Part shown: positions 1 to 35,728 of the stretch, piece by piece
Layout of the letters: each line of letters starts with the position of its first letter
How positions within the stretch are numbered: the stretch's first letter is position 1
Virus record (IMG/VR): IMGVR_UViG_3300008267_000546
Location: 1-35,728 of that record
Length of the DNA: 35,728 nucleotides
DNA from: a virus
Reading direction: 5' to 3' (one strand)
Notes under the pieces: generated by a model
What the model was told of the DNA's origin: nothing
Database searches by the model: none
What the model saw: the letters and a program-made list of their open reading frames with translations, nothing else
Translations under genes and position numbers: made by a program

Positions 1-230
1 GGAATAATGTGGCCTTTAATTGCAGGCCATACAGTTTCCATTGCTTGTATCTTAATTTCAAACGGTAAAGGATCTTTAGGACCAATGGTGCTTTGATTTG
101 TACCAACATACCAGTGTGTATTCTTTGCAGCTTCTTGCCATGCAGCCTTGTGTCCTTGGTGCGGAGGGTTAAAGCGTCCAAATATAATACCTACTGTTTC
201 GCTTGCTTCAAATAATTCTCTTAATAACAT
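1..230 (-). CDS. Nucleotidyltransferase of the cytidylyltransferase-like (HxGH) family, N-terminal part
   Basis: Only the first 76 residues are inside the window; the gene runs off the left edge. The start reads MLLRELFEASETVGIIFGRF and continues with NPPHQGHKAAW, which carries the HxGH signature (here HQGH) of nucleotidyltransferase-fold enzymes such as NMN/pantetheine adenylyltransferases and cytidylyltransferases. These transfer an NMP from an NTP to a small substrate; the substrate cannot be told from this fragment. The ATG overlaps the TGA of the upstream gene (TGATG), so the two are probably translationally coupled. It was found by translating the left edge directly. Family call is firm, specific activity is not. 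Confidence 0.8.
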   Translation of the reverse strand, partial: MLLRELFEASETVGIIFGRFNPPHQGHKAAWQEAAKNTHWYVGTNQSTIGPKDPLPFEIKIQAMETVWPAIKGHII

Positions 231-1366
231 CAGCCCGGTGTCCATCTTTTTCTTGGAACAAGTTTTACATTTCCAAACTTTTTATTCGGATCGGCATAAC
301 GTACACGCCCTTCTCCGTTTGTATCCCAAATATCTCCTTGCGGACCTTCGACTTGATCGATTACATTGTCTTTTACTTGTTGTAGTTGTTTAACAAGAGT
401 GAATATAGTTTCTAGTCCGCCTTGGTGTGTATTATTTAGTTCAACAATTTTTAGTTTTTTTGGTTCGCTAACTTTACTTGTTTTGAGCCAACTAAAAAAG
501 TGTGCTTCGCTTAAACTATCTAAGTTTTTAGCTTTAGCTGTTTGATTTACATATGTATAAATTATATTTTTTAAGTCGCCTAAGCCTGCACTAGCTGCTA
601 AGAATCCATCAACAACTCGAGAATTTGCTTTTGTAAACTTTTCAACTTGATCTAGTTTGGTTACATCTATTTTAATAGGTGAAGAATTGTACACAGGTCC
701 TAGCACTACTAAACTTGGATTGCTGCCGAATTCGCTGAAATCATTTTTCGGTTGTTGTAAACTATCATCCATTCCGAATTCAGGAAAATAAGCATGTCCT
801 ACAACCATTACTTGTGCTTTTGCAATACGTTTGCCTAGCTCGCTTTCTGCTCTAACATGATAGCAAGTTTGTGACTTAGGGTTAGGACAGAATGTATATA
901 CACCGTTCTTGAGTTCAGGCGGATTTAAAAATAGTCCGTCTGCGTACACATACCCTACAAAATCCTTTGGAGTAGCACGATCAAACAATGGATACAAACT
1001 GGCAAATTGTTTTGCAAATGCATCTCTTTGTTGCTTTTCTTCTGGAGTCTTAGGAGTACCACTCTTGTTAGCAATAAAGTCTTCTACATCTTTAGGACTT
1101 GTACTAGCAGCACCTCTGGACCATCCATTGTGTCCTGCTAAAACCAAAGGTCCGTTCTTTTCTGCTCGACCCCAATAAATCTGCGGATTACCGTCCCACT
1201 TCATGCGTATTGATTTAGAGCCTGAGTCTGAAGCTAATTCACGCAAATGTGTTATTGCCTCTAATGCACCTTCTGTACCATGTAAAAATACAAGATCTTC
1301 TAAGTGATTAAATGCTCTGCCAACCTTTGCTGCTTCCGTTACAGTTCTAAATTCTAAAAATCGCAT
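230..1366 (-). CDS. DUF6267-like conserved phage protein with a KWDG motif
   Basis: A 378-residue protein resembling conserved proteins of T4-like marine phages that I associate with DUF6267 (from memory, not searched). Residues 53-66 read IRMKWDGNPQIYWG, followed by GPLVLAGHNGWSRG. The K-x-D-G tetrad at 56-59 is reminiscent of motif I of covalent nucleotidyltransferases (ATP-dependent ligases and capping enzymes), where the lysine is adenylated; I do not see a convincing motif IV or V, so ligase activity is only a hypothesis. A second aromatic stretch, FVGYVYADGLF, lies near the middle. It overlaps its neighbours by one base on each side and precedes an HxGH nucleotidyltransferase, so the two may act in the same nucleotidyl-transfer process. 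Confidence 0.7.
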   Translation of the reverse strand: MRFLEFRTVTEAAKVGRAFNHLEDLVFLHGTEGALEAITHLRELASDSGSKSIRMKWDGNPQIYWGRAEKNGPLVLAGHNGWSRGAASTSPKDVEDFIANKSGTPKTPEEKQQRDAFAKQFASLYPLFDRATPKDFVGYVYADGLFLNPPELKNGVYTFCPNPKSQTCYHVRAESELGKRIAKAQVMVVGHAYFPEFGMDDSLQQPKNDFSEFGSNPSLVVLGPVYNSSPIKIDVTKLDQVEKFTKANSRVVDGFLAASAGLGDLKNIIYTYVNQTAKAKNLDSLSEAHFFSWLKTSKVSEPKKLKIVELNNTHQGGLETIFTLVKQLQQVKDNVIDQVEGPQGDIWDTNGEGRVRYADPNKKFGNVKLVPRKRWTPG

Positions 1367-1701
1367 TAATACATTCCTTTTCGAAAGTTTTCCATTTCGT
1401 CATTTAGGATTCTATTAATACATTCCATTTTTTCGTTATCTTGCATTAGTTCTTCAGGACGTTTTTTGATATTAAACTTCTGAATATAGTTTACAATGGC
1501 TTTTTCGACCACAGGAAGCATTTCTTTTTTGCTGTATTTTCCGCCATTTTTTACAGTTTCTTGAACCTTTAACAATGCAGGATACAAATTGCTTCTATAA
1601 AATCCCTGATCATTTTTCATGTAGATGCACAAGTCTTCTACCATGTCCCACGGTAGTGACTCGTTTACACTTACATCAGAAAAGTCGTTTATTTTTACCA
1701 T
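1366..1701 (-). CDS. Conserved hypothetical protein, 111 aa
   Basis: Not recognised. The protein is soluble-looking, Lys/Glu/Asn-rich and predicted largely helical, with no cysteine pair, membrane segment or nucleotide-binding motif. The N-terminus (MVKINDFSDVSVNESLPWDM) is followed by a helix-rich stretch containing KVQETVKNGGKYSKKEM. Its TAA overlaps the ATG of the DUF6267-like gene (TAATG), so the two are probably co-translated. The homing endonuclease gene ends two bases upstream. Confidence 0.6.
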   Translation of the reverse strand: MVKINDFSDVSVNESLPWDMVEDLCIYMKNDQGFYRSNLYPALLKVQETVKNGGKYSKKEMLPVVEKAIVNYIQKFNIKKRPEELMQDNEKMECINRILNDEMENFRKGMY

Positions 1702-1702
1702 T

Positions 1703-2317
1703 TTATACTGACTCCTTATAGGTGCTTAATTGTTCTACAAGGAAACCTTTATGTTTACCTCTACTAATATATTTACCCATGCTTCTCTTCCAGTGTAATG
1801 TATTGTAGTTCCAGTCTTTGTTTTTGCATAATTCTTTAAATTCTAATCCATTTACAGTATATTTTTCACCGGTGTCGGTAGTAATACAATATATATACTG
1901 TTTACTACGCATACGAGAACTTTTAGAACCGCCTTTAGCGTGCCACAATTTATCTTTACCTGTAAAATTTTTAGCATATCGCTGACCTGCTTTGCGTTGG
2001 TGTTCAATAAAGGCATCGTAGTCATATTCTTTTAAACCGTGTAAATAATGTTTTCCGCCGTATGCATTATTATATGACATAGGATCTTTGACTACATTTT
2101 CGTTTACTATTTCTTTTTCTAAATTCCATAATGCATCTGCACTATCTGCTGTTGCAATAATTTCTTTAGTAAAGTTTTCTACACCATATTTTTTGATAGC
2201 ATTTTTAATACCTATACCACTACCCATATAAGAATCATTTACATTTTTAGTAGCATGTCTACCAATGTAATACTTTTCATTTATTTGATTAGTGATTTTA
2301 TAGATAATATAATACAT
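1703..2317 (-). CDS. GIY-YIG family homing endonuclease
   Basis: A 204-residue protein. The N-terminus MYYIIYKITNQINEKYYIGR matches a GIY-YIG nuclease core (YII and YIG strands, then an arginine), with a probable catalytic glutamate in the helix around WNLEKEIVNE. The C-terminal half is basic and ends with a helix-turn-helix-like stretch (NGLEFKELCKNKDWNYNTLH) of the kind that gives DNA specificity in Seg-like phage endonucleases. The frame is open upstream to 2389, but that part lies inside the preceding gene; the ATG at 2317 begins the nuclease fold and lies one base after the upstream TAA, so I chose it. It is a free-standing mobile gene slotted between two conserved phage genes without disrupting either. 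Confidence 0.82.
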   Translation of the reverse strand: MYYIIYKITNQINEKYYIGRHATKNVNDSYMGSGIGIKNAIKKYGVENFTKEIIATADSADALWNLEKEIVNENVVKDPMSYNNAYGGKHYLHGLKEYDYDAFIEHQRKAGQRYAKNFTGKDKLWHAKGGSKSSRMRSKQYIYCITTDTGEKYTVNGLEFKELCKNKDWNYNTLHWKRSMGKYISRGKHKGFLVEQLSTYKESV

Positions 2318-2318
2318 G

Positions 2319-2882
2319 TTACCAGGCCCTGCAACTCCAATAACGAGCCTTTGTTCTAGGTCCCGGATTATCGCAGTTGTGTCTTGCACGGAAACTGCGT
2401 CGACGTGCAGGATTTGACTTTTTAATCTTCATGTTAGGGTCGCCAAAGTTTACTTTGACTGTATTTCCACTGGGATTTTTTACATACACTTTGAACTTTT
2501 TAACATCACCACGCATAGGCTTACCTAGTGGAACTTTGCGCCCTTGATATTCTGCTTCATCTAATTCTTCGTCTTCGTTATACCACATAACTCCGTATTC
2601 TTCAAAGAAGTCATCACCGTCGTATGTTTCTTCAGAGACAACTTCGTCTAAATCTGAACTAATTTCGATATCAAAATCTTTAAATCCTTGTTCGAACATG
2701 TAGTTTGCTAAACGGTTAGCGTACTCGTCTGACTCGTCCTCGCTTAGTTGACGAGGAAGTTTTATTTCATATACAGTAGCACCTTGTGCAGTTTCGTATA
2801 TGTGCTGGTTTGAAAAAACACTCTCGTCTAGTGGTTTAACAGATGTTTGTTTTTCCATTACAATTCTTACAAAGTGTGTCAT
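2319..2882 (-). CDS. Conserved phage protein with SFRARHNC...RYWSC tail
   Basis: A 187-residue protein with two parts. The first two thirds is very acidic (runs such as SEDESDEYANR and YNEDEELDEAEY). The basic C-terminal module of about 65 residues runs from KKFKVYVKNPSG through VNFGDPNMKIKKSNPARR to RSFRARHNCDNPGP and RYWSCRAW. I recall this tail module at the ends of several unrelated phage proteins, including some capsid-maturation proteins; its role is unknown to me. Two conserved cysteines lie in it. The start is fixed by GAGG five bases upstream of the first ATG; a second ATG eight codons later is less well placed. The homing endonuclease follows after one base, yet the conserved C-terminus is intact. 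Confidence 0.68.
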   Translation of the reverse strand: MTHFVRIVMEKQTSVKPLDESVFSNQHIYETAQGATVYEIKLPRQLSEDESDEYANRLANYMFEQGFKDFDIEISSDLDEVVSEETYDGDDFFEEYGVMWYNEDEELDEAEYQGRKVPLGKPMRGDVKKFKVYVKNPSGNTVKVNFGDPNMKIKKSNPARRRSFRARHNCDNPGPRTKARYWSCRAW

Positions 2883-2889
2883 AGTTACC

Positions 2890-3237
2890 TCAATGATTTA
2901 ATAAAATGCTGTTTATAGTACCGTCTGTGTACGCTACCTGTGCTCTAACCCATACATAGTTTCCTGTAAAGTTATAAAGAAAACTACCGGTACTACCTGT
3001 ACCTGTGTGTTGTGTTACTGAAAGAGAAAACCAATCACTTGCAGAAGGATTGGTTGCTAATGTTGCTTGTATAATTACTGAACCAGTAAATCCTGTAAGA
3101 TTGTACTGTACAGTATGAAACCCGTCTGTGCGGCTATAATAACCATCACCTTTATAGGCAATGCCAGTGATAGTCTGGTTTGAACTATCACCCGGATGTG
3201 TGTTTTGTGGTAAAATTGTTTCGCTATATGTTGACAT
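2890..3237 (-). CDS. Probable beta-rich virion or decoration protein, 115 aa
   Basis: A Ser/Thr/Gly/Asn-rich protein with no charged helices and alternating hydrophobic residues (GSVIIQATLATNPS, YVWVRAQVAYTDGT), typical of a beta-sandwich virion surface or fibre-associated protein. No specific family is recognised. There is no Shine-Dalgarno before the ATG; instead a late-promoter-like octamer ends exactly five bases upstream, suggesting late and possibly leaderless expression, which fits a structural role. Function remains inference. Confidence 0.6.
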   Translation of the reverse strand: MSTYSETILPQNTHPGDSSNQTITGIAYKGDGYYSRTDGFHTVQYNLTGFTGSVIIQATLATNPSASDWFSLSVTQHTGTGSTGSFLYNFTGNYVWVRAQVAYTDGTINSILLNH

Positions 3238-3250
3238 ATAATTATTTATC
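3238..3250 (-). promoter_or_regulatory. Late-promoter-like element GATAAATA directly before an ATG
   Basis: Minus strand reads GATAAATAATTAT and then ATG. GATAAATA resembles the T4 late -10 element TATAAATA. It lies between the TAA of the upstream gene and the ATG of the 115-aa gene, with no ribosome binding site in between. With T4-like spacing, transcription would begin at or within a base or two of the start codon. Confidence 0.5.
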
Positions 3251-3252
3251 TA

Positions 3253-3909
3253 TTAAACAACACATACTAACTTATCAATTCTGCGTATCGCCTGACCTAA
3301 CATTAGTTCTAACAATAACATGACTTTTTCGTCCTTAACATATATGTATTGACCGTTTGTCGATATATTATTTTCTATATTATAAAGCAAAATTGAGCCT
3401 GCTCGTACCTTATCTGGATTTTTTTCTATCCATATAGACACCTCGGGTTTTATTATTTTTCTATTAAATGTAACTTTATAAAGAAATTCAGGAGGATGTT
3501 TTACAATTATAATATTTTGTTCAGTTTCTAACAGTAATTTCATAGATTTCTTAGGTTCCCAAAATTCTGTAACTGAATTTATTTTCTTGGCAATCTTGAG
3601 CAAAACTGTTTTATCATTTGAAAAGATTGATAATGTATTATACTCGCATCTTATTAAATAATTTTTTTCGTTTTTTAAAATTTTATAAATTGATGACGCA
3701 TCTAATAAATCTTCTGGCAATATACGTATATCATGTTTCCATCTAGATATTATAGGATTGGAAACTAAAGAATCTAATTTTGATTTAGCATAAGACAGCT
3801 TACCGCTTCTTTGCAACTCGGTACGGAAAATACCTGCAAGTGGTGTTGTAACACACAACTTATACAAGTATTTTCCATAATGTAGTTTGTTAGTCTCAAA
3901 CAGTTTCAA
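3253..3909 (-). CDS. Conserved hypothetical protein, 218 aa
   Basis: Not recognised. A basic, Lys/Ile/Leu-rich soluble protein without cysteine clusters, membrane segments or nucleotide-binding loops. The N-terminal third (HYGKYLYKLCVTTPLAGIFR) and the phrase ISRWKHDIRILPED look alpha/beta. Its start overlaps the clpA end by 14 bases, so it is probably translated from the clpA message. It is more A+T-rich in codon use than clpA. A link to the Clp system is possible only from position. Confidence 0.55.
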   Translation of the reverse strand: MKLFETNKLHYGKYLYKLCVTTPLAGIFRTELQRSGKLSYAKSKLDSLVSNPIISRWKHDIRILPEDLLDASSIYKILKNEKNYLIRCEYNTLSIFSNDKTVLLKIAKKINSVTEFWEPKKSMKLLLETEQNIIIVKHPPEFLYKVTFNRKIIKPEVSIWIEKNPDKVRAGSILLYNIENNISTNGQYIYVKDEKVMLLLELMLGQAIRRIDKLVCVV

Positions 3910-6142
3910 CGGTTTTTTGTTCTTCCTTTAAGACAATCTCATTGTCTACTACGTCTATATTTATTTTGCCACCATTCTTCAATGATCCAAATAACATAAG
4001 ACGTGAAAGCGGACGTTTAATATCCTTGTCAATAACACGTTGCAACGGTCTAGCACCCATCTTAGGATCAAACCCTTTGTCTACAAGATAATCCAATGCC
4101 TCGTCGGTTACTGTAATTTTGATATTTTTTTCCGTAACTTGTGCTTTAAGATCAGTAAGGAACTTGCCAACAATTTTAAGCATAACAGGTTTACCAAGTT
4201 TCGAGAAGGTGATTGCAGCATCAAGTCTATTTCTAAATTCAGGACTGAAGAATTTTTTAAGTTCTTTATCTTCATAATCCTTTTCTAGAGTATCACCAAA
4301 TCCAATGCTATTCTTTTCTGCTTCTTTAGCACCAAGATTTGTTGTAAGAATTAAAATACAGTTACGTGCATCTGCTTCTTTACCGTTGGATCCTGTAATT
4401 TTGCCATTGTCCATCAATTGAAGCAACACTGCACTTACGTCAGGGTGTGCTTTTTCAATTTCATCCAACAACAATACACAGTTTGGATTTTCTTGCAGCT
4501 TAACAATCAGCTGGCCTGCGTTATCTTCAAAGCCAACATATCCCGGAGGAGCACCAATTAGTTTTGCAACACTGTGCTTTTCTTGGTATTCACTCATGTC
4601 AAATCTTACAAGCTGAACTCCAAGGTGCTTTGCAAGTTGTCGTGCAGTTTCAGTTTTACCAGTACCCGTAGGACCCATAAACACAAAACTACCAATCGGC
4701 TTGTTTTCGTCTTTTAGACCTGCTTGTGCTACTAGAATTTTATCAACAATTGTTTCCAGTGCTTTGTCTTGACCGTACACACTTCCTTTTAAGTTAGTTT
4801 CTAGGCTAGCCAAATTGTCCGTTTCACGTTCTGCAACTTGCTCTTCAGGAATTTTTACAATCTTAGCAAGTTCACGTTGAATGTTTTCTGGTTTTACAAC
4901 CAAGTTTTCATGCAAGTTCAGCACTTTGAATCGCGAACATGCTACATCGATCAAATCAATAGCTTTATCAGGCAGCTTTTTATCTGCTTGATACTTTACA
5001 CTTAGTTTAACCGCAGTGTCGATTGCTTCGTCTGTGATTGTTACATTATGAAAATCTTCATAATACTTTTTAATACCGTGCAAAATTTCTACAGTTGTTT
5101 CTGGTGACGGTTCGTCAACTACAACACGCTGGAATCTGCGCATTAATGCACGATCTTTTTCAAAGTACTTGCGATATTCTTCCCAAGTGGTAGATGCAAC
5201 TACTTTAATGTTACCCTTTGACAATGCAGGTTTAAGCATATTAGCAAGATCGTTTGCACTGTTGTTTCCACCGGCGCCAGCACCACTAATCATGTGAGCT
5301 TCGTCGATAAACATGATAGTCTTTCCTTTGTTTTGCAGTGCGGAAAGAACAAGTTTAAAACGCTCTTCGAAGTCTCCTCGATATTTTGAACCAGCAAGCA
5401 TACTTCCGATGTCAAGTGAGTACACGCTGTATTCTTTTAAAAATTCAGGAACCTGATCGTTTACAATTCTCCAAGCAAGTCCTTCTGCAATAGCAGTTTT
5501 ACCAACGCCTGGATCGCCTACCATGAGTACATTTGACTTTGTACGTCTGCCCAACGCAAGAGCAACTTGTTCAATTTCGTCATGACGCCCAATTACTGGA
5601 TCAATTTTTCCTTGTTTAACATCGGAATTGAGATCTGTAGTAAATGCACGTAATGCCTTGTTTGCAATACCCACGTTTTCGGGCTGTTGTTCTTCAACTT
5701 CTTGTTCTTCAAGTTCGACATTGACATAAGAAACAAACTTGTCTTTGTTAATGTTAGCTTGTTGAGTAATAAAAAATGCGTAACTTCTCTTTTCAGAAAG
5801 TATGCTAATAAACACGTCAACTGTTTCGATTGTAGTTTTTCCAGCAAACAGGCATTGTGCAAATGCTCTATTAAGCACACGTTCTACAGTAGAAGTTTTC
5901 TTTGGTTTATATTTTTGCGATGTAGTTTTAATGTCATCGCACTTGGTTTTCAAGTAAGTTTCTAAGTTTTTCTTTACATATTCAGGATCTGCGCCAAACC
6001 CGGTAATTACAGTTGAAAATTGTTCTTCACACAGCATTGCAAACAACAAGTGTTCAAGGGTAACATATTCGTGTTGCAATTTCCTTGCATCATTAACTGC
6101 TTTATCAAAAACCAGCTGTAACTCTGGACTAGGTTCTACCAT
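3896..6142 (-). CDS. clpA: ClpA-type AAA+ unfoldase, ATP-binding subunit of Clp protease
   Basis: A full-length 748-residue two-ring AAA+ unfoldase. In order: Clp N-domain (about 5-140, with the repeat-like YVTLEHLLFAML), a short linker, D1 with Walker A GDPGVGKT (209-216) and Walker B IMFIDEA (276-282), then D2 with Walker A GPTGTGKT (490-497), Walker B VLLLDEIEK (556-564) and the pore loop GYVG (534-537). Only a short segment separates D1 and D2, so there is no ClpB-type middle domain. The tripeptide IGF at 613-615 sits where ClpA/ClpX carry the loop that docks into ClpP, so the protein should partner with a ClpP; one is encoded at 34942-35559. It would unfold tagged substrates and thread them into ClpP. 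The start is set by AAGGA a few bases upstream and by alignment to the ClpA N-terminus. It overlaps the deformylase gene by 14 bases. Confidence 0.95.
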   Translation of the reverse strand: MVEPSPELQLVFDKAVNDARKLQHEYVTLEHLLFAMLCEEQFSTVITGFGADPEYVKKNLETYLKTKCDDIKTTSQKYKPKKTSTVERVLNRAFAQCLFAGKTTIETVDVFISILSEKRSYAFFITQQANINKDKFVSYVNVELEEQEVEEQQPENVGIANKALRAFTTDLNSDVKQGKIDPVIGRHDEIEQVALALGRRTKSNVLMVGDPGVGKTAIAEGLAWRIVNDQVPEFLKEYSVYSLDIGSMLAGSKYRGDFEERFKLVLSALQNKGKTIMFIDEAHMISGAGAGGNNSANDLANMLKPALSKGNIKVVASTTWEEYRKYFEKDRALMRRFQRVVVDEPSPETTVEILHGIKKYYEDFHNVTITDEAIDTAVKLSVKYQADKKLPDKAIDLIDVACSRFKVLNLHENLVVKPENIQRELAKIVKIPEEQVAERETDNLASLETNLKGSVYGQDKALETIVDKILVAQAGLKDENKPIGSFVFMGPTGTGKTETARQLAKHLGVQLVRFDMSEYQEKHSVAKLIGAPPGYVGFEDNAGQLIVKLQENPNCVLLLDEIEKAHPDVSAVLLQLMDNGKITGSNGKEADARNCILILTTNLGAKEAEKNSIGFGDTLEKDYEDKELKKFFSPEFRNRLDAAITFSKLGKPVMLKIVGKFLTDLKAQVTEKNIKITVTDEALDYLVDKGFDPKMGARPLQRVIDKDIKRPLSRLMLFGSLKNGGKINIDVVDNEIVLKEEQKTVETV

Positions 6143-6653
6143 TTTTTTTCCTTTTTTCTATTTTCTTTTCAGCTAATTTTAACTTTAACTTACTTACTCT
6201 ATCGATAAACTGTATTCCGTGTAGATGATCGTATTCATGCAAAAATATTCTAGCATCAATATCATCGAACTTTGTATCTACATGTATAACATTTTTAAAG
6301 TCATCTGTCAATGTATCAAATTCTACAATACAACTAATAGGACGTCTAACTTTTAACATTAATCCAGGGTGGCTTAAACACCCTTCAATTCCTTCTTCAA
6401 TTTCTTTGCTAATTCCTGTAACAACAGGATTTATTACTACCAACGGTGATCCGTATGTTTTGTTTAACACAGGTTTCATTACAAATATTTGTGCATTTAA
6501 CCCAACTTGATTAGCAGAAATACCTATACCACCTTCTTTATTCATAACATCTATCATGTCAAGTGCAAACGGAGCAGGATGTAATGACTCATAGTCGAAC
6601 TTTTTAACTTGAGTTTCAAGCATTACATTAGGTGATTTTACTAATTGCATCAT
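6129..6653 (-). CDS. def: Peptide deformylase
   Basis: A 174-residue enzyme that removes the formyl group from the N-terminal Met of new proteins. All three family motifs are visible: GIGISANQ (42-49, motif 1), EGCLS (90-94, motif 2 with the metal-ligand Cys92) and HEYDH (139-143, the HExxH metal site with catalytic Glu140). The C-terminal tail is lysine-rich and ends shortly after the last helix, as in phage and organelle-type enzymes. Marine phages are known to carry short functional deformylases. It overlaps dnaJ upstream by 26 bases and clpA downstream by 14, forming a three-gene protein-maturation operon. Two adjacent Met codons make the start uncertain by one residue. Confidence 0.93.
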   Translation of the reverse strand: MMQLVKSPNVMLETQVKKFDYESLHPAPFALDMIDVMNKEGGIGISANQVGLNAQIFVMKPVLNKTYGSPLVVINPVVTGISKEIEEGIEGCLSHPGLMLKVRRPISCIVEFDTLTDDFKNVIHVDTKFDDIDARIFLHEYDHLHGIQFIDRVSKLKLKLAEKKIEKRKKNGRT

Positions 6654-7413
6654 TTAATTCTTTTACCTTTTCTAATATTTTTACATCATTTATTTTTGGT
6701 ACGAAACCTTTAATAGTTACATATAAATTGCCTGTAGTATTACTTTTATTATCTATTAAACCGTGACCTGAAATACTCAACGTTGTTCCAGGTTGAGTTC
6801 CTTTAACTATATTAACACTTAAATTATTTCCTGTCAACGTTTTAACTTCGATTTTAGTTCCTAACATCAAGTCAAACACATTAACTTTCTGTGTAATATA
6901 TAAATGTTTGCCATCTCTATCAAATGTAAGATGCTTTGATATCTTTACAATTACAATAAGGTCTCCTCTAGGAAGTTGAGATATTTTGTTATCTCCAAGA
7001 CCTTTAAATCTAATACCTTCGCCGTTTTCTACCCCGGCATGAATTCTTATAGTAGCAGTTGTACTTTGTCCGTTGAACAATCCGTAGTTTAATATTAAAT
7101 CTTTTCCGGTTAATACGTCTTCTAACGTAATTGTTACTGCTAATTTTATATCTTTATTTTTAGAAAATGCTCCGAAGCTGTTGAATACATCTTCGAAATT
7201 TGTAAATTTAAAGTCAAATGATGATGTTGGAGTATCGTACTGCGATCGTTTCGCAGGATCTTTTAATGTTTCATATGCTTCGTTTATTTCGGCAAATTTT
7301 ACAGAATCACCACCACGGTCTGGATGATGTTCCATTGCAAGTTTACGATATGCTTTTTTTATGTCTTCTTGTGAAGATTGTCTAGTGACACCTAGAATAG
7401 AATAATAGTCCAT
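6628..7413 (-). CDS. dnaJ: DnaJ/CbpA-type Hsp40 co-chaperone without zinc domain
   Basis: A 261-residue J-protein. The J-domain occupies about residues 1-62 (starts MDYYSILGV) with the HPD tripeptide at 30-32 that triggers DnaK ATP hydrolysis. A short Phe-rich linker (SFDFKFTNFEDVFNSFG) replaces a Gly/Phe region, and two beta-sandwich substrate-binding domains follow (LAVTITLEDVLTGK; GIRFKGLGDN; RGDLIVIVKI). The Cys-rich zinc domain is missing, so it is a class B (CbpA-like) Hsp40. It would recruit the host DnaK, as no hsp70 is seen here. It has no Shine-Dalgarno: the ATG lies in the 3' arm of a perfect hairpin, five bases after a promoter-like octamer. It heads the dnaJ-def-clpA run. Confidence 0.93.
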   Translation of the reverse strand: MDYYSILGVTRQSSQEDIKKAYRKLAMEHHPDRGGDSVKFAEINEAYETLKDPAKRSQYDTPTSSFDFKFTNFEDVFNSFGAFSKNKDIKLAVTITLEDVLTGKDLILNYGLFNGQSTTATIRIHAGVENGEGIRFKGLGDNKISQLPRGDLIVIVKISKHLTFDRDGKHLYITQKVNVFDLMLGTKIEVKTLTGNNLSVNIVKGTQPGTTLSISGHGLIDNKSNTTGNLYVTIKGFVPKINDVKILEKVKELNDAISKIT

Positions 7414-7440
7414 ACTTTTACTTATCGTATGGACTATTAT
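7402..7440 (-). promoter_or_regulatory. Perfect 14-bp hairpin over the dnaJ start with GATAAGTA in its loop
   Basis: On the minus strand the arm ATAATAGTCCATAC (7440-7427) pairs without mismatch with GTATGGACTATTAT (7415-7402); the 11-nt loop is GATAAGTAAAA. The 3' arm holds the dnaJ ATG (7413-7411) and its next codons. Only 4 of 14 pairs are G-C. The loop carries GATAAGTA, a variant of the T4 late -10 element, ending five bases before the ATG. A long read-through transcript would bury the start codon, while a transcript begun at the octamer would lack the 5' arm. Alternatives are an RNA-thermometer-like control or a protein-binding dyad. Confidence 0.6.
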
Positions 7441-7456
7441 AAGAAATTACTATTGA

Positions 7457-7798
7457 TTATTCGTTTGAGCTGGTGCTTGTGTAAGCCTGTGCACCATAGA
7501 ATGCTGCAACAATTGCTGCTACTGATACAAAGTATGTTGGAGCCATGTCACCTAGTATGCCAGGTGCTGCTTCTAAGCCTAACCAACTTGCTATAACAAC
7601 TGCAAATGGATATAGTAGCATACCAAACAGTGCAAACCATGCCATGTTACGTTGTGCATCTTCTCGCTTGTCTTGATTGTCGATTTTTATCATCTTTTCT
7701 TGTGCTGCGATTTCTTGATCTGTAACCACACCATCGCCGTCTACATCAAATGATTCGTACTTTGATCCTGACTCTAATGTCTTTGGTCTTCTTGCCAT
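7457..7798 (-). CDS. EF-hand membrane protein in the lysis region
   Basis: A 113-residue protein with one canonical EF-hand loop, DVDGDGVVTDQE (18-29: Asp at loop positions 1, 3 and 5, Glu at 12), then a charged helix and two hydrophobic spans (AWFALFGMLLYPFAVVIASW and YFVSVAAIVAAFYGAQAY). It should be a two-span inner-membrane protein with a calcium-binding N-terminal head. I recall similar proteins in uncultured marine phages. Its position directly after the endolysin, holin-like and spanin genes suggests a role in lysis control, possibly as a second holin or calcium-sensing regulator, but this is inference. Its start overlaps the upstream gene by 25 bases. Confidence 0.72.
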   Translation of the reverse strand: MARRPKTLESGSKYESFDVDGDGVVTDQEIAAQEKMIKIDNQDKREDAQRNMAWFALFGMLLYPFAVVIASWLGLEAAPGILGDMAPTYFVSVAAIVAAFYGAQAYTSTSSNE

Positions 7799-8079
7799 TT
7801 GTTATCTCCCTCAAGTTTGGCTATACGAGCTTCTAACTCGTCAATTTTTTTTGTTACGTGTGGATATTTTGTACGCCATGCATCAGTTGGTTGTTCAAAC
7901 CAAGATAGCCCCCAACGGTGTACAAGATAATCAAGGATTTGGTCTAGTTTTGCATAAGCCCAAAGCCCTGCACGAGTGTCTTTAAAATATGCTAGAAATG
8001 CAGCACCAACTAATGATCCTAGTATTGCTGTATATATCCAGAGTGTATCTCCAAATATTCTATCTATCATTTCTAGCAT
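7774..8079 (-). CDS. Small single-span membrane protein with C-terminal coiled coil
   Basis: A 101-residue protein with an N-terminal hydrophobic span (LWIYTAILGSLVGAAFLAYF), a Trp/Asp-rich middle and a heptad-like C-terminus (KKIDELEARIAKLEGDNK). No family is recognised. AGGGAG lies nine bases upstream of the ATG, and a CTAAATAA promoter-like element lies further upstream. It sits between the spanins and the EF-hand protein; the topology would allow a holin-related or membrane-anchoring job, but nothing in the sequence proves that. Confidence 0.6.
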   Translation of the reverse strand: MLEMIDRIFGDTLWIYTAILGSLVGAAFLAYFKDTRAGLWAYAKLDQILDYLVHRWGLSWFEQPTDAWRTKYPHVTKKIDELEARIAKLEGDNKWQEDQRH

Positions 8080-8107
8080 ATTTTGACTCCCTATAACAAG
8101 TAGTAAA

Positions 8108-8115
8108 TTATTTAG
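8108..8115 (-). promoter_or_regulatory. Late-promoter-like element CTAAATAA
   Basis: Minus strand CTAAATAA about 29 bases upstream of the 101-aa membrane gene, in the 57-base gap after the o-spanin gene. It resembles the T4/cyanophage late element (xTAAATA). A normal leader with AGGGAG follows it. The gap holds nothing else that I can see. Confidence 0.4.
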
Positions 8116-8136
8116 TTAAACAACCCTAATACTCCT

Positions 8137-8391
8137 CTAGGAGGTTCTGGCAAGTGGTTTGCCGCCTGCGGTTAGTTCTGCTAGTTTAGCATCAAGGTTA
8201 TCTTTGTTGATAATAACCCAATTTACCTGGCGCAGACGCAGCTCATCCACAGGTGGTAATGTTAGTTCGGGCTTGTCAATTGGCTTTGCACTAACTTCAA
8301 TTACCTGGGGCTGTGGGCTGCACGCCATTAGAGCTGCTACCAGGCCAAAGCCAAGGACACTCTTTGTTAAAACTTTCGCCATCTTTTGCAT
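8137..8391 (-). CDS. Outer-membrane spanin subunit (Rz1-like lipoprotein)
   Basis: An 84-residue lipoprotein. A signal peptide (KVLTKSVLGFGLVAALMAC) ends in a lipobox LMAC, so the mature chain begins with a lipidated Cys and a Pro-rich stretch (SPQPQ...KPELTLPPVDE). The C-terminal part (VNWVIINKDNLDAKLAEL) resembles o-spanins of T4-like phages. It starts out of frame inside the end of the i-spanin gene and overlaps it by 95 bases, the classic Rz/Rz1 arrangement. With the i-spanin it would bridge the periplasm and fuse the two membranes in the last step of lysis, implying a Gram-negative host. Met1 or Met4 could be the start. Confidence 0.8.
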   Translation of the reverse strand: MQKMAKVLTKSVLGFGLVAALMACSPQPQVIEVSAKPIDKPELTLPPVDELRLRQVNWVIINKDNLDAKLAELTAGGKPLARTS

Positions 8392-8779
8392 TTATTTCGC
8401 TTTCTGTTAACGGTGATCCAGATAGGATCTCAAAACATCTACCTGCGTTTACGGTGCCTCGGTTGACTGCACGTTCAATTGATGTTGGTTTTTCGGCTGC
8501 TAATAAACTTAGATCAATGTCTGCAAGTTTATTAGCTAGCCTGCTGTTTTCTCTGCGTATATCCGCATATTCTTTGTTTATACGATTAAGTTCAGTTTGT
8601 TGAGAAGCAAAGTCTGCTTGCATTTGATCAATAGCTGCTTCATTTAACGCAACTGCGGTTTCTAATTTAGCATTATTTTCTTGTAATATAGCCATGCGCT
8701 CTTGAGTATCGTTATAATACCAATAGCCAATTCCACCCATGACTACAATTACCACTGCAAGCATCCCTGCTAGTTTCAT
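8297..8779 (-). CDS. Inner-membrane spanin subunit (Rz-like)
   Basis: A 160-residue protein with an N-terminal signal-anchor (KLAGMLAVVIVVMGGIGYWY), then a long coiled coil (about residues 27-95, with QENNAKLETAVALNEAAID and IRRENSRLANKLADIDLS) and a periplasmic C-terminal part with two cysteines (GRCFEIL, KECPWLW) that could form a disulfide. This is i-spanin topology. The o-spanin gene overlaps its 3' end in another frame, which supports the call. Its start overlaps the holin-like gene end by four bases. Confidence 0.8.
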   Translation of the reverse strand: MKLAGMLAVVIVVMGGIGYWYYNDTQERMAILQENNAKLETAVALNEAAIDQMQADFASQQTELNRINKEYADIRRENSRLANKLADIDLSLLAAEKPTSIERAVNRGTVNAGRCFEILSGSPLTESEINAKDGESFNKECPWLWPGSSSNGVQPTAPGN

Positions 8780-9042
8780 TTGTCGCTTGCTCCAAAGAAG
8801 AAGTTAATAATAGTCGACACCGCTGTACCTAATAAGAATCCTAGGATAATATTAGCAAAGTTTACACCATCTGGCGGCAGTGGAAAGAAAGTTACGCAGA
8901 AGAAGTATACTACACTTACTACTGCCCAAAACCAAGCAAACCAATACGTAAAGTGGACTGCTAGTTTATCACCACGTCTAACCAATTCTTCGTGTACATC
9001 TCGTAAACTGTTGTCTATTGTGTTCATGTTATCATCTGTCAT
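8776..9042 (-). CDS. Holin-like two-span membrane protein
   Basis: An 88-residue protein with a charged N-terminal helix (SLRDVHEELVRRGDKLAVHF) and two hydrophobic spans (YWFAWFWAVVSVVYFFCVTF and FANIILGFLLGTAVSTIINF) joined by a short Pro-rich turn, ending in a short hydrophilic tail. It resembles small two-span proteins that sit next to the endolysin in marine T4-like phages. The job would be to permeabilise the inner membrane to release or trigger the endolysin. It starts two bases after the endolysin stop. There is no signature motif, so the call rests on topology and context. Confidence 0.7.
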   Translation of the reverse strand: MTDDNMNTIDNSLRDVHEELVRRGDKLAVHFTYWFAWFWAVVSVVYFFCVTFFPLPPDGVNFANIILGFLLGTAVSTIINFFFGASDK

Positions 9043-9044
9043 TA

Positions 9045-9932
9045 TTAATCATCCAATAATTTAGCTAATGTCATTGGGCCAGCAATACCATCTGCTGTTA
9101 ACCCGTTTTTAGCTTGCCATGCTTTAAGTGCTTTTTCGGTACCAGGACCAAATGCGCCATCAGCAGCAATACCAAGTGCAGCTTGCATCATTTTAACGCC
9201 GTCGCCCTTGGAACCTTTGCGTAATGTACCAATTTCGTTTACATTTACGTCATCGTTATCATCGTTGTCTTCGACAACTTTAAGTGTTACTGGATTACCT
9301 AGTACAGACATTGCTTTGCTGTAACGTGCTTGGCGATCAGCAAGACCAATGTTTCCGCCATTGATGATTTTAGTCATTTTAGTAACATCATCAGTATCAG
9401 CAATCGAGTTTAGTTTTTTATTGTTCCAGAACCACGCTGCTGATTCAATAGCACCTTTTTCTGTTGCTACATATACTGCTGCCTGTTCTGCTGTCATGTT
9501 AACACTTTTACCAAAGTTGGTGTAGTTCTCACGACCAGTAAGTTGCTTTAGACCACGACCACGGAATAACCAACCATCACCAGCTTTGGTGTTGCCCATT
9601 TTAGAACTACGGAATTCGTCTTGGTATACATAGTTTGCAATCTTTTCTGGATTGCGAGCATACTCAGCAGCATTACGCTTTGGCGCTGGACCAAAGTAAC
9701 GACCAAATACAGCAAGCAATGACTTCTCACTATAGTTCAAGTTTTCTTCTAGTGAGTTAAAGTTGTTTGATTCGTGAGCACACTGACTGACGAAGTGTGC
9801 TACACGTCTTGGTGTAGTAATACCATACTTTGGTAATATTTCGCAGATTGCTTCATACCAAAATTCTACTCTTTTATTTCCCGGAATTAATTCCGCTAAA
9901 TGTTCTTTCTTGAAATCAAAATCAAATTTCAT
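9045..9932 (-). CDS. GH19-type endolysin with peptidoglycan-binding domain
   Basis: A 295-residue cell-wall hydrolase. The catalytic domain (about 10-210) is glycoside hydrolase family 19 / chitinase-class-I-like: RRVAHFVSQCAHESNNF carries the probable acid Glu54, LEENLNYS holds the second glutamate, and FRGRGLKQLTGRENY is a family signature. An Asp/Asn-rich linker (VVEDNDDNDDVNVNE) leads to a PG_binding_1 domain (about 233-295: LRKGSKGDGVKMMQAALG, DGAFGPGTEKALKAWQ). No signal peptide, so it needs the holin. The frame is open to a GTG at 9971, but AAGGA nine bases before the ATG at 9932 and the family alignment favour 9932. Confidence 0.92.
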   Translation of the reverse strand: MKFDFDFKKEHLAELIPGNKRVEFWYEAICEILPKYGITTPRRVAHFVSQCAHESNNFNSLEENLNYSEKSLLAVFGRYFGPAPKRNAAEYARNPEKIANYVYQDEFRSSKMGNTKAGDGWLFRGRGLKQLTGRENYTNFGKSVNMTAEQAAVYVATEKGAIESAAWFWNNKKLNSIADTDDVTKMTKIINGGNIGLADRQARYSKAMSVLGNPVTLKVVEDNDDNDDVNVNEIGTLRKGSKGDGVKMMQAALGIAADGAFGPGTEKALKAWQAKNGLTADGIAGPMTLAKLLDD

Positions 9933-10105
9933 TATATTATATCCTTTATTTTTGAATTGCATTTTTCGCACCTACAATGATCGCATATTTTCATTGAACT
10001 GGGCGGTTTGTCGTAATTTTGTAAATCTTCGTATTCAGGACGACCACAGTGTGAGGGTCGTCCACAGTTTTGACAATATTGTATGTTAGATTCTCTCAAC
10101 AACAA
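9932..10105 (-). CDS. Cys-rich zinc-ribbon-like mini-protein, probable TTG start
   Basis: An open frame between the endolysin and the 239-aa gene that lacks an upstream ATG. It encodes about 57 residues with seven cysteines in two groups: YCQNCGRPSHCGR (CxxC...C) and KICDHCRCEKCN (CxxCxCxxC), a probable small zinc-binding fold. AAAGGA lies seven bases before a TTG at 10105, the likely start; two further TTG codons follow at once. The TAA overlaps the endolysin ATG (TAATG) and the 5' end overlaps the upstream gene by 20 bases, as do other genes here. Function unknown; a small regulator or nucleic-acid binder is possible. Confidence 0.5.
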   Translation of the reverse strand: MLLRESNIQYCQNCGRPSHCGRPEYEDLQNYDKPPSSMKICDHCRCEKCNSKIKDII

Positions 10106-10805
10106 GCATATGTCCTTTATTTTCTAACGTTAGAGTTCTATTACCAAATTTGGTAATATTATAATCTCCAATATACTTAGTTAAAAAAAGAATTTCGGCA
10201 TAGTCATTCATATTGATTTTATCTTTGATGCTTTCTAGAACTTGTGTAGAAGTACCAAAGTTTTTTATTTTAAATTCAACTGGGTCTGCGTATGCTTTTT
10301 TAATTATTAAATCTTCTTCTGCTGTAAGATTGATTTCTTCTAAATAACTTTTATTAAAAAAGTTTTTAAAATTGTTCATATTTGACTCGTTTACTAAAAT
10401 ATCATATGTATCTGTATCTAAAGGAATAGTTTCAGACAATGAGTTCAATGACAATGGAATGCTTTGAAAGCCTTTGTAATATCTAAATCTAAAATCGTTT
10501 ATGCCTGTTAAATTGCTAACACCATCTATTAATTCGACGATCTGAGATGGAACATCTTCGTTTCTTTCCATCTCAACAAATACTTTAAAAGATCCGTCGC
10601 TTTGTTCGCTGCTAGTAGCATCAGCATCTAGTACAAAACTATAACCCTTTTCTATAAAATCTACTAGATCCTTGGCAGGGTCGTGTTCGTTAACTGTAAA
10701 ACATAGTGTAACAATTTCAGCATCGCTGCCCATCTTACTTTTATAAGAGTCAATTTCGATAATTTTGTATACTAGATCACGAAGGTCGTTTTCTCTTAGT
10801 CCCAT
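10086..10805 (-). CDS. Conserved hypothetical protein, 239 aa
   Basis: Not recognised by domain, although it looks like a conserved protein of marine T4-like phages. It is acidic, soluble and alpha/beta, without cysteine clusters or membrane spans. Segments such as AEIVTLCFTVNEHDP and DGSFKVFVEMERNEDVPSQI suggest a small beta-sheet domain. It starts on the TAATG overlap with the 170-aa gene, and both lie behind a late-promoter-like element, so they probably act together, possibly in virion assembly (inference). Confidence 0.6.
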   Translation of the reverse strand: MGLRENDLRDLVYKIIEIDSYKSKMGSDAEIVTLCFTVNEHDPAKDLVDFIEKGYSFVLDADATSSEQSDGSFKVFVEMERNEDVPSQIVELIDGVSNLTGINDFRFRYYKGFQSIPLSLNSLSETIPLDTDTYDILVNESNMNNFKNFFNKSYLEEINLTAEEDLIIKKAYADPVEFKIKNFGTSTQVLESIKDKINMNDYAEILFLTKYIGDYNITKFGNRTLTLENKGHMLVVERI

Positions 10806-11317
10806 TATACTTCAACGCCTCCTTCTACTGGAGGTTGAACAGCTTGTTCTACAGGTGCTGTTCCTTGTTCAATTTCTTTAACATCTAAGTTGTCTAATTC
10901 TGCACTGTATAAATCTGCTAATAGTTTTTTAGGCATACGTACTTCTACTATCCATATTGGATGTCTGTCTAGTTTGCCTTTTTTAGTTCCTGGACGGTAG
11001 TCCTCTTGGTCTAAAATTTGTCTTGGTTTCAAAAAGTGTCCTTTGGTATAGCTTATTTTGCAATCATAATCCAACAATCGTTTGCCGCCCATTGGATCTG
11101 GCATGTTTTCGTATGGCCAAAAGAATTTAGCACTTACCCAATGTCTTTCGATAATTGGACCTTCTGCAAGTTCACCAGTTTCCCAGTTTTTATAAACATA
11201 TATGTCGAGTTCATCCAGTACTCTTTCAAAGTCTTTTAATACATTAAATGCTGTATTACTTTCATACATGTTTTCGATGTTTCTTATTACATCTAAAGAA
11301 TCAAGAATATTAGTCAT
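10805..11317 (-). CDS. Conserved hypothetical protein, 170 aa, late-expressed
   Basis: Not recognised by function. It has a conserved-looking core with aromatic residues (ERHWVSAKFFWPYENMPDP, DYDCKISYTKGHFLKP) and an acidic, Pro/Val-rich C-terminal tail (PVEQAVQPPVEGGVEV) that looks disordered. The first gene of the minus-strand transcript diverging from phoH, it has a GATAAATAA element about 28 bases upstream. Late timing suggests a morphogenetic or structural role, but this is inference. Confidence 0.62.
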   Translation of the reverse strand: MTNILDSLDVIRNIENMYESNTAFNVLKDFERVLDELDIYVYKNWETGELAEGPIIERHWVSAKFFWPYENMPDPMGGKRLLDYDCKISYTKGHFLKPRQILDQEDYRPGTKKGKLDRHPIWIVEVRMPKKLLADLYSAELDNLDVKEIEQGTAPVEQAVQPPVEGGVEV

Positions 11318-11344
11318 GTTTGCATACCCTGCGTTTTATTACAG

Positions 11345-11353
11345 TTATTTATC
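11345..11353 (-). promoter_or_regulatory. Late-promoter-like element GATAAATAA
   Basis: Minus strand GATAAATAA in the 149-base divergent gap between the 170-aa gene and phoH. It matches the octamer seen at 3243-3250 and 20494-20501. It would drive the 170-aa gene, the 239-aa gene, the Cys-rich mini-gene and the endolysin/holin/spanin run. Confidence 0.5.
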
Positions 11354-11400
11354 TAAATTTATACTTGTAGTTTTATTCTTGTCTCAAAGGTTAAATACAA

Positions 11401-11439
11401 TTGCAGGGAAGGACTTTCCTGCAAAGGAAATCACCCTGC
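11401..11439 (+). promoter_or_regulatory. Structured phoH leader with two exclusive folds
   Basis: Just upstream of phoH. Fold A: 11401-11411 pairs with 11414-11424 over nearly their whole length (one G-U pair, tight turn). Fold B: TTTCCT (11415-11420) pairs with AGGAAA (11425-11430) around a GCAA tetraloop of the GNRA class, and GCAGGG (11403-11408) pairs with CCCTGC (11434-11439) around it. The folds share bases and exclude each other. The phoH ribosome binding site AGGGAG (11455-11460) follows. A weak -10-like TATACT lies at 11360-11365. At DNA level fold A is also an operator-like dyad. Confidence 0.45.
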
Positions 11440-11466
11440 TTCTATACATATTAAAGGGAGAACTTA

Positions 11467-12198
11467 ATGGGTAGAGCTAGAGCTGCCAAAAGGCAACAAG
11501 CAAATGACTATAATACAACTAACGTTGTAAAAATCAATACATTCCTTCCAAAAAAAAGCAAAACAGTTAATATATTTCCACGAAATAAAAGTCAAGAAAC
11601 TTACGTGTTAAAATTGCTAGACGAGAAAAGAGACATAGTCTTCGGGATAGGTCCAGCAGGAACCGGCAAAACTATGTTAGCATGTCAGGTGGCCGTAAAA
11701 CACTTTTTAGAAGGTCGTGTAGATAGAATAGTTGTTACAAGACCAGCAGTAAGTGCAGACGAAGATTTAGGCTTTTTACCAGGCACACTAGAAGAAAAAA
11801 TGGCTCCGTGGACTAGACCAATATTTGATGTTCTACGTGAATATTTTTATGCCAACGAAATCGAAGGCATGATCAAAGAAGGTGTAATCGAAATATCTCC
11901 TTTAGCATATATGAGAGGAAGAACATTTAAAGACTCCTTCATAATTGCAGACGAAATGCAAAATGCTACACCTAATCAAATGAAAATGTTACTAACACGC
12001 ATTGGTACAGGATCTAAGATGGTTGTAACAGGCGATCTAGCACAAGCAGACAGGTTAAAAGACAACGGCTTGATTGAATTTGTGAATCAATTAAACACCT
12101 TTGATAGCAAGCATATCGAAGCAGTGTATTTTAACCATAAAGATATTGAAAGGCATGACGCAGTAAAAGAAGTTCTCCAAGTGTACGGCGATGCTTAA
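11467..12198 (+). CDS. phoH: PhoH-like ATPase
   Basis: A 243-residue P-loop ATPase of the PhoH family, common in marine phages; the cellular role is unsettled (phosphate stress or RNA metabolism have been proposed). A basic N-terminal tail (MGRARAAKRQQ) is followed by Walker A GPAGTGKT (62-69), conserved VVTRPAVSADEDLGFLPG, and Walker B IIADEMQNA (Asp162, Glu163), then the sensor region VVTGDLAQAD. The start has a strong AGGGAG seven bases upstream. It is one of only two plus-strand genes here, sits behind a structured leader, and its TAA overlaps the stop of the convergent gene. Confidence 0.93.
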   Translation: MGRARAAKRQQANDYNTTNVVKINTFLPKKSKTVNIFPRNKSQETYVLKLLDEKRDIVFGIGPAGTGKTMLACQVAVKHFLEGRVDRIVVTRPAVSADEDLGFLPGTLEEKMAPWTRPIFDVLREYFYANEIEGMIKEGVIEISPLAYMRGRTFKDSFIIADEMQNATPNQMKMLLTRIGTGSKMVVTGDLAQADRLKDNGLIEFVNQLNTFDSKHIEAVYFNHKDIERHDAVKEVLQVYGDA

Positions 12199-12470
12199 TA
12201 GTATCTAGCACGACCACTACCTGATGGAGGAGATAGAGGATTTTTATGAGAGTTCTTTATCTCCTCCAACAGCCACTCTCCTTCAGTATAAAGTACTGCA
12301 TCTGTAGCAGGTCCTTCTCCGGCAGGTCCCCAGTATAATCTTTTTAATTTGATGTACTTACGCCACCATACCCATTTACCACTAGTTGTAAGAATCGGCA
12401 GCCAGGCAAACTTTTCTTTTATGCGTATGTCTGGAATTCTTATTCCTCCGGTGTATCCTGCACCCATCAT
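12195..12470 (-). CDS. Conserved hypothetical protein, 91 aa
   Basis: Not recognised by function. Trp/Tyr-rich and basic ([34 protein letters not shown]), with a Gly/Ser/Pro-rich C-terminus. Similar small proteins occur in cyanophage genomes as I recall. It is the last gene of the run that begins at 17858; its start overlaps the thyA end by four bases, and its TAA overlaps the phoH TAA on the opposite strand (shared TTAA). Confidence 0.6.
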
Positions 12471-13333
12471 ACTGCCATTGGAGCCTTGATACTTTCCATA
12501 GGATTATAATTAATCAGTTTAAACTCTTCTGGTTTTTTACTAATAAGATCATTTAATGTTTCAAAAACAGGCATTAACAAACAAGGACCTTCTACGGGTT
12601 TGCGTGTAATTTGTTCTTGAACCTGTTCCATATGATTTTGATAAATGTGGCAGTCGCCGCCAGTCCAAACAAAGTCACCAACTTTGAGTTCTAACAGTTG
12701 TGCAAACATGTGTGTGAGCAAACTGTAGCTAGCAATGTTGAATGGCACTCCTAGGAACATGTCGGCACTGCGCTGATACAGTTGACAACTCAACTCACCG
12801 TCTTGTACATGAAATTGAAACAAAGTGTGACAGGGCGGCAATGCCATAACAGGAATTCGATCAGCGTTCCACGCACTGACAATGTGCCTTCTACTGTCGG
12901 GATCGAATTTAAGTCCTTCTAAAACCTGTGCAATCTGATCAACGTAACCCAATTGTGCATCCCAAGTACGCCACTGATGTCCGTAAACAGGTCCTAGCTC
13001 TTTTACCGTATCAGTATTTTTATATCCGAGATCACGTGCTTGTTTGTCTGCATTGGCAGTCCATATAGTGGTCTTGTCTACTAGTTCTTCACGTGGCTTA
13101 CCGTAGTGTATTTCTGCAAGTCTGCGTTCATCTGAGCTGCCTTCTAAGAACCACAGCAATTCACTTACAACCGATTTCCAAGCAAGTTTTTTTGTTGTAA
13201 CTGCTGGAAAATTTTCGCGAAGATTAAAACGCATTTGATAACCGAATACACCACGGGTACCTACACCAGTTCTATCTTTACGATCTTTGCCATTTTCTAG
13301 TATGTATTTTAATGCGTCATGATATTGTTTCAT
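12467..13333 (-). CDS. thyA: Thymidylate synthase (ThyA)
   Basis: A 288-residue folate-dependent enzyme making dTMP from dUMP and methylene-tetrahydrofolate. Visible motifs: the phosphate-binding RTG (21-23), catalytic Cys168 in PPCHTLFQF, and the substrate-binding block [17 protein letters not shown] (about 187-203), then [10 protein letters not shown]. Length is normal and the core is intact. The dihydrofolate product is recycled by DHFR, whose gene overlaps just upstream by four bases, so the pair forms a complete dTMP module supporting phage DNA synthesis. Confidence 0.96.
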
Positions 13334-13800
13334 TTTTTAATCCAGTGTTCGATATATAATTCACCGTTGTCAACAGTGTCCAATGCAAATTGTTCAAGAA
13401 TAGATTCAACAGGCAAGAACGTATCACACTCATATACACCTTCGATACGACTTAGATGTATACTGTCAATGTATGGTAACAAATGCTTTATAAGTTGTGC
13501 GCCGCCGATGATCCAAATGTCGCCAGCAGATTTTAACTTTGGTAATGTAAATCTTGTCAGTTGACTCATACTAACAGTTGTGTCAGCACCTTCTACTTTG
13601 GTAGACGAAACAACTATGTTTTCTCGTTTGGGTAACGGTTTCATAGGCAAACTTTCCCAAGTTTTCCTGCCCATTACTACAGTGCAATTTACGGTATTTT
13701 CTTTGAACCATTTAAGGTCAGCAGGATTGTGAGGCCAAGGCAGGACACCGTTTTTACCGATGCCCCAATCCTGGTCACAAGCTAGTATTGCTCGAATCAT
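13330..13800 (-). CDS. folA: Dihydrofolate reductase
   Basis: A 156-residue NADPH-dependent reductase regenerating tetrahydrofolate. It starts [17 protein letters not shown], contains [17 protein letters not shown] with the catalytic Asp28 (equivalent to E. coli Asp27), GRKTWES and the GG pair of IWIIGGAQL for NADPH binding. Length matches bacterial DHFR. Four-base overlap with thyA downstream and a one-base overlap with the small membrane gene upstream indicate co-translation. Confidence 0.95.
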
Positions 13801-14060
13801 TATAATCCTTTGAGTGCCCGAAGTATGTTTCTATTTTCTGTTTCTACTTCATCTTTAGAATCTCGGTAAGTATCACGCAACACAATTGTAATTAAAGGCA
13901 GAAAAATAAACAAACCTGCTCCTACTAACACTCCTGCTTGTGGATCATAACCTAACCACAGACTAACAACAGCACCAATGCCCACAGACCCTAGTATGTA
14001 AGCTACTATACCTAAACCTTTGCTAATCTTAAATAAAAATCGTTTCCAAACTCTACTCAT
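13800..14060 (-). CDS. Small two-span membrane protein, 86 aa
   Basis: Two hydrophobic spans (LGIVAYILGSVGIGAVVSLWL and AGVLVGAGLFIFLPLITIVL) with a basic N-terminus (SRVWKRFLFKISK) and a charged C-terminal helix (RDTYRDSKDEVETENRNIL). No family is recognised. It is embedded between the ferredoxin and DHFR genes in the early run, so it is unlikely to be a lysis protein. Role unknown. Confidence 0.6.
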   Translation of the reverse strand: MSRVWKRFLFKISKGLGIVAYILGSVGIGAVVSLWLGYDPQAGVLVGAGLFIFLPLITIVLRDTYRDSKDEVETENRNILRALKGL

Positions 14061-14061
14061 A

Positions 14062-14403
14062 TTAATCTCCTTTTCCTGGATTCTCTGAAAAATACTTTAT
14101 CTTACCCTCAACTCCATGCCACTCTTTTGCATCTGCAGGAGTATCTTCTGGACGCATTTGAGTAATATTAGGCCATAGCTCAGCATACTTTTGATTAAAA
14201 TCTATCCACTGTGCAGCACCATCTGCGGTGTCTGGTAAAATAGCATCAGCAGGACATTCTGGTTCACATACTCCGCAATCGATGCATTCTGCTGGATTAA
14301 TTACCAGCATGTTTTCGCCTTCGTAGAAACAGTCGACTGGACAAACTTCTACGCAATCCATATGTTTGCATTTAATACAAGCATCATTTACAATATACGT
14401 CAT
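14062..14403 (-). CDS. fdxA: Seven-iron ferredoxin, FdxA type
   Basis: A 113-residue ferredoxin with the full Azotobacter FdI/FdxA pattern: Cys9, 17 and 50 for a [3Fe-4S] cluster and Cys21, 40, 43 and 46 for a [4Fe-4S] cluster, plus extra Cys12 and Cys25 as in the family. Conserved text includes [37 protein letters not shown] and the C-terminal WPNIT. It is a low-potential electron carrier. It is not the plant-type [2Fe-2S] PetF known from cyanophages, but resembles proteobacterial FdxA, so it was probably taken from a proteobacterial host. It sits between gp44 and the nucleotide genes in the early run, which suggests supply of electrons to host metabolism during replication; the partner is unknown. 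Confidence 0.95.
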
Positions 14404-14404
14404 T

Positions 14405-15325
14405 TTACCTCTTTAATCTTGCAAGTTGTATCAATGTTGCTGATAGATTTATTTCAGGGTCAACTACTGACGTGTGATCTACTAATCCTTGCTTAATAAT
14501 TAGTATTGCATCGTCTTGAGCTGCATCCGATCCGAACAAGTTAACGTTGTCATAAAGCCAACGATAAACATCTTCCATTTCTTCAGCCCGAACTGTTCCA
14601 CAAAGTAGTTTACGTGCATCAACAATTTTGCCTTCTTTAAACAGTTCAACCATTTGTATCTTCCAATCAGCACCGCCGGAGTCGCCCTGACTTGCTGAAA
14701 CCAACGTGCCGTCTGTGCTGTTTTGTTGCACCATGTTGATGCATTTACGCAAGTCAGGGTAGGTTACTTTTACATATGTATCAAGTACATCTAAGTCAAA
14801 TGCAACACCTTCAGTAATAAGAATTTCTGCAACTCGTGCAGTAAACTCAACTTGATCAGTTTTTGCAATATGAAAACTCTGACAACGACTGTGGATTGCT
14901 GGAATTACTTTGTTAGGATAGTTACAGGTTAGAATAAATCTTACTGTAGTATGGTATTCTTCCATGATACCACGCAACGCAGCCTGTGCGTTAATTGACA
15001 AATAGTCTGCTTCGTCCAGTAGAATTACTTTAAAGTCGCCAAATGGAATCATTTGAGAAAAACTAGTAATTCTATTACGCATTTCGTCTACACCAGTTTG
15101 ACGACTGCCGTTTACTTCTAGTATATCTAACGGGTTAACTTTTAATTCGTTGAGTAGCAGTTTTGCTAGCGTAGTTTTACCGATGCCTGCATTACCACTA
15201 AACAGCAAATGCGGAATACTTCCTTCTTTGATCCACTGCATTACCTGCGATCGTTGTGTTTCATCTCGAAACACATAACCGTCAACTGTTTTTGGACGGT
15301 ATTTTTCTACCCAAAGTTCTTTCAT
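14405..15325 (-). CDS. 44: Sliding-clamp loader large subunit, T4 gp44-like
   Basis: A 306-residue AAA+ ATPase. It starts [16 protein letters not shown], typical of RFC/gp44 subunits, with Walker [10 protein letters not shown] (about 44-52), Walker [12 protein letters not shown], sensor-1 FILTCNY and the SRC arginine-finger motif in [10 protein letters not shown]. With the small subunit (not in this window) it would load the gp45 clamp for the phage DNA polymerase. The C-terminal domain is the helical collar. The upstream gene overlaps by four bases. Confidence 0.94.
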
Positions 15326-15552
15326 TGTTCTAGCCTTTTTATTTTATTTTCAAGGTCTTCGATATAATCTGCAATCTTCCAATCGATTGAGTCCATACAT
15401 TTAAATTTATATTCTTCGCCTGCTCGATTACGCAGAAATCGAACCATTGGGCTAGGATCTAGCATGGGCGTGAGTTCAGCATACACCTTGTCTACGACAT
15501 CGTGTTCGTTTTCTTCTTCTTCAAACCCGTGTGTGTTAATTGTAGTTGTCAT
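15322..15552 (-). CDS. Conserved hypothetical protein, 76 aa
   Basis: Not recognised. Acidic, with EEEENEHDVVDKVY near the start and a C-terminal helix with heptads ([17 protein letters not shown]), possibly a coiled coil that mediates dimerisation. The ATG at 15552 follows the upstream TAA by two bases with GGGA just ahead; an in-frame TTG at 15564 is less likely. Overlap of four bases with gp44 indicates coupled translation. Confidence 0.55.
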   Translation of the reverse strand: MTTTINTHGFEEEENEHDVVDKVYAELTPMLDPSPMVRFLRNRAGEEYKFKCMDSIDWKIADYIEDLENKIKRLEQ

Positions 15553-15554
15553 AG

Positions 15555-16289
15555 TTAATCCCAAAGGTTTTGATAGTATTTTCCAAACAGTCTAAATCCG
15601 TTTTGAATTCTTTTGCCATATTCTTTACGTGCATCCCAATCAGTTTCCGCAGTATGTTTCGGTCCTTGGACCATAAGATAGTTTCCATCTTCTTGTTTTA
15701 CACTTTGGTAGTCGTATGCACCTGTGGTAAACTGATCTTCCCAGTCTTCGTTAACACCGCCCTCGAGGCTTTCAAACGCAAAGATCATTTCATCCATAAC
15801 CCAATTCCAACGCTTGAAGTGATTGTCGTCGGTGTGTCCAGTGTCTTTTTGCTCTTGAGTAAGTTCGGGTGCAGCAGTACTACGCAGTTCTTCCGGAACG
15901 TCTTCGTCGTCTACCCAAGGAGCACCGTGTGTTTTTTCTTTGAGTTGTTTGAGCATCGGGCGCACAATGTAGCCTAGCGTGGTTTCCATGTTCCATGTAT
16001 CCCACTTGTCGATGTGTACCGAAATCTTACGCTTCTTTTTACTATCGATCCACTTGAGCAAACGATAGATCCAAGTTTCAGGACGATTTTCGCCCCAGCT
16101 ACTAATATCGCCTACCTCGGGTTCGGGCTCGATGCTGCCATGAGCAAGCCATTCGCCAAACTTATGAACACGGTCAGCAGTGTGCGGAAACCCGTATTCA
16201 TCCTTTTCTTTCGGCACCCAGAACATAATAGCTTCGGCGAGCTGATATGGTCCAAACCAGTTTTTGTATTTGCCAATTTTTACATGCAT
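15555..16289 (-). CDS. Conserved phage protein of unknown function, 244 aa
   Basis: A Trp-rich soluble protein that I recognise as widely conserved in marine and other large phages but without a known function. Conserved-looking blocks: KIGKYKNWFGPYQLAEAI at the start, KISVHIDKWDTWNMETTLGY, MLKQLKEKTHGAP, FKRWNWVMDEMIFAFESLE and the C-terminal FRLFGKYYQNLWD. No catalytic signature is apparent. It is encoded in the early replication run, overlapping the 134-aa gene by one base, so a role in takeover or DNA metabolism is more likely than a virion role (inference). Confidence 0.68.
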   Translation of the reverse strand: MHVKIGKYKNWFGPYQLAEAIMFWVPKEKDEYGFPHTADRVHKFGEWLAHGSIEPEPEVGDISSWGENRPETWIYRLLKWIDSKKKRKISVHIDKWDTWNMETTLGYIVRPMLKQLKEKTHGAPWVDDEDVPEELRSTAAPELTQEQKDTGHTDDNHFKRWNWVMDEMIFAFESLEGGVNEDWEDQFTTGAYDYQSVKQEDGNYLMVQGPKHTAETDWDARKEYGKRIQNGFRLFGKYYQNLWD

Positions 16290-16693
16290 CAGCTTAATCC
16301 TGCTATTGTTTTATAATTGTCCCACGCCTTTTTGGCAGCCGGGTTACTTTGTACCACATCGTCAGTGAGAATCATATCATACCAATATTGTGCCATGCGT
16401 TGCGGATGAGCACCAAACTGTCTAGGTTGATGCAGCTTCCCTTCGTTTTTCAAGCTAATACAAATATCACGTATAGCCTGTTCATCTTTTGCAGGAATAG
16501 TGCTCCATTCAGGATTGCTGTACATACTGCCTAACCTGCCGCCGCCGCCATATCCATTCCACACACTATACCAATGATCATCGTGCGCTGGATCAAAATC
16601 TGTACGGGCAACAACTACTACGACATCGTTGATATTTACGACACCCTCGTAAATATCCTTTACGCAACGACTAAGACTGGTTCCTACCTTCAT
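16289..16693 (-). CDS. Conserved phage hypothetical protein, 134 aa
   Basis: Not recognised by function, but the blocks LSRCVKDIYEG, VVVVARTDFDP and KLHQPRQFGAHPQRM look like a conserved small protein of T4-like cyanophages. Trp-rich, with a Gly-rich middle (WNGYGGGGRLGS). No membrane segment. It overlaps MazG upstream by four bases and the 244-aa protein downstream by one. Confidence 0.62.
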   Translation of the reverse strand: MKVGTSLSRCVKDIYEGVVNINDVVVVVARTDFDPAHDDHWYSVWNGYGGGGRLGSMYSNPEWSTIPAKDEQAIRDICISLKNEGKLHQPRQFGAHPQRMAQYWYDMILTDDVVQSNPAAKKAWDNYKTIAGLS

Positions 16694-16986
16694 TTGATCA
16701 AATTACTCCACGTTTTAAGTTTGTCTCGCTTGACGTTAACTCTAGCACCCAATTCGTCATTTGTCAAGATCTCATGTTCGACCATTAATTCGATCATGCA
16801 AAGAACATCACCGGCTTCTTCGATCAACAAATCCCTATACTTGTCGTTTTCGATTTCTTCAAGTGTTGTATACTTACGCATAACTTTCATGCATACTTGT
16901 GTAAGTTCACCACATTCCTCTGCGGTGATGGCCATAAGTTGCTGTATAGCATTAAGAGATGACTTTAGTTCTTCGTTACTTACCAT
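16690..16986 (-). CDS. MazG-like NTP pyrophosphohydrolase
   Basis: A 98-residue all-alpha NTP-PPase of the MazG superfamily. The metal-binding signatures are present: EECGE (23-27, ExxE type) in helix 1 and EEAGD (56-60, ExxD) in helix 3, with hydrophobic continuation VLCMIELMVE. These hydrolyse (d)NTPs or related nucleotides to monophosphates; phage versions have been proposed to alter host nucleotide or alarmone pools. A second enzyme of the superfamily is encoded at 17926-18300. It overlaps the preceding membrane gene by 11 bases. Confidence 0.8.
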   Translation of the reverse strand: MVSNEELKSSLNAIQQLMAITAEECGELTQVCMKVMRKYTTLEEIENDKYRDLLIEEAGDVLCMIELMVEHEILTNDELGARVNVKRDKLKTWSNLIK

Positions 16987-17164
16987 GTTCTTGCCTTTTT
17001 CTAAAATCGCAATAATCCACAGTCCAGAGAGAGTATACTAATCCTGCTAATAGGCCGAATATAATATTTGCCCAAAAGTTTTCACCAGTTAAACTGGCTA
17101 TACTAAAAGCAAGCATCAAATCTGCTGCTAGGATAGCAACTAACCAATCATACCATCTAATCAT
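16976..17164 (-). CDS. Small two-span membrane protein, 62 aa
   Basis: Hydrophobic spans WLVAILAADLMLAFSIASL and ANIIFGLLAGLVYSLWTVDY with a short charged C-terminus (CDFRKRQEHGK). No family is recognised. It lies in the early run, starting two bases after the 51-aa gene and overlapping MazG by 11 bases. Similar in size and layout to the 86-aa two-span protein at 13800-14060, but I see no sequence similarity. Confidence 0.55.
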   Translation of the reverse strand: MIRWYDWLVAILAADLMLAFSIASLTGENFWANIIFGLLAGLVYSLWTVDYCDFRKRQEHGK

Positions 17165-17166
17165 GA

Positions 17167-17322
17167 TTATTTCGACAGTGCTTTACGCAGTTCCGATCCT
17201 TCAAAGTTTTTCATTTCTGCATAGTGTTTAAGAACAGTATTATCAGGATCAAGACGCTTGATTTCACGAGCAAAACGTTCGATCATATCATAGTCAAGTT
17301 GAGTCTTAATATGTTTACCCAT
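17167..17322 (-). CDS. Small hypothetical protein, 51 aa
   Basis: A short gene found by reading the gap between the exonuclease and the 62-aa membrane gene. It begins MGKHIKTQLDYDMIERFARE and ends with ELRKALSK; basic, fully helical-looking, no cysteine. Its ATG overlaps the exonuclease TAA (TAATG) and its stop lies two bases before the next ATG, so it fits the operon perfectly. Function unknown. Confidence 0.65.
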   Translation of the reverse strand: MGKHIKTQLDYDMIERFAREIKRLDPDNTVLKHYAEMKNFEGSELRKALSK

Positions 17323-17858
17323 TATTTTGTCCATCCGTGATGTTTAAAGATAATTTGCACACTCTTTGCTTGAAAGTAAGCATCGGCAAGAGCGTTGTGT
17401 AGATTGGTTTGCATGTCTTTGCGAGGATCCTTGGGCATACGTTTGGTAATGGTACGAGCGTCTGAAATTTGCCAAAACTGCCAAGGAATAGGTTTACCAA
17501 TCATGCGATACATGTTTTCGAGAATAGTAATATCAAACCCGTAACCGTGACCCCAGAGTTCATCAACACCCACAACCCAACGATTAAGTTGTGACAACGC
17601 TTCTTCTACAGTAACAGCGCCAGTCTGATCGAATGCTTCTTCCATAATTGCAGGATCTTGTTTTCCCCACCATTCAATTGTACTGTCGCTAGTTGTGCGT
17701 CCTAGATGGTCTTGATCATCTACAAGAATCTTCAAGTACAACTCGCTGTAAGGATCTGCATCACTTGTTGGATCAAACTTGACAGCGCCAAGCGAAAGAA
17801 CAGTTGCAGTAGGAAACACATCAAGTGTTTCTAAGTCAATCATGCCGTGGATGGCCAT
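17322..17858 (-). CDS. DEDDh 3'-5' exonuclease (DexA / Rv2179c-like)
   Basis: A 178-residue exonuclease. All five catalytic positions are visible: Asp8 and Glu10 in MIDLET (ExoI), Asp109 in GHGYGFDITIL (ExoII), and His154 plus Asp159 in HNALADAYFQA (ExoIII, DEDDh type). The motif STIEWWGKQ resembles T4 DexA and the Rv2179c-like 3'-5' exoribonuclease family, so the substrate could be DNA or RNA ends. It is the first gene of the early run, directly behind the sigma70-like promoter, with AGGAG seven bases upstream of the ATG; that site lies within an inverted repeat. Confidence 0.88.
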   Translation of the reverse strand: MAIHGMIDLETLDVFPTATVLSLGAVKFDPTSDADPYSELYLKILVDDQDHLGRTTSDSTIEWWGKQDPAIMEEAFDQTGAVTVEEALSQLNRWVVGVDELWGHGYGFDITILENMYRMIGKPIPWQFWQISDARTITKRMPKDPRKDMQTNLHNALADAYFQAKSVQIIFKHHGWTK

Positions 17859-17864
17859 AAAAAT

Positions 17865-17912
17865 ACTCCTTGTTTATACACACAATATAGCATGTCATAA
17901 ACAAGGAGTCAA
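17865..17912 (-). promoter_or_regulatory. Near-consensus sigma70 promoter inside a 13-bp inverted repeat
   Basis: Minus strand: -35 TTGACT (17912-17907), 17-bp spacer, -10 TATATT (17889-17884) preceded by TG (extended -10). Perfect 13-bp arms ACTCCTTGTTTAT (17909-17897) and ATAAACAAGGAGT (17877-17865) flank the -10 with 19 bp between them, 32 bp centre to centre. The downstream arm contains the AGGAG of the exonuclease gene. It should drive the 13-gene run down to 12195 with the host polymerase. A read-through RNA could fold both arms and hide the ribosome site, while promoter-initiated RNA lacks the first arm. The hairpin is followed by ATTTTT, so a weak terminator is an alternative. Confidence 0.75.
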
Positions 17913-17925
17913 TCGGTTATCTATC

Positions 17926-18300
17926 TTATGATAGATGATTTACAAACTGTGCAAGTTGCGGTGGTTGCCAACCTTCTGGCTTCAGTACTTTGCCATCTTC
18001 ACGTTTACGAACTTTTCCAGTTTCTGGATCAATTTTAGCAAAGTTAGTTCGCATAACTTCGTTCCATGCAGCTTCGCCGTCTGCACCCATTGAATTGATA
18101 GCACCGATAGTAACAACTAAGATATCAACAAGTGCATCTAGCACTTCGACAGAATCTTCGTTGGTTACAGCTTCTGTTAATTCGCTGTGTTCTTCACGAA
18201 TAAGATCGAGATACATTTCAAATTGCGCACGATGCCACTTGTCTGTGGTTTGTCCACATGCGTTCATAAATGTAGTTTGATCTTTAAATGGATTTGTCAT
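17926..18300 (-). CDS. NTP pyrophosphohydrolase, PRA-PH/MazG superfamily
   Basis: A 124-residue all-alpha pyrophosphohydrolase. Helix 1 has REEHSELTEA (about 35-44) and helix 3 has EVLDALVDILVV, giving the metal ligands; the C-terminus KREDGKVLKPEGWQPPQL is typical of the phage phosphoribosyl-ATP-pyrophosphohydrolase-like branch. It probably hydrolyses a nucleotide to monophosphate, with unknown substrate. It follows the GroES-like gene by nine bases. A short stem (17919-17936, ATCTATC/GATAGAT) covers its stop codon but lacks a T-run. Confidence 0.8.
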   Translation of the reverse strand: MTNPFKDQTTFMNACGQTTDKWHRAQFEMYLDLIREEHSELTEAVTNEDSVEVLDALVDILVVTIGAINSMGADGEAAWNEVMRTNFAKIDPETGKVRKREDGKVLKPEGWQPPQLAQFVNHLS

Positions 18301-18309
18301 CAGTTCCTC

Positions 18310-18723
18310 TTATAAATTTGGTCTTATAAATGACGATGGATCAATTGACATAGATGCACCATCATTGTATTCTTTACCAAAAGTTACACCTTCTGGTTTT
18401 TCATCACTCCATGCAATTATACTTGAAGTTTCTAACATTCGCAATTCTTTTGTTCCTGTGCCTTCGTCCACATCGAAAGCTCTAGTCCAGCGTCCGTGTT
18501 CAACAAGTACCCAATCACCTACGTTGTAAGGTTCTTGATTGTCAGGACCCTTTGCATGTACACGACCCCAACGAGGATAAATTCCTCTAGTGGTTCCGTC
18601 GTCGTCCTTGATAATTAGTCCTGATTTAGTTTTTTGTTCACCAAAATACATATCAGAAACAATAACTCCATCTCGTATCGGAGTGAGCGTTCCTTTTATT
18701 GCATTAGCATAGTTAATAGCCAT
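18310..18723 (-). CDS. 31: GroES-like co-chaperonin (T4 gp31 type)
   Basis: A 137-residue protein resembling the GroES/gp31-type co-chaperonins of cyanophages. The N-terminal part PIRDGVIVSDMYFGEQ leads into a mobile-loop-like stretch (about 27-38, FGEQKTKSGLII), followed by a beta-barrel with VGDWVLVEHGRWTRAFDV, as in GroES. It would cap host GroEL to fold large phage proteins such as the major capsid protein, the known job of T4 gp31. Start overlaps the upstream TAA by one base. The C-terminal 30 residues are specific to phage homologues. Confidence 0.82.
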   Translation of the reverse strand: MAINYANAIKGTLTPIRDGVIVSDMYFGEQKTKSGLIIKDDDGTTRGIYPRWGRVHAKGPDNQEPYNVGDWVLVEHGRWTRAFDVDEGTGTKELRMLETSSIIAWSDEKPEGVTFGKEYNDGASMSIDPSSFIRPNL

Positions 18724-19043
18724 TACTTACCTTTTTTAACAAAATTGCCAGTATCGTCTTCTTCCCATTCTGCTAGTTCAGCAGCATTAGGAATTACTTC
18801 GTCGGTTTTAGTTCTTTTCACTGTTTCGTTTCTAACACCTTCTGCATTGTTATAGTAGTCTTTTAGAATGTCTTCTTTTTTTCTAACTATCTTACCGCCA
18901 GGTCCTAGTTCGTCGCCGCGAGCATTTACTCTAGCATTTCCTACAGCAGGAGTCAACTCGTTTCTAGTAATTAAAAGATCTAAATCAATGTGTTTACCGT
19001 TGGCACTACGATAAATCTTTCTTCCTTGTTGTTTCATTGCCAT
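18723..19043 (-). CDS. Conserved hypothetical protein, 106 aa
   Basis: Not recognised by function. It carries a conserved-looking N-terminal block (KIYRSANGKHIDLDLL) and VNARGDELGPGGKIVRKK that I recall in small proteins of T4-like cyanophages, then a charged, probably disordered C-terminus. Three ATGs lie close together; AAGGAG is six bases before the second, at 19043, so that is the best start. It is the first gene behind the GATAAGTA element and precedes the GroES-like gene, so the two may be expressed together. Confidence 0.6.
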   Translation of the reverse strand: MAMKQQGRKIYRSANGKHIDLDLLITRNELTPAVGNARVNARGDELGPGGKIVRKKEDILKDYYNNAEGVRNETVKRTKTDEVIPNAAELAEWEEDDTGNFVKKGK

Positions 19044-19062
19044 AAGCATCTCCTTAATATAT

Positions 19063-19076
19063 TACTTTTACTTATC
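19063..19076 (-). promoter_or_regulatory. Promoter-like element GATAAGTAAAAGTA
   Basis: Minus strand GATAAGTAAAAGTA lies 19 bases upstream of the 106-aa gene, with AAGGAG in between. The same 14-mer occurs at 7426-7413, directly at the dnaJ start. It resembles a late -10 element (T4 TATAAATA). The 62-base gap 19050-19111 holds only this element. Confidence 0.5.
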
Positions 19077-19111
19077 ATTCTGTTCGATGCAATTTAAAGC
19101 ATTTGATATTA

Positions 19112-19669
19112 TTAGCGTAAAAATTCACGCCAATCTAAATTGTATTTTATGCTGTTTATTTTATGTACATCAATCAAGTATAGTACATAACTTGCTACAC
19201 TTGATCCTCTGCCTACGCCCCAAACAATACCATTCTCACGCATAAAGTCCACAAGATAAACCATGTAGCGTAATAGGTTTATCATGCCACGTTCTTCAAA
19301 TGCTTTGAGTTCTTCGCAAACTCTATCCCATTCCGGTGTTTCTTGCATTTCATATGCTTCAAATATACCAGTTTTAGACATAAGTTTGGATATAATATAC
19401 GCACCTACATCAAGGGTTTTATATTCGTCAGGCATGTACCATTCGCTCTGACACACACTGTCAAAAGTCTTTTGATCTACATCTATAGGAATATATTTTT
19501 GTAGTTTAGGAAGACCTTGATCTTCCATAGCACTGTTAAACCGGTCAACATCGTCACTAGGATCACATAGAACTACATGGCACTTGTCTATATTGCCACT
19601 GTAGATCATATCTATGAGATCGCGGTTAGAGAATCTGGGTATACCTAGTTCATCAGTTTTCATAAGCAT
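19112..19669 (-). CDS. Truncated family-C DNA polymerase (DnaE palm) homologue
   Basis: A 185-residue protein whose C-terminal 50 residues match the start of the palm of bacterial Pol III alpha: LLRYMVYLVDFMRENGIVWG, then VGRGSSVASYVLYLI and IKYNLDWREFLR, equivalent to DnaE text around GPGRGS...GSLVAYAL and LLFERFLNPER. The protein stops where DnaE would continue to the DxD catalytic aspartates, so it cannot polymerise. T4-like phages replicate with a family B polymerase (gp43, not in this window), so this may be a regulatory decoy, a clamp or host Pol III binder, or a relic. Two ATGs (19669, 19663) are possible; no good ribosome site is seen. Confidence 0.75.
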   Translation of the reverse strand: MLMKTDELGIPRFSNRDLIDMIYSGNIDKCHVVLCDPSDDVDRFNSAMEDQGLPKLQKYIPIDVDQKTFDSVCQSEWYMPDEYKTLDVGAYIISKLMSKTGIFEAYEMQETPEWDRVCEELKAFEERGMINLLRYMVYLVDFMRENGIVWGVGRGSSVASYVLYLIDVHKINSIKYNLDWREFLR

Positions 19670-19678
19670 ATAGTAATA

Positions 19679-19906
19679 TTAACTAATTTTTATTAAATTG
19701 TCAAGATCATTGTTGTCGTCAGATTGTTTTAACTTAGCAGCAATGCGTCTTTCTTCTAATTCAAGTTTGTATGCATCCATTAGCAATATCATTTGTTGTC
19801 GAACATCAGAGTTGTCTGTTAAAAAGTATATACTATTAAGTTTATACAACTTTTGTTCAATCTGTGAATCAGTGAACTCTTTTAAGTTTCCGAGTGTTGG
19901 ATGCAT
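19679..19906 (-). CDS. Small conserved hypothetical protein, 75 aa
   Basis: A helical, charged protein with KEFTDSQIEQKLYKLNSIYF and a Leu/Met-rich middle (RQQMILLMDAYKLELEERR), likely a coiled-coil or small helical bundle. Similar proteins lie beside tail genes in marine T4-like phages as I recall. The ATG overlaps the TAA of the structural gene (TAATG), implying co-expression with it; a chaperone or assembly role is possible but unproven. Confidence 0.58.
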   Translation of the reverse strand: MHPTLGNLKEFTDSQIEQKLYKLNSIYFLTDNSDVRQQMILLMDAYKLELEERRIAAKLKQSDDNNDLDNLIKIS

Positions 19907-20469
19907 TAACTAAATTGACCAAGGTATTTCATGTAAACAGTTGATCCACCGTTGTAAGTAAATGCTTCTACTACAACAGGGTTTGTTGCACTGGTTACTG
20001 TAAACGGCGAAGGAAAATCACCATCTTTCTTTGGAGTAACACCGCCGATGCTTGCCCATGTTATAGTTCTTGCTGTGCCATCGCCAAACAGCATTACACG
20101 TATACTTGCATATCGTCCATTTGCAGGCCAGTTTGTAAAAGTCAAGCTAATGTCGTTTTGAGCAGTAATTACATAAAAGTGTCCGCTGCTAAACGGTATA
20201 GTAGAGTTTGATACTACTCCAGTCGATCCTGTAGTGTTTGCTTCCGCAGTTACAGCAAGAAGATTAGCATCTACAATATCGTTACCATCAAAGTCACTGC
20301 TATCATCAATTCTAGCAACACCGGTTTGCAAATCTTCAATTTCTGTTTTTGCATAGTTGAAGTTATCTTTGATTATAGAAAAGTTATCACGAAATCCTTG
20401 ACTATCGTTGTCTTGTCCTGCTACCGGAAAGTTTTCATCGAGTGTTGTAGTGCTTATGCTACTTGCCAT
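19906..20469 (-). CDS. Virion structural protein with shared N-terminal motif, 187 aa
   Basis: The N-terminal part (DENFPVAGQDNDSQGFRDNF, then SIIKDNFNYAKTEIEDLQ) is a divergent copy of the DG-x-GD-x-LR-x-x-F-x-K-x-N-x-NF motif at the start of three other proteins in this block. The rest is beta-rich and Gly/Ser/Thr-rich (FYVITAQNDISLTFTNWPAN, ASIRVMLFGDGTARTITW), like a fibre or baseplate-associated protein. It has a late-promoter-like element and GAGGA upstream, and is the first gene after the 1044-aa structural gene. Confidence 0.65.
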   Translation of the reverse strand: MASSISTTTLDENFPVAGQDNDSQGFRDNFSIIKDNFNYAKTEIEDLQTGVARIDDSSDFDGNDIVDANLLAVTAEANTTGSTGVVSNSTIPFSSGHFYVITAQNDISLTFTNWPANGRYASIRVMLFGDGTARTITWASIGGVTPKKDGDFPSPFTVTSATNPVVVEAFTYNGGSTVYMKYLGQFS

Positions 20470-20492
20470 CTGTTATGTCCTCTTTATTTAAT

Positions 20493-20501
20493 TTATTTAT
20501 C
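20493..20501 (-). promoter_or_regulatory. Late-promoter-like element GATAAATAA
   Basis: Minus strand GATAAATAA in the 36-base gap before the 187-aa structural gene, about 24 bases from its ATG, with GAGGA in between. It matches the element at 11345-11353 and 3242-3250 over nine bases. Confidence 0.5.
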
Positions 20502-20505
20502 GCTT

Positions 20506-23500
20506 TTAAACATTGAACTGATAATTTGCGAATAACAAATATTGTTCTGTTGAATTTCCTGCTGTGCTATCAATTATGTATCTATCTATTTCGTAGTCTA
20601 GTGTCTTAAAGTCAAAGCCATTGTTGAGAATATTTGCTGCAATTATTTCGCTGTATCCAGGTTTTGTGTATACAAGGGGAATAGCCAACACATAACCCAG
20701 TTCTGTTAACGAACCGTTTTGTCCGGTACGCATCCATAACGGCAAGAAATCTTTGCTAATGTTGCCTGCTTCTTTGATTCGATCTCTCATGGTATCTATG
20801 TTAGAAATGTATCGTTTACTTTCAGTGCTTTGACTTGCCTTAATAGCATCGCTGTCCACTGTAGTGGTATTTGGGTATAACGGACGATTTCTGTAAGATG
20901 GTTTGTATTGCGAATTAAGTTCTACATAATCGGTTGTTGGTTCGTATCTAATTGAGTCAACTGTAATACGTTTATTGTTGACTGTATTAAAAGACACGTT
21001 GGTTTTACCAGATGAAGGCTTTCCTGCATCAATTAAATCTACATAAACGACTTCGTATATAACGTTGTTGGTACCTGGAGTTTTAGCTACGGCTGTTTTT
21101 ACATCTCCTAGCATAAAACGTTTCTTTTTATGATTTTTAGAAATTGCACTTATATACGAGCTAACAGATAATGTTTCTATACCACCCCATACCAACGCCC
21201 TTAGTTCTTTTTGAACACCAAAATTTCTATCGTTTGCTCTGTAAACAACCGCTGTGTCAATTACGTTTGCGTTGTTTATCAAGTTTAAAAACGATTGCTT
21301 TTGTTCTGTTTTTAAGAATGGTTTGAAGTATATGTTACTGTATGTTAGATTGTCTGCATCATTTATGAATAATGTAAATGTTCTAGTTGTTGCACTAAAT
21401 CCAAAACGGTCTCTTGCTAATATCGTAAATGAGTACGATCTATCCAGTGTTGTTTTAGCTGCATCAAATGTAGTTTCGCCGTTGTCAAAGAATGTCAATC
21501 CGGGAACAGTGGCTGTTCCATAAATTGCTACCTTGCCAATAATTTCACCGTCATCCTTTAATGATAATCCAAACGGCAAGCTACCACTGACTAAACTGTA
21601 TTTTAGCACTGCATTAGGAACTGAAGTTTCTGCTTCAACACTCAAAGTGCTGATACGGTTAGCATTTAGTGTGCCTAGATCTGCTGGTGTTAGCCAAGTT
21701 ATAGTGCTATCAACTTCGCCTAGTAAGCGTATAGTAAATGTTTTTGCTTTTGATACTACTTCAGTTTCGTTTACAGAAAATGTTTTATTAAATCCTGTAG
21801 TGTTTCTAACACTTATGCTTATTTGTCTGTTGGTACTTAAATTTCTTTGTAAAACTATATCTAGCTTAATTCTATCTTCTTGCACTAATTCGTTAGCATG
21901 TATAGCTGCACTGTCTGATGTGTGAAATAAACTCTTAATAAAGTTTTTATTTCGATTTTGAGCTGTTGCAGGAATCAGAAGTCTTAACGATATAATTTTA
22001 TCTGACTCGTTTCTTGTAGCTGTTATGTAAGCATCTCTACCATCAGCTTCAAGAAAATAAGCCAAGTTGTATTCTATGTCAGTGCTTCCTGATTCTGTTA
22101 CTACACTATAATTTAGTTCTATACTTCCGCCGGTACTGTCGTCAATTGATATATCCCATTCAATATACGGATAAACATCTTGTATTGTATAAGATTCTGT
22201 ACTAGAATAATTTAATTTTCTGTTTGTATAAAAACCAGCATCATTTAAACTAAGAGAAGTTGCAAAAAAGTAATCTCTGCCAGCGGGCGCAAATCTGCTC
22301 ACGTTTATCGGTGTTGCTTTATTATACGGCTGTAGTGCTGATGTAAAATAAAGAATATCGTAATCTTCATTTGCATTGTCAACACTTTCTACTAGATAGT
22401 TTCTTTCTTCAATAGCCAGTGTTTTACCTACCAAGCTATCTAGTTCACTTAGCCCATCAATAACATTTTCTGATAATTTATTAATTTTTAACGATGTGCT
22501 ACCAGATAGCGTGTCTTCGAACGAATTAGCAAATACAGTAACTAACCCTATATCCGGATCGTATCTTAGTGCATTAATAGTAAATTTATATTCTTTTGTA
22601 ACAGCAGGTTGATAAGGAATGATACCAGCTAGTTCTCCGGTATCTTCGTCTAATGTCAATCCAGGCGGCAACACGCTTGGCGTGTTATCGTCGTTTATAG
22701 TTTCGAGGAAATATTTTAATTCACCCTGTATACTGTTTGGATCCAACACGTTTAGATAAACTGTTTGGTAATTGTTTGCACGTCTTACACCCAAGTCTGC
22801 CGGAGTTAACCAAAGCGGAGTTCTTAGATAAGTGATGTCTGCTGTATAAATGCCGTCGCCAGCTTTCATTATTGTATTATCACTGCGAGGAAAGTCGTCT
22901 CCTACAACATAAATTTGAAATCTTCTTTTTGTGGATGATACATTGTCCGTAACAGTTACGTAGAACTCGTACATTCTATTTAATTTTACTGGGCCTCTTG
23001 TTGGAACAGCATAATCATAAACAGTCATGTCGTAGTAAAAACTATCTATACCGCTATCACTGTTTGTGCTAAAGTCAAATGGATTGCGTCCAAACGGTGT
23101 TTCGTCATAGCCTGCTTCTCTGTCAGTAACATCTAGGGCAAGTATAGGATCAACTACTCCAGTTAATCTACCATCGGTGGTTAACCTAATTCCTGGAGGT
23201 AATTCTCCATCGCCTGACGCAATGTAGTAACTGAGTGTATCGCCTGCCGGCAAGTCTGGGTCTGTAGCAAGTAGCTGGAAATCAATTATAGAACTGTCAA
23301 GAATAAAGTATACCCCGTTAGGTCCCACTGGTAGTCTGCCCGCAGGCGTAACCCAATTAGGATTGTCAGGACCTTCGATTGTAATATTAAATGTTCTATC
23401 TAACACACCTGCTGTAGTCCTAGCTCTTATAACAAACAAGCTGGACTTTGATCTTGCAATTTCGTACGGAGTACCAACGATAGCATTACTTTCAAGTCTT

Positions 23501-23640
23501 AATCCTGCAGGAAGTTCTCCTGAGATAACTGTTGTCGTTAAGCTAGCATCTCCTGAAACAGGTAAACTGTAGCTAACTGTTATTCTTTCACTGAAAGATC
23601 CTATATTATAATTATTTGGTACTGTCCATGTAGGTAACAT
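20506..23640 (-). CDS. Large virion protein with putative-Ig (He_PIG) repeats, 1044 aa
   Basis: A long beta-rich protein. Four copies of the putative-Ig signature LPxGLxL...GxIxG are visible: GELPAGLRLESNAIVG (41-56), GELPPGIRLTTDGRLTG (145-161), SVLPPGLTLDEDTGELAG (322-339) and GSLPFGLSLKDDGEIIG (687-703). Each module tends to be preceded or followed by a W(V/L)TPA segment (about 96, 277, 650). Such domains occur in tail and adhesion proteins of marine T4-like phages. The region between repeats 3 and 4 is different and may be an insertion. C-terminus ends FDFKTLDYEIDRYIID, a conserved-looking tail. Probably part of the tail fibre or baseplate surface; the exact position is unknown. Confidence 0.75.
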   Translation of the reverse strand: MLPTWTVPNNYNIGSFSERITVSYSLPVSGDASLTTTVISGELPAGLRLESNAIVGTPYEIARSKSSLFVIRARTTAGVLDRTFNITIEGPDNPNWVTPAGRLPVGPNGVYFILDSSIIDFQLLATDPDLPAGDTLSYYIASGDGELPPGIRLTTDGRLTGVVDPILALDVTDREAGYDETPFGRNPFDFSTNSDSGIDSFYYDMTVYDYAVPTRGPVKLNRMYEFYVTVTDNVSSTKRRFQIYVVGDDFPRSDNTIMKAGDGIYTADITYLRTPLWLTPADLGVRRANNYQTVYLNVLDPNSIQGELKYFLETINDDNTPSVLPPGLTLDEDTGELAGIIPYQPAVTKEYKFTINALRYDPDIGLVTVFANSFEDTLSGSTSLKINKLSENVIDGLSELDSLVGKTLAIEERNYLVESVDNANEDYDILYFTSALQPYNKATPINVSRFAPAGRDYFFATSLSLNDAGFYTNRKLNYSSTESYTIQDVYPYIEWDISIDDSTGGSIELNYSVVTESGSTDIEYNLAYFLEADGRDAYITATRNESDKIISLRLLIPATAQNRNKNFIKSLFHTSDSAAIHANELVQEDRIKLDIVLQRNLSTNRQISISVRNTTGFNKTFSVNETEVVSKAKTFTIRLLGEVDSTITWLTPADLGTLNANRISTLSVEAETSVPNAVLKYSLVSGSLPFGLSLKDDGEIIGKVAIYGTATVPGLTFFDNGETTFDAAKTTLDRSYSFTILARDRFGFSATTRTFTLFINDADNLTYSNIYFKPFLKTEQKQSFLNLINNANVIDTAVVYRANDRNFGVQKELRALVWGGIETLSVSSYISAISKNHKKKRFMLGDVKTAVAKTPGTNNVIYEVVYVDLIDAGKPSSGKTNVSFNTVNNKRITVDSIRYEPTTDYVELNSQYKPSYRNRPLYPNTTTVDSDAIKASQSTESKRYISNIDTMRDRIKEAGNISKDFLPLWMRTGQNGSLTELGYVLAIPLVYTKPGYSEIIAANILNNGFDFKTLDYEIDRYIIDSTAGNSTEQYLLFANYQFNV

Positions 23641-23649
23641 TATTATTCC

Positions 23650-24357
23650 TTATACAAAGCTACCGAAATCAACTAGTGCGTCTGCAGGACTTGTAAATGT
23701 TCCAAAGTCTACACCAATTGACTTGACAATAAAATCTAGTATGCTTGTTCTTTCTGCTGAAAATGTTCCAAAATCATAGTCCAGGTATTCACTAATACTT
23801 GCCCATGGTTCGCCATTTATATTTGTTATATTTAAATTTGTAATTGTTGCAGTAGGAAACGTTGCCGAAGTTGCAACCAAATTGTTTACGTTGGTGATAT
23901 TTTTGTTGTTACCATCTAAACCAGCAGCTAGCGACGGACTTAAATCCAGCGCCAGCCCACCGTTGACTGTAATACGTTTGTTATTATTGTCAACACCAAT
24001 TGTAATACCTTCGCCACCGATTACTGCTAGGTTTATTCCTGCACCGGCAATCAAGCTACCAGTATCACCAGAAACAACAAATGACGTTGGCTGAGTAGGA
24101 GCATCGATTCTAATAGTTGTATCTGTTTGCACTAATTCTACGTTAGTTCCTGCTAACAATCTTCTAAATTGTAGCTGAGAACCGCTTTGATTAGCAAACA
24201 CCTGGTATCCAGATAATCCTAAGTTTGTTGCGGTTGTTTGTTCAGTGCGAGCGTCAATGTCTTGGAAATTTTGATTTACTTTAATAAATGCTTCACGAAG
24301 ATCATCACCTGTGCCGTCGTTGGCTGCGTTTCCTATATTAATAGTTTCGATTGTCAT
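23650..24357 (-). CDS. Tail-fibre-like structural protein, 235 aa
   Basis: Starts with the shared motif ETINIGNAANDGTGDDLREA, continuing FIKVNQNFQDID, then beta-rich segments (QLQFRRLLAGTNVELVQTDT, NLAVIGGEGITIGVDNNNKR) typical of trimeric fibre shafts. The last 50 residues contain three related pentads, DFGTF, DFGTF and DFGSF, spaced irregularly, ending the protein. GGAG lies upstream of the ATG, and a CTAAATAT element overlaps the previous stop. Likely a small fibre or fibre-connector protein. Confidence 0.68.
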   Translation of the reverse strand: MTIETINIGNAANDGTGDDLREAFIKVNQNFQDIDARTEQTTATNLGLSGYQVFANQSGSQLQFRRLLAGTNVELVQTDTTIRIDAPTQPTSFVVSGDTGSLIAGAGINLAVIGGEGITIGVDNNNKRITVNGGLALDLSPSLAAGLDGNNKNITNVNNLVATSATFPTATITNLNITNINGEPWASISEYLDYDFGTFSAERTSILDFIVKSIGVDFGTFTSPADALVDFGSFV

Positions 24358-24374
24358 CTTTGTCTCCGTTTTAT

Positions 24375-24382
24375 ATATTTAG
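24375..24382 (-). promoter_or_regulatory. Possible late-promoter element CTAAATAT
   Basis: Minus strand CTAAATAT overlapping the TAA of the 83-aa gene, 17 bases before the ATG of the 235-aa gene, with GGAG between. It fits the cyanophage-type late consensus but is AT-rich and could be chance. Confidence 0.3.
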
Positions 24383-24630
24383 TGCAAATCAACCCAGCCT
24401 GCTGTACTGTCACCAGTGTCTGCTGCATATCCTTGAAATTTACCAGTTGTAAGGTTATAAACAAACATTCCTTCTGTAGGAGTTATATTATCGAGCTGTG
24501 ATTGTGTATATTGAGAAGGACCGTTATATAATTCAGTAAAGTTGCTGTTGATCTTAGTAAAGGCTGTACGTAACGGATCGCCGTCACCTTTGTTTGCACT
24601 TGACCCTACATTAATGTTTTGTTTTGCCAT
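24379..24630 (-). CDS. Small structural protein with shared N-terminal motif, 83 aa
   Basis: Starts MAKQNINVGSSANKGDGDPL and continues RTAFTKINSNFTELYNG, the same N-terminal module as the 1912-aa fibre directly upstream (MAKQEVNIGVEGNDGTGD). The remainder (GMFVYNLTTGKFQGYAADTG) looks like a single beta-hairpin tail domain. It is in effect the fibre attachment module with a very short distal part. The ATG overlaps the upstream TAA by one base. Could be a shaft-less decoy subunit or a connector. Confidence 0.65.
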   Translation of the reverse strand: MAKQNINVGSSANKGDGDPLRTAFTKINSNFTELYNGPSQYTQSQLDNITPTEGMFVYNLTTGKFQGYAADTGDSTAGWVDLH

Positions 24631-27600
24631 TATACTCTTCCTACTACTACTTCGACGATACCTTTACTATCATCTGTCTTATTACCAACTGCTTTACCTA
24701 TTACAGTTCCGACACGTGGATCATTGTCAACAATACCATATCCTGGTATCGCACTTGTAACAATTAAGTCACCTTTTTGTACGTGGCCAAGAACCTTAAC
24801 TGGAACACGACCTTGCAGCGCAATGCCAGTTACAAACTCGCCCTCTAGCGCACTGTTCATCAAGTGTGCAGGATTAGTTGTAACAACACCTGCTACTCTG
24901 CGATCGCCCTTGGTGCTGGTTACAGTAACTTCATGCTCGCCGCCAAATACCAGTACGGTACCGGGTTCGTAACGACTGTCTCCTAAATAGTTTTCTGCCA
25001 AGTCAGCGTATAATGCTTCAGTTGCAACACCATTAAACACTGTAGCGTAAACTGTGTTCCATCTGTTGCCAGTACCACCTAGCATTTGTCCGCTGTCTGT
25101 AGGACTGTTTGCACCCGGAAGTATACTTCCTGTAATAGTCATACCTGTTTTAACATTAAACGACTGAGCACCTGTTGTAGTTGTTATAACAACTAAATCA
25201 TTAGGCGATACTGCGTTGTCTGTTATGCTCAACGCATCAGCTAAGTTAGTAGGCAGTACTATTTCGTTTACAGTTGTTGCACCAGCAAATGTAAGTTTGT
25301 TAAGTCCGGTCATTAAGCCGGCAGTAAATCCTAGTGTGTTGGTACTAGGAACCCAGGTTAAGCCGGTGTCTGTAAAGTGAGCCAACGAACCAGATGTAGC
25401 AGTAACAAATGTCGGATAGTGTGTACCTGCATCAGTGTTTCTTGCTGCAATTGTTACTGTACTTGAGTTAGTAGCAGATGCAGCACTACCTGAAGTATTT
25501 GCGTTAATTGTAGCAGGTAGTCCGATTGTTACTGTGCCGCCCGATTGTGTTACTTCAACTTCGCTAGCTGTGCCGCTGAAAGTAAGTGTGCCGCCCAAGG
25601 AGATGTTTGAAGGTGTGCTTCCGTCAGTAACAGTAATACTACTGTTTGTTAGCTTGTTGTTAGCAATGCTACCAGCAAGCATAGCATTGGTTATACCACT
25701 GTTTGATACATTAATCCATCCGCTGGTTGCAGTAAATGTAGCACTATCAAAGCTAGCCAATCCTAAATCTGCTTGTGTAATGCTAGTAGCATTTGCTCTA
25801 GTTGTTGCTGCTGTCATAGCCAATTTGCTTTGACTTATTGCAGCACTTGCACTAACGTCTGCGTTAACAATTACACCTGTACTGATTGATGTTGTTAGTG
25901 CAGTGCCATTGTAACTGAATCCAATGTCTCCGCTAACAGTAGCATTTTCCCATTTGCCTGCTACAGCGTCATAAACCAGTGTTTGTCCTGCTGCTGGAGT
26001 TGCAATATTCATGTCAGTTAATTCAGACAGTTCGTTAAATGCTGCTACTTGTCCGTCAACATAACCTTTGGTTGCAGCATCACTATTGTTGGTAGGTGTT
26101 GCAAGGTCAACTACGTTGTTGCCGCCCATGTTAAGGTTGCCAGTCATAGTGTCGCCGGTTTTCTTAACAGCGCCGCCGCCGATGATATCACCAGCTAAGA
26201 TTGCCGAACCGTTTCTGTCCCAACCTAGACGTCTGTTAATATACCCTTCAACCGCAGTTTCAGTAGGAACTGCGTCACCTTGCGCATTTGTAAAACTGTC
26301 GTCTGCTGAGAATTCGTTTACACGTACACCACGTTTAAAACCAATACCGTCAATGTTGGTAAGAACAAGTGCAGCGTTAAATGTAACACTACCTGTACCT
26401 TGGTCAACTGTAAAGAAACGTCCTACACGGAAGAATCCGTCTTGGTCTGTACTTGTAAAGAACACACGACCTTTTATTCTTTCTTGCACTTGTGCTGTAA
26501 GAGCAGTACCGTTTTCGTCAATTGAGTTTTCAGAAGATACCCAAGTGTTAACCGGAGCACCGTAAATTCTTGAAGGATAGTTCGAAGCATTGTAACCGCC
26601 AGTACCGATGTACAAGAAGTCATGTCCTGTTGCACGGCAAGTACTGATGTTAACAGTTACAGTTGCACTTTCGCCTGCGTCAAGCGTTGCCTTTAATGCG
26701 TTTGTTCCACCTGTGGTGTTGTCAACTCTTGCAGAAATACCGTTAGTGTGGCTGTCATTGATAGAATATACATCGGCAAATCTAATAACGCCAAAGTCGC
26801 TGCCATCGTTTTCAACTGTGTACTCTGTGATTCTGTGTACAACACCGTTCCATGTAAACAGCATGTTTCCGGTATTGACTCTATTAGGATCGTTGCCTTC
26901 CAGTAGTGCAATTGCTATAACAGTATCACCAGCAGTTGCACCCATGGTACCTGCTGAGTCAACACTTGGATCACCGGCTCTGTCGTTGTCTACCAACAGG
27001 TTAACATCGTCAAAGTTTGCATCTGTGGTAATTTTAGTTACATTTGCTGGAGTTGGAACAGATCCTACAATACTTGATTCAAACGCAATGGTTCTATAAG
27101 TTTGCGATTCTTGTTCAGTAAACACCATTGCAGTACTTGGACGAGTGGCCAAGTTTGCCGGAATTCCGTTGATTAAAAACGCAGTTTTATCTCTGTAGTT
27201 ACCAAAGGTACCAAATGGTATATCTTCTTGTACACCCGATGCACCAGTTGAAACACCGCTGGATAAGTCAAGTCTCCAAATCTTTGCACGTATAGCAGTA
27301 TTGGTACTATCGCAAAGAGATGCTACTTTACCTGCTGGTATTACAGCACCCGTGTCTGTAGCTGTAACTACAGCATACGGATAGTATAATCCGCTAGTGT
27401 GCTTGATTTCAACTTCTGCACCGTTCATTGGATAGTTTGTTAAGTCATAAACAAAAAGTGCATTATCTGCTTCGTCTGCTGTGTAATCTAGTGTAGTAAC
27501 AGAAACCGCAGCACCGAAGTTTGTTGGAGACTGTTCTACATCATCGCTGTTATTAAATGATCCATTTACTAAGTTATTAACGTAAACATCGGTGTTTCCG

Positions 27601-30368
27601 CCTGTCTCGTTAGTAAACACTACGTTACCAGACACTGTTACTGCACCTTGGGTTTGCGTAATAGTAGAACTATCGGCAATACCTAAACTTGTACCAGATA
27701 GTTTTACAATTTGGTTACCATAACTGTTGTTTCCTGACAACGATCTTATTGAAGAACCATTTATAGCATAGTAACCAATGTGACAGTAGTATGTAAATAC
27801 GCTAACAATTTCTGATGTAGCGTTGTTTGTTGCAACTATACCATAGCCTTGGTCGTTAACCTGAGTATAATCGTTTGCTAGTATAGATTTGTTTCCGCCC
27901 ATCAACAGGTTTATATCAATTACACCCAGTGCCGAATCAACCGAATCGTCAAGTCCTTGGCCTTCATTGCTGGTTTCGTCAAGTACAAGTGTAGCAGATG
28001 CGACACCTGCTGTGTTGGGTATATAATCCTTAATAGCGTTAACTTGATATCGTCTGCCACCAACGTAGAAACTTGTAGGAAGAGTAGGTTTACGTATACC
28101 CAATCCAGAACCGCTAGGCGCTTCAACTTGTATTTCAAAATTGTTTGTTTTATCAACAATACGCATTGGCATATTACCAGCATATCCGTCAATTAACATG
28201 CCGCCGGCAAAATGCTTTTCATTTATACTTCTTGCAAAACTTGTACAAGATTGCACAAACGGAGATTTTGAAAGTATCTGTCCTTCCGGATCTAACACTG
28301 TAGCAAATCCGCCGTGATTTTGGAAAGTCAACGACTTTATTGACGTTCCGTCGTTTAACAAGAATATGTCTATCTCGTTGTTGTATTTTGCTGTACTGTT
28401 AGGATTGTTAGGATCAGTTAAGTAATGATGTCCAAAGTATCCTTGTAGTGTACTGTCAGGAGAGTAGTGTCCGTCACCAGTTAACGCAGTAGCCAGTCCG
28501 TCGGTTGTAGCATCTCTGTAAAAGTAAATATCTGCCCACGTAGATGTACTTCTGCCTGCTGCTGGTCTAATTATTGATCTTCTAAAATCATCACCAATAA
28601 CTGTGGTGTTAACAGGAACTCTTATAGGTAGCTGTTCTTCGTATATACCAGTTTCCACGTTGATTGTGATTTGTTGTGTATTGGTTATACTACTGTATTC
28701 GACAATTTCACTTGCACTAAATTCAACAGGGGTTAATAGTTGAACTTCGATTGTATCGTAGTTTGGACTACCTACTGTATCTATACCCCTAGAGTAAGAA
28801 AGTATACGTCCTACTGCACCTGTGGTTTTACCTCTGATACCTTTACCTGGAAAAATATCTGGATTTGAAACAATAGATTGATCAGTGTATTTGTTCGGTC
28901 CAGAATTAATAGTAAATGTATAATAGTTGGTGCTTTCAACCAAAGTAGGGTCGGGTGTTGCACTGTTGATCGTAGTTAATACAACATCAAATAAGTTTGA
29001 AACTGCTGTATACCAAGCACCTGTTACACCTGCTGTTGTTAGAGCAGCAAGCATCAGTGTCTTGGCTTCTGTTATTGCAAAAGAAGTTTGTGTATATTGC
29101 CCTGTTGGAGCAATTAACGCTTCTGAACTAGGGTTGGCGTAATATCTTAATCCTGAATAGCGTGATAGATAGTTTTGTTTAATCCCTGTAGTGCTTGCCT
29201 GTATGTCAAGTTTTACTGCATCGATTATATAAGCTAAATCATCACGATACTGTGTTTCGTTATAAACAAATGTAGGGTATTCTGCGTCTATTGCGTCTAT
29301 AACATCATCTATTACAGAACTGACTACGCTTTCAATAGTAGATGTTATAAGATCCTGTGTAGCATTGGTAGAATAAGCAGCTATTGAGTTGACTGTGCTG
29401 TCAACAGTGTTACCCGATGATTGATATGTTACAGTTTGTACGTATGGACCCAATTCAGGAGCACTGGCTTGTTGCAATCTTTCTGCTTTTTGTGCAGCTT
29501 TATTAACAGTTCTAAATGAGTAACTTAATGCACGACCTTCTTTTCCCGGAGGTGTGTTTGTTTGTGTATCATTACCAGAAGTCGAAACGTATAATTGTAC
29601 AGTGCTGATGAAAGAAGAGCTGTCAACATAATACTTTGTAGCAGCTTGCAAATCGTATTCGCTGCTTGGTGTACCAGCACCTTCAAACGGATAAGGGTGA
29701 TCGCTTAGATACAACGCACCTGTCATTGTATCGCCTGCTTTTTTAACAACTTCACTTACTCGAGGAACTTGAGATCCAGTTGCACCTGCAGGTACTACTA
29801 ACGCACCTGACATAGTATCGCCGGAAACGTTGACGTATTTTAAATCGCCATATCCTTTTGAAATTAACAAGTTATCTTCAGTAATTGCTGGTGTTCCGTG
29901 TGTGGCGTTCCAGTCTGTAACCAATGCTCCTCTGTTTCCGTCATCCAACATTAGGTTTTGTATAGTACTTGAATATGCTGTAGCTGCACCTAATTTAAAT
30001 GCATTTGTTACTTCAGGAGAAGGGTCAGTTGAAACTCTTGCATTAATAGCTCTAACCACTAGCTTGCCTGCATCAATGGTAAAGGATATAGTGTTTGCAG
30101 GGTCGCTAGGGTTGTTTGTGCCAGCGTCTGATACCAGTTCAAAGAACTCTATACCTGTGCCTGCAGAGTTTACCATAACAACTTTTTCTTCGTTGCCTAG
30201 TAATTCATCAGGAGTATCATCTAAAGAGGTAAAACTAATATTACCGCCAAGACCGAAAACTGCATAGATCTCTGTAAAGTTTTCATTTACTTTACGGAAG
30301 GATTCACGAATACTGTCGCCAGTACCGTCATTGCCCTCAACGCCAATGTTTACCTCTTGTTTTGCCAT
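24630..30368 (-). CDS. Giant tail-fibre-like protein, 1912 aa
   Basis: The largest gene in the window. N-terminus: shared motif NIGVEGNDGTGDSIRESF then RKVNENFTEIYAVFGLGG, probably the virion attachment part. Phage-fibre repeats follow (GDTMSGALVVPAG, KKAGDTMTGALYL, AATKYYVDSSS at roughly 180-250) and again near 1410-1470 (KKTGDTMTGNLNMGG, DAATKGYVDGQ). The middle is a long beta-helix-like domain (about 500-1100). The C-terminal about 120 residues (LYADLAENYLGD, EPGTVLVFGGEHEVTV, VAGVVTTNPAHLMN) are a conserved fibre-tip domain of marine myophages. It probably forms the long tail fibre or a spike that contacts the host. GGAG lies before the ATG. Confidence 0.82.
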   Translation of the reverse strand: MAKQEVNIGVEGNDGTGDSIRESFRKVNENFTEIYAVFGLGGNISFTSLDDTPDELLGNEEKVVMVNSAGTGIEFFELVSDAGTNNPSDPANTISFTIDAGKLVVRAINARVSTDPSPEVTNAFKLGAATAYSSTIQNLMLDDGNRGALVTDWNATHGTPAITEDNLLISKGYGDLKYVNVSGDTMSGALVVPAGATGSQVPRVSEVVKKAGDTMTGALYLSDHPYPFEGAGTPSSEYDLQAATKYYVDSSSFISTVQLYVSTSGNDTQTNTPPGKEGRALSYSFRTVNKAAQKAERLQQASAPELGPYVQTVTYQSSGNTVDSTVNSIAAYSTNATQDLITSTIESVVSSVIDDVIDAIDAEYPTFVYNETQYRDDLAYIIDAVKLDIQASTTGIKQNYLSRYSGLRYYANPSSEALIAPTGQYTQTSFAITEAKTLMLAALTTAGVTGAWYTAVSNLFDVVLTTINSATPDPTLVESTNYYTFTINSGPNKYTDQSIVSNPDIFPGKGIRGKTTGAVGRILSYSRGIDTVGSPNYDTIEVQLLTPVEFSASEIVEYSSITNTQQITINVETGIYEEQLPIRVPVNTTVIGDDFRRSIIRPAAGRSTSTWADIYFYRDATTDGLATALTGDGHYSPDSTLQGYFGHHYLTDPNNPNSTAKYNNEIDIFLLNDGTSIKSLTFQNHGGFATVLDPEGQILSKSPFVQSCTSFARSINEKHFAGGMLIDGYAGNMPMRIVDKTNNFEIQVEAPSGSGLGIRKPTLPTSFYVGGRRYQVNAIKDYIPNTAGVASATLVLDETSNEGQGLDDSVDSALGVIDINLLMGGNKSILANDYTQVNDQGYGIVATNNATSEIVSVFTYYCHIGYYAINGSSIRSLSGNNSYGNQIVKLSGTSLGIADSSTITQTQGAVTVSGNVVFTNETGGNTDVYVNNLVNGSFNNSDDVEQSPTNFGAAVSVTTLDYTADEADNALFVYDLTNYPMNGAEVEIKHTSGLYYPYAVVTATDTGAVIPAGKVASLCDSTNTAIRAKIWRLDLSSGVSTGASGVQEDIPFGTFGNYRDKTAFLINGIPANLATRPSTAMVFTEQESQTYRTIAFESSIVGSVPTPANVTKITTDANFDDVNLLVDNDRAGDPSVDSAGTMGATAGDTVIAIALLEGNDPNRVNTGNMLFTWNGVVHRITEYTVENDGSDFGVIRFADVYSINDSHTNGISARVDNTTGGTNALKATLDAGESATVTVNISTCRATGHDFLYIGTGGYNASNYPSRIYGAPVNTWVSSENSIDENGTALTAQVQERIKGRVFFTSTDQDGFFRVGRFFTVDQGTGSVTFNAALVLTNIDGIGFKRGVRVNEFSADDSFTNAQGDAVPTETAVEGYINRRLGWDRNGSAILAGDIIGGGAVKKTGDTMTGNLNMGGNNVVDLATPTNNSDAATKGYVDGQVAAFNELSELTDMNIATPAAGQTLVYDAVAGKWENATVSGDIGFSYNGTALTTSISTGVIVNADVSASAAISQSKLAMTAATTRANATSITQADLGLASFDSATFTATSGWINVSNSGITNAMLAGSIANNKLTNSSITVTDGSTPSNISLGGTLTFSGTASEVEVTQSGGTVTIGLPATINANTSGSAASATNSSTVTIAARNTDAGTHYPTFVTATSGSLAHFTDTGLTWVPSTNTLGFTAGLMTGLNKLTFAGATTVNEIVLPTNLADALSITDNAVSPNDLVVITTTTGAQSFNVKTGMTITGSILPGANSPTDSGQMLGGTGNRWNTVYATVFNGVATEALYADLAENYLGDSRYEPGTVLVFGGEHEVTVTSTKGDRRVAGVVTTNPAHLMNSALEGEFVTGIALQGRVPVKVLGHVQKGDLIVTSAIPGYGIVDNDPRVGTVIGKAVGNKTDDSKGIVEVVVGRV

Positions 30369-30382
30369 ACTTTAAACTCCAA

Positions 30383-30745
30383 TTATACCATAAATTCCGG
30401 AATGTCCATATCAAAATTTACACTTACACCGCAACCGCAACTGCTTTTTGCATTTGGGTTACGTATTTCAAAATTTGAACCTACTAGGCTACGAACATAA
30501 TCCACTTCAGTACCAATTAAAAACATGATACTATGTGCGCTAACTACAAATCTACCTGCGCTATCGGTGTGAACTATTTCATCACCTGGATTGAGATCGG
30601 ATGGATGTGCTACTGTTCCCCAGTCGTATTCAAATCCTGCACAGCCGCCGCCTTTGATATTTAAACTAATAGCATAGCAGTCGTTTTCTCGGCAAAGATA
30701 GTCGATCTGTTTTTTAGCTGAATCAGTTAGTGTGCAAATAGTCAT
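30383..30745 (-). CDS. A-type Fe-S cluster carrier (IscA/ErpA/HesB-like)
   Basis: A 120-residue A-type carrier. The three cluster-binding cysteines are intact: Cys35 in GGGCAGFEYDW and Cys103/Cys105 in NAKSSCGCGVSVNF, the family C-x(n)-CGC pattern. These proteins receive clusters from the assembly scaffold and pass them to apo-proteins. Related proteins are known in cyanophages. Here it could serve the phage's own FdxA (14062-14403) as well as host enzymes. It sits between the fibre gene and the plus-strand zinc-ribbon gene and has its own upstream promoter-like elements. RBS AAAGGA is upstream. Confidence 0.9.
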   Translation of the reverse strand: MTICTLTDSAKKQIDYLCRENDCYAISLNIKGGGCAGFEYDWGTVAHPSDLNPGDEIVHTDSAGRFVVSAHSIMFLIGTEVDYVRSLVGSNFEIRNPNAKSSCGCGVSVNFDMDIPEFMV

Positions 30746-30761
30746 TTTAATTCCTTTCTAA

Positions 30762-30795
30762 TATTTATTCTAAATTTTTGTAATCTTAATGTAAA
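30762..30795 (-). promoter_or_regulatory. Overlapping sigma70-like and late-like promoter elements
   Basis: Minus strand: TTTACA (30795-30790), 17-bp spacer, TAGAAT (30772-30767), each five of six matches to sigma70 -35/-10. GAATAAATA (30770-30762), a late-type element, overlaps the -10. They would drive the Fe-S carrier gene and possibly the fibre genes. AT-rich sequence makes chance matches possible, but the 17-bp spacing supports at least one. Confidence 0.5.
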
Positions 30796-30802
30796 TATAG
30801 TT

Positions 30803-31090
30803 ATGTTTATAGGACAAAGTGTAATTAAATCTGAACACGTCAGAAAAAGCAAATTAGGCAGTGAACACACCTACTATAGGAATAGAACTATAGTACATTT
30901 TAGGTGTGACAACTGCGATGCAGAATTTAGCAGAGAAAGAGGATCAATGGATCCTAAGCGTTTGAGTAACAATTACTTTCACGTGTGTCCGGAATGCGAC
31001 ATAAAAAAATTCGCCCAACGCAAGGGCGTTGAGCGTAAAAAGGTTTGGACATTAAATGCCAGCAGTAATATGCCTATAAGTAAACTTTAG
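30803..31090 (+). CDS. Zinc-ribbon protein, 95 aa
   Basis: One of two plus-strand genes. It has a four-cysteine zinc ribbon: FRCDNCDAEFSRERG and YFHVCPECDIKKFAQRKG (CxxC...CxxC), in a basic, Arg/Lys-rich protein, so nucleic-acid binding is likely. Similar short proteins occur in T4-like phages; no function is known to me. No Shine-Dalgarno is clear before the ATG at 30803. Its TAG overlaps the TAA of the convergent membrane gene. Confidence 0.7.
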   Translation: MFIGQSVIKSEHVRKSKLGSEHTYYRNRTIVHFRCDNCDAEFSRERGSMDPKRLSNNYFHVCPECDIKKFAQRKGVERKKVWTLNASSNMPISKL

Positions 31091-31251
31091 TCCTTGCGCC
31101 AAATAGTGTAAGCACCGTATGCAATTGCACCGTATGCAATTAGTTTTGCAAATGGGTAAAATACAATGACTGCTGCCCCGGCAGCAACCATTACAACGCC
31201 ATCAACGGTTGATCGTTCTGCTAAACGACTGGCGATCCATTTTTTGATCAT
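31087..31251 (-). CDS. Small membrane protein, 54 aa
   Basis: N-terminal amphipathic basic helix (MIKKWIASRLAERS) followed by one or two hydrophobic spans (GVVMVAAGAAVIVFYPFAKL and IAYGAIAYGAYTIW), ending WRKD. The frame is open to 31287, but AGGAG eight bases before the ATG at 31251 marks the start. The 5' end overlaps the upstream gene by 50 bases. Function unknown. Confidence 0.58.
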   Translation of the reverse strand: MIKKWIASRLAERSTVDGVVMVAAGAAVIVFYPFAKLIAYGAIAYGAYTIWRKD

Positions 31252-31492
31252 TTGACAATCTCCTGATTTGTTTTTCAAGTACAGCAAGCCTATTACCTTG
31301 CTGTCTTATTTTTTCTTCAAGACCGTTAACGTATGCTTCAGTAGGAATACGCTTTTCTTGTCCATCTTCGCCAAGCATTGTAAACGTATCTACTCCAGCG
31401 CCTTTTAGACCGCCAAGAACACGATTAGGGTTTTTTTCTTTAACATTGTTATGTGGCATCTTACTGCCATACATTTGCGATAAGTAACTCAT
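31202..31492 (-). CDS. Small coiled-coil protein, 96 aa
   Basis: N-terminal half is polar (YGSKMPHNNVKEKNPNRVLG); the C-terminal half is a heptad-like helix (VNGLEEKIRQQGNRLAVLEK, QIRRLSNDQ). No family is recognised. The ATG has no Shine-Dalgarno; a CATAAATA octamer ends four bases before it, but this also spells the last codons and stop of the preceding gene, so its meaning is uncertain. It overlaps the 54-aa membrane gene by 50 bases. Confidence 0.55.
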   Translation of the reverse strand: MSYLSQMYGSKMPHNNVKEKNPNRVLGGLKGAGVDTFTMLGEDGQEKRIPTEAYVNGLEEKIRQQGNRLAVLEKQIRRLSNDQKMDRQSFSRTINR

Positions 31493-31495
31493 ACT

Positions 31496-31852
31496 TTATT
31501 TATGTTGTTCTCGCTTGACCCAATGGTCAGCTTTGAACTGTTTTACGTCTGTAACTGCACTAGTAAGCACGCCTGCATAGTTAATTGCAGTCTGCTCATC
31601 CAGCACAATTGTTGTCTGCATCTCAGCATAACCCTTTGTAAGAATTTGCCAAATTTGCTGCCAACGATTCATTTTCCACCATTTAGTATGATTCTTTGCA
31701 TATATGTGAACCTGCACATCGCAGTCGTCTGCTTCCACGTTCAGTTCATGTGAACAGTCATCATTGCCACAGCTACAGTGAATATGATACCATTTGCTAT
31801 CACCCCATTCGCTGGTTTTTAAAATACCTTGTGCCGGTGTTTCAGGCTTCAT
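31496..31852 (-). CDS. Conserved phage hypothetical protein, 118 aa
   Basis: Not recognised by function. Has HIHCSCGNDDCSHELNVEAD with three cysteines and two histidines, a possible metal site, followed by Trp-rich text (KWWKMNRWQQIWQILTKGY) and a helical C-terminus. Resembles small conserved proteins of T4-like cyanophages. Its start overlaps the UvdE end by 11 bases. Confidence 0.62.
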   Translation of the reverse strand: MKPETPAQGILKTSEWGDSKWYHIHCSCGNDDCSHELNVEADDCDVQVHIYAKNHTKWWKMNRWQQIWQILTKGYAEMQTTIVLDEQTAINYAGVLTSAVTDVKQFKADHWVKREQHK

Positions 31853-32876
31853 TGATCAACTCCTTGGTATATTGTTTGTAAAGTTGCTGACTTGCAAGAT
31901 TCTTCATCTTTGCTTCTACCATAATATCAAAGTCTTGCCAAAACGTCAAGACCCAATCATTAGATGCTGTATTCCAGCAATAGTCACTGTGCGCTCTCAG
32001 TTTCGCTTTTTTGTAACCTTCTTGGAGGAGCGTTTTGTAATCTGGCCGTGTATTTGTTTCAGTTGTGGGAATAACGTCTTCACGGCTAATGCTATAATGA
32101 AGAACGGGCCTAACACCGCGCCAGCTATCAATAATTTTTCTAATACGTCCATCGTTTGCCTCAATATATTCGCCGGTCTTGACCCAGTGGTGATGTACGT
32201 CTAGCACCAAAGCGAGATCGTTTGCAAGCTCAAGACTTGCTTCGAGTCCCCAGCTGTTTTCGTCGTTTTCGATAGTAATAGTGTTTCTTGCTTCTGGCGA
32301 GAGGCGTTTAAGCACGTCTTTGATACCGGCTGGACCTTTGCGTCCTGAGATGTGGACATTGCACTTGAAATCTTGAAACCGGCGGCCGTAGCCCATCCAC
32401 CTGATGATATCTGCATGATATTCAAACTCCTCGATACTACGTTCTACAATTTCTGGATCTTCGCTGGCAAGCACTGTAAATTGTCCAGGGTGCATACTTA
32501 CACGAACATCCAATGCTCTTGCAGTTTCTCCAACTGCACCGTAGTGTTTTTCGCAGTATGCAACCACATCTGGTTTTTTCCAAAAGTAACGCCAGCTGGA
32601 TTCGGTTGCACAAGGAAGCTGGTTGCTGCCAAGACGTACCATTCTAAGTTCAGGAGGCAGACTGCCTACGTATTCTATCAGTCGCTTTGCGGCAGCGGCA
32701 TTATGTTCCATGATGTCCCAAAGACGTTGCTCTGCTACATCACGTGTCTGTCTGTTCAGCCATGCAACTGTAGTGCATTTTTCAGTAAGCGGCCGTTGCA
32801 ACTCTTCTAGAATCTTTGCTGGTTGATTCTGATTGTGGTGAAGATATTTACAAGCAAATCCTATGCGTTTGTGCAT
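31842..32876 (-). CDS. uvsE: UV damage endonuclease (UvdE/UvsE)
   Basis: A 344-residue TIM-barrel repair nuclease that nicks DNA 5' of UV photoproducts. It starts HKRIGFACKYLHHN, the family N-terminus, and contains VRLGSNQLPC, VSMHPGQFTVLAS, NTITIENDENSWG and LVLDVHHHWV, which hold the metal-binding His/Glu/Asp residues, plus HSDYCWN near the end. T4 uses the unrelated DenV for this; a UvdE gives a surface-ocean phage light-independent repair. The frame is open to 32930, but AGAGGA six bases before the ATG at 32876 and family length support that start. Confidence 0.93.
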   Translation of the reverse strand: MHKRIGFACKYLHHNQNQPAKILEELQRPLTEKCTTVAWLNRQTRDVAEQRLWDIMEHNAAAAKRLIEYVGSLPPELRMVRLGSNQLPCATESSWRYFWKKPDVVAYCEKHYGAVGETARALDVRVSMHPGQFTVLASEDPEIVERSIEEFEYHADIIRWMGYGRRFQDFKCNVHISGRKGPAGIKDVLKRLSPEARNTITIENDENSWGLEASLELANDLALVLDVHHHWVKTGEYIEANDGRIRKIIDSWRGVRPVLHYSISREDVIPTTETNTRPDYKTLLQEGYKKAKLRAHSDYCWNTASNDWVLTFWQDFDIMVEAKMKNLASQQLYKQYTKELINEA

Positions 32877-33103
32877 TCTAGTTCCTCTCGCCAAACGATA
32901 ATGTTGGCAGTATACTCTGTTACATTCCAATTGTTAGGATCGCCAAATTTTGAACGAGTTCTAAACAACACTTCATCCTTGGTCTCACCGTACTCGTAAC
33001 CGAGGAAAGTGAGGCCAGCATATATCATATACGTTCTTATCATACGTTTACTATATGCGACTTCTTTACAGTTGTCAATACCAATTTGCACGTGGCCATT
33101 CAT
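32861..33103 (-). CDS. Hypothetical protein, 80 aa
   Basis: Not recognised. Mixed alpha/beta, with YMIYAGLTFLGYEYGETKDE in the middle and WNVTEYTANIIVWREELECT near the end. No motif. It overlaps the glycosyltransferase end by 29 bases and the UvdE start by 16; the alternative Met21 or Met26 starts would remove the first overlap. Confidence 0.5.
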   Translation of the reverse strand: MNGHVQIGIDNCKEVAYSKRMIRTYMIYAGLTFLGYEYGETKDEVLFRTRSKFGDPNNWNVTEYTANIIVWREELECTNA

Positions 33104-33899
33104 CTATACATTCGTCCATGTTAGGAGTTCCATGAAATACTGCAATACTTGTGTCTGGTAAAATTGTAGGGACACCTGGCTTTTTAAAATTACGTTTTCC
33201 ATTTACAACAGTTAATTCCGATCTGCCTCGCATTTCCCATTTATAACTCTGTACCCACTCATCTGGCCAAAATATATGATTTCGTATATTTGCAAACATA
33301 AAGTCTTGGTCTCCAGGATACTTGCGTTGTATAGCAATTGCGTCTTTTTCAAACAATTCGTAAACGTTGTTGTATTCACCGATTTTTATTCTAAACACAC
33401 TGCTGTTCATACGATCCCAATTTTTTCGTACTTGCCTGTTAAAGTCACGTATAATAACAAATGGAGAATCTTGTTTGTAAAGAAAGTATCTGTCAATGTT
33501 TCTAAAAATAACAAGGTCTAGATCAAAGAACAGTGCAGTTCCTGTTATAGGTAACTTATTGCTTAAAAACCAAACCTTATACCACCAACCTTGCAAGTTT
33601 ATACTCGGTAGGGGTTCTGTGCGTATGTGTTTATCTATACCTTGGGTGTCGTCTGTAAAACAGATGAATTCGTAATCTAGTGTACAATTGCGCTTAACCA
33701 TATTGTACAATTTGTTAACATACTCGGGTCCGTACTTTGTACCCCATTTTAAACAAATTACATAATTCTTTTTTGTAGATTGTTTGTATGCTTCGAGGTA
33801 TCCTCTCACATAGTCAGTTCGCTCAACAGTGGAAAGGCCCTGTTTTTCTAGGGCCTTTCTACGTTTGCGTTGTTCTTTACTTTCGTCCCACGTTTTCAT
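33075..33899 (-). CDS. Glycosyltransferase, GT-A fold with DxD motif
   Basis: A 274-residue protein. After a basic 35-residue leader (SKEQRKRRKALEKQG), the fold begins NYVICLKWGTKYGPEYVNKL with YEFICFTDD, as in GT8-like nucleotide-sugar transferases. The DxD motif is FFDLDLV (Asp126, Asp128), binding metal and sugar nucleotide. Later blocks: GDQDFMFAN and IAVFHGTPNMDE, where the His is often a metal ligand. It could modify phage DNA, virion proteins or host surface glycans; the target is unknown. Overlaps the QueD-like gene by four bases. Confidence 0.82.
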   Translation of the reverse strand: MKTWDESKEQRKRRKALEKQGLSTVERTDYVRGYLEAYKQSTKKNYVICLKWGTKYGPEYVNKLYNMVKRNCTLDYEFICFTDDTQGIDKHIRTEPLPSINLQGWWYKVWFLSNKLPITGTALFFDLDLVIFRNIDRYFLYKQDSPFVIIRDFNRQVRKNWDRMNSSVFRIKIGEYNNVYELFEKDAIAIQRKYPGDQDFMFANIRNHIFWPDEWVQSYKWEMRGRSELTVVNGKRNFKKPGVPTILPDTSIAVFHGTPNMDECIDEWPRANWY

Positions 33900-34402
33900 T
33901 CAAGAAGATTTTCATTCCATTCTCTGTGGCCTTCACGGAATGCCATGTTTGCTTGTGTTTCTCTAACTTCTACTCTGTAGCACCACAGACGCTCTGCTTC
34001 ACTAGGACCCCACATGTCTGGAATATAAACACCGTTGACATACTTGTACAGCATGTCTGCCAGGCTTTCGCAGCCGAGTTTAGGCAACACTGTCAGCTTT
34101 GCCATCTTGCGGCGTTCTAGCTCACGATAGATATCCATGTTAGGATCATCTTCTCCAACTAGTAGTGTATGATCAAACTGATCTTCGAGCACTCGTTTAA
34201 GTTCTTTAAGCCCGCCGTAGTCAGCAGCCCAATTTCTTACATCTAGATCATTTGTTCCAAAGTAGAACTTCATGCTAAATGCATAACCATGAATTGTATT
34301 ACAATGACTATCTGCACGCCACTGGCGATATGCACAAGGAAATGCATCTACATATTCTTTTGTGCTTGTGTATTTGTATGTTACTGGATTATAATTACCC
34401 AT
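33896..34402 (-). CDS. QueD/6-pyruvoyl-tetrahydropterin-synthase-like protein with altered zinc site
   Basis: A 168-residue T-fold-type protein. The family core is visible: HCNTIHGYAFSMKFYF (33-48), RNWAADYGGLKELKR and DQFDHTLLVGEDDP. In QueD/PTPS the zinc ligands are the His of a FxAAH segment and both His of HGH. Here the first is Tyr25 (FPCAY) and the HGH is HGY (38-40), so two of three ligands look replaced, while the catalytic-type Cys34 remains. Activity in 7-deazaguanine/queuosine synthesis is therefore uncertain, or a different chemistry is used. It follows a 107-base leader with a possible RNA fold, and overlaps the glycosyltransferase. Confidence 0.75.
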   Translation of the reverse strand: MGNYNPVTYKYTSTKEYVDAFPCAYRQWRADSHCNTIHGYAFSMKFYFGTNDLDVRNWAADYGGLKELKRVLEDQFDHTLLVGEDDPNMDIYRELERRKMAKLTVLPKLGCESLADMLYKYVNGVYIPDMWGPSEAERLWCYRVEVRETQANMAFREGHREWNENLLE

Positions 34403-34488
34403 ATTTTACCTCGTTGGTTGAGGGGGCGGAATGTTTTAAGTGGGTCGATCCCTGTATAGTCCACTTGCTGTTAGCAATAATACTTATC
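34403..34488 (-). promoter_or_regulatory. Leader of the QueD-like gene: promoter element and ribosome-site hairpin
   Basis: The gap 34403-34509 holds no gene. Minus strand GATAAGTA (34488-34481) is promoter-like. Downstream, AAGTGG (34466-34461) can pair with CCACTT (34443-34438), and CCTC (34423-34420) with GAGG (34412-34409), the ribosome binding site, over a 7-base loop. A C-rich run (CCGCCCCCTC) is unusual for this AT-rich genome. Suggests a structured 5' UTR controlling the QueD-like gene; I do not recognise a known riboswitch class. Confidence 0.4.
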
Positions 34489-34509
34489 ATTTTTAAAATA
34501 ATAACTGAT

Positions 34510-34827
34510 TTATCCGATTGTGTCAAAGTCAATTTTAACCGCTTTAACACGATCATACCGGAAGCTACGCCATGCCGGAGGATCAATGTCAACTGCCCAT
34601 ACAACAAAAACTTTATCTTCTAAGTTGCGTATTTTGGCTTGACTTAGAATATCTTCTCGTTGTGCAGGCGGCAACATTCTTGGCATGAGCGTACATTTCA
34701 TTGTACGCTCATCGCCATTTAGTTTATCAAATGTAACGTCGACTATTTCATCACTGAGCAAGTCTAACAATCCTTGTCTTGTAGGAATGTTTTTCATTTC
34801 TGCAATAGCATCACTAACTTTATTCAT
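34510..34827 (-). CDS. WYL_2 (DUF2693-like) small SH3-barrel protein
   Basis: A 105-residue protein. The C-terminal half has LNGDERTMKCTLMPRMLP, followed by VFVVWAVDIDPPAWRSFRYD and RVKAVKIDF, which match the Sm-like/SH3 beta-barrel family found in many marine phages (WYL_2). Such proteins are thought to bind nucleic acids or ligands; no role is established. AAGGA before the ATG at 34827 sets the start; the longer open frame to 34917 overlaps the 41-aa gene and is unlikely. Confidence 0.7.
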   Translation of the reverse strand: MNKVSDAIAEMKNIPTRQGLLDLLSDEIVDVTFDKLNGDERTMKCTLMPRMLPPAQREDILSQAKIRNLEDKVFVVWAVDIDPPAWRSFRYDRVKAVKIDFDTIG

Positions 34828-34945
34828 TGGTATCCTTACACGTACAATTGCGTCCTTGGTTGCAGTCGTTGTTACACCGAGCAGCAGGTGTTCTGCTTTG
34901 TACTGCCATCCAAACAAGTACTACAGCTAAGATCAACGCTATCAT
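34820..34945 (-). CDS. 41-aa Cys-rich membrane-anchored peptide
   Basis: A tiny gene read directly from the gap between clpP and the WYL_2 gene. Sequence starts [20 protein letters not shown] (a hydrophobic anchor or signal) and continues with a tail [16 protein letters not shown] carrying four cysteines (C-x3-C-x5-C-x-C). Its ATG overlaps the clpP TGA (ATGA), and its end overlaps the WYL_2 start by eight bases, so it is well placed in the operon. I recall a similar DCNQGRxCTC tail in marine phages. Function unknown; cysteines could bind metal or form disulfides in the periplasm. Confidence 0.65.
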
Positions 34946-35559
34946 CGTTTGTCGATCACTTTGTCAGCTAATCCGTACTCAACTGCTTCTTCTGCACTCA
35001 AGAACGTATCAAACTTCATGGTGTCAAACAGTTCGTCGTAGTTCTTGCCCACGCTGTTATGTTTAACATAAAGTTCTGTGAGACGACGGTTAAGACGTTT
35101 TGATTCTTCCATACTGCGAATAGCATCTTCAAACTGTAGTTCTTGCACGTGAACGCTGCCGCTTGTACCACGTGTGCCGGAACTTACACGATGAATCATT
35201 GTACGGCTTTCGGGCAACACATAACGTTTACCCGGTGCACCTGCTTGTGCAAGAAAACTGCCCATGCTTGCTGCTTGACCCATTACAATAGTTTTAATGT
35301 CAGGCTTGATAAACTGCATGGTATCATAGATAGCCAAACCAGCAGTTACGCTGCCGCCTGGACTGTTGATATAAAGACTGATGTCTTTTTCGGGGTTTTC
35401 TGCTTCAAGGAATAGAAGTTGTGCCACAATCAAGTTAGCCATATTATCTTCTACAACACTGTTTAGCATAACAATACGGTCTTTGAGCAAACGACTGTAA
35501 ATGTCGTAGCTACGCTCTCCACGGCTTTCTTGTTCTACTACGATTGGTACTAGTGGCAT
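34942..35559 (-). CDS. clpP: ClpP serine protease subunit
   Basis: A 205-residue ClpP of normal bacterial length. N-terminus [20 protein letters not shown] matches cellular ClpP, including the axial-loop and hydrophobic segments. Catalytic triad intact: Ser98 in GQAASMG, His123 in RTMIHR and Asp184 in KFDTFLS. The NSPGGSV oxyanion block (65-71) is present. The handle segment ([15 protein letters not shown]) differs from the usual HQP-GG text, the main divergence. It should form the tetradecameric chamber and partner the phage ClpA (3896-6142), and possibly host ClpA/ClpX. AAAAGGA precedes the ATG. Prohead proteases of some phages share the fold, but this is a housekeeping-type ClpP by N-terminus and triad. 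Confidence 0.95.
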
Positions 35560-35572
35560 TATATTTTCCTTT

Positions 35573-35728
35573 TTAATTTTGTGTCTTGAGTAGAATTGTA
35601 TCTATGTTGATTCTACCGCTTAGTTTAATATCAGTTGTTTTAATTTCTTCTAGAAATTTACGCAGCTTGATTTTTCCTGCTGCTTTAAATTCTTTTAGAG
35701 TTTCTTCTGGTTTACGCAGTGTTTTTTG
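35573..35728 (-). CDS. C-terminal end of an unidentified protein
   Basis: The last 51 codons of a gene entering from the right edge; the frame stays open to the edge. It encodes a lysine-rich C-terminus with [20 protein letters not shown] and a final [15 protein letters not shown]. Not recognised. The gap of 13 bases to clpP suggests one transcript. Too short for a functional call. Confidence 0.6.

Follow-up and report, generated by a model that had tools for sequence, protein, structure and literature searches.

A probable ClpAP-type protease with a long-handle ClpP variant in a phage genome fragment

A DNA fragment of 35,728 nucleotides from a large environmental bacterial virus (the linear IMG/VR record IMGVR_UViG_3300008267_000546, 35.7 kb, hereafter the window) contains the genes clpA (3896..6142) and clpP (34942..35559). 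The phage probably encodes its own ClpAP-type protease, for which docking, activity, formation of the tetradecamer, use of DnaK and purpose are predicted from sequence. Both open reading frames, and all features of the two proteins located below, lie on the minus strand, and the plus-strand reading is rich in stops; the coordinates in the first-pass annotation were right, and the strand is added here. The ClpA and ClpP matches are well above chance expectation. The same annotation held that phages more often carry ClpP-like prohead proteases or inhibitors of host proteases. Rarity of the combination is not supported, as the pairing of ClpA and ClpP is already known from other giant phages: isolated jumbo phages have it, and ClpA, a ClpP-type subunit, ClpS and DnaJ of the jumbo phage Atu_ph07 have been in print since 2018. 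The new elements are the co-occurrence of the two genes, the conserved IGF tripeptide and the linkage to DnaJ, which support the view that ClpA and ClpP would work together.

The gene clpA encodes a ClpA-type double AAA+ unfoldase of 748 aa, identified by NCBIfam, PHROGs (phrog_4871, 839 bits) and alignment to E. coli ClpA (1ksf), to which residues 6-731 align. The protein is full length, as first annotated, and contains both AAA+ modules and both pore loops. The D1 Walker A motif GDPGVGKT occupies residues 209-216 (5495..5518) and the D2 Walker A motif GPTGTGKT residues 490-497 (4652..4675), with Walker B motifs at residues 278 and 558. A KYR pore loop is found at residue 253 and the D2 pore-1 loop GYVG at residues 534-537 (4532..4543); the role of the latter is taken from PMC9663308. 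The IGF tripeptide of the ClpP-docking loop (residues 613-615; 4298..4306) is aligned opposite IGL of E. coli ClpA. The top NCBIfam model, TIGR02639 (893 bits), covers residues 6-730 as one stretch and outscores the ClpB, ClpV1 and ClpK models, each of which matches in two stretches; the middle domain is absent, and the protein is closest to ClpA, not to ClpB, ClpV or ClpK. Because the equivalog cut-off of TIGR02639 (993 bits, reached by 0 of 50 viral records) is missed, the protein is labelled ClpA-type and not a certified equivalog.

The gene clpP encodes a ClpP peptidase of 205 aa, a long-handle variant with no propeptide at its start, identified by Pfam, NCBIfam and alignments. It matches CLP_protease (PF00574) with 224 bits (cut-off 20) and passes the cut-off of NF001368 (265 bits against 249), whereas its 252 bits to TIGR00493 do not reach the equivalog cut-off of 309, so that it is termed a family member and not a certified equivalog. 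The ClpP fold is confirmed on an AlphaFold2 monomer model (Z 29, rmsd 1.0 across 187 residues), which was built on a wider alignment (pLDDT 89) and replaces an earlier model (pLDDT 72). The catalytic triad consists of Ser98, His123 and Asp184, the residues named at first pass, and is kept in 88/88 aligned rows, repeats of one gene included. The best PHROG of this protein is phrog_94, 'head maturation protease' (155 bits), a label shared by RefSeq-style records of Pseudomonas phage PA5oct, one of which is annotated in this way. A role of ClpP in head maturation is highly improbable, as the protein is >50% identical to cellular ClpPs, no capsid genes are present among the clpP neighbours in the window, and a separate T4-type prohead protease (PF03420) was detected in 11 of 23 records, including 9/9 of those of at least 198 kb. 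The window is a fragment, and the phage's own prohead protease is therefore not seen there.

The screen of relatives proposed at first pass indicates that the two genes travel together. All ClpA records with at least 60 kb upstream carry PF00574 (8/8), and all ClpP records with at least 60 kb downstream carry ClpA (9/9), whereas the corresponding counts with less than 30 kb are 0/33 and 0/22. The 60-kb threshold was set post hoc; with at least 40 kb the counts are 8/12 (ClpA records) and 12/17 (ClpP records), and with at least 30 kb they are 8/17 and 12/28. All these counts include some near-copy records, and the whole-record searches covered 50 of the 80 loci of each kind, mostly on longer contigs. 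Two of the eight ClpA records with at least 60 kb hold only a divergent ClpP-like gene (94 bits). Relatives that seemingly carry a single gene, which had been named as grounds for rejecting the pairing, nearly all end before the expected place of the other gene. Since the window is a fragment, the distance of 29 kb noted between its genes applies to this fragment, and about 30-65 kb separate them in relatives. The motif TATAAATA, a late-promoter motif sought as a possible sign of the same late class for both genes, gave 0 matches against 3.46 expected.

Among isolate phages with ClpA, PF00574 was found in 9/9 tested, and ClpS (PF02617, E<=1e-3) also matched in 9/9, with 8/9 above the cut-off. 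Of 20 large viral records, 12 had a ClpS match, and there were 0 within the 35.7-kb window. A search for a near-identical isolate by megablast, with an 8.2-kb stretch as query against phage sequences, gave no match. The Acinetobacter 'phage' MD-2021a was not counted among the ClpAP phages, since argC, aroF and bioH adjoin its clpA and the sequence looks bacterial.

Both sides of the predicted docking contact are conserved. The IGF tripeptide is invariant in 75/75 distinct ClpAs (window included), among them proteins that share as little as 46% identity with the window protein, whereas the flanking positions vary. Its codons vary as well, with all three Ile, four Gly and two Phe codons found across 82 distinct clpA open reading frames. 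In ClpP, most cleft positions are kept, and the loss of cleft residues that would have spoken against docking was not found; the changes are Y60 (a cleft tyrosine) to S and F112 to Y. Arg205 of ClpP (34945..34947) lies opposite E. coli Arg192 in alignments. According to PMC7112951, E. coli Arg192 contacts the IGF loop. This docking arginine is R in 69/70 distinct long-handle and 67/67 distinct short-handle phage ClpPs. Another residue occupies the position in 6/6 ClpPs of Rak2-like/SCTP-2 phages, so that co-occurrence in those phages may not imply the same docking. The earlier proposal that the phage makes its own ClpAP thus gains sequence evidence from co-carriage, the invariant IGF and the docking arginine, and its activity side is a prediction.

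The clpA gene is the last of a run of three in the window, DnaJ - peptide deformylase - ClpA. The DnaJ-type co-chaperone (261 aa; 6628..7413, minus strand; PF00226, PF01556) has HPD at residue 30 and is without cysteine. The peptide deformylase (174 aa; 6129..6653, minus strand; PF01327, 115 bits, and motifs) overlaps the clpA start by 14 bases. In 56/56 loci, DnaJ is found upstream of clpA at a distance of at most 3.5 kb, and the complete order is found in 40 of the 56. This linkage, with clpP far away, fits a different arrangement in which ClpA acts alone or with host ClpP as an unfoldase or disaggregase together with DnaJ, phage ClpP serves mainly host ClpX or ClpA, and there is no dedicated pair. 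The docking surface points the same way, as it is apparently conserved on both sides and host partners should fit. Such an arrangement is nevertheless unlikely in view of the near-constant co-occurrence of the two genes once cut-off contigs are allowed for.

In the favoured reading, that of a phage-encoded ClpAP-type protease, substrates would be unfolded by a ClpA hexamer, whose KYR and GYVG pore loops would pass them on into the phage ClpP barrel; six IGF loops inserted into the ClpP ring clefts would hold the hexamer on the barrel. The DnaJ made beside ClpA keeps its HPD motif and could thus recruit host DnaK; a peptide deformylase is encoded alongside, and relatives have a ClpS-family adaptor at another place in their genomes. 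The missed equivalog cut-offs, the serine at ClpP position 60 and the lack of ClpS in the window weigh against this reading. The purpose may be proteostasis or proteome turnover during infection with a large genome. A more specific aim at iron-sulphur proteins is suggested by an A-type Fe-S carrier (PF01521; 30383-30745) and a Fer4 ferredoxin (14062-14403) in the window, and a study of marine viral genomes in mSphere (PMC5332604) describes ClpP next to Fe-S genes. This aim has very little probability, as the evidence is one of co-location and the proposal names a substrate class for the same machine.

The window ClpP is about 12 residues longer than usual, with 10 of these inside the handle and 2 after it. 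The handle region (residues 124-168; 35056..35190) has HRV in place of HQP at the catalytic His, TSG in place of QXT, and an extended helix (residues 136-167 in the AlphaFold2 model, in which residues 128-134 have pLDDT <50). Lys182-Phe183 (35011..35016) replace the Glu/Asp-Arg oligomerization sensor, and the resulting KFD is present in 86/86 long-handle phage rows (70/70 distinct). The protein is termed a variant on account of these three missing motifs. The first-pass annotation was silent on the extra residues and the replaced motifs. In 70/70 distinct long-handled phage ClpPs, the handle is longer by about 10 residues and all three known ring-ring motifs are lost; these sequences were gathered by similarity to the window ClpP, so that the counts are no guide to class frequency. 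In the row-based ClpP and ClpA alignments some genes appear more than once (L001 stands for the window), and distinct counts were computed separately; the handle and motif comparisons omit the S. aureus row, the divergent ClpP-like L168, L169, L219 and L221, the truncated L251 and repeat loci. No description of a handle insertion with these motif changes was found in the literature, in which subscription journals were thinly covered.

In the long-handle ClpP, the ring-ring contact set looks replaced and the unfoldase-facing surface conserved. Short-handle phage ClpPs keep HQP and Glu/Asp-Arg-Asp (67/67 distinct), and members of that class could mix with host rings, in line with a proposal that phage ClpP enters or poisons host ClpP rings and so retargets or blocks the host protease. 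For the window class, mixed barrels are very unlikely: its longer handle and the absence of HQP, QXT and the sensor make it hard to see how it would stack with an ordinary ring of the host, and its triad is intact. A phage-made ClpAP is possibly insulated from host ClpP rings. Tentatively, and with the odds against it, the ring-ring set (handle length, HQP, QXT and sensor) may have been exchanged together, with phage rings stacking only on each other, host ClpP kept apart, and phage ClpA and perhaps host unfoldases accepted; the type would have been transferred between a Marinobacterium-like lineage and phages; a few members of this lineage have a long-handle ClpP as their sole full-length ClpP.

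The relationship between the phage and bacterial long-handle ClpPs was examined in trees whose columns exclude the handle. The first tree groups them together (99/98), whereas the second, to which bacteria were added and from which PA5oct was removed, groups the bacterial long-handle ClpPs with ordinary bacterial ClpPs (99/93). The second-tree comparison also omits the Rak2-like/SCTP-2 rows, the S. aureus row, L168, L169, L219, L221, L251 and repeat loci. AU tests reject neither grouping (p 0.44, 0.28, 0.35), and outside the handle the bacterial long-handle ClpPs have best matches of about 79-80% identity on both the phage and the ordinary bacterial side. A claim of phage-to-host ClpP replacement was dropped, as the trees conflict and the tests reject neither.

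Several known systems resemble the window in part. Agrobacterium phage Atu_ph07 has ClpA (gp292) adjoining DnaJ (gp293), together with a ClpP-type proteolytic subunit (gp676) and ClpS (gp708) in one phage, but its ClpP (L210) belongs to the short-handle class and has HQP, and the stretch examined shows no deformylase separating DnaJ from ClpA. Sinorhizobium phage Phosso shares the complete gene run from DnaJ through peptide deformylase to ClpA and also has a ClpP and a match to ClpS, whereas its ClpP is short-handled and 61% identical to that of the window. In PA5oct (Wroclawvirus), ClpA follows DnaJ, and ClpS and ClpP are encoded on the same strand about 13 kb further upstream; its ClpP is long-handled and 63.5% identical to the window ClpP, but the handle sequence diverges (HRA, glycine-rich) and no deformylase precedes ClpA. 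Marinobacterium-type housekeeping ClpPs (L205-L209, L255) share the long handle, HRV and the absence of QXT, but their gene is cellular and is flanked by those for trigger factor and ClpX (neighbours recognised by eye), and they have a longer N-terminus and the sensor KHD where the window has KFD. E. coli ClpAP (1ksf; 1tyf/6uqe) agrees in domain order, pore loops, triad and position of the docking loop, whereas it has IGL for IGF, a ClpP with a propeptide, a handle shorter by about 10 residues, and the HQP, QXT and sensor that are replaced in the window.

The DnaJ-ClpA cassette is conserved, ClpP is syntenic and the docking loop is invariant, which makes a phage-run ATP-dependent protease a testable idea. 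The long-handle variant would show how the interface joining two ClpP rings, which controls whether the enzyme is active, can be redesigned in nature. Its structure would be worth determining, because the usual ring-ring contacts are absent and yet some bacteria evidently live with this type as their only full-length ClpP.

An open reading frame at 3896-6142 (minus strand) of the 35.7-kb linear IMG/VR viral record encodes a ClpA-type protein of 748 aa. This protein contains both Walker A (residues 209 and 490) and Walker B (278 and 558) sets, the pore loops KYR (253) and GYVG (534), and the tripeptide IGF at residues 613-615, which agrees with the first-pass annotation of a ClpA with both Walker sets, GYVG and IGF. 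The alignment with E. coli ClpA spans residues 6-731 and places its IGL opposite the window IGF. The ClpA model matches the window protein in a single stretch and scores higher than the ClpB, ClpV and ClpK models; the score (893 bits) is below the equivalog cut-off of 993 bits, which was reached by none of the 50 other viral records searched.

The second open reading frame (34942-35559, minus strand) encodes a ClpP of 205 aa with the triad Ser98, His123 and Asp184, as had been annotated. It is over the Pfam and NF001368 cut-offs and under that of TIGR00493. The predicted model has a pLDDT of 89, and its best match among solved ClpPs gave Z 29 and 1.0 Å over 187 residues, with low-confidence stretches excluded. 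A QueD-like 6-pyruvoyl-tetrahydropterin synthase (phrog_2389, PF01242) is encoded nearby at 33896-34402 (minus strand). A role of ClpP as head protease was considered and rejected, because the T4-type prohead protease (PF03420) is present as a separate gene in 11/23 records, including 9/9 of at least 198 kb, and no capsid genes neighbour the window ClpP.

Raw counts of the pair in relatives were low, with a ClpP-family gene in 8/50 ClpA records and a full ClpA in 12/50 ClpP records. Since most records are short, the sequence remaining on the partner's side of each gene was counted. With at least 60 kb upstream of ClpA, a threshold set after the numbers were seen, PF00574 was found in 8/8 records, at a distance of 32-65 kb and on the strand that carries ClpA; two of these (L040 and L041, near copies of each other judged by spacing) contain only a divergent 94-bit ClpP-family gene. 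The proportion was 8/12 with at least 40 kb, 8/17 with at least 30 kb and 0/33 with less than 30 kb. Similarly, ClpA was found in 9/9 ClpP records with at least 60 kb downstream (eight downstream, one upstream), 12/17 with at least 40 kb, 12/28 with at least 30 kb and 0/22 with less. In two records of about 300 and 316 kb (L123 in G078 and L149 in G094), ClpA is located upstream of ClpP, not downstream, so the gene order is not fixed.

Nine named ClpA-bearing isolates, chosen from the hit list and including Rak2-like phages, all contain PF00574 at 141 bits or more; each also matches ClpS at E ≤ 1e-3, eight of them over the cut-off. The co-occurrence in relatives that the first-pass annotation proposed as a check was found, at the level of the ClpP family, in every record with at least 60 kb on the partner's side and in all nine of these isolates. 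ClpS was detected in 12/20 large viral records, and none was found in the 35.7-kb window. One clpS-clpA locus (L204), filed as Acinetobacter phage MD-2021a, looks like bacterial DNA within the phage collection, because argC, aroF and bioH adjoin it.

The ClpA gene overlaps a peptide deformylase gene (6129-6653), which in turn overlaps a DnaJ gene (6628-7413). The window DnaJ retains HPD and contains no cysteine, and therefore has no zinc finger. A same-strand DnaJ lies within 3.5 kb upstream of ClpA in 56/56 loci, these being the loci among 80 (L002-L081) with at least 3 kb upstream; deformylase lies between the two in 40/56. The isolated phage Phosso has the order DnaJ-deformylase-ClpA, as in the window, whereas PA5oct and Atu_ph07 have DnaJ-ClpA. 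In the PA5oct record ClpP (L194:7953-8624) is flagged ESI-MS/MS, which indicates detection of the protein in a mass spectrometer, and ClpA carries no flag.

IGF is present in 93/93 aligned ClpA rows (75/75 distinct proteins, with identity down to 46%), the residues on both sides are variable, and every synonymous codon for it is used among 82 distinct ORFs. Loss of hydrophobic cleft residues in ClpP had been named as a result that would refute the phage ClpAP; of the cleft positions, Y60 is changed to S and F112 to Y in the window ClpP, and most others are kept. Position 60 is also non-Tyr in most ordinary bacterial rows (H in 58/59). In E. coli ClpP, Arg192 touches the IGF loop, and ClpX no longer binds the R192K variant (PMC7112951). 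The counterpart is Arg in 69/70 distinct long-handle and 67/67 distinct short-handle phage ClpPs. Arg is lacking at this position in 6/6 rows of Rak2-like phages including SCTP-2; as these ClpPs are also distant, docking of this type cannot be taken for granted in those phages.

In alignment, the window ClpP has about 10 additional residues after the catalytic His and two further residues after the helix; the model has one helix over 136-167, and residues 128-134 have pLDDT below 50. According to a review (PMC9035409), the two ClpP rings are joined by the handle (strand and helix E), by HQP and QXT, and by the oligomerization sensor. Among long-handle phage ClpPs (86 rows, 70 distinct), the HQP position is HRV in 69 and HRA in one of the distinct proteins, the sensor is KFD in 70/70, and QXT is missing from 86/86 rows, whereas HQP and Glu/Asp-Arg-Asp are each kept in 67/67 distinct short-handle phage ClpPs and in 59/59 ordinary ClpPs from bacteria of the same order and family. 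Handle length was the sole criterion for splitting the classes, and the motif contrast is therefore an independent result. This contrast suggests that the ring-ring interface changed as one unit.

Patterns taken from two conserved stretches in the C-terminal half of the long-handle type were run against 84,980 species genomes and picked out five bacterial loci, titled Marinobacterium or Oceanospirillaceae. In two neighbourhoods (genes at L207:7608-8276 and L209:7611-8273) the flanking genes, recognised by eye, are presumably trigger factor (tig) and clpX. The long-handle type is the sole full-length PF00574 in 5/5 genomes, one of which has an extra marginal 20-bit match. In one carrier's family the long-handle form was found in 6/116 genomes and the ordinary form in 54/60 sampled genomes; in the order (1/194) and class (1/369) samples the starting genome alone has the long-handle form. 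Trees built without the handle conflict over whether the bacterial long-handle ClpPs group with the bacterial or with the phage side; neither placement is rejected by AU tests.

Several other genes were identified in the window; those given here with coordinates lie on the minus strand. A UV-damage endonuclease, UvdE (31842-32930; PF03851, 127 bits), is probably an uncommon repair gene in phages. A 185-aa ORF (19112-19669) matches no more than part of bacterial DNA polymerase III alpha (PF07733, residues 110-184) and is a putative stand-alone fragment of a replicative polymerase domain. A tail-fibre-like protein of 1912 aa (24630-30368, phrog_9851) adjoins a protein of 1044 aa that carries an Ig-like domain. 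The word TATAAATA, typical of T4-type late promoters, occurs 0 times in the whole window (3.46 expected). An A-type Fe-S carrier (30383-30745, PF01521) and a ferredoxin (14062-14403) are also encoded; a marine viral genome paper discusses ClpP beside genes of these types (PMC5332604).

The pair had been annotated as unusual for phages, a view that was not sustained: Clp gene sets with DnaJ are in print for Atu_ph07 (PMC6102473) and Sinorhizobium phage AP-J-162 (PMC11242549), and ClpP, ClpA and ClpS are also named in a survey of jumbo phages, which suggests host proteins as ClpP targets (PMC7824862). The ClpA-ClpP pair is thus of a known kind. The literature search found no published description of the co-occurrence allowing for cut-off records, of the 56/56 DnaJ cassette, or of a long-handle ClpP with exchanged motifs.

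The purpose of the phage ClpAP is something we can only infer. Most probably, a phage ClpA hexamer, made together with DnaJ, would unfold substrates, which would pass into the phage ClpP barrel via IGF docking; ClpS, where present, may deliver N-degron substrates.

Follow-up and report, generated by a model that had tools for sequence, protein, structure and literature searches.

In bacteriophage T4, the ribosome sites of e, soc, 49 and I-TevI are hidden when early RNA reads through from upstream and accessible in RNA started at a late promoter, the hairpin carrying this promoter within its 5' part (PMC3014915, PMC2988022). In these genes, as in segB and in mobE of phage Aeh1, the ribosome site or the start codon is paired in the long RNA born upstream, and the position of the promoter leaves the translated RNA without the 5' arm (PMC3014915, PMC2988022). 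In this study I describe a unit in an uncultured phage that shares this working principle: its ribosome site is paired in upstream-born RNA, as indicated by folding prediction and covariation, and a nested promoter with its -10 in the loop would give RNA without the 5' arm. However, it falls outside the group with respect to promoter type. The locks of T4 and Aeh1 use the T4 late promoter TATAAATA, which is absent from the window (the whole stretch analysed, 35,728 nucleotides of IMG/VR record IMGVR_UViG_3300008267_000546), and they keep late genes silent early, whereas the unit described here carries a host-type promoter, TTGACT/TATATT, and stands in front of a replication-type nuclease, with the expected timing reversed, against late read-through. 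In addition, its stem is usually followed by a U-run.

In IS10/Tn10, RNA reading in from outside folds over the transposase ribosome site and RNA from the inner promoter does not, a likeness in the division between masked and free messages; the gene is that of a transposon and not a phage replication operon, and no -10 is known to be nested in the loop there. The SAS/ESAS sequences of cluster K mycobacteriophages are also repeated sequences that include a ribosome site and stand at gene starts, with a fixed 13-bp consensus, 11-19 copies per genome and 17-bp repeats upstream of the ribosome site, inverted repeats lying just 5' in about half of the cases (PMC3203893). The unit here differs in being usually present as one strong copy, in having no fixed sequence and in holding the ribosome site inside an arm, and the window unit lacks the SAS/ESAS sequence GGGATAGGAGCCC before the start. 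In the cultured phage PA5oct (186478-186530, GGGCAC-TTGACAA-GTGCCC TTTTTTT), a terminator and a restart promoter likewise share bases at the matching border of structural and replication genes. There, in contrast, the -35 is in the loop, and as the -10 and the ribosome site lie beyond the terminator, the ribosome site is unmasked.

Anatomy and gene setting in the window

On the minus strand of the window, TTGACT (17912-17907) is followed, after a 17-nt spacer, by TATATT (17889-17884) with TG one base 5', and then by GTGTGT, the second arm ATAAACAAGGAGT, ATTTTT and the ATG at 17858 (Table 1). A promoter scan finds 10/12 consensus matches in addition to the extended TG, from which I judge the promoter to be host-type and probably strong; promoter-like sites in the window overall are not in excess (53 vs. 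56.5 in shuffles). The two inverted arms, 100% complementary over 13 nt in a repeat search of the window, enclose 19 nt and lie 32 bp apart from start to start, and the AGGAG of the exonuclease gene (17870-17866) is contained in the second arm, 5' of ATTTTT. A preliminary description, made from the sequence alone, had these elements right, and had the -10 bracketed by the arms, to which I add that the -35 itself overlaps the first arm. Its placement of the transcription start just before the second arm has to be amended: a start near this arm stands as a prediction, but 7 nt past the -10 would put +1 at 17877, the first base of the arm itself.

By itself a perfect 13-bp repeat is only mildly unusual: of inverted pairs no shorter than 12 bp within 200 bp, the window listing contains 17. 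For the transcribed strand, the folding energy is -35.8 kcal/mol vs. -19.35 +- 3.2 in shuffles (z -5.1, 0/200), and a chance origin of the repeat is ruled out by its conservation in relatives.

Table 1. Features of the unit and its surroundings, in window coordinates
Feature	Coordinates	Strand	Basis
-35 hexamer TTGACT; its ACT begins the first arm	17907..17912	-	sequence and promoter scan
First (5') arm ACTCCTTGTTTAT, able to pair with the ribosome site; missing from promoter-born RNA	17897..17909	-	repeats, folding, covariation
Extended -10, TGC-TATATT, inside the hairpin loop	17884..17892	-	sequence and promoter scan
Second (3') arm ATAAACAAGGAGT; predicted +1 at 17877	17865..17877	-	+1 inferred from -10 spacing
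Shine-Dalgarno AAGGAG in the second arm	17866..17871	-	sequence, opening-cost folding
ATTTTT immediately 3' of the hairpin; terminator-like in many relatives, weak in the window (d score -13)	17859..17864	-	
3'-5' exonuclease, first gene of the operon, Rv2179c-like/PHROG 255 family, 178 aa	17322..17858	-	
Thirteen co-directional genes including exonuclease, clamp loader, ferredoxin-like, DHFR-like and thymidylate synthase	12195..17858	-	
Upstream neighbour, MazG-like pyrophosphohydrolase, ending 13 bp before the -35; presumed source of read-through RNA	17926..18300	-	
GATAAATA, T4-type late-promoter-like motif (20501-20494), before the last tail-fibre-like gene (20469..19906)	20494..20501	-	

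The first gene downstream encodes an exonuclease of the Rv2179c-like/DexA type (PF16473, 2e-37; PHROG 255, 1e-44). The earlier count of 13 downstream genes holds: thirteen co-directional genes run from 17858 down to 12195, before a convergent gene (11467-12198, +). Directly 5' of the unit, a short hairpin (ATCTATC-ATAA-GATAGAT, 17919-17936, -) lies at the end of the MazG-like gene and is present, as far as seen, in near-identical contigs only. Close to its convergent end, the last gene of the operon contains 18-bp arms (89%) with GGAGGAG/CTCCTCC (12221-12272) and no T-run after them. Perfect 17-bp arms 67 nt apart (7984-8084, -) contain the start codon of the gene 8079..7774 in the first arm and have the second in its coding region. 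At the start of a dnaJ-like gene (7413..6628), a perfect 14-bp hairpin with the start codon in its second arm (7402-7440, -) was rejected as a conserved element, being found in near-identical contigs only. A 185-aa protein (19112-19669, -) looks like a piece of bacterial DNA polymerase III alpha, and many jumbo phages have it conserved in this position.

Conservation and compensatory changes among relatives

By the clamp loader, the closest isolates belong to the PA5oct/Paride group of Pseudomonas jumbo phages (57%), followed by Agrobacterium phage Atu_ph07 (45%); the genes nearby are arranged in a similar order. A megablast of the region against isolated phages gives no match. In dozens of uncultured relatives of PA5oct and Atu_ph07, the unit is found at the head of the replication cluster, usually with one strong copy per genome. 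It is not described in Rfam (best match at chance level, with 15.2 bits where 100 is the cut-off, and located on the opposite strand) or in the literature searched, and the papers on Atu_ph07, MIJ3 and AP-J-162 make no mention of promoters, terminators or hairpins.

In 80 loci fetched by the exonuclease protein alone, blind to the DNA, the unit is located directly before the exonuclease in about a third, and in many of the remaining loci it is one short gene further upstream, in front of a 53-aa membrane-type protein. Among the distinct promoter and ribosome-site units in these protein-chosen loci, 39 of 61 have the whole ribosome site paired to sequence 5' of the -10 (vs. 10.8 by spacer shuffle). 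A looser pattern scan of IMG/VR, in which a good part of the listed matches is an unrelated coding repeat or chance, adds the clamp loader and small proteins of the MHPL and IDLNKY types as first genes behind the unit among the matches listed; in the loci examined, these units stand at the head of the same cluster or directly after the last tail-fibre-like gene. With a stricter pattern that includes the -10, 74 phage stretches (42 distinct) are found vs. 5 in 257 Gb of bacterial genomes, and the spacing between -35 and -10 is 17 in 36 of these 42 units. A covariance model finds a match in 16 of 20 large records, usually a single strong one; the secondary matches, which resemble plain promoters or chance, were set aside.

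The position of the promoter inside the hairpin is kept in nearly all units. Related phages keeping the promoter without the symmetry of the arms had been named in the preliminary description as evidence against its reading, and three clear cases do occur at the exonuclease gene (L008, L019, L021), vs. about 40 distinct units that keep the arms, so that the lock seems dispensable in some relatives.

Atu_ph07 follows this plan too: upstream of its clamp loader gene, around 240,018-240,067, it has TTGACA-17-TATTAT with GGCTCTTGAT..ATCAGGAGCC, followed by TTTTTT, C and ATG, the stem being GC-rich. Elsewhere in this genome (MF403008), near 189708, 311912 and 465448, there are ribosome-site or terminator-like hairpins with ACTCCTT/AAGGAGT arms and no clear nested promoter, for example before a 176-aa ORF near 189773. 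Tandem units about 190 bp apart occur in L100 (6387-6440 and 6575 onward) and L122 (902-955); the first unit is almost symmetric, carrying TTGACTCC at either end but on opposite strands, and is perhaps a two-way promoter.

The paired changes in both arms that the preliminary description proposed to look for are indeed found. In 42 distinct aligned units, standard pairs are observed in 91.3% of the pair cells vs. 76.0 +- 1.1 in shuffles, and 111 cells are changed on both sides vs. 41, neither value being reached in 500 shuffles, controls that ignore selection on the promoter sequence within the arms. Two-sided changes that preserve the pairing are seen in 10 of the 16 pairs, and the covariation score is 0.381 (shuffled, 0.130±0.012). 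On an exonuclease tree of 26 units I count 30 pairing-preserving double changes and 15 breaks; permuting the second arms among the tips of this tree gives 6.6±3.0 and 52.3±4.0, respectively, and when arms are swapped between units, stability is lost, the mean energy rising to -13.2 kcal/mol from -21.6. Within the inner stem there are 27 G·U cells where about 31 are expected from the columns, while A·C is depleted (5 observed vs. 19 expected), as are other mismatches. As a DNA dyad would not separate G·T from A·C, this pattern points to pairing in RNA of this strand.

These observations bear on two alternative explanations. One, offered in the preliminary description, is that the dyad is a DNA operator, at which the dimer of a repressor or activator acts on the promoter. 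The perfect and symmetric arms around the -10 in the window would suit such a protein, but a conserved half-site at fixed spacing is not what the relatives have: their inner arms have diverged with the pairing preserved, the outer end-to-end span varies by 12 bp, from 40 to 52 bp among the matches listed (L119, L103), and the acceptance of G·U and not of A·C is inexplicable by a DNA dyad. Moreover, the arm sequence has no second site elsewhere in the window at up to one mismatch. Covariation, G·U tolerance and variable spacing thus speak for an RNA hairpin, and I regard an operator as very unlikely. Even less credence is due to the other explanation, that the complementarity is a by-product of two selected signals, the promoter TTGACTCCTT and the ribosome site AAGGAGT, with the hairpin itself functionless. 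The outer six pairs are almost invariant and fall on the -35 extension and the ribosome site, as this would have it, but the inner pairs, which lie outside both signals, covary; in L072, L075 and L078 the segment opposite the ribosome site is shifted off the -35 or has other letters and still pairs; and masked units are far more numerous than the spacer shuffle gives.

Predicted masking, termination and the late gene border

When 76 units are folded in their own context, opening the ribosome site takes a predicted median of 13.0 kcal/mol for read-through RNA vs. 2.1 for promoter-born RNA, the latter being the lower in all 76. For the window copy (L003) the predicted values are 12.9 and 3.8 kcal/mol, so that the promoter-born RNA, too, is predicted to hold the site to this extent. 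Masking would hence extend throughout the family; termination, judged by the score given below, would be confined to part of it. The second reading in the preliminary description, a promoter-dependent translation switch, is thus supported, both by the compensatory changes with their acceptance of G·U and not A·C, and by a ribosome site predicted to be hidden in RNA from upstream and much more accessible in RNA born at the promoter.

I consider it quite probable that an RNA hairpin with a nested host-type promoter locks the ribosome site of the exonuclease in upstream-born RNA, and that the replication operon is expressed only from its own promoter. The -35 and the spacer are overlapped by the first arm, the loop contains the -10, and the second arm would begin with +1. 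RNA reading through from upstream would fold the hairpin and hide the ribosome site, and in relatives with a good U-run it would probably terminate there. As the first arm is missing from RNA born at the nested promoter, the ribosome site of this RNA would be free and the message translatable. The replication operon would thereby be on only when its own promoter fires, and silent to late read-through.

A likely source of such read-through is seen in the T4-type late-promoter motifs of upstream genes in this lineage. Of 53 distinct cases, 40 have the motif [GT]ATAAATA within 90 bases 5' of the last structural gene before the cluster, where shuffles give 3.4%; in the window as a whole it is not enriched (3 vs. 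2.1 in shuffles). My inference is that late transcription begins at this motif and runs on into the replication cluster, the expression of which the unit would prevent. A further candidate for a late-promoter variant, GATAAGTA, was dropped, as it is explained by a conserved gene end.

The U-run, the spread of the unit through the jumbo-phage lineage and its site at the border of late and replication genes go beyond what had been described before. T makes up 79% of the first six bases past the ribosome site in 16 hairpin starts, vs. 28% at the 225 other gene starts in these loci (p 1.7e-10). As the hairpin is followed by a U-run in most units, unlike other gene starts, it is likely a terminator in part of the family, and a weak one in the window copy.

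The hairpin could be primarily transcription punctuation, an intrinsic terminator for upstream RNA with a nested restart promoter, in which masking is merely a consequence of the ribosome site being located in the terminator stem. Apart from the U-run itself, which is missing in the orthologues without arms (L008, L019, L021), the unit of Atu_ph07 with its GC-rich stem base and six T, and the clear terminator of PA5oct, which stands at the same border and has the -35 in its loop, are in line with this. However, long loops and AU-rich stems make poor terminators, a score by the d'Aubenton-Carafa formula exceeds zero in just 30 of 77 units and is -13 in the window, and several units (L027, L048, L063) retain the hairpin without a U-run. 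Nor are nested promoter-terminators a genome-wide habit, an idea rejected upon a scan of five large records, which hold 0 to 4 each. Punctuation as the primary role is a serious contender, though it falls somewhat short of an even chance. Much less likely, and improbable on the whole, is a role as a sensor or as a protein target on the mRNA, such as a thermometer, a translational repressor site or a RegB-like nuclease site, instead of a lock against read-through. RNA thermometers do hold a ribosome site in a stem, which is the plan seen here. In T4, early mRNAs are cut at GGAG sites and translation is repressed at many starts (PMC3014915). But the promoter would itself start transcription downstream of the 5' arm, which makes the stem impossible in promoter-born RNA, this placement of the promoter is kept in nearly all units, and no Rfam family matches.

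Other overlaps of promoters with hairpins were also seen. In record G001, a second nested unit (L394, about 14605-14637, -) has TTGACA-17-TATATT inside CCTACACTA..TAGTGTAGG, followed by six T. At dnaJ genes of relatives (L309, L310, L311, L312, L313, L314), 5' promoters overlap hairpins that resemble terminators and whose loop holds either the -10 or the -35, for example TTGACAAAGCAAGGACTATAGTGTATAATTAACACTATAACCTTGCTTATTTTTATGG in L310.

Implications for jumbo phages

Returning to the read-through lock, a wider form of it would be that a single module of 45-60 bp serves as terminator, promoter and ribosome site at the late/replication border of the whole jumbo-phage lineage, ending late transcription and hiding the ribosome site in what remains of it. 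I hold this to be quite possible, though somewhat less likely than not; if true, the replication operon would be deaf to late transcription by two means, termination and masking. Regulation in the jumbo phages of the PA5oct/Atu_ph07 lineage is almost undescribed, and the unit offers a sequence-level handle on how the early and late programmes are kept separate where genes run head to tail almost without gaps. It would be the trick of T4 lysozyme put to use with a host-type promoter, in a compact part of about 50 bp that is expected to pass only the message of its own promoter.
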